Assembly: GCA_944320775.1 (NCBI GenBank)
Contig: CALUIV010000008.1
Span: 33,386-97,385, forward strand
Length of the DNA: 64,000 nucleotides
Source: an uncultured Paraprevotella sp.
GTDB lineage: Bacteria > Bacteroidota > Bacteroidia > Bacteroidales > Bacteroidaceae
Reading direction: 5' to 3'
Below are positions 1 to 64,000 of this stretch, one piece after another. Made by a program: the position numbers and the translations under genes. The notes under the pieces are model-generated. The model saw only the letters and a program-made list of their open reading frames with translations, was not told the DNA's origin and did no database searches. The first letter of the stretch is position 1, and every line of letters begins with the position of its first letter.

Positions 1-1490
1 TCGGATGTAATGCCCTTCGGACCTCACACAATATACCTGCTCCCGAGTTATTGGATTTGGCAGATAAAATGGGTTTTCTGGTGATGGATGAAGCTTTCGA
101 CTGTTGGAAAGCGGGTAAACAGCCGGGTGATTACGGCTCTTTGTTTGACGAATGGCATGAGAAGGACCTGAGGGCTTTGGTGTGCAGGGATAGGAACCAT
201 CCTTCGGTGATTTTGTGGAGTACGGGTAATGAAGTTTCCGAACAGTATCATCCGGAGTTGGGAATAGCACGCTATCTCACGGAGGTGGTACATCGGTATG
301 ACAAGACCCGTCCGGTTACCTTCGGAGCTTCCTATCCCAGTAAATCGGCCATGAACGGTACCGAACTACAGGTAGATGTACACGGTATGAATTATGCGGC
401 CGGTGTCTATGGGGGACCTGATTTTTACGGGGAGTTCCTGAACAAGGAAGGTCATGAACACTTGTCTGGCTTTTCAAGTGAAAGCAGTTCGACCATGAGT
501 TCCCGGGGGGAATATTTCCCTCGTAGATTTCATGTCTCATCCTACGACCTGAATGAACCGGGTTGGGGAGGATTGCCTGATCAGGAGTTCGCTGCCCTCG
601 ATCGTTATCCTGCTATTTGCGGAGAATTCGTGTGGACCGGATTTGATTATCTGGGAGAGCCTACTCCTTTCAACAGTGATCGGACCGTCTTGCTGAATCA
701 TGCGGCAGCTGTCAATGAGGAGGAACTGAAAAAGCAGGAAGAAGAGCTGAAAAGGATAGAACAGGATCGTCCTACGTCACGCAGCAGTTATTTTGGTATC
801 GTCGATCTGGCAGGTTTTCCTAAGGACCGTTATTACCTCTATCAGGCACGTTGGATGCCCGATTATCCGATGGTACATATCCTGCCGCATTGGAACTGGG
901 AAGGCAGGGAAGGACAGAAAGTACCGGTCTTCGTCTATTCGTCCGGTGATGAGGTGGAACTTTTCTTGAATGGTAAATCTTTGGGGAAGAAATTCAAACA
1001 GCCGTATGAATATCGTTTCCGCTGGGATAGTGTCCGTTATGAATCCGGTGAGTTGAAGGCAATCGCATATAAAGACGGTAAGAAATGGGCGGAGAAGCAC
1101 GTGCAGACAACCGGTAAGCCGGTAAAGCTGAAGCTGATCCCTGACAAGACAGTGCTGAAATCAGATGGCGAGGATCTGATTTTTGTACGGGTTTCTGTCC
1201 TGGATGAAGAGGGTAATGAAGTCCCCACGGCTGAACCTCTGATTACAAGTTCTGTGTCCGGACCTGGAATTATTGCAGCCACGGACAATGGCGACCCCAC
1301 TTGTCTGATTCCTTTTCATGAGCCGAAGAGGCCTGCTTTTAATGGCTTGTATTTAGCAATAGTAAAAGCAAGAAAAGGAAGTAAAGGGAAACTGCGTTTA
1401 CGGGTCGAGGCTGACGGACTGGGCAAGGAAGAATTTGATTTCCAGATTCAGAATAAGAGTGGCAAAAATGAACGTTTGTTGACTGATTGA
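1..1490 (+). CDS. Glycoside hydrolase family 2 (beta-galactosidase-like), 5' end outside window
   Basis: This is the C-terminal part of a GH2 enzyme. The frame is open from base 3, where GCNALRTSHN and then LLDLADKMGFLVMDEAFDCW match the classic GH2 catalytic-barrel signature, so the true start lies upstream. The acid/base Glu is probably in the STGNEVSE motif (bases 231-233). The nucleophile is probably the Glu in SSESSSTMSSRGEY (bases 480-482), followed by CGEFVWTGFDYLGEP. Residues beyond about base 890 form Ig-like beta-sandwich domains typical of long Bacteroidetes GH2 proteins. The family removes terminal beta-linked sugars (galactose, glucuronate, mannose) from glycans, usually in the periplasm; the exact specificity is not visible. 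A GH43-like gene follows after 100 bp on the same strand, so this is probably the tail of a glycan-use locus. Confidence 0.93.
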   Translation, partial: GCNALRTSHNIPAPELLDLADKMGFLVMDEAFDCWKAGKQPGDYGSLFDEWHEKDLRALVCRDRNHPSVILWSTGNEVSEQYHPELGIARYLTEVVHRYDKTRPVTFGASYPSKSAMNGTELQVDVHGMNYAAGVYGGPDFYGEFLNKEGHEHLSGFSSESSSTMSSRGEYFPRRFHVSSYDLNEPGWGGLPDQEFAALDRYPAICGEFVWTGFDYLGEPTPFNSDRTVLLNHAAAVNEEELKKQEEELKRIEQDRPTSRSSYFGIVDLAGFPKDRYYLYQARWMPDYPMVHILPHWNWEGREGQKVPVFVYSSGDEVELFLNGKSLGKKFKQPYEYRFRWDSVRYESGELKAIAYKDGKKWAEKHVQTTGKPVKLKLIPDKTVLKSDGEDLIFVRVSVLDEEGNEVPTAEPLITSSVSGPGIIAATDNGDPTCLIPFHEPKRPAFNGLYLAIVKARKGSKGKLRLRVEADGLGKEEFDFQIQNKSGKNERLLTD

Positions 1491-1590
1491 ACATTATAGG
1501 GACAGCACCCTTGCCTACGTGAGAGTGGTAACCCAAACAGATTCCGACTAATAATCTTTAGAAAGTAAATAGACCAAAAGAGAGAAGAAT

Positions 1591-3318
1591 ATGTATAAAA
1601 TGGGAATTATTGGCCTATTGCTGGCCTCGTTATGGGCTTGTGGTGTGGAAAAGCCAATTGAAACAGGAATTAAAGAAAATCCGTCTACTTTTTGTAATCC
1701 GCTGAACTTGGATTACCGCTTTATGAAAATTGATGGGGGAGATGGTATTCGGGAAGCTGCGGATCCGGTTGTGGTCCGTTATAAGGACAAATATTTATTG
1801 TTTGCGTCTAAGTCTTCCGGTTATTGGTATTCTTTTGACTTTAATACATGGACACATGTGGTGATACCGGATTCGGTGTTGCCGATAGAAGATTATGCAC
1901 CCGCTGTTATGGTGCAGGACGATTATGTTTATTATGTAGGTTCTACGCATGGTAAAGGAATGCTTTATCGTTCGAATCAGCCGGAATTGGGAAAATGGGA
2001 GAAGGTCAAGGAAATCTGGTCTTATTGGGACCCTGCCTTTTATATAGAAGGAGATAAGTTGTATCTGTATTATGGATGTTCTCCAGTGGATCCGATTTAT
2101 GTGGCTGTTCTGGATTTGAAAACATTGGAGGAAATAGAAAAGCCCAGACCTTGTCTGAACAGCGATATGCAACACCATGGCTGGGAACGTCCGGGTGAAT
2201 ACAATGAACTGACCCGGAGACCGTATATTGAAGGAGCTTGGATGACGCGACAAGGTGACAAGTATTATCTGCAATATGCCGCTCCCGGAACGGAATGGAA
2301 AACCTATGCTGATGGAACGTATGTGTCAGATTCGCCTGTTGGACCTTTTGTTTATGCACCGAACAATCCGGTTTCTTACAAGCCTGGTGGCTTTATTGGC
2401 GGGGCCGGTCATGGATGTCTTTTCCAGGTCGGTTCCAATTATTGGAAAGCTGCCACCAATTCGATTTCAGTCCGGCACATGTTTGAACGTCGTTTGTCTT
2501 TTTATCCTACTTATTTTGATACGAACGGTTATTTGTATTCCGAAACAGCTTTTGGGGATTATCCGATGTTTCTGCCTGCGGAAGAAGAAAGAACAGCCGT
2601 GCGTCCGGAATGGATGTTACTGTCATTCCGAAAACCGGTTACTGTTTCTTCCGTGAAAGAAGATTTTGGTGTGGAGAATATGGTAGATGAAGATGCCCGA
2701 ACTGCATGGGTCGCAAATTCCAATCAGGAAGAATGGGTACAAATTGATCTGTTGAATCAGTGTCAGGTTTGTGCAATACAAGTGAATTATGATGAATATG
2801 GAGCCTGTCAGAAAGGAATAGTACCTGGTATTTATCAGAGTTATGTACTCCGTGCTTCCAGGAATGGTAAAGATTGGTATGTAATTGCCGATAAAAGTCA
2901 GAAAAAGACAGATACTCCTCATGATTACATCGAATTTGAAGTTCCGTTCGATGCCCGTTTTATCAGGTGGGAGAATAAGGCTTATACTGTTTCTTCAAAC
3001 GTTTCGTTACGTGAAATTCGTGTCTTTGGAAAAGGATATGGGAAAAAACCGGAGGCGGTACAAGGTTTGCATGTCGAAAGAAATGCCATGGATGCCTGTA
3101 AATGTCGTCTTACATGGAATCCGGTCAGTAATGCTGACGGTTATATTATTCGTTATGGTGTATCTCCCAATAAATTGTATAACAGCATTCAAATATTTAA
3201 TGATTCCGCACGATTGGATTTCAGTAGCTTGAATGCAGACCAGAATTATTATTTTTCGATAGCTGCATATAATGAGAATGGAATAAGTCAATATTTGACA
3301 AGTTCAGATAAGCGTTAA
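1591..3318 (+). CDS. GH43-like lipoprotein with discoidin (F5/8C) and FnIII modules
   Basis: 575 residues. The N-terminus is a lipoprotein signal with a lipobox ending at Cys17 (LASLWAC). A five-bladed propeller of the GH43/GH32 type covers about residues 30-340. Three likely catalytic carboxylates are visible: Asp58 in AADPV (base), Asp147 in YWDPAF (pKa modulator) and Glu214 in PYIEGAWM (acid). Residues about 345-485 resemble a discoidin/F5-8C (CBM32-type) carbohydrate-binding module, and about 490-575 a fibronectin type III domain. GH43 enzymes hydrolyse arabinosides, xylosides or galactosides. The lipid anchor suggests display in the periplasm or on the outer membrane. The gene sits 100 bp behind the GH2 gene and is followed by a hairpin terminator. 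Substrate unknown. Confidence 0.88.
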   Translation: MYKMGIIGLLLASLWACGVEKPIETGIKENPSTFCNPLNLDYRFMKIDGGDGIREAADPVVVRYKDKYLLFASKSSGYWYSFDFNTWTHVVIPDSVLPIEDYAPAVMVQDDYVYYVGSTHGKGMLYRSNQPELGKWEKVKEIWSYWDPAFYIEGDKLYLYYGCSPVDPIYVAVLDLKTLEEIEKPRPCLNSDMQHHGWERPGEYNELTRRPYIEGAWMTRQGDKYYLQYAAPGTEWKTYADGTYVSDSPVGPFVYAPNNPVSYKPGGFIGGAGHGCLFQVGSNYWKAATNSISVRHMFERRLSFYPTYFDTNGYLYSETAFGDYPMFLPAEEERTAVRPEWMLLSFRKPVTVSSVKEDFGVENMVDEDARTAWVANSNQEEWVQIDLLNQCQVCAIQVNYDEYGACQKGIVPGIYQSYVLRASRNGKDWYVIADKSQKKTDTPHDYIEFEVPFDARFIRWENKAYTVSSNVSLREIRVFGKGYGKKPEAVQGLHVERNAMDACKCRLTWNPVSNADGYIIRYGVSPNKLYNSIQIFNDSARLDFSSLNADQNYYFSIAAYNENGISQYLTSSDKR

Positions 3319-3340
3319 TTATTATAATATCAGTTTTTTG

Positions 3341-3373
3341 TGTCTCCGCAATGTAGAATTGTGGAGACATTTT
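3341..3373 (+). terminator. Hairpin terminator after GH43-like gene
   Basis: Arms 3341-3352 and 3358-3369 (TGTCTCCGCAAT / ATTGTGGAGACA, one G-T wobble) with a 5-nt loop, followed by a short T run. It lies 22 bp after the stop codon. Confidence 0.7.
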
Positions 3374-3500
3374 ATGGGGTACGTTCAGTATCTTTTTCAT
3401 ATAGGTGATTTTTGATTGAATTGAGTTTCTGTTGTTTCACTTTTGTTCATTTTTTCTTATTTGTTTATCATTAATATTCGTAAATAAGGTCTTTCTAGAA

Positions 3501-3528
3501 AAATATCTGCATATTTATGCAGATATTT
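3501..3528. repeat. Perfect 12-bp inverted repeat
   Basis: AAATATCTGCAT at 3501-3512 and ATGCAGATATTT at 3517-3528 are exact reverse complements around a 4-nt spacer. It could be an operator or a stem in a transcript. There is no T run, so a terminator role is unlikely. Confidence 0.6.
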
Positions 3529-4034
3529 GTTGCGATTATTCCCAAAATATTCTGTTTTTCTGCATAAATTTTAGTTTCTTATACTTTGTTTTTAGCTGAA
3601 AACAGATCTTTCAGATGCCCGCTTCGATCGGACCTGATGCTGATCTCGTCGGAATATGGTCGTGGTCATCTTGTTTATTTGTCTATTTTTTTTCGTTTCT
3701 GGGGCCTGTTTCATGCTGGATTGCTTGTTCTCTTATACAGAAATTCTGGTTTTATATAACTGTATTCTAGTCGGTTACGTACATCTAAATCACTCTATAC
3801 TTCTGTTTTTCTGTTCTTTTGAACCGAAGGGTAAAAAATCAGAAGTATTACTGAATGAAAATATGCGATTTTTACTTTTTTGTTCTATCTGTTTGAAGGA
3901 CTTTGGGAATGGGTTTGGAAAAAGCTTACATGGATCAATGCTCCAAAATAGTTCGGTTTTGGATTTGAATTTTATAGGTAGAAAAATAAGCTCAATATTG
4001 CAGAGTCTTTTTGTGAGTATCTGGTTATTTTCAT

Positions 4035-4058
4035 AAAAGTATACTTAAGTACACTTTT
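4035..4058. repeat. 24-bp near-perfect palindrome upstream of the 4169 gene
   Basis: The palindrome is centred on CTTAAG at 4044-4049. All base pairs match except one (4041/4052). It lies about 110 bp before the 4169 start codon, where a regulator site would be expected. Confidence 0.5.
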
Positions 4059-4168
4059 TATAAAAATAATCGTTTTTTTCTTTGGTTATTTCTAGTTTTT
4101 TTTTTTTCTTTACTCGTGGATATTTATACATATTCATATGTCCAATTAATCATTAAGATAAATCAGCT

Positions 4169-5047
4169 ATGAAGTACATTTTCAGTCTTTTGGTTTTGTG
4201 TTTCTGTCTGCTTCCGGTGCAGGCAGAGGAGCGGATTCTGTTGCCTTTCGGCGTTCAAGGTGTGCCTTATTATGAAGGGCCTGAAGCGGATTATATGGAT
4301 GGCTTTGCCATAGACGGGCAGGGTAATCTGTATTTTACTGGCGGAGGGGCAGAGCATCCGGTTCTTTTCTGCTATTCTCAGAAAGAGCGGAAAACGTTGT
4401 ATCGGGTATCCTTGCCGGATGCCACTTCCGGTGCGCTGTGTTATACTGACGGAAAACTTTATCTCTTGGAGCAATGGCGCAAAGGGGCAACTCATGATTT
4501 GACGCTGACGCAAATCAATCCGTCCGACGGAAAAATTCTTTCGCGGAAAAAACTGAATTGTCCAGATGGTTTCTCCAACAGTATTTTTACGGATAATCAG
4601 ATTTCAGTAAAGGAGACAAAGATGAGTGATAAAGGGGAGGTCACAGGCGTCGACTTTAAATATTGTCTGTATGACCTTCAAGGCGAAATAACGAAACGCC
4701 AGATGGATGCTCCTTACGATTTGGATGACAAGGTGTTGTCGTCTTTCGCAGACGGTTCTTCTACGCAGTATGTCGGCCGTTATCAGAACGGATATGTCTT
4801 TTATGATGCTTGTCCTGAAAACCAGTACGATTGGAGTGTATTTGTCTGGGTGGACGGTCAAGGCCGGAAAATCAAGCAAAGCAAGGCTTTATACAAGAAA
4901 GATATCGGAGGTCCGATGATGTCTTCTTCAGAAGGAAACCCCGAAGAACACAAAAAGATAGCCGGCGATTTCCTTTATCTGCTCGGTGAGAAAGACAATG
5001 CGCTCTGCGTCAACAAATATTCGCTGAAAGAACTTTTTGCGGATTGA
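4169..5047 (+). CDS. Secreted protein of unknown function, probable beta-propeller
   Basis: 292 residues with a clear signal peptide (hydrophobic IFSLLVLCFCLLP followed by VQAEE). The mature part has short repeats of the type DGQGNLYF, DGKLYLLEQ and QNGYVFYD, which suggest a beta-propeller of the SMP-30/NHL or WD-like kind. No catalytic motif is recognised. It is preceded by the long AT-rich region with palindromes and followed, after about 140 bp, by another exported protein on the same strand. Function unknown. Confidence 0.75.
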   Translation: MKYIFSLLVLCFCLLPVQAEERILLPFGVQGVPYYEGPEADYMDGFAIDGQGNLYFTGGGAEHPVLFCYSQKERKTLYRVSLPDATSGALCYTDGKLYLLEQWRKGATHDLTLTQINPSDGKILSRKKLNCPDGFSNSIFTDNQISVKETKMSDKGEVTGVDFKYCLYDLQGEITKRQMDAPYDLDDKVLSSFADGSSTQYVGRYQNGYVFYDACPENQYDWSVFVWVDGQGRKIKQSKALYKKDIGGPMMSSSEGNPEEHKKIAGDFLYLLGEKDNALCVNKYSLKELFAD

Positions 5048-5190
5048 GTAAAAGGCGGTTGAGGCTTTAATATGGCATAAATATTCATGTGGCCGTTTTG
5101 CAGATTGATTTGACTTTGATTGGAGTTGATTTGGAACAAAAGATATATTGAAATCTTGAATTCATGTTTAACCTTAAAATAATCTGGATT

Positions 5191-6516
5191 ATGAACAAAA
5201 AGCATTTATTGCTGGTTCTCATGTTGTTGAGCGCGTTGCCAGTTCTTTCACAACGCAAATATTCAAAGGATATTCCCACCTTGGTGGATGCTTATCAAGT
5301 CTGGTCGTTGGACAAATCTTCCAAAGCCAAACAAACAGCTTTCCTGACAGCCTTCCCAAAGAACTGGTATGACTTCCGTTCCATATACGATCACTACGAC
5401 TATCGGATGGACGGATATGACCGCCTGTACAAAGAGGCACATAATCATATAGCCGCACTCACTTCTTTGGATCAAGTGGACCGTTCCGCCTTGGCCGGCA
5501 CGCTGATCGACCTCACCTATGGCAGTTGCTGGGATGCGGATGCACCGAATTATTTGCAGGATGTCTTACACGAACTGATGTCGAAAGAGGCTGATGTCTT
5601 TTTCCGTGAACTGTCCAAAAGAAGATCAGCACAACAGTTTGATTTCTGGGCCTTCTACTGGTCCGGTTTGTATGAAAACCAAAAGTATCAGGACGAAGCA
5701 GACGATTTGAAAGAACGCATGCAGGCCCAATATCCGGATGTAACCCGGGGAATGGTCCTGGCCTGTGAGTATTACAATGGTTCGGCCACGTTCATGACTT
5801 TTTCCAATCAGGAAACTGCTACGCTGACGGTTGAAGACGCTTCTGCCTACGACTACCAGCCGGAGTTTCCCCTAAGTGTGCAGGTACTTTGTCTGGGGAA
5901 AATGCAATGGCCGGAAGGGTATCCCGAAGATCAGCTGATATCGGCGGATGTTCATTTTGAAATCGGACGTGACGGCAGTCTGAAACAGATTGTTTGCCAT
6001 TCAGAATCTCCTGAGGTGAAAAAAGAACTGGAACGGATGACAGCTGCATTTCCTAAAGCTCTGCCCGCATGGAAAGACGGAAAGCCGGTGGCTTGTTCGT
6101 GCACCATGCAGGTACGCTTGCATAAAGGACAGTTGAAGAAGGCGGAACAAGAGGAGACAGAATGGAATAAGATGGTACAATCAGAAGTCGTTTATGTTGA
6201 TCCGGAAGTAGAAGCGGTTCCTTCTGACGGAAGAGAAGCCGTTGTAGATTATTTGTATCGCCATCTGCCTAAAGATTTTTCCGGTAGCTTGATTTATACG
6301 TTCAAAGTGCAGACGGACGGACAGATTGCAGATATAGAGTGCATCCGGAACAGTGGGGTAGATCAGGTACATAAAAAACAGGCAGACCGGATATTCAAAG
6401 AAATCAGTAAAAAGTTCCGTTGGCGCCCGATGCAGGTTCATGATAAGTTCTATGAATGCAAAATGACTTTACCTGTAAGAGACCGGTTGCTGACAGCTGC
6501 GGATGGAAACAACTGA
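5191..6516 (+). CDS. Exported protein with two TonB-C-like domains
   Basis: About 441 residues from the chosen ATG at 5191, which gives a normal signal peptide (MNKKHLLLVLMLLSALPVLSQ). An in-frame ATG at 5164 would put a poor extension in front of it. The first about 200 residues are helical, tryptophan/tyrosine-rich and not recognised. Two later segments (about residues 235-320 and 350-440) each resemble the TonB C-terminal fold, with the pattern of a Val/Phe-rich strand, DG-x-L or DGQI, and a P-x-W or W-RP stretch before the last strand. Proteins with such domains but no N-terminal membrane anchor are common in Bacteroidetes and of uncertain role. A strong terminator follows. Confidence 0.72.
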   Translation: MNKKHLLLVLMLLSALPVLSQRKYSKDIPTLVDAYQVWSLDKSSKAKQTAFLTAFPKNWYDFRSIYDHYDYRMDGYDRLYKEAHNHIAALTSLDQVDRSALAGTLIDLTYGSCWDADAPNYLQDVLHELMSKEADVFFRELSKRRSAQQFDFWAFYWSGLYENQKYQDEADDLKERMQAQYPDVTRGMVLACEYYNGSATFMTFSNQETATLTVEDASAYDYQPEFPLSVQVLCLGKMQWPEGYPEDQLISADVHFEIGRDGSLKQIVCHSESPEVKKELERMTAAFPKALPAWKDGKPVACSCTMQVRLHKGQLKKAEQEETEWNKMVQSEVVYVDPEVEAVPSDGREAVVDYLYRHLPKDFSGSLIYTFKVQTDGQIADIECIRNSGVDQVHKKQADRIFKEISKKFRWRPMQVHDKFYECKMTLPVRDRLLTAADGNN

Positions 6517-6562
6517 GATATTGTCATGTAATCTTTCAAGCATTTGACTCGATTTGTCAAAT

Positions 6563-6602
6563 AAAAAAAGTCGCATTCTATCTGAGGAATGCGACTTTTT
6601 TT
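6563..6602 (+). terminator. Strong intrinsic terminator
   Basis: GTCGCATTC (6570-6578) pairs perfectly with GAATGCGAC (6587-6595) across an 8-nt loop, flanked by A7 and T7. It lies 46 bp after the stop of the TonB-C-like gene. Confidence 0.9.
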
Positions 6603-6749
6603 GGATGGGCTTCCAGTAATTGTAGTGATAAGTTGTGTATAAAAAGAAAACCGCGAAACATAACTTGCTATATTCGTATGAATTCCTTAATATTGTATTT
6701 AATTGAAAAAATAAAAGATGCGATTCATGTCGCATGGATTATAATAGAA

Positions 6750-7811
6750 ATGAAAAAAGTTGGTTTTGTTGTACTTGCAGCATTATTGTTGTTTGCTTGT
6801 AAAAAGGAAGACAATAATAAGGTAGAGTTTCGTGCTCTGTCTTTCAGTTCTATAGTATCGGATACGTTGAAAATAGATTCGGTGCACATGAGTACCTTTT
6901 TTTCTAATCCGACTTCGCTTTTCGTCATTGATGATTCATTGTTGCTCGTGTTTGACGATGACAGAAGCGATAAACTTTGCCATTTTATTCATACGAAAGG
7001 ATCTGTAGTTAAAAGTTTTGGTGAAAGAGGACGAACGCGCGGAGAATTTATTTTTCCGCAAGGATTGTCTTTGTCCAAGGATAAGAAGACTTGTTGCGTG
7101 TACGATTATAATACGCAGTGTAATGTTTGCTTTTCCGTAAAAGAGGCATTGGGTGGAGGTAATCCAGTGCAAGATGTGATAAGAATGGAAGACGTGGAAA
7201 GCGAGCAACCTGTGGAGCACCGTTTCTATCAAGTCTTGGCTTTATCAGACAACCGTTTCCTTGGATTTGGTAATCATCCAGAGAATAGGGTTCAAGTCTT
7301 TAATAAATCAAAGATACTTGCCACATATTCGGATTTTCCGGTTCTTGACGAAAAAGAAGAGAACAATAGGTCTATTTGGAGCAATTTGGCATCTTTTGGT
7401 GTTTCTCCTGATGAAAAACATGTCGTTATAACCACTGGAATAGGGGCGGCATTTGAGATCTTATCTTTGAACGGAGAAAAAATAAGCCATAAGTTGGTGA
7501 AAGGTTTTTACGCTCCAAAATATTCCGTTGCCCAAGGTGCCGTTCCGGTTTGTGTCATCGTATGTCCGGAAACTGTAGTCGGATTTAATGCCTTGCATGT
7601 GGCAAATGATTGTTTTTATGCTGTGTTAGCCGGGCCGGAAGAACGGTACAATGAAATCTTGCAGTTTAATTTTAATGGGGAATGTGTGCATAGATATTGT
7701 CTTCCGTCAGATATTGTTTATATAAATTGTATGACTGTCGATGAAGGAAGGCTTTGGGCTTTTGTAGAAAATAAGGATGGTGAAATAAAACTTATAAAGG
7801 CCAGGATATAA
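6750..7811 (+). CDS. BF3164-type lipoprotein (predicted six-bladed propeller)
   Basis: The start at ATG 6750 is chosen because it begins a lipoprotein signal (MKKVGFVVLAALLLFAC, lipidated Cys17). The frame is open further upstream, but that part overlaps the terminator. The 353-residue product matches the Bacteroidetes family known as BF3164-like lipoproteins, predicted to form a TolB-like six-bladed propeller; FGERGRTRGEFIFPQGLSLS is a typical blade segment. The molecular role of the family is unknown. Codon use is AT-rich compared with the housekeeping genes to the right. The gene ends 9 bp before a short tandem repeat and converges with the tRNA operon. Confidence 0.8.
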   Translation: MKKVGFVVLAALLLFACKKEDNNKVEFRALSFSSIVSDTLKIDSVHMSTFFSNPTSLFVIDDSLLLVFDDDRSDKLCHFIHTKGSVVKSFGERGRTRGEFIFPQGLSLSKDKKTCCVYDYNTQCNVCFSVKEALGGGNPVQDVIRMEDVESEQPVEHRFYQVLALSDNRFLGFGNHPENRVQVFNKSKILATYSDFPVLDEKEENNRSIWSNLASFGVSPDEKHVVITTGIGAAFEILSLNGEKISHKLVKGFYAPKYSVAQGAVPVCVIVCPETVVGFNALHVANDCFYAVLAGPEERYNEILQFNFNGECVHRYCLPSDIVYINCMTVDEGRLWAFVENKDGEIKLIKARI

Positions 7812-7820
7812 AGTCAACCA

Positions 7821-7862
7821 GAAATATCTGCTGATCCCTGATCCGAAATATCCGCTGATCCC
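7821..7862. repeat. Short tandem repeat, 24-bp unit
   Basis: The unit at 7821-7844 is repeated for 18 more bases at 7845-7862 with one change (GAAATATCTGCTGATCCC versus GAAATATCCGCTGATCCC). It lies exactly at the outer edge of the duplicated tRNA-Asp segment. Confidence 0.6.
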
Positions 7863-7888
7863 CTATATTCTGCTTCAGCCCGGAAACG

Positions 7889-7924
7889 AAAAAAGCTCTG
7901 ATTCTGTTGTGAATCAGAGCTTTT
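7889..7924 (-). terminator. Terminator of the tRNA operon
   Basis: On the minus strand a perfect AAAAGCTCTGATTC / GAATCAGAGCTTTT hairpin with a 6-nt loop ends in a U run, about 20 bp after the tRNA-Asp CCA end. Confidence 0.88.
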
Positions 7925-7944
7925 CCTAATTTTGCTTTGTAAGC

Positions 7945-8021
7945 TGGCGGTGCGTACGGGACTCGAACCCGTGACCCCATGCGTGACAGGCATGTATTCT
8001 AACCAACTGAACTAACGCACC
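7945..8021 (-). tRNA. tRNA-Asp (GTC), CCA encoded
   Basis: The cloverleaf is complete: acceptor GGTGCGT/ACGCACC, D arm TTCAGTTGGTTAGAA, anticodon loop CTGTCAC with anticodon GTC, T loop TTCGAGT. The CCA is encoded after discriminator G. It is the last gene of the five-gene tRNA operon and is duplicated at 61947. Confidence 0.97.
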
Positions 8022-8031
8022 TCGGTTTTAG

Positions 8032-8104
<73 letters not shown>

Positions 8105-8112
8105 ATTTGGAG

Positions 8113-8195
8113 TGGGTGGTGATGGATTCGAACCACCGAAGGCGTAAGCCAGCAGATTTACAGTCTGCCCCATTTGGCCACTCTGGTAACCACCC
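8113..8195 (-). tRNA. tRNA-Tyr (GTA)
   Basis: Acceptor GGGTGGT/ACCACCC, anticodon loop CTGTAAA with anticodon GTA, and the long variable arm expected of bacterial tRNA-Tyr. No CCA is encoded. Confidence 0.96.
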
Positions 8196-8212
8196 TTTTC
8201 TCTTTTGTTGAG

Positions 8213-8286
8213 TGACTCCCACAGGATTCAAACCTGTAACCTTCTGATCCGTAGTCAGATGCTCTATTCAGTTGAGCTAGGGAGCC
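8213..8286 (-). tRNA. tRNA-Arg (ACG)
   Basis: Acceptor GGCTCCC/GGGAGTC (one wobble) and anticodon loop CTACGGA with anticodon ACG, which is normally modified to ICG by TadA and reads CGN codons. No CCA is encoded. Confidence 0.95.
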
Positions 8287-8309
8287 TCAATCTAATTGAG
8301 AATTTTTAG

Positions 8310-8384
8310 TGGGCGTTGACGGATTCGAACCGCCGACCCTCTGCTTGTAAGGCAGATGCTCTGAACCAGCTGAGCTAAACGCCC
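8310..8384 (-). tRNA. tRNA-Val (TAC)
   Basis: Acceptor GGGCGTT/AACGCCC and anticodon loop CTTACAA with anticodon TAC. It is the first gene of the tRNA operon, about 47 bp after the promoter -7 element. Confidence 0.96.
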
Positions 8385-8430
8385 GTTTCGTGAACTTCTT
8401 TCGTTTGTTGTTCGTTCCCGAAAGCGAGTG

Positions 8431-8461
8431 CAAAGGTACGCATTTATTTTTAATCTGCAAA
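8431..8461 (-). promoter_or_regulatory. Bacteroidetes-type promoter of the tRNA operon
   Basis: On the minus strand, TTTG (8458-8461) is separated by 19 bp from TACCTTTG (8431-8438), matching the TTTG-N19-21-TAnnTTTG consensus of the primary sigma factor of Bacteroidetes. The region GAAAATTTGCAGATT and CTTTGCACTCGC is shared with the promoter of the second tRNA-Asp gene. Confidence 0.9.
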
Positions 8462-8567
8462 TTTTCGGGCAACTTTTTTTTGATACTTTTATCGAATATG
8501 ACGTAAAAAAGACCCTTTATAGTGTTGTATCTGTTTGATTGTAAATAAAATAATGTTGAATAAAAAA

Positions 8568-8609
8568 GAGCATAAAAAATTTCATATAAGATAGAAATTT
8601 TTTATGCTC
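8568..8609 (-). terminator. Terminator of the C10 protease operon
   Basis: Perfect 16-bp arms (GAGCATAAAAAATTTC / GAAATTTTTTATGCTC), 10-nt loop and a U run on the minus strand, 17 bp beyond the stop codon of the lipoprotein gene. Confidence 0.85.
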
Positions 8610-8625
8610 TCATGAGAATGAATAA

Positions 8626-9192
8626 TTATTTCCAGCCTTTTTTTGTAATCAGTTGGTTTAATTCGGTGACGATATCCTGATAGTCTGACCGCTTGCCACA
8701 TTCCCGAATGTCCAAAAGCGGTTCTTTGTCGATGATAGCATCGAACAGTTCGCTGACAGAGGGAGCCTGAGTCATTCGGCTGTACTCTTCGTAAGTGTAG
8801 GAGAGGAAGGCTACCTGAGCGTTGATACCTCGATTGTCCAGCCAATAACCATGGATGAGTGGAGTCGGGAGTAACAAGCTGTTTCCACGTTTTAAATCGG
8901 ATGGAGCCGGATAGGAAATAATTCGGCTACGCGATTGATCCAGAAGTACCGGAACCTGTCGGGAATAGTCTTTCTTCATCTTATAGATGATAACCACCGG
9001 AGATGCTGTAATTGGGCTACCGGTAACTGAAGATATACTTCCTGTAGGTTGTGCCTGTGGCATGATGGTTTGTATTTCATTCATGGAGGTTGTCTGTTTA
9101 TGGGTACAGGATATGAAAATCAGAAAGGCAGTGATGAACATGCTGTATCTGAAAGTGACTTGCAACACTTGAAAACGTTTATCATTAATCAT
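8626..9192 (-). CDS. Conserved Bacteroidales lipoprotein, partner of the C10 protease gene
   Basis: 188 residues from ATG 9192. This start is preferred because it lies after the stop of the upstream protease gene (24-bp spacing) and leaves a usable signal ending in the lipobox IFISC (Cys29); the frame extends further into the protease gene. The mature part carries KMKKDYSRQVPV, SYPAPSDL, GYWLDNRGIN and AFLSYTYEEYS. I recognise this as a pattern of a conserved uncharacterised Bacteroidales lipoprotein family, without a named function. C10 protease genes in Bacteroidetes are sometimes paired with small propeptide-like inhibitors, but this protein shows no obvious similarity to the protease's own propeptide, so an inhibitor role is only a guess. 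Confidence 0.72.
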   Translation of the reverse strand: MINDKRFQVLQVTFRYSMFITAFLIFISCTHKQTTSMNEIQTIMPQAQPTGSISSVTGSPITASPVVIIYKMKKDYSRQVPVLLDQSRSRIISYPAPSDLKRGNSLLLPTPLIHGYWLDNRGINAQVAFLSYTYEEYSRMTQAPSVSELFDAIIDKEPLLDIRECGKRSDYQDIVTELNQLITKKGWK

Positions 9193-9215
9193 ATGGCTCA
9201 ATATATCTTCTGGTC

Positions 9216-11684
9216 TTAATATATAAATTTTGTTTGTTGCCATGTACCGTCTGTAAATGTAGCTTGAATGATGTAAGTACCTTTTGACCAGTTGTCCGGA
9301 CTGATTTGGTAGCTTCCTTGGTTTTCTTCGCACTGGTAAGTCTTCAGCAGAACACCTTGAAGTCCGTAAATTCTGATATTTGCCAAAGGTTTGTTACATT
9401 CCAGTTGAATACCGGATGTATTGCTGATGATACGTAAGCTTTTGTGCAGACTTGGTGTGTTGATCCCAGTAGCTTGTTTAACATTTACCTGACTACTCCA
9501 CAACAAAGTGAAAGGATAGTTCTTGGCTGTGTTGTAAGAGTACAACTGGAATTTGTAGTTGCCTGGTGTTACATTGGAACCGACTTCAATACTGAATTCT
9601 TTTGTTTCTCCTTTACCGCAAATGATGTTTTGGAAAATGGATTGGCTTTCGTATTTTTGAGTTTTAGGGTTAAACAAGTAGGCGACAATTTGTCCGTCAT
9701 AAAAATCGCCGGCATCGCTTATAGAGACTGATCCGTTACAGATGAACGGTGTTCCTTGTTCTATATCTTTATTTTCCAAATTGCAGCCTATAGCTTTGAT
9801 TTCTAGTGCTGTTGTTCCTGAAGTAGTTATGGTTATTTCTTGGGGTGTACCTAATTTATACCTGTTAAAATTATGTAACCAGATAGGGCTGATATAGGCC
9901 GTTCCTGTTAAGTTGTCAGGTATAGTCACGGTACAGATGATTGTTTTGCTTTCGCCGGGCTTGATGTAAACTTGTTCAACACGTGTACTGGAGAGCATAT
10001 TCTGATACTGATCGCAAATGCCCAGTTCGATGTGTCCGATAAAGTCATGTTCTTGACGTACGTTGGTTATGGTCATGGTAAATTCACCTTTGCGTCCGCT
10101 GTGAAGTGTTCCGTTGGGGACGATGCTGACTTCTGGCAACAGACTAATATCTGTTTCGCAGCTGATATGGGCAATTCCGTTTTCAATGATTAAATAATAT
10201 TCTGCACTGGTTCCGTATTCAGAGCGGGCACGGTCCCAGTGTTCACTTCCGTCCAATTTGGTTCCTACATATATGTCGTAGATACCGTCTGACAGACCGG
10301 ATGGGATTTGTAGATTGAAGTCTAGAGCTGCGTATCCGTAAGTAATATCCAGATTTTGTAATTGGAAAATATTACTAATGATTTGTTGCTTGTTCTGATT
10401 TTCAGCAATGACAGCTACTGTTCCGTTAAATAGTGCTGCTCTGTTATAAATGGCATTGGCTTTAGCCGTATTGGCAGATGTGTTTATTTCCAATGCACCC
10501 ATTTCAAAATAAGATTGCGGGGTTGAAAGTATTGTTTTTGGAGCTAGATCGACCGACATGGTTTGCTCGAATTGGAAACCACTTCCGTTTCCACCGCCTG
10601 TTCCCGATGCTCCAGGTTGCAAATTGGTAATCCGGAAATAGCCATTACTCATACCCGACCATCCCCAGTCTACATGCACGAGACCGTCTTTGTCGTAACC
10701 GTCAATAACAAAAGCGTGACCTGAATAACTATTGTCACTTGCTGTGTAATAGATGGGACGTTTTGCATTTAATTCTCTTTTAATCAGATTCATCCATTCT
10801 TCAAGAGTGTAAAATGTACTTAAGGCTCGGTAGGAATAAGGATTGAAACCAAAATATTTGATCAGTCCGTTGTGTCCCTGATAACTATCGGCACCAGATG
10901 CTCCAAGGGTATAATCCATTTTGCAGGCAATGCCGCAGGCCAACATCAACTCGGCAATGGCGTCTGCTTGTTCTTTGCTGTAGCTGTTGTTGATGTATAA
11001 AGGTAGTATGTTGTCCCAATCAAAGGTGGTTTTACTGAAATCCATACTGAGTTGGAATTTGTGGGTGGCAGTAGTATAACTGTTTGAACCTGTACCTTGA
11101 TTAGGATAGCGGTAATAACGAAGAATACTCGCCATGGCGGTTGCCACACAGCCGGTTACACATTTTTGTCCGTTAAAATCCGGACATTTTTTGTTGTATG
11201 GAGCACCTTGGTCGTATTGGATCGCTCCTAATAATGGAGATACTGATTCGGCAAACTGTTCATTGTTACGTTGTGGAGATGTTATAACCGAAGTTGTTTC
11301 TGTATCTAGTGTTTGTTGTTTCAAAGAATACAATGTCAACCAAAAACGCATATTATCAGGTAATGAATCTTTGTTGAATTCCTGTTCTAAAGAGTATCCT
11401 AAGATGGGGTCCATTCGGTCGTCACCGGAAATGATAACAAAACCGGTCTGGTTTTGATTGTAAATATAATAAGCTGGAGACTGGGAAAGACGGGTTGAGA
11501 CGTTTTCCAGTTCCAATGATGTTGCTGCCAGAACGACTGGTGTTGTTACGCTGCGGGTTTTCAGTTTTTTTCCGGAAAAGAATTCTGTTGCTAGAATTTT
11601 AGCTTCTTCTGCAGACCGAGGAGCTGCAGTCAGATTGATGGCAGAAAAAAGCATCAAAAGGCTGAATAATTTGATTTTCTTCAT
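9216..11684 (-). CDS. C10 family cysteine protease (streptopain/interpain-like) with T9SS tail
   Basis: 822 residues. A signal peptide (to about residue 20) precedes a Spi/streptopain-type propeptide containing GFVIISGDDRMDPILGYS. The protease domain (about 140-390) has the nucleophile Cys179 in CVTGCVATAMAS and the partner His323 in SGHAFVIDGY, followed by HVDWGWSGMSNGYF, all diagnostic of family C10. About 450-740 holds Ig-like domains. The last about 75 residues (IRIYGLQG, GTYIIQATFTDG, ending KFIY) are a type A T9SS sorting signal, so the protein should be exported through the outer membrane. SpeB and interpain A of this family degrade host proteins and are made as zymogens. The gene has its own promoter, divergent from the DUF5020 gene. 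Confidence 0.93.
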   Translation of the reverse strand: MKKIKLFSLLMLFSAINLTAAPRSAEEAKILATEFFSGKKLKTRSVTTPVVLAATSLELENVSTRLSQSPAYYIYNQNQTGFVIISGDDRMDPILGYSLEQEFNKDSLPDNMRFWLTLYSLKQQTLDTETTSVITSPQRNNEQFAESVSPLLGAIQYDQGAPYNKKCPDFNGQKCVTGCVATAMASILRYYRYPNQGTGSNSYTTATHKFQLSMDFSKTTFDWDNILPLYINNSYSKEQADAIAELMLACGIACKMDYTLGASGADSYQGHNGLIKYFGFNPYSYRALSTFYTLEEWMNLIKRELNAKRPIYYTASDNSYSGHAFVIDGYDKDGLVHVDWGWSGMSNGYFRITNLQPGASGTGGGNGSGFQFEQTMSVDLAPKTILSTPQSYFEMGALEINTSANTAKANAIYNRAALFNGTVAVIAENQNKQQIISNIFQLQNLDITYGYAALDFNLQIPSGLSDGIYDIYVGTKLDGSEHWDRARSEYGTSAEYYLIIENGIAHISCETDISLLPEVSIVPNGTLHSGRKGEFTMTITNVRQEHDFIGHIELGICDQYQNMLSSTRVEQVYIKPGESKTIICTVTIPDNLTGTAYISPIWLHNFNRYKLGTPQEITITTSGTTALEIKAIGCNLENKDIEQGTPFICNGSVSISDAGDFYDGQIVAYLFNPKTQKYESQSIFQNIICGKGETKEFSIEVGSNVTPGNYKFQLYSYNTAKNYPFTLLWSSQVNVKQATGINTPSLHKSLRIISNTSGIQLECNKPLANIRIYGLQGVLLKTYQCEENQGSYQISPDNWSKGTYIIQATFTDGTWQQTKFIY

Positions 11685-11711
11685 AGATAAAAATTATAAA
11701 AGTAGATTATG

Positions 11712-11741
11712 CAAATGTAGTTGTTTAAATGATACGGCCAA
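11712..11741 (-). promoter_or_regulatory. Promoter of the C10 protease operon
   Basis: On the minus strand, TTG (11739-11741), 19 bp, then TACATTTG (11712-11719): a full match to the Bacteroidetes consensus, 28 bp before the start codon. Confidence 0.8.
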
Positions 11742-11810
11742 TTATTATAGAGCTGTTTAACAGAAAAATAGTTTATAAATATCAGTATGGCATGTTCTTT
11801 TGGGGAAGAA

Positions 11811-11844
11811 TTGTTCGCTACTCGGATTAAAAACATTAACTTTG
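11811..11844 (+). promoter_or_regulatory. Promoter of the DUF5020 gene
   Basis: TAACTTTG at 11837-11844 fits the -7 element. The nearest TTG (11811-11813) is 23 bp upstream, slightly farther than usual. The start codon is 25 bp downstream. Confidence 0.65.
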
Positions 11845-11869
11845 CATCGCTAATTTTTAAACAAAAGTA

Positions 11870-12607
11870 ATGAAAAAAAGAATGATTCTTGGAGGAGCGC
11901 TTCTGCTGGCAGCAGTAAGTAGCTCTGCACAGCTCAACGTCCAGTTACATTACGACCTGGGTCGGGCTTGTTATGGTTCCGATTTGGATAACCGTCAAAG
12001 ACTGACAGCTACCGTTGAGAATTTTACGGCAGACAAGTGGGGTAGCACTTACTTTTTTGTAGATGCTGATTTTGGTGACCAAAGTATGCGTGGTGCATAT
12101 ACGGAGATTTCGCGTGAATTGCAATTCTGGAAATTTCCTTTGGCTTTTCACGTGGAGTACAATGGTGGTCTTAGTTACGGATCCGGCAAAGGTGACGGAT
12201 ATGCTTTCAATAATGCTTATCTGGGCGGTTTGGCTTATAACTGGAACAGTGCGGATTTTACCAAAGGAGTATCTGTACAGCTGATGTATAAGTATCTGGC
12301 AAAATATGGTGCCTATACCAATAGCTGGCAGCTGACCGGAGTTTGGCGGAATACGTTCGCGAACGGTATTTGTACGTTCAGTGGTTTTGCTGATTTGTGG
12401 TACGACAATACGGTGAGCGGTAATTTGATTTTCTTGACCGAACCTCAGTTCTGGGTGAACCTTTATGCTTTGAAACGCGTGAGTGATGATTTTAAATTGA
12501 GTGTAGGAACAGAGGTGGAGATCAGTACAAATTTTGTTTACTCGTCAACAGGAGCACATGACCGTTTTTATGCTCTGCCAACATTGGCTTGTAAATGGAC
12601 CTTCTAA
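11870..12607 (+). CDS. DUF5020 outer-membrane barrel-like protein
   Basis: 245 residues with a signal peptide (LLLAAVSSSAQ). The mature protein is a chain of alternating amphipathic strands rich in aromatic girdle residues (YFFVDADFG, LQFWKFPLAFHVEYNGG, FAGFADLWYDN-type segments) and ends in a terminal aromatic (KWTF), which suits a small outer-membrane beta-barrel. It matches the Bacteroidetes family DUF5020; some relatives resemble nucleoside-specific Tsx-like channels, but the substrate is unknown. It has its own promoter and a terminator shared with uvrB. Confidence 0.82.
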   Translation: MKKRMILGGALLLAAVSSSAQLNVQLHYDLGRACYGSDLDNRQRLTATVENFTADKWGSTYFFVDADFGDQSMRGAYTEISRELQFWKFPLAFHVEYNGGLSYGSGKGDGYAFNNAYLGGLAYNWNSADFTKGVSVQLMYKYLAKYGAYTNSWQLTGVWRNTFANGICTFSGFADLWYDNTVSGNLIFLTEPQFWVNLYALKRVSDDFKLSVGTEVEISTNFVYSSTGAHDRFYALPTLACKWTF

Positions 12608-12632
12608 AGTTTTATCTTAAATTTTAAGATCC

Positions 12633-12673
12633 AAATAAAAATGCCGGATATTCGAAATCCGGCATTTTTATTT
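12633..12673. terminator. Bidirectional terminator between DUF5020 gene and uvrB
   Basis: Arms of 17 bases (AAATAAAAATGCCGGAT and its exact complement at 12657-12673) with an A run on one side and a T run on the other, so it can stop transcription from both convergent genes. Confidence 0.9.
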
Positions 12674-12678
12674 GAGAT

Positions 12679-14703
12679 TTATTCTTTTGTTTTGAGCATT
12701 TCTTCCATACGCAGCATCTCATCCCGGAACTGGGCAGCAGCCATGAAATCCAATTTCTTTGCAGCTTCCTGCATTTGTTTGCGGGTGCGTTCAATGCTTT
12801 TCTGCAATTGTTCGCGCGTCATGTATTCTACAATTGGATCGGCTGCGACAGATTTCTGTTCAGGTTCAATATAGGCTCGTTTTTCAGCATGTGCTTCAGA
12901 GTTAGCATTAATCAAATCCGTCATTTTACGATCTTTTCTGATTTGTGTCGGAGTGATGTCATGCGTTTCGTTATAGTGAATCTGTTTTTCACGTCTGCGA
13001 TTGGTTTCCTCTATGGTTAACCGCATACTTTCTGTAATTTTATCGGCATACATAATCGCTTTGCCGTTTACGTTTCGGGCAGCTCGACCTACCGTTTGGG
13101 TTAGTGAGCGGTGTGAACGTAAAAATCCTTCCTTATCGGCATCTAAAATAGCGACGAGTGATACTTCGGGCAGATCCAGACCTTCACGTAACAGATTGAC
13201 TCCGACCAATACATCAAACAGACCTGCACGCAGGTCATCCATGATTTGTACCCGCTCAAGGGTATCGACGTCGCTGTGAATGTAATTGGTACGTATGTCG
13301 TGTCGGATCAGATAATCGGTAAGTTCCTCGGCCATTCGTTTGGTTAGTGTCGTAACGAGAACACGTTCGTCGCGTTCAATACGTTGTTGAATTTCTTCCA
13401 TGAGGTCGTCGACCTGATGGGTGCTGGGACGTACTTCTATAATGGGATCCAGAAGTCCGGTTGGGCGGATTACCTGTTCGACAACAATACCTTCGCTTTG
13501 CTGCAGCTCATAATCGGCAGGTGTGGCTGATACATAAATGACCTGTTTGGCCAATTCTTGGAATTCTTGGAATTTCAGCGGGCGATTGTCTAAAGCGGCA
13601 GGTAATCGAAAACCGTATTCTACCAGATTTGTTTTTCTGGCCCGGTCACCACCATACATGGCATTAATCTGAGGTACGGATACATGACTTTCATCGATAA
13701 CAATCAAGAAATCGTCTGGGAAAAAATCGAGCAGGCAATATGGCCGCTCGCCTTCATTCCGACCGTCAAAATATCGGGAATAGTTTTCAATACCGCTGCA
13801 ATGTCCTAATTCACGGATCATTTCCATATCGTAGGTGACTCGTTCATAGAGTCGTTTGGCTTCAAGTGGTTTTCCGATTTCTTCAAAATAGCTAACCCGT
13901 TCGTGCAAGTCTTGTTCGATTTGGTGGATAGCAGCCATTGTACTTTCTTTGGTGGTCATGAACAGATTGGCGGGATAAATCTTATAATCGTCAAAACGTC
14001 CCAGACGCATCAGGCTGATGGGGTCGACTTCTTCAATCGTATCGATTTCATCGTCCCAAAAAGTAACACGGAGTAAATTATCCGAATAGGCCAGATAAAT
14101 GTCTACCGTATCTCCTTTGACACGAAAATTCCCTCGATTGAGTTCCAAATCGTTACGTGTATACAGGCTGTCTACAAGCCGGCGAAGAAAAACATTCCGG
14201 TCAAGCCGTTTTCCGCAGGTCAATTCAATGACATTATCATAAAAAGCAGCCGGATTACCCATGCCGTAAATGCAACTGACAGACGAAACGACAATAACAT
14301 CGTTTCGTCCTGATAATAGGGCAGATGTTGCGGCCAGACGCAGTTTGTCAATTTCATCATTGATGGCTAAATCTTTTTCAATGTAAGTATCGGTTGCCGG
14401 AAGATAGGCTTCAGGCTGATAGTAATCATAATAGGATACGTAATACTCAACCGCATTATTCGGAAAAAAACTTTTGAATTCTCCGTAAAGCTGTGCTGCC
14501 AGAGTTTTGTTGTGGCTTAGAATTAGAGTCGGTTTGTTGGCATTCCGGATTACATTGGCAATGGTGAATGTTTTGCCGGATCCGGTGACACCAAGAAGCG
14601 TCTGAGCCGGAAGTCCCTGACGTATACCTTCTGTCAGCTGGGCAATGGCTTCGGGCTGGTCTCCGGTAGGCTGATAATCGGAAGTAAGAATGAAATTTGG
14701 CAT
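12679..14703 (-). CDS. uvrB: Excinuclease ABC subunit B
   Basis: 674 residues from ATG 14703; upstream in-frame codons are not conserved in UvrB (family about 670 residues). It carries the Walker A motif GVTGSGKT (residues 38-45), the beta-hairpin that clamps DNA ([16 protein letters not shown]), helicase motif DESH, the helicase C domain with QTVGRAARN, and a C-terminal UVR motif (about 630-665) for UvrC contact. UvrB verifies lesions handed over by UvrA in nucleotide excision repair in the cytoplasm. uvrA lies 5 kb away on the other strand, not in an operon with it. Confidence 0.98.
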
Positions 14704-14752
14704 AAATTCTTCTTTATTTTGGTATTGAGCAGACAAATTTAAGAATTTTATA

Positions 14753-14783
14753 TTGGAAAAATCATTGAAAATCTATAATTTTG
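14753..14783 (+). promoter_or_regulatory. Promoter of bamD-rpoZ-DUF4293 operon
   Basis: TTG (14753-14755), 20-bp spacer, TAATTTTG (14776-14783). The -7 element ends only 9 bases before the ATG at 14793, so the transcript would have almost no leader. Confidence 0.78.
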
Positions 14784-14792
14784 CAGTTCAAT

Positions 14793-15626
14793 ATGAAGAA
14801 AATGAAACGGATAATATTAGCTTTGGTCGGTGGTGTTTTTCTGTTTTGCTCTTGCACGGAGTATAACAAGGTACTGAAAACCACTGATTATGAATATAAA
14901 TATGATGCAGCGAAGGCATATTTCGTTAAAGGACAGTATTCAAAGGCTTCCTATCTTCTTACTGAGCTTTTGGCGATGATGAAGGGAACTATTTACGGTG
15001 AAGAATCTTTGTATATGCTGGCATTGTCTGAGTATTACAGCGGAAACTATGATACAGCATCAGCTTATTTTAAAAAGTATTATCAATCTTATCCTAAAGG
15101 GCAGTATGCGGAATTAGCTTGTTTTTATGCCGGTAAAGCTTTATATCAGGATGTGCCCGATTCGCGTTTGGATCAATCTGCTACATATTCGGCTATCGAA
15201 GAATTCCAGAATTTTCTGGATTTGTTTCCATATACCCAATATAAGGATGAAGCCAATAATCTGTTGATGGATTTGCAGGACAAGTTGGTAGAAAAGGAAT
15301 ATATTGCTGCCAAACTGTATTATGATTTGGGTGATTATACTGGAAATTGTATCGGAGGTGGCAGTAATTATGAAGCTTGTATTGTGACAGCACAGAATGC
15401 GTTGAATGATTATCCGTTTGCCCGTCCGGAACGACGAGAAGATTTTTCAATCCTTTTATTGCGTGCCCGTTTCCATTTAGCACTTCAAAGTGTAGCGGAG
15501 AAACAGGAGGAACGATTCCGGGCTGCAATAGATGAATACTATGCTTTTGTGAACGAATTCCCTGAATCTAAATATTTGGCTGAGGCAGAGAAAATTCTGA
15601 GAACATCTGAAAAAAGAGTAAAATAG
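14793..15626 (+). CDS. bamD: Outer-membrane protein assembly factor BamD
   Basis: 277 residues. The lipobox ends at Cys21 (FLFCSC). TPR helices cover most of the mature protein: YDAAKAYFVKGQYSKASYLL, ALSEYYSGNYDTASAYFKKYY, and AIEEFQNFLDLFPYTQYKDEA, the usual BamD pattern. BamD is a periplasm-facing lipoprotein that works with BamA to fold outer-membrane barrels. The ATG at 14793 is used; a second ATG at 14802 also leaves an intact signal. rpoZ follows 20 bp later and the three genes end at one terminator. Confidence 0.92.
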   Translation: MKKMKRIILALVGGVFLFCSCTEYNKVLKTTDYEYKYDAAKAYFVKGQYSKASYLLTELLAMMKGTIYGEESLYMLALSEYYSGNYDTASAYFKKYYQSYPKGQYAELACFYAGKALYQDVPDSRLDQSATYSAIEEFQNFLDLFPYTQYKDEANNLLMDLQDKLVEKEYIAAKLYYDLGDYTGNCIGGGSNYEACIVTAQNALNDYPFARPERREDFSILLLRARFHLALQSVAEKQEERFRAAIDEYYAFVNEFPESKYLAEAEKILRTSEKRVK

Positions 15627-15646
15627 CAATTAACTATATCATTTTT

Positions 15647-15985
15647 ATGGATTACAAAAAAACGAATGCACCGACCAATACGGTGACCCGTGACATCATG
15701 AATTTGTGTGATGAGACTGGAAACATTTATGAGAGTGTGGCGATCATCGGCAAGCGTGCCAATCAGATTGCAGCTGACATCAAAAGTGAACTTTCTAAGA
15801 AATTGCAGGAGTTTGCTTCTGTTGGAGACAATTTGGACGAAGTGTTCGAGAACCGGGAACAGATTGAAATTTCACGTTATTACGAGAAGTTGCCAAAACC
15901 GACATTGATTGCTACTCAGGAGTTTATTGAAGGTAAAGTTTACTATCGTTTGCCTGGTCAGGAAAAAGAAGGACTCGAAAAATAA
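15647..15985 (+). CDS. rpoZ: RNA polymerase omega subunit (Bacteroidetes type)
   Basis: 112 residues. Contains the Rpb6/omega core NIYESVAIIGKRANQIA with the helix that braces the beta-prime subunit, followed by a Bacteroidetes-type extension. Omega helps assemble RNA polymerase. The bamD-rpoZ-DUF4293 order, with gaps of 20 and 6 bp, indicates one transcript. Confidence 0.9.
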   Translation: MDYKKTNAPTNTVTRDIMNLCDETGNIYESVAIIGKRANQIAADIKSELSKKLQEFASVGDNLDEVFENREQIEISRYYEKLPKPTLIATQEFIEGKVYYRLPGQEKEGLEK

Positions 15986-15991
15986 ACCTTT

Positions 15992-16447
15992 ATGATACAG
16001 CGTATTCAGACGGTATATCTTTTGATCATAACTGTTTTGTCAGTCGTTACTTTATGCTTGCCTGTAGGGCGGTTTGTAGATACTGAGGGAGCAGTTGTTG
16101 CGGAGATGTACAATTTATGGCTGGTTTTGGCTGACGGAACCAAATCTTATGCTCCGTGGGCTTTATTTGTCATGTTGGTTGTTGTTGCCCTAGGGGCCTT
16201 TTGGGCGATATTCCTCTATAAAAAACGCATGCGTCAGGTACGTTTCACTATTTTTAGTGGATTGTTACTTGTTGGTTATTATATTGCCTATGGTATTTTT
16301 GCTTATATTCTAGGCGATAAGTACGGAAGTTTCAGTCTTTCTTGGGCAGCTGGTTTGCCGGCGGTTGCTTTGATTTTAGATTATCTGGCTTTTCGTGGAA
16401 TTATGAAAGATGAAATGATTGTCCGTTCATTAGACCGTTTGCGTTAA
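15992..16447 (+). CDS. DUF4293 membrane protein
   Basis: 151 residues with four hydrophobic segments (about 6-24, 50-70, 80-102, 110-130) and the N-terminus MIQRIQTVYLLII typical of the Bacteroidetes family DUF4293. No enzymatic motif. It is the last gene of the bamD operon, 6 bp after rpoZ; function unknown. Confidence 0.88.
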   Translation: MIQRIQTVYLLIITVLSVVTLCLPVGRFVDTEGAVVAEMYNLWLVLADGTKSYAPWALFVMLVVVALGAFWAIFLYKKRMRQVRFTIFSGLLLVGYYIAYGIFAYILGDKYGSFSLSWAAGLPAVALILDYLAFRGIMKDEMIVRSLDRLR

Positions 16448-16482
16448 ATAATTGTTTCTGGAATATTTGCAGGTAAAAAATG

Positions 16483-16529
16483 AAAGGCATCAGCAGAAGC
16501 TTTATAGTTGAAGTTCTGCTGATGCCTTT
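16483..16529 (+). terminator. Terminator after DUF4293 gene
   Basis: Perfect 16-bp stem (AAAGGCATCAGCAGAA / TTCTGCTGATGCCTTT, 15-nt loop). Its A- and T-flanks let it work on both strands, so it may also serve the convergent barrel gene at 16580. Confidence 0.85.
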
Positions 16530-16579
16530 AAAATTTGATTCTATTCATTTCTTTTCCTATAGAAAAAGGAATAATAAAT

Positions 16580-17326
16580 TCATCGTTCTGTTTTAATTAC
16601 ATCGAATAGATAAGTCAGTTTAGCTACGATTGTTCCATTGGCTGAGCGTGAAAAAGGATCGCGTTTTCCGTTGTTGTAGATATCGCCCAATGCGAAATAA
16701 TAGCGTCCTTCCACCATAAAATGACCAGCACGTTTTGTGTTGATTTCCAGTCCCAAACCGGCTGTAATACCATAATCCAGTGCATTGTCATTCATTTTAC
16801 CGTATTGCTGGACGATTCCTCCCGGGCGTTTGTTCAGGGTGCTTTCATCGAACGCTCCTCCTTTGATTTCTTGCTCTCCAATACAGTAACCTAATTGTGG
16901 GCCTGCTAAAAAGTAGAACATAGCTCCTTTTTCTTCGCGTCCCCATGCCAGGCGAGCCAGCATGGGAAATTGTATGTAATGCATATTACGCGTATAGGTA
17001 TCGGTACTGGTTTCAATCAGTTCTTCCCATCCCAGGTTTGCATAATTGAGTTCGACTTGAAGGGCACAAAGACAAGAAAAATACTTTTCGCATGTATAAC
17101 GTAAAGTGATACCGCCACTGGGATTGTCTTTCCATTTTTGTTTGATGATCGGACTGAATGTCACTTTGTTTATGGTGTAACCGAAATTGACACCAATAGC
17201 TAAATCATTACGATGTTCTCCAACTTGCGCTTTAGCTTTGCTGCTGGACAAAAAGCAAAAAACTGGAGTTAGCAATAGAATGGCTACTATTCGTAATGTT
17301 GATGATATGTTGGTTTTAGCGTTCAT
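16580..17326 (-). CDS. Outer-membrane beta-barrel protein (PorT-like)
   Basis: 248 residues from ATG 17326, with a signal peptide ending near SSKAKAQ. The mature part shows barrel strands (LAIGVNFGYTINKVTFSPII, FYFLAGPQLGYCIG, YGITAGLGLEI) of the PorT/outer-membrane-beta-barrel family. Its start overlaps the end of the LysM gene by 11 bp, so translation is probably coupled and the two products may work together at the envelope. Some family members act in T9SS, but this similarity is too general to assign that role. Confidence 0.82.
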   Translation of the reverse strand: MNAKTNISSTLRIVAILLLTPVFCFLSSSKAKAQVGEHRNDLAIGVNFGYTINKVTFSPIIKQKWKDNPSGGITLRYTCEKYFSCLCALQVELNYANLGWEELIETSTDTYTRNMHYIQFPMLARLAWGREEKGAMFYFLAGPQLGYCIGEQEIKGGAFDESTLNKRPGGIVQQYGKMNDNALDYGITAGLGLEINTKRAGHFMVEGRYYFALGDIYNNGKRDPFSRSANGTIVAKLTYLFDVIKTER

Positions 17327-19085
17327 TTTTGAATTCAATGATTTCAATGTTTTTATTTGGGGTATAGTGAATCAGTTCAATTTTGTTGTTGATAAAACCA
17401 CCCCAGTTGCTGCATCGGGTGAAAGTAAAGTCATGTTGCAATGGAATGGTTTTGACTTTATTGATTTTCTGATCAAATGAGGAACCGTACTGAGAAAGTC
17501 CTTTCAAGAAGAAATAACCTAAATCATATCCCATCATGCCGAAACGTGGGAATGAGTTGATCAGTGGTTTTTTGAACCATTGGGCAAATTCTTTTTCAAA
17601 TGTATTGGTTTTCTGGGCAAACGGATTCCGGTAGAATGGACTGAAAATGTAGGTGTCGAACTGATAGAAGTAATCCAGCTGAGTGTCAGTATAGGTTTGC
17701 CATTCCGGGAATCCTAACATACTGATTTCATATTGTGGATAAGCTTCGGTGAATGATTTCAGTTTAGGGAATAGAATATTCAGCGTCTTAATGCTGGCAG
17801 AAGTGGGAACAAGCAGATTCTTTCGAGTCGTGCTCATGGCTTTGGCGATGGCAATCTCGTCTGCATATAATGAAAGACTTTTAGTCGTTTGTCCTTGGGT
17901 TTTCAAGGCATTACGTAAGCCGTCTGTAAATTGTTTGTCATTCTGATTATTCTCCATTGCATCCAAAATAATGATGTTATAGGATGCGAATCTGGATTTT
18001 ACCAATTCGTATGTTTCACCGTACTGATAAGATTTAGGAGCGTTGGCTGCATAGATATATGGATTCTTAAACACGGCATCAAATTGTCCGGTGAAGGGTA
18101 CCACCATTTTTATTCTCCTTTTCTGGCAATACTCGCTCAATACCGGAATTTGGCTGGCATAAAGGGGACCAAATATGACATCTGTGCTTGATAAGCCTTC
18201 TTCTTGGTTCAACACTTGTTTCATGCTTGCTGCTGTTGTTCCGGAATCATAGGTGTAGACTTCTACGGAAATGCCTTCCTGACGTATTTTGTCAATAGCT
18301 AATAGGATACCCTGATAGAACTCGATCATTTTGGCACTTTCGTTATTGCCTTTTTTAAATGGAAGAATAACACCTACTGACAGGCTGGTATATTTTTCCG
18401 GACCTTTGTTCTCGCTTAAAACCTTATTAATGGTTTCTGTCGCCGGCTGCTGGCTACTTGACGTATTTTGGGGTTGTTCTGATGTTGGGTATGGAATTGC
18501 TATGACTTCTCCTTTTTTCAGTTTATAGTCGACCGCTTTCATTTTAGGATTGGCAGCGATTAATTCTTCTGTAGTCAATCCGAATTTCCGTGCAATGCCG
18601 AAAATGGTTTCCTTTCTTTTGGCTGTATACATTTCCCTGTATTTGGGCTTTTGTGGATTCGCTGTTGTCGCATTTTTTACATTTGAGACCGTAGCTGTTT
18701 GTTTACTGTCAGGTATGATGATGACTTGTCCGGCTCTAAAATTATCGGCAGTAAGTCCCGGATTGGCAGAAGTCAATGCTTCTGCTGATATTTGGTATTT
18801 GTTGGTCAGACTATATAATGTTTCTCCTTTGGCAATAGTGTGATAATGATGTCCGGCCGGTTGTCCTTTTTGTGGAATTCGTAATGCTTCTCCGATACGT
18901 ATTCCTGATTGTGCGTTAGGATTCAGGTTATAAATATCTTGTATGGTGATATTGTAGACTTTTGCTATTGAATATACTGTTTCTCCGAGTTTGACAGTAT
19001 GTGTAAAAGTGTTTTGGGCAAATATGGCTGTAGATAAAAACAGCGATACGGCGATTAATTGTGAGATGCGTGTTAAGCGTTTCAT
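17316..19085 (-). CDS. LysM protein with periplasmic binding (Peripla_BP-like) domain
   Basis: 589 residues: signal peptide (about 1-23), then three LysM motifs (about 28-72, 80-124 and 150-196; each with GETVYSIAKVYNIT- or GETLYSLTNKYQIS-like helices) that bind peptidoglycan. A low-complexity linker rich in Gln, Ser and Thr follows, then a type 1 periplasmic-binding domain (about 230-570; SVGVILPFKKGN, VIFGPLYASQIPVLSEYC). This LysM plus ABC-type receptor fusion is widespread in Bacteroidetes and uncharacterised. With no transporter genes nearby, it may act as a wall-bound sensor or in cell-wall metabolism. It is co-transcribed with the overlapping barrel gene. Confidence 0.85.
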   Translation of the reverse strand: MKRLTRISQLIAVSLFLSTAIFAQNTFTHTVKLGETVYSIAKVYNITIQDIYNLNPNAQSGIRIGEALRIPQKGQPAGHHYHTIAKGETLYSLTNKYQISAEALTSANPGLTADNFRAGQVIIIPDSKQTATVSNVKNATTANPQKPKYREMYTAKRKETIFGIARKFGLTTEELIAANPKMKAVDYKLKKGEVIAIPYPTSEQPQNTSSSQQPATETINKVLSENKGPEKYTSLSVGVILPFKKGNNESAKMIEFYQGILLAIDKIRQEGISVEVYTYDSGTTAASMKQVLNQEEGLSSTDVIFGPLYASQIPVLSEYCQKRRIKMVVPFTGQFDAVFKNPYIYAANAPKSYQYGETYELVKSRFASYNIIILDAMENNQNDKQFTDGLRNALKTQGQTTKSLSLYADEIAIAKAMSTTRKNLLVPTSASIKTLNILFPKLKSFTEAYPQYEISMLGFPEWQTYTDTQLDYFYQFDTYIFSPFYRNPFAQKTNTFEKEFAQWFKKPLINSFPRFGMMGYDLGYFFLKGLSQYGSSFDQKINKVKTIPLQHDFTFTRCSNWGGFINNKIELIHYTPNKNIEIIEFKNER

Positions 19086-19107
19086 ATATTTATAGGTTTA
19101 TATCGTG

Positions 19108-19137
19108 CAAAAGTACAAAAAAAAGTGGTTATTTCAA
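19108..19137 (-). promoter_or_regulatory. Promoter of LysM operon
   Basis: On the minus strand TTG (19135-19137), 19-bp spacer, TACTTTTG (19108-19115). Confidence 0.8.
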
Positions 19138-19147
19138 CGGGATGTGC

Positions 19148-19155
19148 TATTTTTG
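19148..19155 (+). promoter_or_regulatory. Probable -7 element of the T9SS type B gene
   Basis: TATTTTTG followed by CA, 18 bp before the start codon. A clear -33 TTG is not seen. It is divergent from the LysM promoter, with only 10 bp between the elements. Confidence 0.5.
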
Positions 19156-19172
19156 CATAAATATATCTACAC

Positions 19173-19916
19173 ATGAAAAGATTTAGGCATATTTTATTTT
19201 TTTTGTTCTTGGTGGTCTCTTCTTCTTTGACTTGCCATGCGTCTGTTTGGCCGGTAGTCTATGATCAGGAACCGGTTTTGACGCTTGTTTCTTCGTTTAC
19301 GGCTGATGGCGGCGAAGTTGCCGATCCGACAGAGGAACAGTCGGCACCTGTCGTCGGACATTTCGAAATACAAATTGAAAACCAGGGGGACTGGAATGTA
19401 CATATTGCGTGGCGTGTTTGGCGACAGGGCGAGGAAGATGATCCGGTGTTGGTGCGCTATGGCAATACGTTGGAATATACGTTTAGACAGGACGGTGTTT
19501 TTTATACTCAATGGCAGGCCACACTGACTTTGGGCACGGATACGATTCTGTTGCCCGGCGAGGGTGAGGCCGAACCGGTAGAACTGCATGTGGCAGGACC
19601 GAAACTGGAGTTTCCTAATGCCTTTTCGCCTAATGGCGACGGTTATAACGATGTGTTCCGGGCTAAAGAGGGATGGAAGAGTATTCTGAGTTTTCAGGCT
19701 GTTGTCTTTAACCGTTGGGGGCAGAAAATCTATGAATGGAATGATCCGGAAGGTGGATGGGACGGAAAACAGCATGGGCGTACGGTAGCCGATGGAGTTT
19801 ATTTTTTGAACGTTCAGGCGCGTGGTGCCGACGGAAAAGATATTAAAATCAAAAAGACGATAAACGTGCTCACCGGTAATGCCGGAACCGAACAAAATCA
19901 AACAACGACTTATTAG
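19173..19916 (+). CDS. T9SS type B sorting-domain protein (gliding motility-associated C-term)
   Basis: 247 residues with a signal peptide (FFLFLVVSSSLTCHAS). Residues about 60-140 form a PKD/Ig-like domain. Residues about 145-240 carry the type B sorting domain: FPNAFSPNGDGYNDVF, VVFNRWGQKIYEW, GGWDGKQHGRTVADGVYF. Such proteins are exported by T9SS and stay attached to the surface or are released. The gene is short, so the cargo is small; its role is unknown. uvrA starts 10 bp downstream and may be on the same transcript. Confidence 0.88.
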   Translation: MKRFRHILFFLFLVVSSSLTCHASVWPVVYDQEPVLTLVSSFTADGGEVADPTEEQSAPVVGHFEIQIENQGDWNVHIAWRVWRQGEEDDPVLVRYGNTLEYTFRQDGVFYTQWQATLTLGTDTILLPGEGEAEPVELHVAGPKLEFPNAFSPNGDGYNDVFRAKEGWKSILSFQAVVFNRWGQKIYEWNDPEGGWDGKQHGRTVADGVYFLNVQARGADGKDIKIKKTINVLTGNAGTEQNQTTTY

Positions 19917-19926
19917 ACTGAAAAAT

Positions 19927-22776
19927 ATGAGTGGAAATCAAGCTGATGAAAAACTGGAACCGGCCGTAATCGGGATTTATGGCGCACGGGAACACAATCT
20001 GAAGAATGTGGACGTGGAGTTGCCGCGCCAGAGCCTGACGGTGATTACGGGTATGAGCGGTAGCGGAAAGTCGACACTGGCCTTTGATACGCTGTTTGCC
20101 GAGGGACAACGGCGATATATCGAAACCTTTTCTTCTTATGCCCGCAACTTTATCGGCAATATGGAACGACCGGATGTAGACAAAATCAGCGGCCTGAGTC
20201 CAGTGATTGCCATAGAACAGAAGACGACAAACAAGAACCCGCGTTCGACGGTGGGCACAACAACTGAAATTTATGATTTCATGCGCCTGCTTTTCGCTCG
20301 GGCCGGTGAGGCTTTTTCCTGGAAGACGGGCTTGCCGATGGTGCGCTATACGCAAGAGCAGATTATTGGCCGGCTGTTGAAGGATTATGACGGACGGAGG
20401 GTAGCGCTGCTTGCGCCCGTGGTGCGCGGTCGTAAGGGGCATTATAAAGAGCTTTTCGAGACATTGCGCCGCAAGGGATTTCTCTATGCTCGTGTGGATG
20501 GGGAGATTCGTGAACTGGAGCCGGGTTTGAAATTGGACCGTTATCGGAATCATGATGTGGAGATCGTGGTGGATCGGTTGCGTGTTCAGGCTAAGGATGA
20601 TCGTCGGTTGCGTGACAGTGTGGCGACGGCCATGACGCAGGGTGACGGATTAATGCTTGTATTTGATGTGGATACAGGAACAGTACGGCATTACAGTAAA
20701 CGGTTGATGTGTCCCGAGACAGGATTAGCCTATCACGATCCAGCGCCGCATAATTTTTCATTTAATTCGCCACAGGGTGCGTGTCCGCGATGCAAGGGGA
20801 TGGGCGTAGTGACGTTGATAGACAGGGATAAGATATTTCCGGACCCCTCGCTCAGTATCCGTCAGGGTGGAATCGCTCCTTTGGGTAAGGCTAAAAATAC
20901 GATGATTTTCTGGCAACTCGAGTCTTTGCTGGAGCGATATGATTTGTCGCTGGATACGCCGGTGGGCGACCTGCCCGCAGAGTTGCTCGGCGAGCTGGTC
21001 GACGGGTCGGACACTCGGGTGCGCATCCGGGCCGCTTTAGTGCATGCCTCGAGCGATTACTATACGCAGTATGAGGGCATTGCGAAATATATCCGGATGG
21101 TGACGGAACAGGACGAATCGGCTTCGGCTGCCAAATGGGCTGAACAGTTCTCGCGCATGGATGTCTGTCCGGAATGTGGCGGGCTGCGCCTGAATCGTGA
21201 GGCGCTGAGCTTCCGCATCGACGGAAAGAATATTGCCGAGCTGGCTCGGATGGACATCGGTGAACTGTATGCCTGGACCGACGGGCTGGAGGAGCGGTTG
21301 GCCGACAAGCAGCGGGCCATAGCTCATGAGATTCTGAAGGAGATACGTAGCCGTTTGCGCTTCCTGCTCGATGTGGGGCTTGAATATCTGTCGCTCGACC
21401 GAGCGTCGGCTACGCTTTCGGGCGGAGAGAGCCAGCGTATCCGGCTGGCCACCCAGATCGGTTCGGAGCTGGTCAACGTGCTGTATATTCTGGACGAGCC
21501 GAGTATCGGGCTCCATCAGCGTGATAACCGTCGGCTGGTGGCCTCGCTGAAGCAGTTGCGCGATGCGGGGAATACGGTGGTCGTCGTGGAGCATGACGAA
21601 GAGATGATGCTTGAGGCCGACTATGTGGTGGATATGGGGCCTCGGGCGGGACGGAACGGCGGTGAGGTGATGTTTCAGGGGACGCCCCGGGAGTTGCTGA
21701 AGCAACACACGCTCACGGCACAGTATCTGAACGGCGAGCGATGCATCCCCGTGCCGGTGCTGCGGCGTGCGGGTAACGGCCGGTGGCTGACGTTGCGCGG
21801 CGCAACGGGTAATAACCTGAAGCATGTGGACGTGGGGTTTCCGCTCGGTACATTGATTTGTGTGACCGGCGTGTCGGGCTCGGGCAAGTCGACACTCATT
21901 AACGACACGCTGCAGCCGATTCTGGCGAAACATTTCTACCGGGCACTGCGCGAGCCAGCTCCCTATGAAACGATCGAGGGGCTGGAGTGGATTGACAAGG
22001 TGGTCGGTGTAGACCAGTCGCCGCTGGGGCGCACGCCGCGTTCGAATCCGGCTACGTATACGGGCGTGTTCAACGACATCCGGGCGCTGTACGTGAGCCT
22101 GCCCGAAGCTAAAATCCGAGGTTACAAGCCGGGGCGGTTCTCGTTCAACGTGAAGGGCGGGCGCTGTGAGGCCTGTGGCGGAAACGGTTATAAGACGATC
22201 GAGATGAATTTCCTGCCCGATGTGTACGTGCCGTGCGAGGTATGTCGCGGCAAGCGTTACAACCGAGAGACGCTTGAGGTGCGTTTCAAGGGCAAGTCGA
22301 TTGCCGACGTGCTGGACATGACGGTCAATGCCGCGGTGGAATTTTTCGAGAATCAGCCCGTGATCCTGAACAAGATCAGGACGCTGCAGGACGTGGGACT
22401 GGGTTATCTGAAGCTGGGACAGTCGTCGACGACGCTTTCCGGCGGTGAGAGTCAGCGCGTGAAACTGGCCACAGAACTCTCCAAGAAAGATACGGGAAAG
22501 ACGCTGTATATCCTCGACGAGCCGACTACGGGGTTGCATTTCGAGGATATCCGCGTGTTGCTTGAGGTACTGAACCGCCTGGTGGAGAAGGGAAATACGG
22601 TGATCGTCATCGAACACAATCTGGATGTGATCAAGTCGGCGGATTATCTCATCGATATGGGGCCCGAGGGCGGGCGCGGTGGAGGCGAGGTGCTTTCTTG
22701 CGGAACGCCGGAAGAGGTGGCCCGTTCGGAAAAGGGCTATACGCCCCAGTTCTTGCGTGAGGTGTTGAAACTTTAA
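19927..22776 (+). CDS. uvrA: Excinuclease ABC subunit A
   Basis: 949 residues from ATG 19927; an earlier in-frame ATG lies inside the preceding gene. Two ABC ATPase units: Walker [15 protein letters not shown] and [14 protein letters not shown], two LSGGESQR signatures, and two Walker B LYILDEP. Zinc-finger cysteines are present ([33 protein letters not shown]). UvrA finds bulky DNA lesions and loads UvrB. The second half is visibly richer in G and C than the flanking genes. Bacteroidetes often have a second uvrA paralogue, so this may be one of two. Confidence 0.97.
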
Positions 22777-22777
22777 A

Positions 22778-23275
22778 ATGAAGCGTGAAATGGCAAAGGA
22801 AAAAATAAACAAGACGAATGTGGCCCGGCTGATGGATAAGGCCGGAGTGGCTTATGAACTGATTCCTTATACGGTCGACGAATCGGATCTGAGCGCCACG
22901 CACGTGGCGGCCGAACTGGCCGAGCCGGTAGAGCAGGTTTTCAAGACGATCGTGCTGCATGGCGACAAGAGCGGTTATTTTGTCTGCGTGGTGCCGGGCG
23001 ACCGGGAAATTGACTTGAAGCTGGCGGCCAAGGTCAGCGGTAATAAGAAATGCGACTTGTTGCCGATGAAGGAACTTTTGCCCGTGACGGGCTATATACG
23101 GGGAGGATGCTCGCCAATTGGCATGAAGAAGCATTTCCCGACGTATATCCATAAGACGGCATCGGATTTTCCGTATATTTATGTCAGTGCCGGGGTGCGC
23201 GGACTGCAGATCAGGCTGTCGCCCGGAGATTTGTTACGAGAGGCACGGGCGGAATATGCCGTGTTGGTGGACTGA
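22778..23275 (+). CDS. ybaK: Cys-tRNA(Pro)/Cys-tRNA(Cys) deacylase, YbaK type
   Basis: 165 residues. Matches the YbaK/EbsC editing family: INKTNVARLMDKAGVAYEL at the N-terminus, VFKTIVLHGD, the catalytic-lysine region, GYIRGGCSPIGMKKHFPTYI and the closing VSAGVRGLQI. YbaK hydrolyses Cys-tRNA(Pro) misacylated by prolyl-tRNA synthetase. It begins 1 bp after the uvrA stop (an alternative ATG is at 22790), so it is translated from the same message. Confidence 0.93.
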   Translation: MKREMAKEKINKTNVARLMDKAGVAYELIPYTVDESDLSATHVAAELAEPVEQVFKTIVLHGDKSGYFVCVVPGDREIDLKLAAKVSGNKKCDLLPMKELLPVTGYIRGGCSPIGMKKHFPTYIHKTASDFPYIYVSAGVRGLQIRLSPGDLLREARAEYAVLVD

Positions 23276-23347
23276 TTTAAGGATATGAGGGTGTGTCAAA
23301 ACTAAAATGACTACTTCTCAAAGTTACAGATTATAACTATAATATTT

Positions 23348-23393
23348 AAAAGGGTCGTATCAAACTCTGTATTGAGTAATGATACGGCCCTTT
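23348..23393. terminator. Bidirectional terminator, end of ybaK and end of the 11-gene operon
   Basis: AAAGGGTCGTATCA (23348-23361) pairs with TGATACGGCCCTTT (23380-23393) with one G-T wobble. The A and T ends allow use from both convergent transcripts. Confidence 0.8.
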
Positions 23394-23444
23394 CTTTAGT
23401 CATTTAGGATGTTCAAATTTTGTTGCAGACGTTCCGCGTTATGT

Positions 23445-25445
23445 TCAGAGGCGAACGGTGACGGGTTTTCCAGGGGCCGACTGATAAACGCGCGGCCGGT
23501 CTTCGCCTGCTTCCCGGATGCTGATGCGGAGTTTGCCGTTTGACAGACGTTTTACGTCGATATCGAAATCGCTACCGAAGGCCCGGATGCGACGCAGCGC
23601 CATGTGGTCCCAGTTTTCGGGCAGACGCGGAGTGAGAGTGAAGCGGTGCAGGCCGGTCGGTCGTATGCCAAAGAGTCCTTCGGTAATGATGCGTCCGTAG
23701 AGTCCGCTTTCAGCGGAGAGGTGGCGCTGTTCGCCTTCGGGCCATGCTTCGATAGCGTAAGGCACGTGGGCTCCGAGCAGACGTGTGCGGGAGTAGTCGT
23801 GCAGGAAAGCGGTGGCCTTTTCGGTGGCTCCGGCTATGTAGACTCCGCGCAAGGCGTAGAGCGTCGAGCGGTCCCAGAAAGTACTGGTTCCGGCCTGGGT
23901 GAGCAGTCCGTTCTCAGTCCAGAGGCGAGGTGAGAAGAGGGCGCGGATAGTGCCTTCTGCACGTTCGTCGATGCCCATGGTGAGCGGGATGCAGATCCAG
24001 GAACGCAACACGTCGTTGCCCTGATAATAGGCATAGGTGTCGAACCCTTCTACGTTAGCTCCGAAATAGTGTTCGATGGCAGCGCGCAGTTGTTTGGCTT
24101 GCCGGCGGTATCCGTTGGCAGTGGCCTTTCCCTGTTGCAGCTCGTCGGACAGGTAGGCCGCAGAAATCAGTGCGTCGTAATAAAGGGCCGAGGTGCAGAG
24201 GTTGGCTTTTCCGGCTGGGAAGCGTCCTTCTAGTTCGTCGGCATCAGAGGCGACAACTCCCTCGGGGGTCAGCTGGCGCTTGCAGTATTCGAGGCACCAG
24301 GCGATCAGTGGCCACAGCGTCTCGGCTTCCTGTCTGTCGCCTCGGGCCAGTGCGTAGCGAGCCGCACCGTATGCGATCATGGCGGCATCGCCTCGGTCAC
24401 CTGCTCCGTTCCATATGTCCTTGCCCTCGGCAATGATGGAACTTGGGATGGGTTTCCATTGGTCGTTCATGAAGCGGGCGAAATGGCGGAAGGCGTTCAG
24501 GGCTGAACGGTTGCCGTAGTCGTAACCCGTGAAGGGGAAATAGGGATTGATGTATTCTGCCTGGTCGTTTGCCCAGATGGCTGCATAATAGGATTCTCCG
24601 CCCGGACCGTGTAGCGGGCCGCCGGCTGTTTCGTAGATGCTTTCGCAGGCCCGTATTTTTGAGAACGCAAACATTGTGTTGATGATGGTGTCGGGGGTTT
24701 CCAGTATCAGATTCTCAGACAGCTGGTGAAGAAAACTACGGCGAGCGTTTTCTTCCGTTCCGGCATTGAACTGTAGCGGGGATTCGCCCTTCCGTTGGCC
24801 GGATATGGAGGCGGAGAAGGCCAGTGACTTGCCCGGTTCGAGGCGGAATGTTCCGCTGCCGTTCAGACGGCAGCAAAGCATATAGGATCCGTCGACACCT
24901 GTCCGGGCATCGGTGTAGGAAATGATTTCCGTTTGGGGAATCTCGATGGATAGTGCCTGATTTCCGGTGTTGGTCAGCGTGTAGCGCTCGATTAGGGCAG
25001 GTTGTGCGCTTGAGGGGAAATAGCAGCGTGTCGTTTTGAGTTTTCCTTTCCAGCCCAGATCGACGGTGCCTTCCGTGCGCAGGGTACCGTCGAGAAATAC
25101 CGTTTCAGTTTTTTCATTTTCGAGTGTCAGGCCGTTGACTGAGACGAGTTGTAACGGATCCCAGGCGAAACGGCGCATCAGGCTGGCGTGTGTGTTGTTA
25201 GGAACGGTACGCAGCATAGGCCAGACCATGCTTTTGTTGATGTGGAATTGTCCTTGGCTGTCAATGCCGTAACGCAGGACGACTGATACGCTTTTCCCGC
25301 TCATTTCGATATGGTCGGTGTGCGGCTTGCCGTTAGTTTTCCAGACAATTTCTCCGCGTTCGGCGATTTTCCAGATATCCGTTGCGGCACCTGCACAGAT
25401 CGTACAGCAAAGGGCAAACAGGGTATAGAATAGTTTGTTTTTCAT
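23445..25445 (-). CDS. Six-hairpin glycosidase-fold protein, exported
   Basis: 666 residues with a signal peptide (LFYTLFALCCTICAGAA). An N-terminal beta-sandwich (to about 240) precedes an (alpha/alpha)6 barrel (about 255-600) with ACESIYETAGGPLHGPGG, AAIWANDQAEYINPYFPF, DADELEGRF and SAESGLYGRIITEGLFGI. The layout resembles GH78-like and related retaining or inverting enzymes, but I cannot name a family or confirm the catalytic acids. It is the last gene of the operon that starts with the IclR gene. The likely job is to release the sugar that the cytoplasmic enzymes of the operon process. Confidence 0.78.
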   Translation of the reverse strand: MKNKLFYTLFALCCTICAGAATDIWKIAERGEIVWKTNGKPHTDHIEMSGKSVSVVLRYGIDSQGQFHINKSMVWPMLRTVPNNTHASLMRRFAWDPLQLVSVNGLTLENEKTETVFLDGTLRTEGTVDLGWKGKLKTTRCYFPSSAQPALIERYTLTNTGNQALSIEIPQTEIISYTDARTGVDGSYMLCCRLNGSGTFRLEPGKSLAFSASISGQRKGESPLQFNAGTEENARRSFLHQLSENLILETPDTIINTMFAFSKIRACESIYETAGGPLHGPGGESYYAAIWANDQAEYINPYFPFTGYDYGNRSALNAFRHFARFMNDQWKPIPSSIIAEGKDIWNGAGDRGDAAMIAYGAARYALARGDRQEAETLWPLIAWCLEYCKRQLTPEGVVASDADELEGRFPAGKANLCTSALYYDALISAAYLSDELQQGKATANGYRRQAKQLRAAIEHYFGANVEGFDTYAYYQGNDVLRSWICIPLTMGIDERAEGTIRALFSPRLWTENGLLTQAGTSTFWDRSTLYALRGVYIAGATEKATAFLHDYSRTRLLGAHVPYAIEAWPEGEQRHLSAESGLYGRIITEGLFGIRPTGLHRFTLTPRLPENWDHMALRRIRAFGSDFDIDVKRLSNGKLRISIREAGEDRPRVYQSAPGKPVTVRL

Positions 25446-25469
25446 TTTCCGTATTTTTATTTTCAGTCG

Positions 25470-26384
25470 TTATTTGATGATGCAGACGTCTGAGATCATT
25501 CCGAAGCGCTCGTTGTCGTTCAGAGTCCAGACAACCTTTCCTTCAGTGTCGAGCTCAAAGAGTTGCGGACTGTTTGCTTCTCGGGCTTGCGGAGCATGTC
25601 CTTGCCAGTTACAGATATACAAGCCACCGTTTTCCGATCTGTTCAGTCCGGCCACGAAGAAAAGTTTTACGCCCGGAATATCATCTTCACCATAACGTTT
25701 GATGATTTCTCCGGTTTTCAGGTCTGCCAAGAGTAGGGCGTGCCGGTCTCCGCAGGCAATCCAGCAGACGTTTCCCTGTTCATGCAACAGCGTGAAATAG
25801 TTTCCTTCGAATGTACTTGAATGTATCTTTTTTCCTTCCGGTGTCAGTTCGAGAATATCCGTGCCCCCCATCAGCGGGATGAGATAGTTTCCAGAAGCGT
25901 TTTTATTGATCTGGCGGAATTGTGCGTGTGGGTGAGCGATGCCGGTTTCGAATGTGGTCCGGCTGAGTTCTTTACCGTTCTGGTCGGTTTCGAGAATCAC
26001 AGCCGGATGTCCGGTCCATGCCAGCAGAATATGGCCGTCGGGAAGTACCCGCGCTGTCTGCATTTCGCAATTTTCAGGAGCAGGAATGTCCCATATTATT
26101 TCGTGGTTTCTGTTGACCATACGTGCTCCTTTTTTATAGGAAAATACTACATTTCCGTCTGATGTACAACTTACCGAGTTGCATTCCCAGTCAGCTTCCA
26201 GAGGATAACTCCATTCGATTTCTTTGGTCGCTTTGTCGATGATGACCACTTGATTCCATCCAGATCCGCCCATAAGTAATTTTACCGGGCGAGGATGGCA
26301 GGACGCGAACAGAAAAAGCGTAAAGAAAAGCCCTGCCCATATCAGGGGCAGGGACAGGTTCCGATATAAATTTTTCAGTAACAT
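25470..26384 (-). CDS. Beta-propeller lipoprotein of unknown function
   Basis: 304 residues; lipobox at Cys29 (LFASC). Repeated blade motifs such as NQVVIIDKATKEIEWSYPL, DGNVVFSYKKGARMVN, DGHILLAWTG and GLYICNWQGHA resemble PQQ-like/arylsulfotransferase-type propellers. No active site is recognised. The gene is 24 bp upstream of the six-hairpin glycosidase and 35 bp downstream of the aldolase, so it is part of the same operon. It may bind substrate or support the extracytoplasmic redox proteins. Confidence 0.75.
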   Translation of the reverse strand: MLLKNLYRNLSLPLIWAGLFFTLFLFASCHPRPVKLLMGGSGWNQVVIIDKATKEIEWSYPLEADWECNSVSCTSDGNVVFSYKKGARMVNRNHEIIWDIPAPENCEMQTARVLPDGHILLAWTGHPAVILETDQNGKELSRTTFETGIAHPHAQFRQINKNASGNYLIPLMGGTDILELTPEGKKIHSSTFEGNYFTLLHEQGNVCWIACGDRHALLLADLKTGEIIKRYGEDDIPGVKLFFVAGLNRSENGGLYICNWQGHAPQAREANSPQLFELDTEGKVVWTLNDNERFGMISDVCIIK

Positions 26385-26419
26385 TTTCTGATTATTTTAA
26401 TCCATAATGCATTTTTCAA

Positions 26420-27310
26420 TTAATCTGCTGCATGCAATTCATGCTTTAAGTCTTCATACAGTTGACAGGCCTGCTGAGGATTCAGTCCGTCATGGACGAC
26501 GGCATGTACGGCCTGAATCATGGCTATCGGGGCATCACTCTGAAATACGTTCCGTCCCATGTCCACTCCGCAGGCACCATCGTTGATGGCCCGGTAACAA
26601 AGTTCCAGTGCTTCCGGTTCCGGCAACTTCTTGCCGCCGGCAATCACTACAGGCACCGGACAGGATGCGGCAATCTTTTCGAATCCGTCGCAATAATAGG
26701 TCTTGACGATTGAGGCACCGTTCTCGGCACATACGCGCGATGCCAGGGCAAAATAACGTGCGTCACGGGCCATCTGTTTTCCCACGGCCGTAACGCCCAT
26801 GACTGGGATACCGTAGCGGTTTCCCAAGTCGGCCGCTTTGGTCAGGTTTGCCGCCGTGATGGCTTCCTGTTCGCCGTCTCCGGCCGAGAACATGACGGCC
26901 ATTGCCGAAGCATTGCACCGGATGGCATCCTCAATGTCGATCAGTACGTTCCGGTTTAGTTCAGTCAGAATGGTCGATCCGGCATCCGAACGCAGACAAA
27001 CGGGTTTGTTCACTTGGGGCGGGATAGACGTGCGCAGAATGCCACGGGTGCACATCAGGCAGTCGGCATATTCGGTCAGGGGAACAATATTCAGATCAAT
27101 GCGCTCCAGTCCGGATGTCGGTCCCATGATAAAGCCATGATCGAAGGCCAGCATCACAGTGCGTCCGGTTTTGGGATTAAAAATACGTGACAGTCGGTCT
27201 TTCATGCCCCAATCTGCGTTTGATGCGCCTTTGACATGAAATCCTGTTTGGGTAACAGCCTTTCCGAAACCGAAGTCGGAGGCTTCTTTGAATCCATCTG
27301 TATCAGCCAT
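26420..27310 (-). CDS. LsrF/FbaB-family class I aldolase or thiolase
   Basis: 296 residues. Very similar in motif to LsrF of enteric bacteria: SRIFNPKTGRTVMLAFDHG, GLERID, CTRGILR, Schiff-base Lys203 in IVKTYY, CPVPVVIAGGKKLPEPEALE and DMGRNVFQSD. LsrF cleaves 3-hydroxy-5-phosphonooxypentane-2,4-dione in autoinducer-2 breakdown; other members of this TIM-barrel family are ketose-phosphate aldolases. No lsrA, B, C, D, G, K or R is nearby; the neighbours are a DhaK/DhaL kinase and a sugar isomerase. I infer cleavage of a phosphorylated ketose or diketone made by that kinase. The assignment to AI-2 use is not supported by context. Confidence 0.85.
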   Translation of the reverse strand: MADTDGFKEASDFGFGKAVTQTGFHVKGASNADWGMKDRLSRIFNPKTGRTVMLAFDHGFIMGPTSGLERIDLNIVPLTEYADCLMCTRGILRTSIPPQVNKPVCLRSDAGSTILTELNRNVLIDIEDAIRCNASAMAVMFSAGDGEQEAITAANLTKAADLGNRYGIPVMGVTAVGKQMARDARYFALASRVCAENGASIVKTYYCDGFEKIAASCPVPVVIAGGKKLPEPEALELCYRAINDGACGVDMGRNVFQSDAPIAMIQAVHAVVHDGLNPQQACQLYEDLKHELHAAD

Positions 27311-27350
27311 AGTCTGGTAATCTTAAAATGATAAAAGCTTAGTGTTAAAC

Positions 27351-27395
27351 GAACGAATCGTCGGTTCAAAAAAGAGGTGAACAGACGATCCGTTC
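27351..27395 (-). other. Intercistronic hairpin in the operon (dhaL to aldolase)
   Basis: GAACGAATCGTC (27351-27362) pairs with GACGATCCGTTC (27384-27395) with one mismatch, plus an inner 4-bp GTTC/GAAC stem, in the 107-bp gap between the dhaL and aldolase genes. No U run follows, so it may be an RNA-processing or stability element. Confidence 0.55.
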
Positions 27396-27417
27396 TTAAA
27401 TTAGATTAATACATTGT

Positions 27418-28041
27418 TTATTGATTTAATGCGCCGGCGAAAGCCTGAAACAGGCAACTCCACGACATGGCACCGCTATCGGCAAAACCGATTGAACGTT
27501 CGCCATAGTTTCGTGCCCGTCCGAAATTAGCCTTCATCTGTATGGTCGCTTCTGCTCCCCGAGCGGCGGCCTCGGCTCCTTTCTGCATCAAAAGGGCGAT
27601 ATCGTCTCCTTCGGTTTGCTGTATGGCTTCGACGGCGGGAACCAAAGCATCCATCATTGTCTTGTCTCCTGGTTTTGCCTGCGTCTGTAGCCGGACGTTG
27701 GCCAGACCGCCGGAAAACATCCGGCGCACACCGTTTGCGTCGAGTTCCGTACCTTCTGCCTGATCGCTCATACCCAGGAAGAATGCTCCCAACAGCGTAC
27801 TTGTAGATCCACTGACCTGAAGCATGACATCGAACCCCATGTCGTTGAGCATGGTCTTGAACTCTGTTCCTTTTTGTGCCGTATGGGTGACGGCGGTCAT
27901 GGCGGCAACGATGGCCTGACCGTGGTCTCCGTCGCCGATGATGGCATCCAGACGGGAAAATTCATCTTCGCGCTCGCGGATCATTTCCAGTGCACGGACA
28001 AGCATGCCTTTAAAATCATCGATCGTGAGTTTTGTTTTCAT
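27418..28041 (-). CDS. dhaL: Dihydroxyacetone kinase-type subunit DhaL
   Basis: 207 residues, the normal DhaL length. The nucleotide/Mg-binding aspartates are Asp32, Asp37 and Asp39 in LDAIIGDGDHG; SGSTSTLLGAFFLGM and SGGLANVRLQTQAKPGDKTMMDAL complete the ADP-binding site. DhaL supplies the nucleotide for phosphoryl transfer to the ketose held by DhaK. No DhaM phosphotransfer protein is encoded nearby, so the pair may use ATP directly or a remote donor. It lies 28 bp after dhaK. Confidence 0.93.
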   Translation of the reverse strand: MKTKLTIDDFKGMLVRALEMIREREDEFSRLDAIIGDGDHGQAIVAAMTAVTHTAQKGTEFKTMLNDMGFDVMLQVSGSTSTLLGAFFLGMSDQAEGTELDANGVRRMFSGGLANVRLQTQAKPGDKTMMDALVPAVEAIQQTEGDDIALLMQKGAEAAARGAEATIQMKANFGRARNYGERSIGFADSGAMSWSCLFQAFAGALNQ

Positions 28042-28069
28042 AAACGTAAATAGATTAGGTGACGAGTCG

Positions 28070-29077
28070 TTATTTCCCGATGACGGTCCAATATGGAGCG
28101 TTCGAAGGTTTATTCTTCAGATAGTTGATGTGATCGTCGTCCAGACGGGCCAGAATCATCTGGAATCCGGCCTGCTCCTGAACGGTCAGCAGTTCCTGAA
28201 TCCGGCTGACAGCAATCTGAAGTCCGCGGGCTTCAAGTTCTTTATAAGCTTTACGGAAGACGATATTTAATTCCATGTGTGTGGTGGCTCCTACGCCGTT
28301 GATGATGAGCATCATTTTATCTCCGGCTTGCGGTTTGAGCTGCTGACAGAGCAGATCAACCATTTCCGCAGCTGTTTCATCGGCTGAAACCAATGGCTTT
28401 TGTCCGCCTCCGCCTTCTCCATGTTGTCCCATTCCTATTTCCATAATTCCTTCGGGCAGATCCGTAATTGTGGCGCCGTTTTGCGGGTGTGAACATGATT
28501 TCATGGCTACGGCCAGCGTGGCTACGTTTTTGTTGTATCGTTCTGCCATTTCTACCAGTTCTTCGAGTGATTTGCCTTCTTCTGCGGCGGCACCCAGAAT
28601 CTTGTAAAGCGGTACACATCCAGCGAGTCCGCGGCGGTCGCTATCCGGAGCACCGATACCGGCACTGATATCATCATGGGTCAGCACCTTGGCCACGCGG
28701 ATGCCTGCACGTTCTGCCAGCTGGCAGGCCATATTGGCACTCATCACGTCTCCCGAATGGTTCAGAACGACAAGCAGAATACCAGCTTCGCGTTTCATCA
28801 GCTGCAGGGCCTGGAACAACCGTTGTGCGCCGGGGGCTGCAAAAATATCGCCTACGACAGAACAATCGAGCATGCCTTCGCCCACGAATCCGCTCAATGC
28901 CGGTTCGTGGCCGGAGCCACCCAAAGTGACGATGGCTACTTTGTCGTTGCTTTTAGGATTGGCACGTACGACGATATTTTCTGCTGCAAGTTTTACCTGT
29001 TCTGGATAAGCCAGTACGTAGCCTTCCAGTAATTCTGTTGTAATATGTTCCGGATCGTTGATAAATTTGTTTTTCAT
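28070..29077 (-). CDS. dhaK: Dihydroxyacetone kinase-type subunit DhaK
   Basis: 335 residues. His57 in GGSGHEPA and His219 in GMGQHGEGG correspond to the conserved histidines that bind the ketose, the second as a covalent hemiaminal. SDRRGLAGCVPLYKI and INGVGATTHMELNIV are also typical. Related two-subunit kinases phosphorylate dihydroxyacetone or erythrulose. The operon context (isomerase, LsrF-like aldolase) suggests a less common ketose. It sits between the VOC-protein gene and dhaL. Confidence 0.93.
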   Translation of the reverse strand: MKNKFINDPEHITTELLEGYVLAYPEQVKLAAENIVVRANPKSNDKVAIVTLGGSGHEPALSGFVGEGMLDCSVVGDIFAAPGAQRLFQALQLMKREAGILLVVLNHSGDVMSANMACQLAERAGIRVAKVLTHDDISAGIGAPDSDRRGLAGCVPLYKILGAAAEEGKSLEELVEMAERYNKNVATLAVAMKSCSHPQNGATITDLPEGIMEIGMGQHGEGGGGQKPLVSADETAAEMVDLLCQQLKPQAGDKMMLIINGVGATTHMELNIVFRKAYKELEARGLQIAVSRIQELLTVQEQAGFQMILARLDDDHINYLKNKPSNAPYWTVIGK

Positions 29078-29176
29078 GATCTAATTCTTTTTTAGTGGTT
29101 TGATTTATCGGTTTTAGATTCTTTTTGTAGTTTATGGGCTCAGTTTTGACCGGTGGCTTCAACTGTTGACCTGTTT

Positions 29177-29491
29177 TTATTTGATTTCCATCAGTTCGAT
29201 GGCAATACCTTCTTCTTCGATGAAAGCAATCGTCAGATGTTCGTCGCAGACAGCAGGGCCGAACAGGATGTTCTTGTCTTTCAGTTCCGCTTCGAGCGAG
29301 GGTACCGTATAGGCAATGTGTCCTTGCTTCTGTACCAGTTCCGGCATACAACTTCCCGCTTCGAATTTAAGAAACTCAATGCGGTTGGGGCTTTGGTTGA
29401 AATCGGTGAGCCATACGCTTAATCCTTCGTTATATACGGCTCCTTCAGGAATGGTGTCGGTGATCAGACCGACGTGGTTAAATGTTCTCAT
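29177..29491 (-). CDS. VOC (glyoxalase/epimerase-fold) protein
   Basis: 104 residues of the vicinal-oxygen-chelate fold: N-terminal FNHVGLITDTI with the first metal-ligand His, the middle GHIAYTVPSLEAEL with the second His, and the closing strand AIELMEI with a Glu. Such metal enzymes catalyse isomerisation, epimerisation or C-C chemistry on 2-keto compounds. It could process an intermediate between kinase and aldolase; this is inferred only from its position in the operon. Confidence 0.8.
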   Translation of the reverse strand: MRTFNHVGLITDTIPEGAVYNEGLSVWLTDFNQSPNRIEFLKFEAGSCMPELVQKQGHIAYTVPSLEAELKDKNILFGPAVCDEHLTIAFIEEEGIAIELMEIK

Positions 29492-29586
29492 GGTTTTTTG
29501 TTTTTAATGTTCGTGATATGAAATATAGATTCTATAAAACTAATGATCGTATAGCATAAGGGACTTATATAATGACCTGCCCAATT

Positions 29587-32076
29587 TTATTGCAAATCTT
29601 CTGCCGGCGTGTTTCCTTTTCCTGTTTTAAGGTATTTTCGTATGGTATATCCGGAATAAAAACCAAGCAAAAGTATCAGACCGAAGGCCAGTGCGATCCA
29701 AGTGAACAGATGGGCGATATGATCGTTCTGTCCGTAGGAATGCATGCCGCTGAGGAAGTAGTTTACACCGAAGAAAGTCATGAGGACCGTCGAAAAAGCC
29801 AGTACTGAAAGCAGGTTGAACAACCATTCCTTCAGGGCGAATTTCTGTAAATGGATGTGAGTTACCAGAGCGTAGATAATCATGGTGACGAGTGCCCATG
29901 TTTCCTTGGGATCCCAGCCCCAGTATCGTCCCCACGACTCGTTGGCCCAGATTGCTCCGAGGAATGTTCCGACGGTCATCAGAGCCAGTCCGATCCAGAG
30001 CATGATTTCGTTTACAATGCTAAGTTCCCGGATTTTCGTTCCGATGCGTGTTGCCTTACCGGATTTGGGCATCAGGCACATCAGCGTCATATTGCTGATA
30101 CCCGTCAGACAACTGAGGCCGAAGAAACCATAGGCTGCCACAATGACGGCAACATGAAACATCAGCCAGGGAGATTTCAGTACGGGGACGAGTGTGGTGA
30201 TCTGCGGATCCATCCAGTTCAGTCCCGCAACAAAGAGAATCACACCGCCGAACAGTGCGGCTAGCGCAAAGACCAGCAAGTTGCGGCGGATGAACAGGAA
30301 TCCGGCCAAAACAGTGGTCCACGAAACGTAGACCATGGTTTCATAAGAATTGCTCCAGGGGGCATAGCCTCCGATATACCAGCGTAAGCCCATGCCATAC
30401 ATGTGGAACAGGAATACGGCAAGGATGCCGGCGACGAACAGTCCGTCAATCCACTTGCTGCGCCGGATTCCGAAAAGGCAACCGACAGCCCAAAGCAGGC
30501 AGAGTCCGCCCAGTATCAGATAACCAAGCCGACAACGGGCAAACACATTCAGCCGGTTGTATTTCACTTCTGTTTCCATTTTCCTATGGGTAATGTTCAC
30601 ACCCGTCGCTCTGGCCTGCTGATAGGTGTCGATCATGTCCAAGACATCGTCAGCAGCCTTCCAATCGCCACTACCAGTCAGCGCTTGGGCAACTTCTTCA
30701 AGATACCAGTCCAATATACGCACGGCGAAGAGAGAATCCTTGCCGCTGAAGACAGACAGGTCGTCGCCTGGAGCATACCACGTGTGGCTGGAATCGTTTG
30801 GGAGTGGGAAAATGCGGAGCAGGCGCCGTTCGGCAACCAGATGAAAGATGTTGGCCTGTTCGTCCAGTTTTAGAAGGTCCTTTTCGGTGCCGTTCCGCTG
30901 GGCCGGATTTTTCCGGTAACAGTCTTCTAGATCCTTGCTCAGTTTGTATTGTCCCTGATGGTTGAACAATTGGGCAAAGGAGGTATAGGGTGTCCCCAGA
31001 CCATAACGGGCAGCCAGTTCATCATTGTCCAAAGCAATGAGGGGGATTTCTGCCCATACGTCGGGCATGAGCAATAGGCTTACGAGAAATTGGTTGGGAT
31101 TGAGACCGTCGAAATGGTTCTCTTTGTAGAGTTTACGCAGAATTTCCGATGCAAATGTGTTTATGGGCATCATGCGGCCTTCTTCGGTCTGCATGGGTAG
31201 GCATCCGAAACGGTTGGCATGTGCTTCGCTGACCCGGTAGCGCGATACCGTCTTTACAGCTTCTGCAGCTTCCGGCGCGGCCGTAACTCCCGCAAATGGA
31301 TAAACGAGCAGGAACAGCAGGATGAGCGGGCTTTTCTGCAGCTCTTTCAGCTGACGGCAGAGTCGGCGGAAGCGTGTGTTGCGTCCCGTAAACGATAAAA
31401 TGAGGCCTAAAAACAGCAGGGCATAGCCGGTGTAGGTGATTTTCAGACCGACTGTGTCGTGGCTCACCGAGAGCACGCTGCCCAGTTCGTCTGGGTCATA
31501 GGAAGCCTGATACAGACGGTAACCATCTATTTTGAGCACTTTGTTCATGTAAATGTGTGCGTCGTATGTATTCTCGTGGGTCTGAATGGTGACGAAACTT
31601 TCATAAGAAGATGGACTTCCGGAACCGGGATAGCGCCGGAGTACAAAATCGTCCAGCCGGATTGAGAAAGGCAGTTTGCAGGTCTGCGCCGTCTGAGTGT
31701 CTTTTCCCGGCAGGAGCATGTGGTCCGATGTTTCACCTTCGCGCAGATGAATCAGTCCCTCCTGTCCCCAGAAATGGGTTACGGCGGCTCCTGTCAGGAT
31801 CACGACCAGTGCAAAATGGGTTATCGTCAGGCCCGGTCGGCGTCTGAGGGTCAAATAATGATGTCTGCCAGCCAGCAGAAAAAAGTTGGCAACCAGCAAT
31901 ATTTGCAATACGATCAGTGTCGGGGCATGATAGACCAGATCTTTGGCCGTTTGTGTTCCAAACAGTTTTTCAATCCAGGTGGCCGAGCCCAAAAGGACGG
32001 TATAGAGGACCATGAGGAGGATTGTCGTGCGGAAAGAAGCGAGCAGGGCGACAGCCCGGGTAATGATTCGGTTCAT
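29587..32076 (-). CDS. ccsBA: Fused ResB-CcsA cytochrome c synthetase (system II)
   Basis: 829 residues from ATG 32076. An upstream in-frame ATG at 32136 falls in the loop of a strong hairpin and is less likely. The N-terminal half is ResB-like (membrane helices, then a periplasmic domain with haem-side histidines). The C-terminal half is CcsA with many helices and the haem-handling signature WGRYWGWDPKETWALV (about residues 735-750). The enzyme moves haem across the membrane and attaches it to CXXCH motifs. The two c-type cytochrome-like proteins of the same operon are its obvious clients. The gene is downstream of one of them. Confidence 0.93.
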   Translation of the reverse strand: MNRIITRAVALLASFRTTILLMVLYTVLLGSATWIEKLFGTQTAKDLVYHAPTLIVLQILLVANFFLLAGRHHYLTLRRRPGLTITHFALVVILTGAAVTHFWGQEGLIHLREGETSDHMLLPGKDTQTAQTCKLPFSIRLDDFVLRRYPGSGSPSSYESFVTIQTHENTYDAHIYMNKVLKIDGYRLYQASYDPDELGSVLSVSHDTVGLKITYTGYALLFLGLILSFTGRNTRFRRLCRQLKELQKSPLILLFLLVYPFAGVTAAPEAAEAVKTVSRYRVSEAHANRFGCLPMQTEEGRMMPINTFASEILRKLYKENHFDGLNPNQFLVSLLLMPDVWAEIPLIALDNDELAARYGLGTPYTSFAQLFNHQGQYKLSKDLEDCYRKNPAQRNGTEKDLLKLDEQANIFHLVAERRLLRIFPLPNDSSHTWYAPGDDLSVFSGKDSLFAVRILDWYLEEVAQALTGSGDWKAADDVLDMIDTYQQARATGVNITHRKMETEVKYNRLNVFARCRLGYLILGGLCLLWAVGCLFGIRRSKWIDGLFVAGILAVFLFHMYGMGLRWYIGGYAPWSNSYETMVYVSWTTVLAGFLFIRRNLLVFALAALFGGVILFVAGLNWMDPQITTLVPVLKSPWLMFHVAVIVAAYGFFGLSCLTGISNMTLMCLMPKSGKATRIGTKIRELSIVNEIMLWIGLALMTVGTFLGAIWANESWGRYWGWDPKETWALVTMIIYALVTHIHLQKFALKEWLFNLLSVLAFSTVLMTFFGVNYFLSGMHSYGQNDHIAHLFTWIALAFGLILLLGFYSGYTIRKYLKTGKGNTPAEDLQ

Positions 32077-32122
32077 AGGAGTATTCTGTGTTGTTTCTTT
32101 TTGTTGTTTTGTTGCAAGAAGA

Positions 32123-32155
32123 ACATGAGGGAGCATTCCACGAGCTCCCTCATGT
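32123..32155 (-). other. Intercistronic hairpin before ccsBA
   Basis: Perfect 11-bp arms ACATGAGGGAG (32123-32133) and CTCCCTCATGT (32145-32155) with an 11-nt loop, 17 bp after the stop of the 1330-residue gene. Without a strong U run, it may be a partial terminator or an RNase-protection element tuning expression of the synthetase. Confidence 0.65.
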
Positions 32156-32171
32156 CGTAGGGTTTATAGGA

Positions 32172-35100
32172 TCAGTCTTCGATAATCACACGGAAACCGA
32201 CGTTGAATACCCGCTGGTAAGGGTAGAAACCTTTACGGGAGTAGGATGTGGCGAACTTAGGCCGTTCGATGAACGATCCGCCGCGCACCGTCTTGTACTC
32301 AGCCTCCGGGTTTTTCCGTTCCTTATACGGATAGGGCACATAGTCCGAGCGAGTCCATTCGCAGACGTTTCCATGCATGCAGTAGAGTCCGAACGGGTTA
32401 GCCTCGTAGTGCTTTCCGCCGATCTGTACCAGATTGCCGTCGTTGACTCCTTCTTCCTTAGGCAGGAAGGTATAGTATTTGTACCAGTAGTTACCCGGCG
32501 ACATTGGCTGCGGATTGACTCCCGATACGGCAAACTTCAGCGTGGTCTTGTCGGCCAGGTTGTCCTTGGTGCCGAAATCGGCATGTAGGTCACCGAACCA
32601 GAAGTCGTCTGCGCTTCCTGCACGGCAGGCCCATTCCCATTGCGCTTCGGTGGGCAGTGTGATGTTCAGCCCCGTCTGTTCGCTCAGTTTCCGGCAGAAC
32701 TCCATGGCATCGTTGTAACTGACGCGGATGACCGGCTGCTGAGGTTCGTTGGCTGGATAGCCCTGTACCACGTGGTCTTTCCATTGCTGGTCGATGTAGC
32801 GGCTGTCGTGTTCAGGGAAGAACACACCGAATTGCTCATTTGTTACCTCGAGTTCGCCCATCCAGAAGGCTTTCTTGATTTTCACCTTGGTCGTCGGATA
32901 CGTGTCGGACGGGCCGGCATAGCTACCCATCACAAATTCTCCGGCCGGAATGCGTACGAAGTTCATGGTGACGCCCGGTGCCAGTTCTATCGTCTTCCGA
33001 GTTTCGCCGCACGCCTGTTGCCGGGCTTGTGCCTCTTCGGCCGGGAACGGCCATTCTTTTGCCTTCAACGTTTTTTGTTTCACAGGCTTTTCAGGTTCCG
33101 GCATTTCGGGTGTTATGGTTCCTTTTGATTTCAGATAGCCGGCATAGTCGGACAGTTCTTTCTTCCAGTCTACGCCCGCGCCGTTACCGTATTTGTTGGT
33201 CAGTTCGATGCGCCGTTCGATCTGGTCGAAGCCTTTATAGGGAAGCCCGCGCAATACGTTGGCGTTGAAGTAGCCCTTGTCGGGAGCATTGTAATCGATC
33301 CAGTTATAGAGCGTGCGCCATTCCTTGCCCGTGAGCTGGACGTTGTAGTGCCCGCGTTTCAGCATACGCACGAGTTCGCTCGTGTTTGGATGGTATTCAT
33401 AGGGCTGGAGTACCACCATGTCACCTTCGCCGCCTTGTCGGTGTATGTATGGATGGAAATTCAGATACGACAGTCCGTAGCCTCGTTCGTCTTTCTTGCC
33501 CCCGCGCAGGTCGAAAGCCTTTTCACCGTTGTGGCAGGCGATGCAGGCGCGGTCCAGAATTGGCTGGATTTCCAAGTCGAACGTGAACGAGCGTACGCCA
33601 CCTTCGGGTGGAGTCAGGCGGTGGGGTTCGCGCTGCGAGGCGATGACCCGTTTCGGGATGGCGATCTGGTTCTGGTCTTCGTGACATCCGATGCACGATA
33701 CGACTTCACCCGGCTGGCCGGTCACCCAACTGCGCATCCACTGCACGGCCACACCATCCTTGTCAATCGGCTGGATGGAAATCGGTGTGTTGGCAGGCGC
33801 CTTGAAGATTACCGATCCGTCTTCTTCCACGGGAACGGTGCCGAGCAGGCGCTTGATGTCCCAGCCCGACTGGATGCCGTGCCAGTTGTGATCGGACTCG
33901 GTCTGCACGTAGGCATATTCGTAGGCGTGCAGGCGGAGCTCCTTGACGGTACCCCGCGGGATGCCGCGCAGCCCTTCACCCTCGTAAATATCCTGGATGA
34001 AGAAGGTGGCTTCGCGCTGGTCGAGCTTCACACGGTCGGGGATGACGGGCGGTGTCGGGGTCTTGCGGACCAGTACAGGGCTGATGTAGCCTTCGCCTTC
34101 AGTGCGCATGATGCACGTCACGTTGTCGAATACGTCGACAAGGTAGATGCCCCAGAGAGCATCGGGCGACAGCTTAGCCGCCACGAGGAAATATTTGTCG
34201 TTAAGTACCGTGGGTTTGATGAACTGCGGCCATACGCCGTTTACCAGTTCGTCCTTGATGAGTTCCTGAATAGGGCGGTTGCGATAGGGGATCTCTTGCA
34301 CCATGCCGGCCGTACTCTTGCGCCCCTTGGCCGGATCGAACACGATCAGGCGTCCGGAACGGGCTATGCCGTGATGGCCCGAGATGATGCCAATAAAGGC
34401 CGAACCGCTGCCGGGCAGGGGCTGTACGTCGAACGTGCTGTTCGGGAACATGGCTCCGCTACCGTAGAGGGCTTTGTTTTCAGTGCCGTCGGGGTTCATG
34501 TGCATGACGATGCGCGAGTAGTAGTGTGTCAGGTCAGTGTACTCCCATCGGGTGTACATGACGCGTCCGTTATTCATCACCACAGGGTTCCAGTTGGCAT
34601 CCTGGTCGAAGGTGAGTCGGCGCAGGTTCTTGTCCTTCGGGTTGTAGAGCACGAGATTGCCCACGGCATCACTGCCGTTCACGCAGGGCACGCCCTGATA
34701 GCCAATGTTCGACACGGCCAGAATTCGTCCGTCGGGCAGATAGGTGCCGTCGTAGAACTCCAGATCGGGCTCTTCGTTTTCGATGATGCGGTGCAGGCCC
34801 TTACCGTCGGTGCCCACTTCGAACACGTTCCATCGGCGGTCGTCCTGCAGCTGGGTGAACATCATGCGGTCGCCGTTCCAGTGCAGGCGCAGGTCGGCCA
34901 CAGATGATCCGCCGGATGGACGGTAGATGGTACGCCGCCGGATGGGACCGCGCAGATTGGAAAGTTCCACGATTTCTGCGTTGAATCCGCCGCGTCGGGC
35001 CGACTCTTGGTTACTCCAGTTGTTCGATTGGGTACCCAGATCGGGAGCCATGGCTTTTCGGGAATTATTGCCCAGCACATAGCGGGCAGCAATGATGCGG

Positions 35101-36164
35101 TCGGCATCAAGCAATGGGTTGGCTAGCAGGATGTCACGCTTGATCTGTAAGGCGCGGCGGGCATTGGCGATGGCTTCAGCATCGCCCTCATAAATGCCCC
35201 GGAATCCTTTTTTCACCAGTGTTGACAGTTCGTCGAGCTGGGCGGCATATTTTCCTGCCGGATACTTGGGGTCTTTCCGCATATCGTCGAAAGCCAGACG
35301 CACGGCTGATACATTCAGCCAGGCCAGATCTTCCTGCAATTCGGCAATCTGCCGGATTTCACGAAGCAGTTCCAGTGCCATGCGTGTTTGCTGTTCGAGT
35401 GATTTTTCGGTGGTAATTTGCTCGAGACGCCGGCGGTAATGTTGCGGATGCTGGAAAGCGTTGATGATTCGTCCAGCTTCCTGCATTTCTACGGCAGGAC
35501 CGCCTGCAACGAACCATTTGTCTACTTGACCTACATAGAATTGCAGTGAATCGTAGGCTGTGGGATGTGTTTGCTGCCATGTCTTGGCGTATTCGGCTGG
35601 ATCCTGATGAAGTACTTTGAAGTAGACACTGCCGGCATACGAACCGTCGTCGATGCCCACTTCGGCTTCGAAGCGTTCGAATTCGTTCTTTTTCAGTTCA
35701 TAGATCAAAAGGCCGTCGGCATGACAGAACATACCGTGTTCATAAGTCTTTCCGGCAATACTTAGCGGTTTTCCGGAAAGATTCTTGTTCGCGACGGGGT
35801 TTCCCCAACCAGCCTTGCTCCGGAGGGGTTTCAGATCGTCGAGCCAGACGTATGTACCGTCGCGCCGGATGAGCCGAGCATTGGCCCAAACGGCATGATC
35901 GTAACTATCGCCATCGGGCCCTCCGTCAGTGATGAGCACCAGTCGTGCGGCATCCTTCAGTGGGGCGCTGACCGTTTCGGCGGGCATATTTCGCTTCATG
36001 CAGACGGATACGACGGGCAGTCCGTGTTTTTGCAGACTGGTTTGCAGTTCAGTCTTGGCCTGTGCCGCTTCTACGGTCCAGGTCTTCGGAGCTGTCCGTT
36101 GGCCCCACGCCAGACCCAAAGGACCGGCGAGCAGACTGCAGGTGACTAAAAAATGCGATTTCAT
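32172..36164 (-). CDS. NPCBM / HzsA-like / di-CXXCH / SUMF1 multidomain protein
   Basis: 1330 residues. Signal peptide (to about 21); NPCBM-type carbohydrate-binding module (about 70-190; DDLKPL..GWGNP and YEHGMFCHADG); helical linker (about 240-365); a large beta-propeller like the HzsA (hydrazine synthase alpha) middle domain (about 395-800); two c-type haem motifs CIGCH (824-828) and CIACH (874-878); and a C-terminal SUMF1/FGE-sulfatase domain (about 1065-1330; IPAGEFVMGS, LPTEAQWEWACRAG, HGNVCEWTRSD, VRGGSF). This order is known to me mainly from Planctomycetes and other environmental bacteria. In bacteria such SUMF1 domains often lack oxygenase activity. Likely a periplasmic or surface redox protein bound to carbohydrate; the reaction is unknown. 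Confidence 0.85.
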   Translation of the reverse strand: MKSHFLVTCSLLAGPLGLAWGQRTAPKTWTVEAAQAKTELQTSLQKHGLPVVSVCMKRNMPAETVSAPLKDAARLVLITDGGPDGDSYDHAVWANARLIRRDGTYVWLDDLKPLRSKAGWGNPVANKNLSGKPLSIAGKTYEHGMFCHADGLLIYELKKNEFERFEAEVGIDDGSYAGSVYFKVLHQDPAEYAKTWQQTHPTAYDSLQFYVGQVDKWFVAGGPAVEMQEAGRIINAFQHPQHYRRRLEQITTEKSLEQQTRMALELLREIRQIAELQEDLAWLNVSAVRLAFDDMRKDPKYPAGKYAAQLDELSTLVKKGFRGIYEGDAEAIANARRALQIKRDILLANPLLDADRIIAARYVLGNNSRKAMAPDLGTQSNNWSNQESARRGGFNAEIVELSNLRGPIRRRTIYRPSGGSSVADLRLHWNGDRMMFTQLQDDRRWNVFEVGTDGKGLHRIIENEEPDLEFYDGTYLPDGRILAVSNIGYQGVPCVNGSDAVGNLVLYNPKDKNLRRLTFDQDANWNPVVMNNGRVMYTRWEYTDLTHYYSRIVMHMNPDGTENKALYGSGAMFPNSTFDVQPLPGSGSAFIGIISGHHGIARSGRLIVFDPAKGRKSTAGMVQEIPYRNRPIQELIKDELVNGVWPQFIKPTVLNDKYFLVAAKLSPDALWGIYLVDVFDNVTCIMRTEGEGYISPVLVRKTPTPPVIPDRVKLDQREATFFIQDIYEGEGLRGIPRGTVKELRLHAYEYAYVQTESDHNWHGIQSGWDIKRLLGTVPVEEDGSVIFKAPANTPISIQPIDKDGVAVQWMRSWVTGQPGEVVSCIGCHEDQNQIAIPKRVIASQREPHRLTPPEGGVRSFTFDLEIQPILDRACIACHNGEKAFDLRGGKKDERGYGLSYLNFHPYIHRQGGEGDMVVLQPYEYHPNTSELVRMLKRGHYNVQLTGKEWRTLYNWIDYNAPDKGYFNANVLRGLPYKGFDQIERRIELTNKYGNGAGVDWKKELSDYAGYLKSKGTITPEMPEPEKPVKQKTLKAKEWPFPAEEAQARQQACGETRKTIELAPGVTMNFVRIPAGEFVMGSYAGPSDTYPTTKVKIKKAFWMGELEVTNEQFGVFFPEHDSRYIDQQWKDHVVQGYPANEPQQPVIRVSYNDAMEFCRKLSEQTGLNITLPTEAQWEWACRAGSADDFWFGDLHADFGTKDNLADKTTLKFAVSGVNPQPMSPGNYWYKYYTFLPKEEGVNDGNLVQIGGKHYEANPFGLYCMHGNVCEWTRSDYVPYPYKERKNPEAEYKTVRGGSFIERPKFATSYSRKGFYPYQRVFNVGFRVIIED

Positions 36165-36192
36165 AATCAGTTCTCTTTTTGTGGAATTTGGC

Positions 36193-36765
36193 TTAGAGCG
36201 CGGCGTTTGCGTTTGTGAATCTCAATCCGTCGTTGTCGTGATAGCAAGCCCATTCATCGACAATGGCACCTTCGGGGCCGGCCATCATGAAGTGGAACGA
36301 CTCGAGCTGTTTCAGTCGGAGTACGTCGCCTACTTCTTGTTTGACGAAGTTTTTGCTGCGTATTGGTCCGTGCGTTTCAGGAATCTGTGGTGCATCAGGT
36401 GTTTCATCTCCGATTTCTGCAAAATTGTAGACCCATCCGTGTTCCACCATCCATGATTCGTGTTTAGCCGGGAATCCGGGTGTAGCCACATGAGCATGCT
36501 CGGGAATCATCTGTCCGGGCAGGAGATAGATGGCGTGAGCAAAATAACGATATTGTGGGTCGTTAACCCAAAAGATACCTCCCATGCCGACGTGTTCAAA
36601 GTCGCCAAGTCCGAAATCCGTAACCCACATTTCCTTTTCCATTAATGCTGTAAACGGTACGTTGTAGAATTTAAACATGTCTTTCATTGCTTCGATGGCT
36701 ACGGCCTGTTGGAACTGACCGTCTTTGTAAAAATCACTGTTGGTAAATTTTTTGCTGTACTTCAT
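36193..36765 (-). CDS. Cupin-type sugar isomerase (D-lyxose ketol-isomerase-like)
   Basis: 190 residues forming one cupin barrel. Likely metal ligands are the two His in PEHAHVAT, a Glu in AKHESWMVEHGW and His in the second motif, with closing VDEWACYHDN. This pattern resembles the D-lyxose isomerase/YdaE-like family, which interconverts an aldose and a ketose. No signal peptide, so it should act in the cytoplasm. It sits between the two cytochrome-like genes, 28 and 35 bp apart, and would produce the ketose that DhaK/DhaL phosphorylates. Confidence 0.72.
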   Translation of the reverse strand: MKYSKKFTNSDFYKDGQFQQAVAIEAMKDMFKFYNVPFTALMEKEMWVTDFGLGDFEHVGMGGIFWVNDPQYRYFAHAIYLLPGQMIPEHAHVATPGFPAKHESWMVEHGWVYNFAEIGDETPDAPQIPETHGPIRSKNFVKQEVGDVLRLKQLESFHFMMAGPEGAIVDEWACYHDNDGLRFTNANAAL

Positions 36766-36800
36766 GGCTTTTGTTTTGTTTAAAGGTTTTATTTTTATAA

Positions 36801-38576
36801 TTATAATGAATTGACATATTCGGTCAATGCTTCAATATCCTTCTTGGACACTTTACGATCGATGCCGTGGCGATGCACTTCGAATACTTCGCGCATCGTA
36901 GCTGCACGTCCGTCGAAAAGATAAGGTGCCGTGCGCCATACCTCGCGCAGTGTCGGTGTGTCCCAACCTTTTTCAAACTCCACGTCATCGCCGATTCGGT
37001 GCATCTGGCAGTCGGTGAAGTAGGGGCCGCTATGACAGGAACCACAACGTAACTGTTCGAATACTTTCTTTCCCTGTTGTGCCTTTTCGGAGAGTTTTCC
37101 ATCGACCAGCCAAGGACTGGGTACGGGGCGGAGCGATTTAAGATAAGCGTCAACACAACGTGCATCCTCCTCGTTTACTTCGAAGAACTGAATAAAACGG
37201 AATCCTGCACGTACAGCCCATTCTGCCGATTCACGCACACCGGAAATCATACTGGGTGGTGTAACATGGCTAAAAAGCATGCTTTTACAATTCTTAGAAT
37301 TACCTACGCCATCGTTCATCAGGTCCCAGTTCATACCGTCGGTGCGGGCATCGCCAGGGTGACATCCGTTACAGCTCTGCCAATTTTGGAAACAATGGGA
37401 GGCGTCATTGAAACAACGTTCGCCCCGATCGCGATCGGTTTCCTGTCGGTTGGGGTTTAGGTTATAGGCTATGCAGGCTCCAGTCTGGGTGTCAACTGTA
37501 TTCAGTATGTCGGCAAAGTAGGTCGGGACATAGAGCTTTCCTTCGGCCAGCAGGATAGCTCGCGGCCCATTTCCTTCCAACGGGATGCGGCGGCGCAGAC
37601 CGTATAGAAACGTCAGGTCGTATTCCAACCGTTCTTTATCTGGATAGGCTTGGAATTTGCGGAGCATATCCTGATGACGGATGATACTGATTTCGTGGGT
37701 ACCGGAATGTGACAGATAAATGTTTTTTTCGTCGCAAGCAATACCCCAGACTCCGGCCGCACCCCGTTCGGGTTCGTCGACGATCACAACGCCCTGGAAC
37801 TCCTGCGTTTTTGCATCGATGACACTGATCGCACTTGTGTTCATCCAACCTTGTTGCAGTTGGGATGTTGGTACAGTGTAGCGTCCTAAATTATGAGACA
37901 CGTAGATATAACGTCCATCCGGCGTGATGCAGATATCGCGCAGGGCATTGCTTCCGTTAGCCAGGCGGATGTCTTTTATTTTCTTGAACCGTTTCAGATC
38001 GATAACTGAAACACAGGCTGCCACATAATCTACATCAGCTCTTTGAGCCGGCAGGAAATTGGCTACGAAAAGAAAGCGTCCGTCTGTACTCATTACGGCT
38101 GAACGGGGTTCGCGCAACACTTCGACTGTCCGTTTACATTCATTCGTATTGAGGTCGATTTCGGAAACTGTGTTTTGGAATTGATTGCAGACATACAGGT
38201 GTGTTTTATCTGGATTCAATATTGGGGCACATGCACCAGATCCGGTATTGATTGTACGAACAGTCTTACCGGTAGAACGGTCGATGACATGCAGTTGGCC
38301 CTGGGTTTCGAAAGTTGTGACATAGAGATAACGTCCATCGTTGTCAATCAGACCCGTTGGAGGTGCATTGAAGTGATATTCACATCCCGTTCGTTTTCCG
38401 TCGGGCGTGTAGACAACGACTTTTTTGGTTCCCTTTTCAGCAATAAGCAAGTTTCCTTGCGGATCAGCACAAATATCTGTCGGATAAAACGGGGTTTGAG
38501 CAAAAGTCGTTGTGGTCGGCATGACGCTGACCACAACGCTCCATAGCAGTAAACGGAAAATTTTGTGTAATTTCAT
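36801..38576 (-). CDS. YncE-like propeller fused to di-haem peroxidase-like domain
   Basis: 591 residues; signal peptide (to about 27, TTTTFAQ). Residues about 30-370 are a seven-bladed propeller (DGRYLYVTTFETQGQLHVID and similar YVTN repeats). Residues about 385-591 resemble di-haem cytochrome c peroxidase/MauG-type proteins with CNGCH (402-406) and CGSCH (511-515) and the tail TPTLREVWRTAPYLFDGRA. It should be exported and need CcsBA for haem attachment. Relatives include electron-transfer and modifying enzymes, so peroxide may not be the substrate. First gene after the regulator, 14 bp downstream of it. Confidence 0.87.
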   Translation of the reverse strand: MKLHKIFRLLLWSVVVSVMPTTTTFAQTPFYPTDICADPQGNLLIAEKGTKKVVVYTPDGKRTGCEYHFNAPPTGLIDNDGRYLYVTTFETQGQLHVIDRSTGKTVRTINTGSGACAPILNPDKTHLYVCNQFQNTVSEIDLNTNECKRTVEVLREPRSAVMSTDGRFLFVANFLPAQRADVDYVAACVSVIDLKRFKKIKDIRLANGSNALRDICITPDGRYIYVSHNLGRYTVPTSQLQQGWMNTSAISVIDAKTQEFQGVVIVDEPERGAAGVWGIACDEKNIYLSHSGTHEISIIRHQDMLRKFQAYPDKERLEYDLTFLYGLRRRIPLEGNGPRAILLAEGKLYVPTYFADILNTVDTQTGACIAYNLNPNRQETDRDRGERCFNDASHCFQNWQSCNGCHPGDARTDGMNWDLMNDGVGNSKNCKSMLFSHVTPPSMISGVRESAEWAVRAGFRFIQFFEVNEEDARCVDAYLKSLRPVPSPWLVDGKLSEKAQQGKKVFEQLRCGSCHSGPYFTDCQMHRIGDDVEFEKGWDTPTLREVWRTAPYLFDGRAATMREVFEVHRHGIDRKVSKKDIEALTEYVNSL

Positions 38577-38590
38577 GGGTGTGTATTTTT

Positions 38591-39373
38591 TTATGTGTTT
38601 TTTACAAAGCCGAGTTCAGTAGAGATCAGATCTGCTGTTCGCATAATCCGTTCGGCATCGAGCTGGAGTGTTTGGGGGGCAAGGCGGTCTTTTGGCCCCG
38701 AAATCCAAATGGCACCACAAGGATAGCCTTTATAGTTAAATACGGGGGCGCCGATACAGATTACGCCCGTAAGTTCTTCTTCGTTGTCCAAAGCATATCC
38801 TGTCTGCATCACGTGCTCGAGTTCTTTCAGATAGTCTTCCCTGCTGGTTATCGTCCGTTCGTTGTAGGGACGGAAATCCATATACGACAGGTAACGCTCA
38901 CGTACGCTGGCCGGTAAGTAGGCCATAATGGCTTTTCCCGGAGCTGAGCAGTGGAGTTCGAAGGCTTTGCCGGGTGAAAGCGTAAAACTGAAGGCATGCA
39001 GTCCTAAAGCCTGATCGATAAAGATACCTTTTTCTTCACCAAGTACACCGAAACAGGCCGTTTCTTTCGTTTCATCGCGAAGATTACGCAGATGAGGTAG
39101 TACGGTTTCGAGTAACTGATGTTCGTTTAGGGCTCTAAATCCCATTGTTAATAGTTTGCGCGAGAGTTTATAGCGTTTAGAATCTTCGTTATAAGTCAGA
39201 TATTCCAAACGCACCATGGTATTTAAGATACGATAGGCTGTGGTCTGGGAAATTTCCAGATCGTTCTTAATTTCCTGTAGGGTTTTACCTTTTGTACTGT
39301 AAGAAAGATAATCTAATACAGCTAATCCTTTTTCTAAATTAGGTACTTTATAGTTAGTATCTAGATTTTCCAT
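38591..39373 (-). CDS. IclR-family transcription regulator
   Basis: 260 residues. Winged helix-turn-helix at about 15-80 (LQEIKNDLEISQTTAYRILNTMVRLEYLTY) and an IclR effector-binding domain at about 90-255 (LHCSAPGKAIMAYLP; NEELTGVICIGAPVFN; GAIWISGP). IclR proteins sense small carbon compounds and repress or activate nearby catabolic genes. It is the first gene of the operon and lies 24 bp from a palindromic candidate operator, which points to autoregulation together with the whole operon. Confidence 0.93.
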   Translation of the reverse strand: MENLDTNYKVPNLEKGLAVLDYLSYSTKGKTLQEIKNDLEISQTTAYRILNTMVRLEYLTYNEDSKRYKLSRKLLTMGFRALNEHQLLETVLPHLRNLRDETKETACFGVLGEEKGIFIDQALGLHAFSFTLSPGKAFELHCSAPGKAIMAYLPASVRERYLSYMDFRPYNERTITSREDYLKELEHVMQTGYALDNEEELTGVICIGAPVFNYKGYPCGAIWISGPKDRLAPQTLQLDAERIMRTADLISTELGFVKNT

Positions 39374-39397
39374 ATATGAATGGCTGTTTTTTCTTAT

Positions 39398-39414
39398 TTG
39401 GAATACGTTTCCAA
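39398..39414. promoter_or_regulatory. Candidate IclR operator
   Basis: TTGGAATACGTTTCCAA: arms TTGGAA and TTCCAA around 5 bases, 25-41 bp upstream of the IclR start codon. The AllR-type operators of the IclR family have the form TTGGAA-N5-TTCCAA. I saw no second copy elsewhere in the window. Confidence 0.65.
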
Positions 39415-39564
39415 CTTTTTCCGAAAGATAATAAAATAATTATGGATAAACAATGGCTTAACTGTTTTTAATCTGTATTTGTTCTCTAAAAATATATTAA
39501 TCGTCCTGTTTGTGTCTGATATTTAGGATTTTATCATTATACTTATATGATGTTTTAGAAATAA

Positions 39565-39607
39565 AATCACCATTAAAAAGTTTAAATTTTACTTTTTAAT
39601 GGTGATT
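39565..39607 (-). terminator. Terminator of the GH35-GH95 pair
   Basis: Perfect 17-bp stem (AATCACCATTAAAAAGT and complement at 39591-39607, 10-nt loop), 13 bp after the GH95 stop codon on the minus strand. The rest of 39415-39564 is AT-rich and shows no gene. Confidence 0.75.
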
Positions 39608-39620
39608 AAAGTTTATATTC

Positions 39621-42095
39621 TTAGTTTACTGACTTAATCAGGCTAAACGATCCATTTTTAAATTCCAGCAAATATTTTTTTCCGGCTTCACTATCGAAGC
39701 CAATGGTCTCATTTTTGTAACGAACAGAACAATGACCACCTGAACGGGCGTGAACGATAGCTTTAGTCAGATTATTGTCTTTCCAATAGATATCTACAAC
39801 GAAATTTCCACGGGCACATACACCAGTGAGTTTTCCGTCATGCCAAACGTTAGGAAGAGCAGGAAGCAGATGGATGAAACCCATATGACTTTGCAAGAGC
39901 ATTTCTGTTACTCCGGCTGTTCCACCAAAGTTGCCATCAATTTGGAATGGTGGATGACTATCCCATAAATTGGCATTCGTTCCGTTTTTAAGCAAATTTC
40001 CGAAGAGTGTATAAGAACGGTTTCCATCATGTAATCGCGCCCATTGATTCAGTTTCCATCCCATACTCCAGCCTGTAGCCCCATCGCCACGATGCTCTAA
40101 TACAACTCGTGAAGCTTTGGCGAGTTCAGGCGTTGTTACAGGTGATATGGTATGTCCCGGATGAAGACCAAAAAGATGGTTGACATGCCGGTGTTCATCT
40201 CTTGGATCGTCAATGTCTTGCGACCATTCCATCAATTGTCCATAACGTCCTATTCGATAGGGAACCATTTTTTGCAATACCTTTTCCCATTCGGCTCTTT
40301 CACTTTCTTCTTTATTTAACACTTTACTGGCCTCGATGGCATCTGTAAGAATTTCTCTGATAACTGCATGTGAAAAGGTAGCACCTTCGTCAATGGGGCC
40401 ATGTTCAGGTGAAGTTGATGGTGCTGCTGTATAAGTACCGTCGGGTTTGCACCATAAATAGTCGGTGGCAAAATTTGCTGCCCCTTTGATCAGGTCATAA
40501 CCGATAGATTGCAAGAATAACGTATCGCGTGTATAGTCATAATAATCCCATACGTGTGTGGCCAGCCACGGACCGGCTACAGGAGAAAAATTCCAGGACA
40601 TATCTTTGTCGCGCAATGGAGTTGTAAAACCAAATATGTTGGATGAAATAGAGGCAGTCCATCCACGTGCCCCGAAATAGGCCTGAGCTGTTCGTTCTCC
40701 CGGTTTGACTAAAGAGCGGATGAAATCCATAAATGGTTGTGCACATTCTGCCAGATTGGTTGGACAGGCAGGCCAATAATTCATTTGTACATTAATATTA
40801 TTATGGTAGTCTACACGCCAAGGACCGTCTACATTGTTATGCCACATTCCCTGTAGGTTGGCCGGTAGATTACCTGGTCGGGAACTGGCGATAAGCAGAT
40901 ATCGTCCGAATTGATAGTATAGGGATTCTAAACCATAATCTGGAGCTCCCGTACGATAACGCGCTATACGTTCTGGAGTAGATAAATGCTGTATTTCCGA
41001 ACTTGGATAATCGGGATTAATTTCAAATTTTGTCCGTCTGAATAGTTCTGCATAATCGTTGTAATGATTTTGAAGCAGCGTTTTGAATGATTGTTTTGAA
41101 GCTTTTTTGATCCAGGATTCTGTGGTATTCATTGGTTTGATGCCAACATAGGTCTTCGGATCCTTGAAGTCTGGATCAAAATTGATTTTATAGTCCGTGT
41201 CAGCCGTAATCAGGAACATGACCTCGTCGGCTTGCTCTACATGAATTCGTCCTTCTTTGTCTGTCCAGGCCTTACCGCCATCAACGAGAGCTTGTGCCCG
41301 AACGACATATTGCATATCATTGTTTTCCAGATGTGCCGAGAAACAGAAACCGCCTTTCGGATTTTTCCGGAAAGTTCCTTTGGACAATGGGTTAGGTGTA
41401 TAACTCAGGGTTAGGTTTTGTTTTCCTTTTTGTGATGCAGAAAAACGGATGACCATGACCTGATCCGGATAGGAAATAAAATATTCCCGTTTATAGGCGA
41501 TACCATTTTGAGAAAATGAAACCTTGACTAAAGCAGAATCGAGTGACAGAGTACGCGAATATTTTTCGACGTCTTGGTCGTTCAAATCAGTTTGAATATC
41601 AAATACACCGGCTGAGGTGAAACTTCCAAAACGAAATGGTGTTTCTGCATCGGCTTCGTATGGAACTTCACTATTGAAATTATCTTGTGTGAGTTGAGTT
41701 ACTTTTGCTTGGTCCTTATCTAAAAATGCCTGACGTATTTCTTTTAGTACAGCTGAAGAGTTTTTGTTCACATTCCAATAATAGTCTGCACCTTTTGCCG
41801 TATTAGGACCGCCTCGCCAAAGGCTTTTTTCATTAAAAGTGAAATGTTCAGTTGCTATTGAACCATAAATGTTTGCACCGATACTACCATTTCCTATCGG
41901 TAGGGTTTCATGTTCCCATTTCGGTTCCAAATTTCCATGACCGCTACCTGTTGCGACTCCTGGGTTATTTCCCCAGGCAGCTTGGTTTCCAGAGGGTATC
42001 GGAGTGTGGAAAATGATATTCATTTGTTGTTGGGCATATATATTAGTATTCAAGCATGCAGCAATGAATCCAGCCCAGAAAACATTATTTTTCAT
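39621..42095 (-). CDS. Glycoside hydrolase family 95 (alpha-L-fucosidase / alpha-L-galactosidase)
   Basis: 824 residues with signal peptide (to about 21, NTNIYAQ). GH95 hallmarks are present: LPIGNGSIGANIYG and NEKSLWRGGP at the N-terminus; NINVQMNYWPACPTNLAE with substrate-binding Asn; the Glu in SPEHGPIDEGATFSH; and SHPPFQIDGNFGGTAG with the Asp. GH95 enzymes cleave alpha-1,2-L-fucosides or alpha-L-galactosides. It lies 4 bp after the GH35 gene, so both are made together. Together they could trim fucosylated or L-galactosylated galactans, xyloglucan or pectin side chains. Confidence 0.93.
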   Translation of the reverse strand: MKNNVFWAGFIAACLNTNIYAQQQMNIIFHTPIPSGNQAAWGNNPGVATGSGHGNLEPKWEHETLPIGNGSIGANIYGSIATEHFTFNEKSLWRGGPNTAKGADYYWNVNKNSSAVLKEIRQAFLDKDQAKVTQLTQDNFNSEVPYEADAETPFRFGSFTSAGVFDIQTDLNDQDVEKYSRTLSLDSALVKVSFSQNGIAYKREYFISYPDQVMVIRFSASQKGKQNLTLSYTPNPLSKGTFRKNPKGGFCFSAHLENNDMQYVVRAQALVDGGKAWTDKEGRIHVEQADEVMFLITADTDYKINFDPDFKDPKTYVGIKPMNTTESWIKKASKQSFKTLLQNHYNDYAELFRRTKFEINPDYPSSEIQHLSTPERIARYRTGAPDYGLESLYYQFGRYLLIASSRPGNLPANLQGMWHNNVDGPWRVDYHNNINVQMNYWPACPTNLAECAQPFMDFIRSLVKPGERTAQAYFGARGWTASISSNIFGFTTPLRDKDMSWNFSPVAGPWLATHVWDYYDYTRDTLFLQSIGYDLIKGAANFATDYLWCKPDGTYTAAPSTSPEHGPIDEGATFSHAVIREILTDAIEASKVLNKEESERAEWEKVLQKMVPYRIGRYGQLMEWSQDIDDPRDEHRHVNHLFGLHPGHTISPVTTPELAKASRVVLEHRGDGATGWSMGWKLNQWARLHDGNRSYTLFGNLLKNGTNANLWDSHPPFQIDGNFGGTAGVTEMLLQSHMGFIHLLPALPNVWHDGKLTGVCARGNFVVDIYWKDNNLTKAIVHARSGGHCSVRYKNETIGFDSEAGKKYLLEFKNGSFSLIKSVN

Positions 42096-42099
42096 ACGA

Positions 42100-44448
42100 T
42101 TATTTTTTATTCATTTGAAAAGGTTCTACACGTAAATAAATGCGATAATCTTTGATTATTGCCGGAGCATTTTGTTGTGGTCGGGGTAAATAACGGAAAC
42201 CGCTGATTGAATATGTTTTACCCAAATCCAGCACCAACTGATGGGGGAATCCTGTCTTGTTCTGACTCCATGCAGTATGCCAGAAGGTTGATTCTTGCAG
42301 ATCGAATACTTTGTCGCCGTCTGAATTTTCAGACAGAATTTCTTCGCTGTCGGCATAGGCTGTACTCCAGTCGGTGCGAGGAATTTCTTTACCATTTTCA
42401 TCTAAAATATATAGTTCAGCAATTGATGCCATATCATCATTCCTGAAACTACTCAGTGCCTCAATACAAAAATATCGAGCTTGTTGAGTCTGATCAAATC
42501 GGATGGTTTGCCATTGGTTTCCGCTTTCGAAAGTTCCTTCTTTAACCAAGTCTTTGTTTGACAGGATTAGTGTTTCTCCTTTTTTACGGTGATATAAGGA
42601 TTCTTCCGGTCGCAGGTCATCTAAAATAGGGTGGGTGAGTCCTTGTACAGTTGTGGCACTTGGTGTTTCCAAATCGAATACAATTATTTCGTTCTTTCCT
42701 TTTTTCAGCCAGCAACCAGGCATATATAATGTCTGTTGTGGTCCGATTTTCCAAAAACGGCCCAGATTTTTTCCATTAACCCAAACCATTCCTTTACCCC
42801 AAGTGGACATATCAAGGAACGTATCCCCGGTTTTCGATAATGTAAATGTACCTTTATACCAAGCCGGTCCGTTGTTTTTTCCTTGTCGGCTAAAATGATG
42901 TTTCTTTTGGAATTTATAATCTACTGGAAAATTATAGACAGCCCATTCTTTTAATTCTGTCTTACTGTCCTGCTTGCACAACCAGACCTTTTCTGTGATT
43001 CCTTTTCGGTCGATGATTCCTTCACCGAAATTGACGCGTCCGGTTGCTTCAACTAATATATCCAAGGTTTGATTGTTCTTCGTTTCGGGTAGTTTTACTA
43101 ATTTTTCACCTCTACGACGGTCAAGTTTCCCTATTTCTTTTCCGTCCAAATAAATCAATGCCCAGTCATGCACTTCGTCAATTAGGAGTGTCCGTTTACT
43201 GTCGCCGGCAGGCAATGTGGTACGATACAGAATACGTCCCCAACCCTGATCAAAATTTTCCATGGGTTGTATCTCCATGCTGTATTGAGGTTGTGGTAGT
43301 TGCTGGAATAAGGGTGCAACCTCATCCAAGGTAAATGTAGGAATTTCGATGACTGGATAGGGTGCAGGGATTTCATTCGGTATTTGTTCTCCTTCATTCA
43401 GATATTGTGCCTGCAGTTTACGTACTGCATGAAATTTCTCTGTGGCCCATCCGGCCTCACTGATGGGTGCGTCATAATCATATGAGGTGGCCATGGTTGA
43501 ATAAGGAGGTGTGTTTGCACCGCCCCATTGGCCGAAAGTGGTTCCGCCATGTGCCATATACAGACTATATGAGATACCCCGGTCAAGCATGTCTTTCATA
43601 CTACCGCACATGACTTCTGCACTGCGCGTGGCATGAGGACGTCCCCAGTGATCAAACCATCCCGACCAATATTCACTGCACATTAGTGGAATATCCGGTT
43701 GGTCTGCAGCCAAAGCCTTGAATTGTTCGTCGATGTTCGAACCTGCACCAAAGTTGATGGTACTGAGTACGCCATCGAGCATGGTTTCTTTGAAGTTTGA
43801 ACTCCATGCACAAGAGAAAAGCTGTACATCTTTGAATCCTGCCTCAACAACAATATCTTTTATTTGTCGGAGATATTCTTTATCGTTACCATAAAGCGGA
43901 TATTCATTTTCTACCTGAACCATCAGAATATTTCCTCCGTTACTGAGTAGCATAGGGGATAGTTCTTTTCCGACTTTATTCATGAAAATGCGTGTTCGTT
44001 CCATGAAGAAGTCATCTTCCTTACTTCTGATTTTTACATCTTTCTTTTTGAGTAACCACCAGGGCAGGCCTCCCATATCCCATTCTGCGCAGACATATGG
44101 GCCCGGGCGTACAATAATGTACATGTCATTTTTCTGGGCCAATTCACAAAATTCGCGGATGTCATTTTGGCCTTTGAAATTAAATTCCCCCATCTTTTGT
44201 TCGTGTATATTCCAAAATACGTATAAACAGATGGTATTCATGCCCATAGCTTTACACATTTGAATACGGTGTTCCCAATATTCTTTAGGAATACGGGGAT
44301 AATGGATTTCGGCAGCTCTGATGACAAATGGTTTTCCATTAAGCAAAAAGGTTCTTTTTCCCAGCTCAAAGGTTGTTGCAGATATTGGCTGAATGACTGC
44401 CATACTGCATACGGTCAAAAGCAATAATAGTTTCGTGATTTTTTTCAT
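42100..44448 (-). CDS. Glycoside hydrolase family 35 beta-galactosidase with discoidin tail
   Basis: 782 residues with a signal peptide. The GH35 barrel (about 28-350) has the acid/base Glu182 in VENEYPLYG and nucleophile Glu259 in MCSEYWSGWFDHWG. Later beta-sandwich domains include GMVWVNGKNLGRFW, and the last about 150 residues resemble a discoidin domain (QLVLDLGKTYSISGFRYLP). It removes terminal beta-galactose in the periplasm. A -7-like element TAATTTTG on the minus strand at 44517-44524 may drive the GH35-GH95 pair. Confidence 0.94.
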   Translation of the reverse strand: MKKITKLLLLLTVCSMAVIQPISATTFELGKRTFLLNGKPFVIRAAEIHYPRIPKEYWEHRIQMCKAMGMNTICLYVFWNIHEQKMGEFNFKGQNDIREFCELAQKNDMYIIVRPGPYVCAEWDMGGLPWWLLKKKDVKIRSKEDDFFMERTRIFMNKVGKELSPMLLSNGGNILMVQVENEYPLYGNDKEYLRQIKDIVVEAGFKDVQLFSCAWSSNFKETMLDGVLSTINFGAGSNIDEQFKALAADQPDIPLMCSEYWSGWFDHWGRPHATRSAEVMCGSMKDMLDRGISYSLYMAHGGTTFGQWGGANTPPYSTMATSYDYDAPISEAGWATEKFHAVRKLQAQYLNEGEQIPNEIPAPYPVIEIPTFTLDEVAPLFQQLPQPQYSMEIQPMENFDQGWGRILYRTTLPAGDSKRTLLIDEVHDWALIYLDGKEIGKLDRRRGEKLVKLPETKNNQTLDILVEATGRVNFGEGIIDRKGITEKVWLCKQDSKTELKEWAVYNFPVDYKFQKKHHFSRQGKNNGPAWYKGTFTLSKTGDTFLDMSTWGKGMVWVNGKNLGRFWKIGPQQTLYMPGCWLKKGKNEIIVFDLETPSATTVQGLTHPILDDLRPEESLYHRKKGETLILSNKDLVKEGTFESGNQWQTIRFDQTQQARYFCIEALSSFRNDDMASIAELYILDENGKEIPRTDWSTAYADSEEILSENSDGDKVFDLQESTFWHTAWSQNKTGFPHQLVLDLGKTYSISGFRYLPRPQQNAPAIIKDYRIYLRVEPFQMNKK

Positions 44449-44686
44449 GCTCTTTTTAAGGATTATTTATTAAGTTAATGTTAGATGTTTAATTCAGTAA
44501 ATCAGATTTATTGAAACAAAATTAATAGCTTTATTTTTAGAGATAAAGTTTATTATAAAAAATAAAGATTATGCCATTATATCAATGTATTATTCAATAT
44601 AAATTATTCTTTTTGTTAAATTTAGTTTCTCTTATGGAAGGTAAGAGACATGAAAATTGGATTTTTGGGCAAAACTTTTTTATATT

Positions 44687-45313
44687 ATGACTTATGAGGA
44701 AAAAGAGGGTAAAGTCGTGGTACATCTGAAAGGACATGCCTTGAAAGTCGGTATACAAATGAATATTCATATCGAACCTCAGGGAACCGTCTATATCGAT
44801 TACGTCACCGAAAACGAACCGAACGGCTGGTTGCGCGAAGCCGGTCTCAAGTTTTATCTTTCTGATCAGATCGAGCGATTGTCGTGGAGTCGGAAGGGTT
44901 ATTGGACGACCTATCCTGAAAACAGTATGTCGGGCAATGAAGGCAGTTGTGGTTTATATGATTCGAAAAAGATAGCTTACAGGGAACAGCCCAAACAACC
45001 CTGGAGCAAAGACCGTTACAATTATTATTATTTTGCCGATGCAGGAGCCGACTGTCAGAAACCATTGACTTATATGGCTAAGGCCATGAAAGAGCAGGTT
45101 TATGAATATCGCGTAGCACCAAAGCGGGGTAAAGGTGCCTTGACGGTACTTTCCGAACGGGCTGAAGTGGCTTGCCGGATGAACAAAAAGGCAGACGAAC
45201 AACTGATTCTGTATGTGAACAACCGTTGGGATTATCCTGAGATAGCCTGGGGTAACTACTGCAAGGCGATTGATGTGTCGCCGGTCTATGGAAAAATCAA
45301 GATTCATTTGTAA
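44687..45313 (+). pseudogene. GH2 C-terminal fragment (beta-galactosidase small-domain remnant)
   Basis: About 208 residues from ATG 44687, with no signal peptide and no catalytic barrel. The sequence (GLKFYLSDQIERLSWSRKGY, TYPENSMSG, GLYDSKKIAY, ILYVNNRWDYPEIAWG) resembles the terminal beta-sandwich domain of GH2 enzymes, which does not act alone. The upstream 230 bp is AT-rich with no barrel remnant visible, so this is most likely a truncated gene; an independently translated domain is the alternative. The reading frame is intact. The sulfatase gene starts 56 bp downstream on the same strand. Confidence 0.6.
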
Positions 45314-45369
45314 CAGGAAAACTACTTTTATAAAATTTAATACCATTAATGTAAAAACAAAATTGAATT

Positions 45370-46899
45370 ATGAAAGGAAAAATCTTTTTGCCGATTTGTT
45401 GTGTCGCCTTGACTCAGGTGGCATGCACGGGCGGAACGAAGAAAAAACAGGTAACGAAACCAAACATTATTTATATTCTGGCTGATGATTTGGGGTTGGG
45501 AGATTTAGGATGTTATGGTCAGCAAAAGATCGAAACTCCAAATCTGGATCAGCTGGCTCGCAATGGTATGCGTTTCACGAATCATTATTCGGGACAGGCG
45601 GTATCAGCGCCTTCGCGTTGTGTTCTCCTGACCGGATTACATACGGGACATGCCTATATCCGGGGTAATGATGAAGTCGATTCACGTGGAAATGTCTGGA
45701 GTCATGAAGCGATGTTGGCCGATTCATCGCTTGAAGGTCAGCGTCCTGTACCGGCCAATACGGTGATGATACCACGTAAGTTGAAAGAAGGTGGATATAC
45801 GACTGCTTGTATTGGAAAATGGGGCTTGGGTTATCCGGGTTCTGAGAGTACACCGAATAAGATGGGTTTTGACTTTTTCTATGGTTATAATTGCCAGCGT
45901 CAGGCACATACGTATTATCCGCCATTCTTATATAGAAATGAGTGCCGTGAATATCTGAACAATAAACTATTGGCTCCTGGTACGAAATTGGATCCGAAGG
46001 CTGATCCGAAGAGTGAGGCCAGTTATGCCAAATACACGCAGGCACAATTTGCTCCTGATCTGATGTTCCAGGAGATTCAGAAGTTCGTTGACCGGTCAAA
46101 GGATGAACCATTCGCTTTATTCTGGACTAATCCGATGCCACACGTTCCGTTACAGGCTCCCGAAAAATGGGTGAAATATTATGTGGATAAATTTGGTGAT
46201 GAGGCACCTTATACCGGAAATCAGGGATATTTCCCTTGCCGTTATCCACATGCCACTTATGCAGCTATGATCAGCTATTGGGATGAGCAGATCGGCCAGC
46301 TGATCCAACAGCTTAAGGATTTGGGAATTTATGAGAATACCATCATCATCTTTACCAGCGACAATGGTCCTACATTTAATGGTGGTTCCGATTCTTCGTT
46401 CTTCGACAGTGCCCGTCCGTTTAAGAGTGAAGCCGGTTGGGGAAAAGCTTCTCTTCGTGAAGGCGGTATCCGCGTTCCGATGATTGCTTCTTGGCCCGGA
46501 CATATTCCGGAAGGTACTACTTCAGATCTTTTGTGCGCTTTCTGGGATATGATGCCTACGATGTGTGAGCTGGCCGGTGTGGCAGCTCCTGCAACGGATG
46601 GAATCAGCATTGTGCCTACTTTGCTGGGCGAAGAGCAGAAACAGCAACATGATTACCTTTATTGGGAATATCCGGAAGCCGGCGGTCAGAAAGCCGTGCG
46701 TATGGGCAACTGGAAGGCTTTTGTCCGGAATATCCGCAAAGGCGGCCGAAAGGTGGAATTGTATGATCTGGCTACTGATTCGCGCGAACAGCACGATGTG
46801 GCTGAACAGCATCCGGAAATTGTAGAGCAGGTATTGGAGATTTTCCGTAAAGAGCATGTTGATGCGGAAATCAAAGCTTTTAATTTACCTGTTTGGTAA
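45370..46899 (+). CDS. Ser-type S1 family sulfatase (lipoprotein)
   Basis: 509 residues; lipobox at Cys19 (LTQVAC). Alkaline-phosphatase-fold sulfatase: metal-binding ILADDLGLGDLG, sulfatase motif S-A-P-S-R with Ser79 as the residue converted to formylglycine, KWGLGYPG, and FTSDNGPTFNGG with metal ligands. A Ser-type site is matured by an anaerobic radical-SAM enzyme (anSME), not seen in the window. It would remove sulfate esters from glycans in the periplasm or at the surface; the sugar is unknown. Nearby GH3, GH35 and GH95 genes suggest a sulfated or highly decorated glycan. Confidence 0.92.
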   Translation: MKGKIFLPICCVALTQVACTGGTKKKQVTKPNIIYILADDLGLGDLGCYGQQKIETPNLDQLARNGMRFTNHYSGQAVSAPSRCVLLTGLHTGHAYIRGNDEVDSRGNVWSHEAMLADSSLEGQRPVPANTVMIPRKLKEGGYTTACIGKWGLGYPGSESTPNKMGFDFFYGYNCQRQAHTYYPPFLYRNECREYLNNKLLAPGTKLDPKADPKSEASYAKYTQAQFAPDLMFQEIQKFVDRSKDEPFALFWTNPMPHVPLQAPEKWVKYYVDKFGDEAPYTGNQGYFPCRYPHATYAAMISYWDEQIGQLIQQLKDLGIYENTIIIFTSDNGPTFNGGSDSSFFDSARPFKSEAGWGKASLREGGIRVPMIASWPGHIPEGTTSDLLCAFWDMMPTMCELAGVAAPATDGISIVPTLLGEEQKQQHDYLYWEYPEAGGQKAVRMGNWKAFVRNIRKGGRKVELYDLATDSREQHDVAEQHPEIVEQVLEIFRKEHVDAEIKAFNLPVW

Positions 46900-47037
46900 A
46901 TTCTAAAAAGAGAAGAATCATGAAAATTTGCTGATTTCCCGAAAAATGATTTTTTTTGCAATATTCAAAATTTACTAACTTGGATTTCAAGACGGTTTGT
47001 TCTGTAGAACTGTTTTGTTGATTTAATAATTTTGCTT

Positions 47038-49350
47038 ATGCATAAAAACTTTTTTTGGGGATCAGCTTTTTTATTTGCCCTGACCTCGTGTGTATCCCAT
47101 GAAGTGGATACTTCTGTGTATTTGGATCCGTCACGTTCGGTTGATGAACGTGTGGAAGCGTTGTTGTCTCAAATGACTTTAGATGAGAAAATTGGTCAGA
47201 TGGATATGGTGTCGGAGTGGGATCAGGACAGTATTCTGAATGGTACTTATTATGATTTTGGCGCATGGATAGCCGGTCAGGAACCGGCCGATGTCAATCG
47301 TCTTCAGGCTTTGTCAGAAAAGACCCGTTTAAAGATTCCTTATCTGATAGGTGTAGATGCAGCGCATGGGTATGGCGTTTTGTCGGGACGGACGGTTTAT
47401 CCGACTTCAATCAGTATGGCGGCAACATTTAACCGGGACTTGGTACGCCGGGCTGCAAAAATGGCTGCAACGGAGATCCGTTCTGCCGGAACACAATGGA
47501 CTTTTGCTCCTTGTGTAGATATTGTTTATGATGCTCGTTGGGGACGTACTGGAGAAACGTATGGTGAAGATCCGTTTTTGGCCAGTGCATTGGTTCGTGA
47601 AGCCGTACAAGGAATGCAGGAACATACAGATCCGTTGAAACGGGTTGCGGTTTCGGTCAAGCATCTGGCGGCCGGTGGAGCTTCTGTCGGAGGGGTGAAT
47701 CATGCGTCGGCTGACATTTCAGAGCGTTCGCTTCGTTCTTATATATTGCCTCCGTTCAAGGCTGCTATAGATGCCGGTTGTATGACCATCATGCCTGGGC
47801 ACAATGATATCGGAGGCGTTCCTTGTCATGCCTCAAGATGGTTGCTCACGGATGTGATTAAAGAAGAGTTTGGGTTCGACGGATTCTTCATCAGTGATAT
47901 GATGGACATGGATAATCTCAAGACGTTACATCATACGGCATCAGATCAGTTGGATGCACTGAACCAGAGTGTGAATGCCGGAATGGATATGCACATGTAT
48001 TCTCCCGACAGCTTGCAGTTTCTGGTGCCGATGCGTCAGTTGGTTCGTGAGGGTAAGATTGCAGAGAGTCGTATCGATGATGCTGTTCGTCGTATATTAA
48101 AGGTGAAGTTTGAATTAGGCCTTTTTGAGAACCGTTATGTTGATCCGGCACTGGATATTTATGCGACTCCACAAAGCCGTCGGTTGGCTTTGGAGGCCGC
48201 ACGGGAATGTATCGTTTTACTTAAGAATACAGATCATTTGCTTCCAATCGATATTCGAAAATATAAACGGATTCTGGTGACCGGGCCTAATGCGGACAAT
48301 CAGTCTATGCTTGGGGATTGGAGTTTCTTTCAACCGGACAGTAATGTTGTGACGGCATTGGAGGGTATTCGGGCAGTTGCAACTGATGCAGAGATTGTCT
48401 ATAGCAATAGTGGACGAATTAAATCCAAGTTGTCACATGAACGTACCAATACAACAGATCCGGCTTTGCAGCAGAAGATGTTGCTTGAAGGAGGCGGTAT
48501 ATCTGATTACAGCATTCAGGATGCCGTTTCGAAAGCACGCAGTTGTGATTTGGTTGTTGCTGTTATTGGCGGATATGGCATCCGTTCTGATTGGGGATTG
48601 CGTACTTATGGTGAATCGGCCGATCGTCCTTCTATCGATTTTTATGGCCGTCAGGTAGAATTGGTTCAGGCATTGGCAAAAACGGGAAAACCTGTTGTAG
48701 CCGTAATTGTTAACGGAAAGCCTCTGAACAATGAATGGATCACGGAGCATATTCCGGCTTTGGTTGATGTGTGGGAACCGGGAATGTATGGAGGTCAGGC
48801 TTTGGCCGAGATTTTGTTCGGACAAGTAAATCCTTCAGGAAAACTTCCGATTACGACTCCTAAGCACGCCGGACAGGTTCCGATGTATTATTATCAGGCT
48901 GCTTCCCGATATTGGACGGGATATGGTTTGGGTAGTACGCGTGCAGATGATTTGCCGGCATTTTGTTTTGGTCATGGTTTGAGCTATACTTCATTTGAGT
49001 ATAGTGATCTTCATATGGATACAGTGCATCATTCAACAGGGGACATTGAGGTCTCGTTTAAAATTAAAAACACCGGATCGGTTTCGGGGAAGGAAACACC
49101 TTTGCTGTTTGTGCGGGATTGTGTTTCCAGTGTAGTTACTCCGCAGAACTTATTAAAAGAATTTACCAAGGTTGAGTTGGCACCCGATGAAGAGCAGATT
49201 ATCCGCTTCCAAATACCAGTGAGTTCTTTAGGGTTGTGGAATAAAGATATGAACTACGTGGTTGAACCGGGTGAATTTATATTTTCTATAGGACGCTCAT
49301 TGTCTGATATCCGTTTGAAACAGAAAATCAGAATTCAGGAAACAAACTAA
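47038..49350 (+). CDS. Glycoside hydrolase family 3 (beta-glucosidase-like) lipoprotein
   Basis: 770 residues from ATG 47038 (lipobox SC, Cys18). The GH3 barrel has GVDAAHGYG, the KH motif (VKHLAAGGAS) and nucleophile Asp in GFFISDMMDM. The second alpha/beta domain has GPNADNQSMLGDW and the C-terminal fibronectin III-like domain has TGKETPLLFVRD-like strands. GH3 enzymes release beta-glucose, xylose or related sugars; specificity is not clear. A -7-like TAATTTTG ends only 3 bases before the ATG. It is followed by a strong terminator. Confidence 0.92.
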   Translation: MHKNFFWGSAFLFALTSCVSHEVDTSVYLDPSRSVDERVEALLSQMTLDEKIGQMDMVSEWDQDSILNGTYYDFGAWIAGQEPADVNRLQALSEKTRLKIPYLIGVDAAHGYGVLSGRTVYPTSISMAATFNRDLVRRAAKMAATEIRSAGTQWTFAPCVDIVYDARWGRTGETYGEDPFLASALVREAVQGMQEHTDPLKRVAVSVKHLAAGGASVGGVNHASADISERSLRSYILPPFKAAIDAGCMTIMPGHNDIGGVPCHASRWLLTDVIKEEFGFDGFFISDMMDMDNLKTLHHTASDQLDALNQSVNAGMDMHMYSPDSLQFLVPMRQLVREGKIAESRIDDAVRRILKVKFELGLFENRYVDPALDIYATPQSRRLALEAARECIVLLKNTDHLLPIDIRKYKRILVTGPNADNQSMLGDWSFFQPDSNVVTALEGIRAVATDAEIVYSNSGRIKSKLSHERTNTTDPALQQKMLLEGGGISDYSIQDAVSKARSCDLVVAVIGGYGIRSDWGLRTYGESADRPSIDFYGRQVELVQALAKTGKPVVAVIVNGKPLNNEWITEHIPALVDVWEPGMYGGQALAEILFGQVNPSGKLPITTPKHAGQVPMYYYQAASRYWTGYGLGSTRADDLPAFCFGHGLSYTSFEYSDLHMDTVHHSTGDIEVSFKIKNTGSVSGKETPLLFVRDCVSSVVTPQNLLKEFTKVELAPDEEQIIRFQIPVSSLGLWNKDMNYVVEPGEFIFSIGRSLSDIRLKQKIRIQETN

Positions 49351-49368
49351 GTTTTGTATCATTCTTAT

Positions 49369-49418
49369 AAAAAAACTCGCAAGCATAAAAATTTTCCATT
49401 TATGCTTGCGAGTTTTTT
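49369..49418. terminator. Bidirectional terminator between GH3 and MFS genes
   Basis: Perfect 20-bp stem with a 10-nt loop, core ACTCGCAAGCATAAA, flanked by A6 and T6 so that it works in both directions. Confidence 0.93.
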
Positions 49419-49455
49419 ATCTGGAATCCCCCAGATTTTTAATGGCTCTATGGAT

Positions 49456-50820
49456 TTATTTGATGTTCGGTTTTTCCAATTCGTATCCATATTTCTTGTC
49501 TGCTACTTTGAGCAGGAAGGCTACGAAAAGTGAGAGTACCGCAATACTTGTGAAGATACACATCGGGAGTGTGTAATCATAAAGAATTGTTGTTTTGCCA
49601 TCATTAAGTTCCTGACCGACGATGCAGTATTTGTCGAGTACATGGCCGATAAGAGCCGGAACTCCCCAAAGTCCGATGTTCTGAATAAAGAAAATCAGTG
49701 CATAGGCTGTTCCCAACTGTTTTACCGGGAAAATTTTGGCAACTGAAGGCCACATGGCTGATGGTACAAGTGAGAAGGCTATACCCAAAATAATCATCAG
49801 ACCGATAGCCATCCATGAAGCGTGAATAGATGGTACGGCATACAGACCATGAACAAAGATAAGCATGGCTGCGCCCAACATCATGATTGAGGCTGCCTTA
49901 CCACGTTTGTCGATGACACCGCCGAATACCGGAGTCAGGAACAGGGCTCCCAATGCCGGCAGACCGGCAATGACACCGGCCAGTTCTTCCGCAACAGAAT
50001 ATTTGGTGACCATAAGTTCCGTAGCGTATTTCTGGAACGGGAATACGCAGGAATAGAACAACACGCAAAGCAGGGCTATGAGCCAGAATCCCGGATTGCT
50101 GACAACGGAAACAACATCCTTAAATGAGAATTTCTCTTCATCGGAACTGCTTGTGTCGATGACTGCCTGACGATCAAGTTTGCGATCCATAAAGGTGAAA
50201 CACAGGAAAGATACAAATCCGGCAAGCAGTAAAATGAAGCCGATAAGCAACGGTGTGCTCAATGACCAGTGTTTGGCAAGTGGTATGGCTACAGCATAAG
50301 CTGCTTGTGAGCCGATTCGTGCCAATGCTACTTGTACGCCCATAGCCAGTGCCATTTCTTTTCCATGGAACCATTTGGCTATAATTTTCGTTACGGTGAT
50401 ACCGGCAACTTCAGCACCAACACCGAATACCGAATAGCCGGCAGATGCCAAAAATACATCCATTTTGTAACCAAACAGAATTTGGGTTGTTCCTCCCAAT
50501 CTGGTAATGGCCAGATATTCACAGAGAGTACCGGCAACCATAAGAACGGTAGCCAGAATACCGGTGGTCCGGATGCCAAACTTATCCAGGATGAGGCCAC
50601 CCCAGATCAGCATGAGCAGGAATACATTCAGGAAGCTGTAAGCGCCGGTAAAGAATCCGAACTCACTACTGTTCCATTGCAGCTCTGTTTCGAGCATACT
50701 TTTTAGCGGCGCCATAATGTCATTTACATAATAGGCTGCCATCATGGTGAACGCCACAATGATTAAGGCGCCCCAACGGGCTGCCTTACTGTCGTTTAGT
50801 TTTGTTGTTACGTTTGTCAT
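49456..50820 (-). CDS. MFS transporter
   Basis: 454 residues with twelve hydrophobic segments. It contains LILDKFGIRTTG (the MFS loop 2-3 motif) and a large periplasm-to-cytoplasm arrangement typical of the superfamily; the closest family is uncertain. It is encoded 28 bp after an S9 peptidase, which suggests transport of short peptides or amino acids freed by that enzyme, but the substrate cannot be read from the sequence. Confidence 0.85.
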   Translation of the reverse strand: MTNVTTKLNDSKAARWGALIIVAFTMMAAYYVNDIMAPLKSMLETELQWNSSEFGFFTGAYSFLNVFLLMLIWGGLILDKFGIRTTGILATVLMVAGTLCEYLAITRLGGTTQILFGYKMDVFLASAGYSVFGVGAEVAGITVTKIIAKWFHGKEMALAMGVQVALARIGSQAAYAVAIPLAKHWSLSTPLLIGFILLLAGFVSFLCFTFMDRKLDRQAVIDTSSSDEEKFSFKDVVSVVSNPGFWLIALLCVLFYSCVFPFQKYATELMVTKYSVAEELAGVIAGLPALGALFLTPVFGGVIDKRGKAASIMMLGAAMLIFVHGLYAVPSIHASWMAIGLMIILGIAFSLVPSAMWPSVAKIFPVKQLGTAYALIFFIQNIGLWGVPALIGHVLDKYCIVGQELNDGKTTILYDYTLPMCIFTSIAVLSLFVAFLLKVADKKYGYELEKPNIK

Positions 50821-50848
50821 TTTTTATAATTGAAAGAATTAATATACG

Positions 50849-53044
50849 TTATTTCTTCAACCAACGGTCCAGCCACCGGAAGAAGGTTCGTTGCCATAAG
50901 ATGCCGTTCTGTGGCTTCAGTACCCAGTGATTTTCATCGGGGAAGATGAGCAACTCGGCAGGAACACCACGCATGATGGCTGCTTTGAAAGCCGATTCGC
51001 CTTGTGAACTGAGAATACGGTAATCTTTTTCACCATGAATACAGAGAATCGGAGTGTCCCATTTGTCTACGTAAAGATGCGGGCTGGTCGTATATGGATT
51101 CACACGCTGTCCGTCTTCAAGAGCCGGCATGCCGCTGTTGGTGATTCCTTTTCGCCAGGGAGCCGCACCGAGATCCCAGTTCGGGAACCACATTTCTTCG
51201 GTTTCATAATATTGCTGTTGCGTGTTGAAAATGCCATCGTGGGCAATAAAGCAGCTGAAACGTTTGTCATGGTGTCCGGCCAGATAATAGACACTATAAC
51301 CACCGAAGCTGGCTCCGACACAACCTAAGTTTTCCCGGTCGACGTATGGTTCTTTGGCAACATCATCGATTGCATCCAGATAGTCCTGCATGCAGCGTCC
51401 GCTATAGTCACCGCTGATGGCCTCCAGCCATTCCATACCGAAACCGGGGAGTCCGCGTCGGTTTGGAGCTACTACAATATAGTCTTGTGCGGCCATAAGC
51501 TGGAAATTCCAGCGATAGCTCCAGAACTGGCTGACAGGCGATTGTGGTCCACCCTGGCAGAAGAGCAGGGTGGGATATTTCTTGTTGGGGTCAAAGTGTG
51601 GCGGATAGACTACCCAGCAGAGCATGTCTTTTCCATCGGATGTTTTCACCCAGCGTTCTTTCACCTCGCCCATTTTCAATTGTCCGAGTATGTGTGCGTT
51701 TTCCTCGGTGAGCTGTTTGATTTCAGCTGTTTTCTTTACTTTGGCCGGGAAGCTGTAGATGTCGTCCGGCTGGCTGATACTATGACGTGTTACGAATAAT
51801 TGTTTGTCCGCATACAGAACGGAAGCATAGTCGTAATCACCATCGGTCAGCTGTTTGACTTCACCTTTCAAATTTGTGTTGTAGACCATGCTGCGTGCAT
51901 GCCAGACACCGGTGAAATACAGTTCTTTGCTGTTCGGATTCCAGCAGAAACCATCAACACTGGATTCAAATGACTCCGTCAGATAGCTCTTTTCTCCGGT
52001 TTCTAAATTAAGCAGACACAATCGGATGCGGTCACTTTCGTATCCGTCGCGTTCCATACTGAGCCAGGCCACATACTGTCCGTCGGGTGAGTATTGCGGA
52101 TTGGTGTCGTAGCCCATATTGCAGTCTGTTTCCTGACGGTTGACCGCTTGGTGTGCCAACGAGCGGGTCGGGTCTGTTTCAGGGGCCTGATAACCTTCAG
52201 GTTTGCACAGATTGCGTGTACTGCCGTTTTGCGTATCGTAGGCGTAGATGTCGCTGTCCGTGCTGATGGCATAGGCCAGCCCGCTTTTCCTGCGGCAGTT
52301 GTAGACGATAGTCCGGCTGTCCGGACTCCAGTTGAATTGCTCGCTGCCGCCGAATGGGAGCATCGGGCATTCGTAAGGTTCGCCTTCGAGCAGGTCTTTC
52401 TGTTCGTCGGATATCTTTTCACCGTCAAACTGGGCCAGAAAGATATGGGGAATGGTTTTGACATAGTGGTCCCAGTGCTTGTAGTTCAGGTCGGTGATGA
52501 CCATACCGCTCGACAAGGGCAAATCCTCATAGGCTGCGTCGATGGATTTCGTAGTCTGTACTTCCCGGACCAGCACCACCTGTTTGCCGTCGGGTGAGAA
52601 TTTGAATCCACCGACACCGTCCTTACAGAACGAAAGTTGGCGGCGGTTGCTGCCGTCGGTATCCATCTCCCAGACTTGTGGCGTTCCGCCTTCAGTGCTG
52701 ACGAAAGCGATTTTACTGCCGTTTTTGATGAATTGCGGTTCCATTTCACTGGCGGATCCGGTGGTCAACTGGCGCTTACCGCTACCGTCCGCATTCATAA
52801 TATGCAGAGTCGTATGGCTTTTGTTTTGCTTCACGCTGTAATAGCTGACCGTATAGACGATCTGTTTGCCGTCGGGCGATGCCACCATACTGCCGATTCT
52901 TCCCATGGCCCAAAGAGCTTCCGGTGTCATCCGGTCTGTTTCCAGTGTAATCTGGTTTCTGCCGATGATTTCTGTTTGCGCCTCAAGATCGGGGGTGGCA
53001 ATGTTCAGTGCCAGGGCAGTAGTCATCAAATGCATGATATTCAT
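50849..53044 (-). CDS. S9 family prolyl oligopeptidase-like serine peptidase
   Basis: 731 residues. An N-terminal beta-propeller (WDxx-type blades such as QWSPDSR, FKFSPDGKQ and PQYSPDGQYVAW) caps an alpha/beta-hydrolase domain (about 480-731) with nucleophile Ser in GCVGASFGGYS, Asp in HGEKDYRI and His in DENHW. The start has a short hydrophobic stretch (MHLMTTALALNIATPDLEA) that may be a signal peptide, so it could act in the periplasm. It probably degrades peptides of up to about 30 residues. Genes yidC and pyrG lie upstream on the same strand. Confidence 0.9.
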   Translation of the reverse strand: MNIMHLMTTALALNIATPDLEAQTEIIGRNQITLETDRMTPEALWAMGRIGSMVASPDGKQIVYTVSYYSVKQNKSHTTLHIMNADGSGKRQLTTGSASEMEPQFIKNGSKIAFVSTEGGTPQVWEMDTDGSNRRQLSFCKDGVGGFKFSPDGKQVVLVREVQTTKSIDAAYEDLPLSSGMVITDLNYKHWDHYVKTIPHIFLAQFDGEKISDEQKDLLEGEPYECPMLPFGGSEQFNWSPDSRTIVYNCRRKSGLAYAISTDSDIYAYDTQNGSTRNLCKPEGYQAPETDPTRSLAHQAVNRQETDCNMGYDTNPQYSPDGQYVAWLSMERDGYESDRIRLCLLNLETGEKSYLTESFESSVDGFCWNPNSKELYFTGVWHARSMVYNTNLKGEVKQLTDGDYDYASVLYADKQLFVTRHSISQPDDIYSFPAKVKKTAEIKQLTEENAHILGQLKMGEVKERWVKTSDGKDMLCWVVYPPHFDPNKKYPTLLFCQGGPQSPVSQFWSYRWNFQLMAAQDYIVVAPNRRGLPGFGMEWLEAISGDYSGRCMQDYLDAIDDVAKEPYVDRENLGCVGASFGGYSVYYLAGHHDKRFSCFIAHDGIFNTQQQYYETEEMWFPNWDLGAAPWRKGITNSGMPALEDGQRVNPYTTSPHLYVDKWDTPILCIHGEKDYRILSSQGESAFKAAIMRGVPAELLIFPDENHWVLKPQNGILWQRTFFRWLDRWLKK

Positions 53045-53131
53045 TTTGTTCAGGTATTAATGGTTGTTTCTATACAAAACGAGAGCTGCATGTGTCGGTT
53101 CACAAGCAGCCCTCTGGTATTTGAGTCGGAT

Positions 53132-55018
53132 TTATTTCTTTTGTTGTTGTCTTCTCTTTTGTTCTTCCAGAATGGCCTGTTGCTGTTTCTGGAGTTCCTC
53201 CAACCGGGCGGCAAATCCCGACATTTTCTTATTCGGGTTGTTCTTGTTTGCCTCATAGTTGGCTTCCAGTTTGGCTAGCAGTTTCTTTTCATCTGTAGTT
53301 TTTTTCAGGAACCACATGATCAGAATGCTGGTCAGTCCGGACAGGAAATAATAATAGTTCAATCCTGCTGAATAATTGTTGAACATAAAGAAGAACATGA
53401 TCGGCATGAAGTACATCATGTATTGCATCATTTTCATCTGCTGCGCCTGTTCGCTGCTCATGCCGCTTTGCTGTTGACGTGATGTAATCCACGTATTGAT
53501 TACGTTGGTCAGACAGAACAGCAGACAGAAGATACTGATGTGGTCGCCAATAAGCCAGATGTGTTTATCCCAACGGATCAGGTCATCATATGCCGAAAGA
53601 TCGCTCGCCCAAAGGAAACTTTCACCGCGGAGTTCAATCGCATTCGGCACGAAGTTGAACAAGGCAATCCAGATCGGCATCTGGATGAGCATTGGCAGAC
53701 AGCCTCCCATCGGATTCGCACCATACTGACTATAAAGTTGCATGGTTTCCTGTTGTTTCTTCATGGCGTCTTCCGGTTTCGGATATTTGGCGTTGATTTC
53801 GTCTACTTTAGGTTTGAGCACACGCATCTTAGCCGAAGCAATATATGATTTGCGTGTCGTCGGGTAGACAATCAGTTTTACAATGATGGTCAGCAACAGC
53901 AATACAATACCCATAGACAATCCCAGTCCGCTCAACCAGTCGAACAGGTAAATGATGAAGAAACGGTTGATCCATTTGAACAAAGGCCATCCCAGATAGA
54001 CCAGATCCTGCAACTCAAGATCCTTGTCACTGGTGCTCAGATCGTTCATGTCGCTGAGCAGATGATAATTGTTCGGAGCAAGCAGCAACTGCATGTTGGT
54101 CGGTGTTTTTCCCGACGGGTCGAAGAAGGTTTCCATGTCGGCCCGATATTCTTTCAGATAGCCGCTGCCTTTAGGTTGAGGGGTACTGGCCAGCATCGCA
54201 TTGCTGAAATCCTGATGTGCGATCAAGACACAGCTGAAGAACTGATTCTTGAAAGCCACCCAGTCCAACTGTTCTTCAATTTTCTCTTCTTTCTTTTCGC
54301 CGGCGTTCAGATAGTCGGTACCTTCATCCTTGATTTTATAAGTCAGCGTTGAATATTGGTTTTCAAAATCGAAGCCCTTTTCCTGTTGGCGGGCCCGATC
54401 AAACCATTCAACAGCCATTGTTTTCAGTGAAGGTGAGAATACATTGGACAAGCCCTGAGCCGATACCGTAAAATCAACCATATAAGAATTTGGTCGTAAC
54501 GCATAGTTCAAATCAAGCGTAGCACCTTCAGCCGTTTGCAGACGCATCGTTACAGTTGAGTCGCTGACATGAACCGGTGTGAAGAAGAAATCACGTGTAT
54601 TGATATTCTCCTGCTTTCCTTCGAAAAGGAAGTTCATATAGGCATCCTTTTCATCAAAAAGTACAACCGGTCCGCCTTCCTGATTCTTGTATTCTTTCAG
54701 AACGGCTTCTTTGATGCTACCTCCACGTGTACCGAAAGTAAGTTTGACCAGTTCGTTTTCCAGTACTATATTCTGGTTTTCGCCATTGCGGTGAGCAAAA
54801 AAGAGCGATGAAGAATCTGTCGCTGCAGCTGTTTTTCTTAGAATTTCCGCTTCTTCCTGCGCTTTTATTTCTTCCTCTGCTTTTTGGCGTTGTACGGTTT
54901 CGAGTGAATCCTGTTTCCGTTGCTGTTGGATTTCCGCTTCGCTTGGACGGCCGAAGTAGCTGAATCCGATGAGCACCGCCGCAATCAGTATGAAGCCTGT
55001 AAGCGTGTTTTTATCCAT
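53132..55018 (-). CDS. yidC: Membrane protein insertase YidC
   Basis: 628 residues. N-terminal anchor (MDKNTLTGFILIAAVLIGFS), a large periplasmic beta-domain (about 70-340) and the conserved insertase core (about 370-600) with GCLPMLIQMPIWIALFNF and FMFNNYSAGLNYYYFLSG. The charged, glutamine-rich C-terminus (LQKQQQAILEEQKRR) is typical of Bacteroidetes. It inserts inner-membrane proteins with or without SecYEG. pyrG is 37 bp upstream. Confidence 0.96.
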   Translation of the reverse strand: MDKNTLTGFILIAAVLIGFSYFGRPSEAEIQQQRKQDSLETVQRQKAEEEIKAQEEAEILRKTAAATDSSSLFFAHRNGENQNIVLENELVKLTFGTRGGSIKEAVLKEYKNQEGGPVVLFDEKDAYMNFLFEGKQENINTRDFFFTPVHVSDSTVTMRLQTAEGATLDLNYALRPNSYMVDFTVSAQGLSNVFSPSLKTMAVEWFDRARQQEKGFDFENQYSTLTYKIKDEGTDYLNAGEKKEEKIEEQLDWVAFKNQFFSCVLIAHQDFSNAMLASTPQPKGSGYLKEYRADMETFFDPSGKTPTNMQLLLAPNNYHLLSDMNDLSTSDKDLELQDLVYLGWPLFKWINRFFIIYLFDWLSGLGLSMGIVLLLLTIIVKLIVYPTTRKSYIASAKMRVLKPKVDEINAKYPKPEDAMKKQQETMQLYSQYGANPMGGCLPMLIQMPIWIALFNFVPNAIELRGESFLWASDLSAYDDLIRWDKHIWLIGDHISIFCLLFCLTNVINTWITSRQQQSGMSSEQAQQMKMMQYMMYFMPIMFFFMFNNYSAGLNYYYFLSGLTSILIMWFLKKTTDEKKLLAKLEANYEANKNNPNKKMSGFAARLEELQKQQQAILEEQKRRQQQKK

Positions 55019-55055
55019 TTTTTAATTTGATTAGTTCCTATTTCTATATTTGTAT

Positions 55056-56666
55056 TTATTTGTTGTTTTTCTGTTCAATGGCTGCCTTGACAAAGGAGAG
55101 GAACAGAGGATGCGGTTTCAATACCGTACTGCTGTATTCTGGATGGAACTGTGTTCCGATAAACCATTTCATTTCCGGTATTTCCACGATTTCCACAAGT
55201 CCGCTGTCCGGATTGATTCCAACACATTGCATACCAGCCTTTTCGAATTCTTCTCTGAACTGGCTATTGAATTCATAGCGGTGACGATGACGTTCGCGAA
55301 TGGTTTTCTTGCCATAGGCTTCCATCGTGCGACTGCCTTCACGCAATTCGCATTCGTAGGCTCCCAGACGCATGGTTCCGCCCATCTGTGTGATGTTCTT
55401 CTGCTCCTCCATAATGTCGATGACATTGTGTGGTGTCTTCTCATCCATTTCGCGGCTGTTGGCATCGGCATAACCCAATACATTTCGGGCAAATTCAATC
55501 ACCATCATCTGCATACCCAGACAGATTCCGAACGTAGGGATGTTGTGTGTACGTGTATATTCTACCGCAACAATTTTACCTTCGATACCCCGTTGGCCGA
55601 ATCCCGGACAGATCACCACACCGGCCATACCCTTCAGGGCCTCTGCTACATTCTCACGCGTCAGCTTTTCGCTATTGATGTAGTGTGTATTCACCTTGTA
55701 GTCATTGTATGTTCCGGCATGAGCCAATGATTCCAGAATACTTTTGTAGGCATCCTGCAAATCATATTTTCCAACAAGGGCAATGTCGACAATTTCTGTA
55801 GCTTTATTACGGCGGTCCAGGAAAGAACGCCAAGGGCCGAGTCCCGGAGTTTCACCAACAGGCATATCCATCTTACGGAGGATGATGGCATCCAGTTTCT
55901 GAGCCTGCATGCTCAGAGGTACTTCGTAGATTGACGGCATATCCAGACTTTGGATAACGGCATCCTCGTCTACATTACAGAAATGAGCGACTTTCTTCCG
56001 CAATCCGGCATTCAGTTCATGTTCGGCACGCAAGACAAGAATATCCGGTTGGATACCGAGACTTTGTAACTGTTTTACAGATGTCTGCGTAGGTTTGGTT
56101 TTCAACTCTCCGGCTGCTGCCAGATAGGGCACGTAGGTCAGGTGCAGATTAATGGCATTCTTTCCGAGTTCCCAACGCAATTGACGTATTGCTTCCAGGA
56201 AGGGTAGAGATTCAATGTCACCGACTGTTCCGCCAATTTCAGTAATCACAAAATCAAATTTGTATTTCTGACCCATCAGTTTGATGTTCCGTTTGATTTC
56301 ATCAGTGATGTGAGGCACCACCTGGATGGTCTTACCCAAATAATCTCCGCGGCGTTCCTTTTCGATGACGCTTTGATAGATACGTCCCGTTGTGATGTTG
56401 TTGGCACGGGTTGTTTCGATACCAGTAAAACGTTCGTAGTGTCCCAGATCGAGGTCTGTTTCCTGTCCGTCGACCGTTACGTAGCATTCTCCGTGCTCAT
56501 AAGGGTTCAGTGTACCCGGATCAATATTGATATACGGATCGAATTTCTGAATCGTAATGTTATAACCTCTGGCTTGCAACAGCTTGCCAATTGATGACGA
56601 AATAATTCCTTTGCCCAGTGATGAAGCTACGCCACCGGTTACGAAAATGTACTTTGTTTCTGCCAC
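55056..56666 (-). CDS. pyrG: CTP synthase
   Basis: 536 residues, normal length. N-terminal amidoligase domain with KYIFVTGGVASSLGKGI (ATP site) and FVITEIGGTVGDIE. C-terminal glutamine amidotransferase with Cys in FGICLGMQMM and the His/Glu pair in GTQFHPEYSS. It makes CTP from UTP and glutamine in the cytoplasm. Co-transcription with yidC is common in Bacteroidetes. A -7-like TAATTTTG on the minus strand (56719-56726) lies 52 bp upstream. Confidence 0.98.
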   Translation of the reverse strand: MAETKYIFVTGGVASSLGKGIISSSIGKLLQARGYNITIQKFDPYINIDPGTLNPYEHGECYVTVDGQETDLDLGHYERFTGIETTRANNITTGRIYQSVIEKERRGDYLGKTIQVVPHITDEIKRNIKLMGQKYKFDFVITEIGGTVGDIESLPFLEAIRQLRWELGKNAINLHLTYVPYLAAAGELKTKPTQTSVKQLQSLGIQPDILVLRAEHELNAGLRKKVAHFCNVDEDAVIQSLDMPSIYEVPLSMQAQKLDAIILRKMDMPVGETPGLGPWRSFLDRRNKATEIVDIALVGKYDLQDAYKSILESLAHAGTYNDYKVNTHYINSEKLTRENVAEALKGMAGVVICPGFGQRGIEGKIVAVEYTRTHNIPTFGICLGMQMMVIEFARNVLGYADANSREMDEKTPHNVIDIMEEQKNITQMGGTMRLGAYECELREGSRTMEAYGKKTIRERHRHRYEFNSQFREEFEKAGMQCVGINPDSGLVEIVEIPEMKWFIGTQFHPEYSSTVLKPHPLFLSFVKAAIEQKNNK

Positions 56667-56718
56667 GATGATATAGTTTTTGTTCTTAAATTCTAAAACT
56701 TATTCACTTACAAAGGTG

Positions 56719-56777
56719 CAAAATTACAAAAAAAGTTTGTATCAGACTGCTTTTCGTTTAAAAATACGTTATCTTTG
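56719..56777. promoter_or_regulatory. Divergent -7 elements of pyrG and the DUF3078 gene
   Basis: Minus strand TAATTTTG at 56719-56726 (pyrG direction) and plus strand TATCTTTG at 56770-56777 (DUF3078 direction), each followed by GCA. Neither has a clear TTG at -33. Confidence 0.55.
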
Positions 56778-56800
56778 CATTCGTTAATATAAAAACAACT

Positions 56801-58153
56801 ATGCGCAACAGAGTTTTATTCCTGATTTTACTTTTGGGAGTCGGTTCACAAGTCTTTTCGAGAGAGCGACGGAAACCGTCGGTTGTGGATACTTTGGCAC
56901 AGCAGGCGATTGTGGACAAATATTTAGCCAGATTGAACATGTTGAAAATGGAGTATAATTCTGCTAAGAATAGAGCCATGTCGGGATTGTTCAGTCCATA
57001 TTATTATAAGATTATGACTCCGGCTGTTGTCTATAAGTCTTCTTTGGAACGGGTCATGCAGATTCACTGGCACCCCCAGTTGTCCCGCTATTATAATTCT
57101 TTGGGAAAACTCCGTTATAATTATTCAGATTCCATTTTGTTGCTCAATCAGGAAATGGATAAATATTTGCTGTCGCTTTATGTAGATAAGCCGTGGCTGG
57201 TGTCCACGACGGAGAATTTATTGAAGGCGGAAGGAACTATCCGGGAGGATGTGACGCATGAAATTGTTCATGAAGTCAAGTTGACCGATCAGACAGAAGT
57301 GCCGGATTTTGTTTCAGATTTGAATCAGGAAGTAGATGTCGTGGCCCGTAAACCGAATTTCTGGAAAGTTAACGGAAGCGGATCTCTGCAATTCTATCAA
57401 TATTATAACACCAAAAACTGGTATAAAGACCGTACGGATAACTATTACAACATGTTGGCTTTAGTCAACATGAGCGCTGTTTATAACAATAAACAGGGAT
57501 TTAACTGGGAAACCAGAATGGATGCCCGTCTTGGTTTTCGTCCTTATCCTAATGACAAAAAACATGAATTCAAAACTTCTGATGACCAGTTGAGAATCAA
57601 TACGAAAATAGGTTATCGGGCAACGGAGCACTGGAATTATAACTTCTTTATGGAGGGGACGACTCAGATGTTGAAGCATTTTTATGACAATAGTGATGCT
57701 GTGCAGTCCGACTTCCTGACTCCGTTAACCTGTGTGGTTTCGCTCGGTATGGAGTATAAGTGGACTTATAAATCGTTCAATCTTTCGGTTAGTTTGTCTC
57801 CTGTCGCCTATAATTTGAAATATGTAGATCGAATCAGTCTGGCTACGGCGCATGGTATTGAAGAAGGACGGAAAACATATCACAAATTCGGTCCCTTTGT
57901 AAATATCAATTACACTTGGAATTTATGGGATAATATCAGTTGGACGAGTCGAATCTATTGGTTCTCCGATTTAAGCCTGACCCAGATTGAATGGGAAAAT
58001 ACGTTTAATTTCACGGTGAACAAATATATTAATGCCAAACTGTATCTTTATCCCCGTTTTGATGACAGTTCTTTAGGATATAAAAGTCCGCAGAACGGGC
58101 GTTACTTCATGTTCAAACAATGGTTCAGTCTGGGTATGAACTATTCCTTTTAA
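56801..58153 (+). CDS. DUF3078 outer-membrane-like protein
   Basis: 450 residues with a signal peptide (LFLILLLGVGSQVFS). An N-terminal helical region of about 160 residues is followed by a strand-rich part (WKVNGSGSLQFYQYYNTKNW and FKTSDDQLRINTKIGY) ending in an aromatic residue (GMNYSF), as in outer-membrane barrels. It matches DUF3078, which is widespread in Bacteroidetes with no assigned role. The next feature is an unusually long hairpin. Confidence 0.85.
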   Translation: MRNRVLFLILLLGVGSQVFSRERRKPSVVDTLAQQAIVDKYLARLNMLKMEYNSAKNRAMSGLFSPYYYKIMTPAVVYKSSLERVMQIHWHPQLSRYYNSLGKLRYNYSDSILLLNQEMDKYLLSLYVDKPWLVSTTENLLKAEGTIREDVTHEIVHEVKLTDQTEVPDFVSDLNQEVDVVARKPNFWKVNGSGSLQFYQYYNTKNWYKDRTDNYYNMLALVNMSAVYNNKQGFNWETRMDARLGFRPYPNDKKHEFKTSDDQLRINTKIGYRATEHWNYNFFMEGTTQMLKHFYDNSDAVQSDFLTPLTCVVSLGMEYKWTYKSFNLSVSLSPVAYNLKYVDRISLATAHGIEEGRKTYHKFGPFVNINYTWNLWDNISWTSRIYWFSDLSLTQIEWENTFNFTVNKYINAKLYLYPRFDDSSLGYKSPQNGRYFMFKQWFSLGMNYSF

Positions 58154-58170
58154 AGGGTGATAAAATAATG

Positions 58171-58238
58171 GTACAAGACAAAAGCGGGAAATGGACAGAA
58201 ATATTTCTAAAAATCCATTTCCCGCTTTTGTCTTGTAC
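58171..58238. terminator. Very long perfect hairpin between convergent genes
   Basis: Two 25-base arms (58171-58195 and 58214-58238) are exact complements; the 18-nt loop itself contains the palindrome AGAAATATTTCT. The inner part with AAAAGCGGG and CCCGCTTTT resembles a terminator, but no long T run follows. It lies 17 bp after the DUF3078 stop and about 70 bp from the engB stop. Confidence 0.7.
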
Positions 58239-58309
58239 AGATATACCGTATAAATTTCTTAGTTGTTATTCGATTTGTTGTCGGAATCATTAACTATCGT
58301 GCAGAAATT

Positions 58310-58915
58310 CTATTTGGTTTGTACGGATTTGTTGATAGATTCGATATAGTCCAGCAATTCTTCGCGTCCGCGTCGGTTTTCTGACGAGGTGATGAAATAG
58401 GGCGGCAGTTCTTCCCACTGTTCTTTGAGCTTGTCGAGATATGCAGATACGTTGGTTTGCAGTTTTCCGTTACCCAGTTTGTCTGCTTTGGTAAAAACAA
58501 TACTGAAGGGGATTCCGTTTTCTCCGAGCCATTCCATAAATTCCAGATCAATTTTTTGAGGTTCATGCCGGCAGTCGATAAGCAGGAACAGGTTGACCAT
58601 CTGTTCGCGAAGCAGAATATAGTCTGAAATAATCTTTTGCAGTTTTTCTTTTTCCTTTTTACCGCGTTGGGCATATCCATAACCGGGTAGATCGACTAGG
58701 TACCATTCTTTATTGATCAGGAAATGATTGATGAGCAGGGTTTTTCCCGGTGTAGCCGATGTCTTGGCCAGTTTATTGTTTCTGGTCAGCATGTTGATCA
58801 GGCTTGATTTTCCAACGTTAGACCGTCCGATAAAAGCATATTCGGGCATGGTTGTGGCCGGACATTTGCTGACTAAAGAATTACTGATTATAAATTCTGC
58901 ACTTTTGATTTCCAT
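58310..58915 (-). CDS. engB: Ribosome biogenesis GTPase YsxC/YihA (EngB)
   Basis: 201 residues from ATG 58915. G1 [13 protein letters not shown]2 region TSATPGKT, G3 [10 protein letters not shown]4 TKADK. EngB assists assembly of the large ribosomal subunit. A minus-strand -7 element TATATTTG lies at 58937-58944. Confidence 0.96.
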
Positions 58916-58936
58916 AATAAAATCCAATTTTTGGGC

Positions 58937-58975
58937 AAATATACGTTTTTTTCGTTTGGTTTTGGTTATCTTTGC
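58937..58975. promoter_or_regulatory. Divergent -7 elements of engB and recR
   Basis: Minus strand TATATTTG (58937-58944) toward engB; plus strand TATCTTTG (58968-58975) followed by CA toward recR. Clear -33 elements are not seen. Confidence 0.5.
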
Positions 58976-59003
58976 ACAAAATCAATAGATATTTCTAGTC
59001 TGC

Positions 59004-59621
59004 ATGAATCAGCAATACCCGTCAGCCTTGTTGGAAAAGGCTGTTAATGAATTTGCTAAACTTCCGGGCATCGGTCCCCGTACCGCTTTACGCCTGGTGC
59101 TTCATTTGCTTCGTCAGGACACTACAGCTGTAGACAATTTCGGGTCGTCAGTGATACGATTGAAACACGACGTGAAATATTGCCGTGTGTGCCATAATAT
59201 ATCCGATACAGAGTTGTGTTCTATCTGTTCCGATCCTCAGCGCGATGCTGCGACAATATGTGTTGTTGAAAATATTCAGGATGTCATGGCAATTGAAAAT
59301 ACGCGCCAATACAGAGGCTTGTATCATGTATTGGGAGGAGTTATTTCGCCGATGGACGGTATCGGTCCTGCCGATTTGGAGATTGCTTCTTTAGCCGATC
59401 GGGTGAACGCCGGTGGTATCCGTGAAGTTATACTGGCTTTGAGTCCTACAATGGAAGGCGATACTACCAATTTTTATATATTCCGGAAACTGGCTTCTAC
59501 CGGAGTCAAACTGAGTGTGATCGCGCGCGGTATTGCCCAAAATGATGAATTGCAGTATACGGATGAAGTGACCTTAGGGCGTTCGATCGTCAATAGAATC
59601 ATCTTTACCGGACAAATGTAA
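59004..59621 (+). CDS. recR: Recombination mediator RecR
   Basis: 205 residues. Helix-hairpin-helix [17 protein letters not shown] at the N-terminus, a C4 zinc finger ([18 protein letters not shown]), then a Toprim domain ([25 protein letters not shown]-type segment) and the C-terminal Walker-like strand. RecR acts with RecO and RecF to load RecA in gap repair. The small membrane-protein gene and GT2 gene follow on the same strand. Confidence 0.97.
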
Positions 59622-59671
59622 GGACAACAACAAATTCTGTTCTTTTGGCCGTTTATAATGAAAATGAGAAA

Positions 59672-60109
59672 ATGAAGAAAATCCTATTAAGATTAAAAAT
59701 AGAATTCGCCCTGGTTGTGTTCTTGGGTGGATTGATGGTCGCCCTGTATGAAAGTGGGGTGTGGGAAGAAGGGGCTTTGATGCTTGACGGAACCTGGGGA
59801 TATCTGACTCAAAGTGCCTGTATCCTGCTTACGTTGTGTTGTATCCCTATGGCTTTGAAACTGCTCAATTTTAAGGCAGTTCGTATGCGTCTTGCCCGTG
59901 GCGAAGAGACGGCATCCTGGCAAAGTTACTGTCGTTGGAGTGAAATACGTCTGGCTTTGTTGGCAGCGCCTTTGTATATCAATCTTGCTTTATATTATGC
60001 TACGATGGACACCATCGGTGCTTATTGTGCTTTGATTCTGGTCATCGCTTTGATTTTTTGCTGGCCGTCGGCAGATAAGGCCGAGGCTGAACTTACAGGT
60101 ACAGAATAG
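59672..60109 (+). CDS. Small four-helix membrane protein, unknown function
   Basis: 145 residues from ATG 59672; a TTG further upstream is a weaker start. Four hydrophobic segments (about 11-29, 47-65, 94-112 and 116-134). No signature motif is recognised. It lies 50 bp after recR and 17 bp before a GT2 gene, consistent with one operon. Confidence 0.78.
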   Translation: MKKILLRLKIEFALVVFLGGLMVALYESGVWEEGALMLDGTWGYLTQSACILLTLCCIPMALKLLNFKAVRMRLARGEETASWQSYCRWSEIRLALLAAPLYINLALYYATMDTIGAYCALILVIALIFCWPSADKAEAELTGTE

Positions 60110-60126
60110 GTGCAATTAAGAGTTAC

Positions 60127-61317
60127 ATGAAACTATCCGTTGTCATTGTCAATTACAATGTGAAATATTATGTAGAGCAGTGTATCCGTTCGGTATACCG
60201 CTCTGCCGGAAATATGCCCATTGAGATTTGGGTTGTAGATAATGCTTCGACAGATGAGTCGATGAATTATTTGAAACCTCGTTTTCCGCAAGTGAACTTT
60301 ATCGAGAATACGGAAAATGTTGGATTTTCCAGGGCAAACAATCAGGCTATCATTCGTTCTTCCGGAGAATATGTTCTGTTGCTTAATCCCGATACCTTAC
60401 TTGGTGAGGAAGTTTTGCCTGCTTGTGTCCGTTTCTTGGATGAACATCCCCAAGTTGGTGCGACCGGTGTGGCCATGCTGAAAGATGATGGTGGTTTTGC
60501 CTGGGAATCGCGTAGAGGACTTCCGACGCCCTTTACGTCTTTCTGCAAGATGAGCGGTCTGAGTACACTTTTTCCTAAGTCACATTTGTTTGGCAGATAT
60601 TATATGCGCTATCTGGATGTACGTGAAGCCAATCCGATCGAAGTGATTTCCGGAGCTTTCAACATGCTGCGTCGTTCGGCTTTGGACCGGATAGGTTTGC
60701 TGGATGAAGATTTTTTTATGTATGGCGAAGATATCGATCTTTCTTTCCGGATGCTTGAAGGGGGATATCAGAATTATTATCTGCCCCGATTGATCTTGCA
60801 TTATAAAGGCGAGAGTACACAGAAAAGCTCATTTCGTTATGTACATGTGTTTTATAATGCTATGCTGATTTTCTTCAACAAGCATTATCGGAAACGTTAT
60901 CGTCTGTTGACTTCACTGATTCATCTGGCTGTTGTTGTGCGTGGCTTTTGGGATTTGTGCAAGAATCAGAAGGAGCGTTTGGCCGCTTTAATGCGCGTCG
61001 GGGTGGTTACTGCACCGCAAAAGCGTTTTTTGTGTTTGGGACGTAAATCATCTTTGGAAGAAATAGAAGTCATTGCCGATCGTAATTCCTTGTGTTGTGA
61101 TTATGTTGAAGCCGACGAGCAGACTAATCCGGAGGGACATTTAAATCTGTCCGTGGATGTTTCGGAGTATGATTATGTGGTATATGATGTTCAGGCCTAT
61201 CGCTTTCAGACTATTCTCGACTTGCTTTATCGGGGAAGCGTACGCTATCAGGTGCAGTTAGGAACCTATTCTCAGGAAAGTCATTGTTTGATAACGCATA
61301 AGGAAGTATGGAAATGA
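60127..61317 (+). CDS. Family 2 glycosyltransferase
   Basis: 396 residues. GT-A fold: VVIVNYNVKYYVEQCIRSV, DNASTDESM, NNQAI..LLLNPDTLLGEE, ISGAFNMLRRSAL, and the MYGEDIDLSFRM region with the catalytic acid. It resembles rhamnosyltransferase-like GT2 enzymes. The C-terminal about 100 residues (from 290) are an additional unrecognised domain. It adds a sugar to a surface glycan or lipid carrier; the acceptor is unknown. The next gene overlaps it. Confidence 0.9.
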   Translation: MKLSVVIVNYNVKYYVEQCIRSVYRSAGNMPIEIWVVDNASTDESMNYLKPRFPQVNFIENTENVGFSRANNQAIIRSSGEYVLLLNPDTLLGEEVLPACVRFLDEHPQVGATGVAMLKDDGGFAWESRRGLPTPFTSFCKMSGLSTLFPKSHLFGRYYMRYLDVREANPIEVISGAFNMLRRSALDRIGLLDEDFFMYGEDIDLSFRMLEGGYQNYYLPRLILHYKGESTQKSSFRYVHVFYNAMLIFFNKHYRKRYRLLTSLIHLAVVVRGFWDLCKNQKERLAALMRVGVVTAPQKRFLCLGRKSSLEEIEVIADRNSLCCDYVEADEQTNPEGHLNLSVDVSEYDYVVYDVQAYRFQTILDLLYRGSVRYQVQLGTYSQESHCLITHKEVWK

Positions 61318-61865
61318 CCGATAATCATCTTTGGTTGGAGAATGACCGGATACGTTTACGGGCAGTAGAACCCGAAGATCTGGATGTGCTTTATCGTATT
61401 GAAAACGATACCCGTTTTTGGAAGCATGGTGTTTCTCTGGTGCCGTATTCGCGCTACGCTCTGCGTGAGTTCATTCAGGAAAGCCGGCAGGATATTTATG
61501 CCGATGGCCAACTTCGGCTGATGATCGAGGAAAAGTCAGATGGGCATGTTTGTGGTTGTATAGATCTGTTTGCGTTTAGTGCCATGCATGCTCGGGCTGA
61601 GGTGGGGATTTTGGTTTTACCGTCAGAACAGTGCAGGGGAGTGGCTTCTGAGGCTTTGACTTTATTGAAAACTTATGCATTCCGTTTTTTGCAGCTGCAT
61701 CAGCTTTATGCTTATGTGGCTGAAAGGAATCTGCCGGCCCAAAGATTATTTTCACGTTGTGGATTTGTCCTGTCGGCTGTTTTGCCCGACTGGATTCGTA
61801 TGGGAAATCATTTTGAACAAGTCGGGATATGGACTCTTTTTTCAAATGAAAAAGAAAAAAAATAG
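61308..61865 (+). CDS. GNAT-family N-acetyltransferase
   Basis: 185 residues. RimJ/RimL-like layout: LRAVEPEDLDVLYRIENDTRFW, GCIDLFAF, a pyrophosphate-binding segment (VLPSEQCRGVASEAL) and a C-terminal ERNLPAQRLFSRCGF motif. The start at 61308 overlaps the GT2 stop; the second ATG at 61314 makes the classical ATGA overlap, so translation is coupled. The substrate is unknown. It is the last gene before the second tRNA-Asp promoter. Confidence 0.87.
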   Translation: MEMTDNHLWLENDRIRLRAVEPEDLDVLYRIENDTRFWKHGVSLVPYSRYALREFIQESRQDIYADGQLRLMIEEKSDGHVCGCIDLFAFSAMHARAEVGILVLPSEQCRGVASEALTLLKTYAFRFLQLHQLYAYVAERNLPAQRLFSRCGFVLSAVLPDWIRMGNHFEQVGIWTLFSNEKEKK

Positions 61866-61873
61866 CTGGAAAA

Positions 61874-61904
61874 TTTGCAGATTCAAAATAATGTTGTACC
61901 TTTG
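61874..61904 (+). promoter_or_regulatory. Promoter of the second tRNA-Asp gene
   Basis: TTTG (61874-61877), 19 bp, TACCTTTG (61897-61904). GAAAATTTGCAGATT, TACCTTTGCACTCGC and CGGGAA are shared with the promoter of the five-gene tRNA operon. Confidence 0.9.
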
Positions 61905-61946
61905 CACTCGCAATCGGGAAACAACGAGAGCGAAATTAAAAAGACT

Positions 61947-62023
61947 GGTGCGTTAGTTCAGTTGGTTAGAATACATGCCTGTCACGCATGGGGTCACGGG
62001 TTCGAGTCCCGTACGCACCGCCA
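61947..62023 (+). tRNA. tRNA-Asp (GTC), second copy
   Basis: Identical in the tRNA part to the copy at 7945-8021, including encoded CCA. It stands alone between a strong promoter and a terminator. Confidence 0.97.
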
Positions 62024-62043
62024 GCTTACAAAGCAAAATTAGG

Positions 62044-62079
62044 AAAAGCTCTGATTCACAACAGAATCAGGGCTTTTTT
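62044..62079 (+). terminator. Terminator of the second tRNA-Asp gene
   Basis: AAAAGCTCTGATTC (62044-62057) with GAATCAGGGCTTTTTT (62064-62079). Compared with copy A one stem base is changed to a wobble pair. Confidence 0.85.
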
Positions 62080-62112
62080 CGTTTCCGGGCGGAAGCAGAA
62101 TATAGCGTTTCT

Positions 62113-63054
62113 ATGGTAGAAGAATTTGACCTGCTTGAAGAAGTAGAAGTGCAGTTCTGCGATGAGGAATGCACGGAGTCGGTATGGTGCGGCATGAAAT
62201 ACAGCGAAAGCCTGTTCTGCCGGGAGAAACCGAAGTCGGAACTGACGGTAGTCATCAAAGAGGAAGGCATGATGTATTTCCTGACTGCGGATATAAAGGA
62301 GTTTGCCGGACTGTGTCGGAAACACGGATGGTACATCGTCTCGCACCAACGGTTCAATGAGGCGATGGAAATCGGCATGTGCCTGATGGAAGCCGGAAGA
62401 CATGCGGGATGGTACTCGCTGGGCAGATCGAAGGAATGGAATACCATGATGAGGGATGTGCTGAACTTTACGTTTGAAAGGGAGAAGAAAATGGACTTCT
62501 ATCCGTATGAAACGATGTTCAAGGGAGAAGTTCTTATAGACGGGTGCAGATGCCACTACCTGCATGACTATTACCCAACGAGGATTAAAAAGACGAATGC
62601 ACACCAGAAACGTGTAAGCAACCTGATATTCCGCTTCAAGGAAGGAGGACACTGCGGCGAGCTGGTTGCACGGATACTGGCACTATGTCTGAAACATGCG
62701 GGATTCAATGGGACGAAGGAAGATACGGTACTGATACCGATACCTGCATCGACAATGGAAAGACAGCGGAAACGCTTTCCGGTGGTATGCTACTACCTGT
62801 CGAAATGGATGGGCATTGCAGACGGTTTCAAGGCCATCTGGATAGAAGAAGACCGCGAACAGCTGAAAGGAAAGGGAAAGGATAAGGATATACTACAGAA
62901 TCTGCAATTCACACGGCGGTATATCAATGGCAAGAATGTTGTCTTGCTGGATGATGTACTCACGACCGGAGAAAGTTTCAGGCAGCTGAAACGAAAAATG
63001 GAACAACTGGGAGCATTGTCCGTTGTCGGGGTGTTCCTGGGAAAGACAGTGTAA
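62113..63054 (+). CDS. Unknown N-terminal region fused to ComF-like phosphoribosyltransferase
   Basis: 313 residues from ATG 62113; the frame is open through the tRNA, which cannot be coding. Residues about 1-190 are not recognised (several Cys, Trp and acidic residues). Residues about 200-313 are a PRTase domain: TVLIPIPASTMERQRKRF, FTRRYINGKNVVLLDDVLTTGESF, where VVLLDDVLTTGES is the PRPP-binding loop. ComF proteins help DNA uptake, but here the zinc-binding N-terminus is replaced. The gene follows the tRNA terminator at once and has no visible promoter of its own. It may mark the edge of an integrated element. Confidence 0.75.
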   Translation: MVEEFDLLEEVEVQFCDEECTESVWCGMKYSESLFCREKPKSELTVVIKEEGMMYFLTADIKEFAGLCRKHGWYIVSHQRFNEAMEIGMCLMEAGRHAGWYSLGRSKEWNTMMRDVLNFTFEREKKMDFYPYETMFKGEVLIDGCRCHYLHDYYPTRIKKTNAHQKRVSNLIFRFKEGGHCGELVARILALCLKHAGFNGTKEDTVLIPIPASTMERQRKRFPVVCYYLSKWMGIADGFKAIWIEEDREQLKGKGKDKDILQNLQFTRRYINGKNVVLLDDVLTTGESFRQLKRKMEQLGALSVVGVFLGKTV

Positions 63055-63265
63055 TATTTTGATTCTTTTGTTTATTTCTTGTCTTTTTAGTCTGGTGATT
63101 GCCCTTTCTTATTTTTCCACTTCACCGGCAACTAACAGAAATCTCATACTTACAGCATATTGGCTTTTTTCAATATAGCACGGGCTATTTTCAATCCAAA
63201 AGACCTGTTCCACCTTCCCCTTTTATCAAGAGAAGCGGGAGAGGAAACTTTCTATGTAACGTAAG

Positions 63266-63610
63266 TTACAGCATGGCGGCATACTTGCGTACCTGCTTCA
63301 GACGCTCCATAAAAGAGGGATTGGCAGCGACCTGCCACATGTTATATTTCAACTGCAGACGCATTAGTGAATCCGCAGGTACATTCAGAGCTGCCTCGAA
63401 GAGCATTGCTGTCTGTGCCGTAACAGGACGACGGCAGTTAAGAATGTCATTCAACATTTTATAGGAGATTCCCATCTGCTCTGATAACTTACGCTGCGAA
63501 ATCTTGCGGTATTCAATCTCTTCTTTCAGGACTTCACCAGGGTGAGTAGGATATGCCGGAGTGAGGTTGTTGGCAATCATAGTAGGATCTATTCCTTGTA
63601 TCTCAATCAT
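63266..63610 (-). CDS. HigA-family antitoxin / XRE regulator
   Basis: 114 residues. The HigA signature PTHPGEVLKEEIEYRKISQRKLSEQMGISYKMLNDILNCRRPVTAQTA comprises the helix-turn-helix (about 30-70), followed by FEAALNVPADSLMRLQLKYNMWQV. HigA usually neutralises a HigB RNase encoded just upstream; here that place holds a coiled-coil protein. The 211-bp gap on the other side (63055-63265) shows no gene. It may be a solitary regulator. Confidence 0.85.
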   Translation of the reverse strand: MIEIQGIDPTMIANNLTPAYPTHPGEVLKEEIEYRKISQRKLSEQMGISYKMLNDILNCRRPVTAQTAMLFEAALNVPADSLMRLQLKYNMWQVAANPSFMERLKQVRKYAAML

Positions 63611-63646
63611 AAGTCGTCTGTTATTTATAATGGTTCGATAAATCTA

Positions 63647-64000
63647 TTATATTGCATATTGTAGCGATAGTTTCCTGTTTCTTACCGAAAGGCTGTCGGT
63701 GTATTGGCTCAACCTCTCGCTTTGTTCTTTCTGGCGGGCTATCACGTCACTGTTCAGCATATTGAGCATGGTGGTCGTTGCGGTCGGTTTCGCTTCTTCC
63801 TTTTTCCCGAACAGTCCTAAGAAGCCTGTCCGTTTCCTTTTTTTCGGTTCTTCTTGTGAACTTTTCAACGCAATGGCTGGCACTTGTCTTGCTATCTTTT
63901 CCTTTATCTCTTCTTGTTCGTATAGTACCAGCATGATTCTATTCAGCAATTTTTCCTTTTCAGCCAGCAGCTGGCATATGCTGTCTATACGCTCGCTGCG
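63647..64000 (-). CDS. Coiled-coil protein, 5' end outside window
   Basis: At least 117 residues; the frame is still open at the window edge (SERIDSICQLLAEKEKLLNR continues upstream). The sequence is rich in Lys, Glu and Gln with heptad-like spacing, interrupted by a basic loop (PKKRKRTGFLGLFGKKE). I recognise no family. It precedes HigA by 36 bp on the same strand. Confidence 0.65.
   Translation of the reverse strand, partial: RSERIDSICQLLAEKEKLLNRIMLVLYEQEEIKEKIARQVPAIALKSSQEEPKKRKRTGFLGLFGKKEEAKPTATTTMLNMLNSDVIARQKEQSERLSQYTDSLSVRNRKLSLQYAI

Follow-up and report, generated by a model that had tools for sequence, protein, structure and literature searches.

Hydrazine synthase-like haem c proteins encoded in a putative sugar-catabolic operon of gut Bacteroidales

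What role could c-type haem proteins and a cytochrome c maturation enzyme have among genes for sugar catabolism? The question is raised by a gene run in a 64,000-nucleotide stretch of DNA from an uncultured Paraprevotella sp. (the window), which a preliminary description, made from the letters alone, had presented as eleven minus-strand genes separated by 14-107 bp. The coordinates and the computed gaps agree with that layout: eleven ORFs lie on the minus strand at 23445-39373, with intergenic gaps, by ascending coordinate, of 24, 35, 107, 28, 99, 95, 35, 28, 35, and 14 bp. The family calls were checked against Pfam and NCBIfam, which upheld those for IclR, CcsBA, Dak1, Dak2, and LsrF. The features are as follows.

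38591..39373, minus strand: IclR-family regulator, 260 aa (Pfam IclR_C 126.7 bits, HTH_IclR 39.1 bits)
36801..38576, minus strand: HzsBC-like protein (NCBIfam, phmmer, Foldseek)
36193..36765, minus strand: predicted cupin sugar isomerase, D-lyxose/D-mannose type, 190 aa (profile search)
32172..36164, minus strand: HzsA-like protein (Pfam HZS_alpha, NPCBM, FGE-sulfatase; Foldseek)
29587..32136, minus strand: CcsBA-type cytochrome c maturation protein, 849 aa (ResB, Cytochrom_C_asm)
29177..29491, minus strand: small VOC/glyoxalase-like protein, 104 aa (weak PDB matches)
28070..29077, minus strand: DhaK-like kinase subunit (Dak1)
27418..28041, minus strand: DhaL-like kinase subunit (Dak2)
26420..27310, minus strand: LsrF-type class I aldolase/thiolase (NCBIfam PRK08227)
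25470..26384, minus strand: propeller lipoprotein, Mala_s_1-like (PF22701; lipobox by eye)
23445..25445, minus strand: glycosidase-like protein, 666 aa (weak matches)

Terminator-like sites numbered 29 against 19.1 expected (sd 4.9). By our own count, 28 of the 29 fall within genes; the single intergenic site, at 27395-27379 on the minus strand, is in the DhaL/LsrF interval. From 23445 to the GH95 gene, the Bacteroidetes promoter pattern used for scanning had no exact match. A scan with E. coli promoter hexamers gave 19 sites versus 15.5 expected, and neither promoter scan was informative.

The two haem proteins were compared with hydrazine synthase (HZS) of anammox bacteria (5c2v). The HzsA-like protein has a signal peptide (by eye), an NPCBM domain, a propeller, CxxCH motifs at residues 824 and 874, and a C-terminal FGE-sulfatase domain. 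The earlier HzsA-like/SUMF1 call was borne out, with HZS_alpha (124.7 bits), NPCBM, and FGE-sulfatase on one protein. In a whole-protein phmmer search, FGE-type structures ranked first and 5c2v_A reached only E 7.4e-4. A profile of residues 255-1060 (A4) found 5c2v_A as its sole PDB match (E 3.4e-8), the individual pieces of which were weak, and 5c2v_A was also the top Foldseek PDB match of the structure model (E 1.2e-21, 788 alignment columns). Both CxxCH motifs were present in 67/67 HzsA-like sequences, an alignment that includes the window and omits short or split ORFs; the N-terminus including NPCBM was poorly conserved. For the two structure alignments, 37 and 27 rows were chosen.

The second haem protein had been described as a propeller/di-haem protein. 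Both domains were found, and its match to HZS beta and gamma had been missed. The protein has a signal peptide (by eye), a seven-bladed propeller, and a di-haem domain containing two CxxCH motifs (residues 402 and 511). Its best NCBIfam family was the HzsBC fusion (105.7 bits, below the cut-off of 1250). In phmmer, the top PDB match was a YVTN propeller (1l0q_A, E 2e-25), followed at ranks two and three by 5c2v_B (E 2.1e-22) and 5c2v_C (E 9.2e-16). Foldseek placed 5c2v_B first (E 1.1e-22), and 5c2v_C, HZS gamma, was not among the 50 matches listed. Because of this, and because both AlphaFold models have low confidence where haem would bind, the gamma half is matched to HZS by its sequence. For both haem proteins, resemblance to HZS at the sequence level is modest. 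Since this protein is a relative of HZS beta-gamma, neither part of an HZS-like complex is lacking. As in 5c2v, alpha combines a propeller with two haem c motifs (alpha-I, alpha-II), and beta-gamma a seven-bladed propeller with a di-haem domain; the fusion of beta and gamma is as reported for Scalindua japonica in PMC12758564.

With the same subunit composition and overall fold, the pair could be a true hydrazine synthase or make another N-N bond. We consider this extremely unlikely. The position of gamma-His144, mapped by hand on the phmmer alignment, is Ile in 72/72 HzsBC-like sequences (72 rows including the window, short or split ORFs omitted), and the segment with gamma-Cys165, the third covalent haem link, is a gap in the HZS alignment of the window protein. 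At the alpha-Tyr591 position (CxxCH His+4), Asn occurs in 66/67 sequences and Ser in 1/67; this position was counted from the CxxCH His since the profile A4 alignment stops just after it, and Tyr does not occur in the window HzsA within 17 residues after the motif. The NCBIfam equivalog cut-offs were missed by far (HZS alpha, 45.8 versus 800). HZS catalytic residues are missing, and a true hydrazine synthase was set aside on this ground. The pair further differs from HZS in that alpha carries extra NPCBM and FGE-like domains and that a sugar operon takes the place of anammox genes.

Could the di-haem domain instead belong to a MauG/MbnH-like maturase that uses peroxide or haem redox chemistry to install a protein-derived cofactor in a partner? 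HzsA, the propeller lipoprotein, or the cupin would then be that partner, one of them being the true sugar enzyme. Consistent with this idea, the di-haem part matched the NCBIfam families MbnH (34 bits), MauG-like (32.9 bits), and TTQ MauG (26.9 bits), all far below cut-offs, as well as the PDB di-haem enzymes 6e1c (E 1.9e-4) and 1iqc (E 0.002), and two additional cysteines, 395 and 430, are invariant in 72/72 sequences. However, the matches to MauG families are weaker than those to HZS beta and gamma. Moreover, the invariant Ile occupies the position of the HZS His144 at which CCP/MauG di-haem peroxidases have Trp (PMC12758564), and the CCP/MauG Trp is therefore absent there. A maturase is thus improbable.

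CcsBA combines ResB (84.5 bits) and Cytochrom_C_asm (121.2 bits) in one protein, as in system II, and scored 157.8 against the NCBIfam CcsB equivalog cut-off of 187.6. The cupin had no match in Pfam or NCBIfam, and the preliminary call of a cupin isomerase was recovered by profile: A1 found the D-lyxose/D-mannose isomerases 7nzo (E 9.3e-16) and 2y0o (E 5.3e-12). Residues H90, H92, E103, and H158 align with the His, His, Glu, and His of 7nzo, which we take to be the metal site; the fold and these four residues are those of a D-lyxose/D-mannose isomerase, an activity that is predicted here. DhaK and DhaL contain the Dak1 (333.1 bits) and Dak2 (128.8 bits) domains of dihydroxyacetone kinase, and their NCBIfam equivalog scores were below cut-off (298.1 versus 406.25 and 128.9 versus 138.3, respectively). 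The aldolase exceeded the PRK08227 cut-off (446.9 versus 297 bits), matched LsrF in the PDB (E 9.1e-103), and conserves a KTYY segment whose lysine is presumably the Schiff-base lysine. The propeller lipoprotein call was likewise confirmed by a Mala_s_1-like propeller (PF22701, 195 bits), which adjoins LsrF in 8/9 extended stretches. Two calls drew weak matches. The VOC protein had weak PDB glyoxalase matches as its sole support (best E 0.011) and no Pfam or NCBIfam match. The supposed six-hairpin glycosidase had weak matches to a GH65 C-terminal domain, under cut-off, and to MmpH (E 0.0027), from which a family is not assignable; relatives occurred, the window not counted, in 7/72 clustered loci.

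These genes were set beside known pathways. Lsr autoinducer-2 (AI-2) breakdown consists of LsrK, LsrG, and LsrF, the last of which cleaves an AI-2-derived phosphate. The aldolase fits, being over its NCBIfam cut-off, yet the eleven proteins include no recognisable LsrK, LsrG, or Lsr transporter, the kinase is DhaKL, and the isomerase is a cupin; AI-2 breakdown was set aside. Fucose and sulfo-EMP catabolism are aldose isomerase/kinase/aldolase pathways giving dihydroxyacetone phosphate (DHAP), and the operon shares that sequence of enzymes, but these pathways have no place for a haem c complex with its own maturation factor. The sulfoquinovose, apiose, and fucose pathways, which no test supports, were also set aside. 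Periplasmic fructose and glucoside 3-dehydrogenases are cytochrome c-linked and have FAD or PQQ subunits. The idea of periplasmic sugar oxidation with electrons passing to haem c is common to both; unlike in those enzymes, no FAD or PQQ subunit was recognised among the eleven proteins. No electron acceptor was recognised in the operon.

The preliminary description had tied its reading to a neighbourhood conserved in related genomes. Such conservation was found: c-type haem proteins, CcsBA, and the isomerase, kinase, and aldolase are kept together and co-occur across genomes, though none of the other genomes sampled from the genus or family had more than a weak HzsBC match. A scan of named genomes covered 80 of the 159 relatives listed, and ORFs were clustered for 72 of the 80 loci, 8 loci under 9 kb being omitted. 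The ORF caller was a simple longest-ORF script that chose wrong-strand ORFs in some loci (e.g. L098, L113). Where the sequence extended at least 9 kb downstream of HzsBC (62 named Bacteroidales loci), HzsA was present in 62, cupin in 61, VOC in 50, DhaK in 50, and CcsBA in 41. For DhaL (at least 27), LsrF (at least 18), and the Mala-type propeller (at least 16), the counts are minima, since many fetched flanks end too early to reach these genes. IclR was present in 51 of the 73 named loci whose sequence reaches more than 1.2 kb upstream of HzsBC. LsrF adjoined DhaL in 8/9 extended stretches; in the ninth, the ORF caller was on the wrong strand. Searched through loci, 9/12 genomes had LsrF and 3/12 did not. 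In 12/62 loci, the haem pair was present with neither DhaK nor LsrF nearby. Thus, the kinase/aldolase branch is not obligatory.

A sample of 247 genomes of the order gave a similar picture. HzsBC at 58% identity or more, a line set after the matches were seen, occurred in 8 genomes, and cupin matches (E up to 1e-20) came from these 8 and no others. The probability of this overlap by chance is 3e-15 assuming independent genomes, which genomes are not. LsrF and DhaK at 71% or more were both in one and the same set of 7 of the 8; the eighth genome is 61% complete. At E up to 1e-30, HzsBC was found in 15/247 genomes, 7 of which (up to 50% identity) were without cupin. One LsrF relative at 44% and three DhaK relatives at 36-37% were found in genomes without HzsBC. 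A CxxCH pattern search on the DNA of the window's own genome (257 matches versus 151 for the reversed-pattern control) was too unspecific for use.

These distributions bear on whether haem and sugar genes adjoin by chance or mobile assembly, with no shared function. The system is patchy in the order: among 18 genomes of the genus, only the window's has it, and HzsBC beyond a weak match was absent from the 17 other genus genomes and 19 other family genomes sampled, several of which are incomplete. The 12 loci with neither DhaK nor LsrF nearby fit the same explanation. However, the same genes are found together in records named Bacteroidaceae, Tannerellaceae, Dysgonomonadaceae, and Rikenellaceae, arranged in several ways but alike in content, and this recurrence across the order is more than chance. 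A second kinase/aldolase pairing also exists, in one instance: at L145, a further HzsA/HzsBC pair lies, together with a Mala-type propeller, beside xylulokinase, a Zn alcohol dehydrogenase, and DeoC (xylulokinase and DeoC over their cut-offs), with GH43 and GH2 genes. Unrelated adjacency is thus very unlikely. Several other copies have glycosidase genes next to them, assigned to GH130 and GH88 by Pfam and to GH36 and GH31 by eye; the adjoining glycosidases vary between genomes.

We also considered that the haem proteins are a reductase of a small molecule (NO, hydroxylamine, nitrite, or peroxide) fed with electrons from sugar catabolism, a respiration or detoxification system co-regulated with a sugar. 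HZS itself acts on NO, and a broad HZS-like family with alternative substrates has been suggested (PMC12758564 and PMC10732223, respectively). Against this reading stand the near-constant pairing with the sugar isomerase (61/62 loci and the same 8/247 genomes) and the NPCBM domain of the window HzsA, which suggests sugar. Among the recurrent neighbour clusters that were annotated, part of all clusters, no nitrogen-cycle gene was noticed. Such a reductase is therefore unlikely.

Based on these data, a link between the HZS-like complex and sugar catabolism is highly likely. We infer that the HzsA-like alpha and the fused HzsBC-like beta-gamma would form a periplasmic haem c complex, onto which the operon's own CcsBA would load haem. 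The glycosidase would release a sugar from a glycan, and the D-lyxose/mannose-type cupin would interconvert its aldose and ketose forms. The complex would then carry out a redox step on the sugar. Most probably, two electrons would be withdrawn from the aldose or ketose, oxidising it to a dicarbonyl, and would exit via the haems; that the haem step is sugar oxidation is proposed tentatively. In the cytoplasm, DhaKL would phosphorylate the ketose end, and the LsrF-type aldolase would split the phosphorylated ketose into DHAP and a second fragment, either an aldehyde or an acyl-CoA. Taken as a whole, a sugar-catabolic operon whose periplasmic complex of HZS architecture oxidises a glycan-derived sugar has roughly even prospects of being correct. 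Rather more doubtful is a new enzyme class, an HZS-fold haem complex oxidising sugar outside the cytoplasm of gut Bacteroidales within a wider sugar-active family, from which HZS may have been recruited.

In the literature, HZS has been treated as an enzyme with almost no relatives, and the known HZS-like genes as having no settled function (PMC12758564 and PMC10732223). HZS-like genes are already in print. The homologues described there (clades I-IV of PMC12758564; PMC10732223) likewise have alpha co-located with fused beta-gamma, those of PMC12758564 also miss the HZS catalytic residues, and Bacteroidota are named among its beta-gamma homologues. Clades I-III differ in having FG-GAP protein genes nearby, in place of cupin, DhaKL, LsrF, and CcsBA, and Trp rather than Ile at the gamma-His144 position, clade IV being outside the sequence comparison. 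The word "sugar" is absent from the main text of PMC12758564, and no sugar setting for HZS-like genes was found in the literature searched, including the available text of both papers. The sugar-operon setting is what is added here. It suggests that a rare enzyme design of HZS would also work on sugars in gut bacteria and, if true, would add a haem c step to their anaerobic carbohydrate use. Named strains of Bacteroides, Parabacteroides, and Rikenella carry a co-located alpha/beta-gamma pair; some of these strains should grow in culture and be amenable to genetics, and the substrates of the neighbouring isomerase, kinase, and aldolase can be assayed one at a time. Thus, the role of HZS-like complexes becomes directly testable.

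Two features of most relatives had been missed earlier. One is a lipoprotein-like leader, detected with our own pattern in 54/66 isomerase ORFs of relatives (one cupin ORF without the core motif being omitted). The window isomerase has none (35 bases upstream examined), so isomerase and haem complex may occupy different compartments here. By locus, 46 had leader and DhaK, 9 neither, 1 a leader without DhaK, and 0 DhaK without a leader; the window, leaderless with DhaK, is a further exception. On a quick tree with flagged long outgroup branches, there were 3 independent pairs excluding the window, about 3/3 in the same direction, and 4 including it, 3 in the same direction and 1 with no difference. 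Judged from these pairs, the association was not significant (p 0.25 or more).

The other feature is a chorismatase-like gene, a member of the gene set in most relatives: it was in at least 52/72 clustered loci, and the true count may be higher, as the wrong strand was sometimes taken by the ORF caller. It scored 122.2 bits versus the chorismatase cut-off of 325, and its best PDB match was Hyg5 (5ag3, E 8.5e-23). Its product may be a small redox cofactor of the HZS-like complex. In the window, no such gene lies between HzsBC and cupin, and the window's genome has only a 26% relative; a shikimate-derived cofactor therefore stays an idea. Suggestive of it, together with the gene itself, are DAHP-synthase-type genes beside HZS-like genes, at L138 (456.2, over the cut-off of 335), at L112 (176.4, under it), and, read by eye, at L114, L140, and L141.

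The eleven minus-strand genes of the operon proposed in the preliminary description (window 23445-39373) were confirmed, with intergenic gaps of 14 to 107 bp; the gap between DhaL and LsrF contains a terminator-like site. Its two haem proteins were compared with the subunits of hydrazine synthase, HZS, the anammox enzyme (PDB 5c2v; chains A, B and C are alpha, beta and gamma). Sequence comparison of the HzsBC-like protein (36801-38576) matched its propeller to HZS beta and its di-haem part to HZS gamma. In a sequence search of the PDB, the YVTN propeller of a surface-layer protein ranked first (1l0q_A, E 2e-25), ahead of HZS beta (E 2.1e-22) and HZS gamma (E 9.2e-16). Using the model of the protein, a structure search returned HZS beta as the top match (5c2v_B, E 1.1e-22) and 1l0q_A as the second (1.4e-16); HZS gamma was not among the 50 matches listed for this model, which is poor in the di-haem part.

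The similarity of the HzsA-like protein to HZS alpha extends beyond a single domain. FGE-type structures ranked first in a single-sequence search of the PDB, with 5c2v_A at E 7.4e-4. With a profile of the core (residues 255-1060), 5c2v_A was the sole PDB match within an E limit of 0.1 (E 3.4e-8); the match consists of three collinear pieces, which fall in the propeller, haem I and haem II regions and are individually weak. A PDB structure search with the model placed two HZS alpha chains at the top, one at E 1.2e-21 (788 alignment columns) and the other at E 3.0e-20, and the first match after them was at E 6.8e-9. Thus, with one protein matching beta and gamma and the other matching alpha, the operon holds relatives of both HZS components.

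Both CxxCH motifs, Cys395, Cys430 and His437 were invariant in all 72 beta-gamma sequences. At the position of HZS gamma-His144, all 72 carried Ile, based on a manual mapping on the alignment with 5c2v_C that was checked by His144 and Cys165 falling on His and Cys of that chain. The segment bearing gamma-Cys165 was absent from the HzsBC-like protein in this alignment. In the alpha relatives, the residue four after the His of the first CxxCH, the position of HZS Tyr591 as counted from that His and not aligned, was Asn in 66 of 67 and Ser in one. Judged by the gamma-His144 and alpha-Tyr591 replacements and the missing Cys165 segment, the group is not HZS; judged by the Ile at the gamma-His144 position, it is not a CCP/MauG enzyme either. 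According to PMC12758564, clades I-III of the HZS-like homologues carry Trp at this position, and alpha and beta-gamma homologues occur in Planctomycetota, Desulfobacterota and a few other groups, with Bacteroidota mentioned for beta-gamma. A proposal in PMC10732223 is that enzymes resembling HZS may belong to a broader family that acts on other substrates. No description of this operon was found among the openly licensed papers listed, most of which were covered by title and abstract opening.

Named genomes yielded 159 beta-gamma relatives on scanning, and the 80 that were kept lie in records named Bacteroides, Parabacteroides, other Tannerellaceae, Dysgonomonadaceae, Rikenellaceae and others. 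Where the downstream flank reached at least 9 kb (62 loci), HzsA was present in all 62, the cupin isomerase in 61, VOC and DhaK in 50 each, the chorismatase-like gene X in 44 and CcsBA in 41. The values for DhaL (at least 27), LsrF (at least 18) and the propeller lipoprotein (at least 16) are lower bounds because the flank often stops first; these three genes were consecutive in 8 of 9 extended stretches. The commonest order was HzsBC-(X)-cupin-HzsA-CcsBA-VOC-DhaK-DhaL-LsrF-propeller. Relatives of B. cellulosilyticus, and Rikenellaceae, had HzsBC-(X)-cupin-VOC-DhaK-DhaL-LsrF-propeller-HzsA, and three loci (L023, L044 and L078) had cupin-HzsA-CcsBA-HzsBC. Both DhaK and LsrF were lacking from 12 of the 62 loci, and the kinase branch was missing from the short clusters L020-L022, L035 and L087. 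One genome, that of Bacteroides clarus, holds two versions of the sugar/haem cluster (L114 and L115), one per main gene-order type. Commensals that carry the complete cluster include this species, B. salyersiae and Parabacteroides goldsteinii.

In a sample of 247 genomes from the order, the 8 with HzsBC at ≥58% identity, a line set after the matches were seen, were also the 8 with the cupin. Seven of the 8, identical for both genes, had LsrF and DhaK at ≥71% identity. With the limit for HzsBC set at E 1e-30 instead, it was found in 15 genomes, 7 of which hold only remoter copies (up to 50% identity) and gave no cupin match. Genomes without HzsBC held one LsrF relative (44%) and three DhaK relatives (36-37%). 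Among 18 sampled genomes of the genus and 19 others of the family, several of which are incomplete, only the source genome had a strong HzsBC match; four others gave weak matches (E 6.5e-4 to 2.8e-7). In the tree, Bacteroidaceae copies were interspersed among Tannerellaceae copies, and the patchy spread likely reflects transfer. Overall, the HZS-like haem protein pair joined to sugar catabolism is a real, conserved system, for which the mechanism is a proposal.

The cupin is a relative of D-lyxose/D-mannose isomerase that retains the metal-site residues. An N-terminal extension was present in 56 of 66 relatives' ORFs, and 54 of the 66 were lipoprotein-like by a simple pattern. In 56 named loci with enough flank, 46 had the extension and DhaK, 9 had neither and one had the extension without DhaK; corrected for descent, this association came down to 3 to 4 pairs and was not significant. 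The window is an exception, with DhaK present and a cupin that starts 35 bp past the HzsBC stop without the extension. The region's top sigma-70-like match (11/12, scored on E. coli hexamers; window 36827-36800) ends at that stop, before the cupin gene. The LsrF-type aldolase scored over its family cut-off, and its alignment with LsrF from the PDB covers residues 1-286 of 296. Both kinase subunits, DhaK and DhaL, belong to the Dak family and scored under the DHA-kinase equivalog cut-offs, and their ketose may therefore differ.

The simplest reading using all of the parts is as follows. The glycosidase would free a sugar, the cupin would set its ketose form, and the haem complex would carry out a redox step on it before or at uptake. 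The ketose would then be phosphorylated by DhaKL and cleaved by LsrF to yield DHAP. Kinases of the DhaK type form a covalent bond with small ketoses, and the substrate of LsrF is a phosphorylated dicarbonyl. Based on these two properties, we favour oxidation of the sugar to a dicarbonyl as the haem step. The mechanism of an HZS-like pair in a sugar operon is testable.

A further cluster, L145:1264-9851, contains HzsA-HzsBC-propeller with xylulokinase, a Zn alcohol dehydrogenase, DeoC, two DUF6905 proteins, and GH43 and GH2 genes, in a genome that also carries the main cluster (L146). Here a haem pair of the same kind accompanies another sugar pathway, giving a second kinase/aldolase pairing, in one instance; this favours sugar catabolism as the shared theme without supporting the exact reaction. 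In Parabacteroides, the cluster is followed downstream by a transporter, SSF in L117:9505-12486 and MFS in L110:4846-7183, and by a GH130-type phosphorylase gene, assigned by Pfam in L117 and by eye in L110, which hints at mannosides. In Parabacteroides gordonii, a reverse-transcriptase-like ORF, by eye of group II intron type, adjoins an apparently shortened transporter gene (L109:7214-9037).

Directly upstream of the IclR gene in the window lie GH95 (Pfam) and GH35-like (by eye) genes, four bp apart (39621-44448), and, on the opposite strand, sulfatase and GH3-like (GH3 by eye) genes (45370-49350). These constitute a second glycan locus adjoining the operon.

The chorismatase-like gene X, missing in the window, resembles Hyg5/FkbO chorismatases and scored under the chorismatase cut-off. 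On contig 35 of the source genome (L136:4430-12446), a second CcsBA is clustered with an imelysin and a di-haem protein of DHOR type, both assigned by Pfam, with a porin-like and a one-haem protein recognised by eye, and with another Rid/chorismatase-like protein. This genome thus likewise has chorismatase-like genes alongside c-type haem genes. DAHP-synthase-type genes adjoin HZS-like genes in two distant groups:

L112:8878-9636, DAHP-synthase-type gene, family search, under cut-off
L114:8415-9173, DAHP-synthase-type gene, by eye
L138:12916-13797, DAHP-synthase-type gene, family search, over cut-off
L140:12843-13709, DAHP-synthase-type gene, by eye
L141:3769-4650, DAHP-synthase-type gene, by eye
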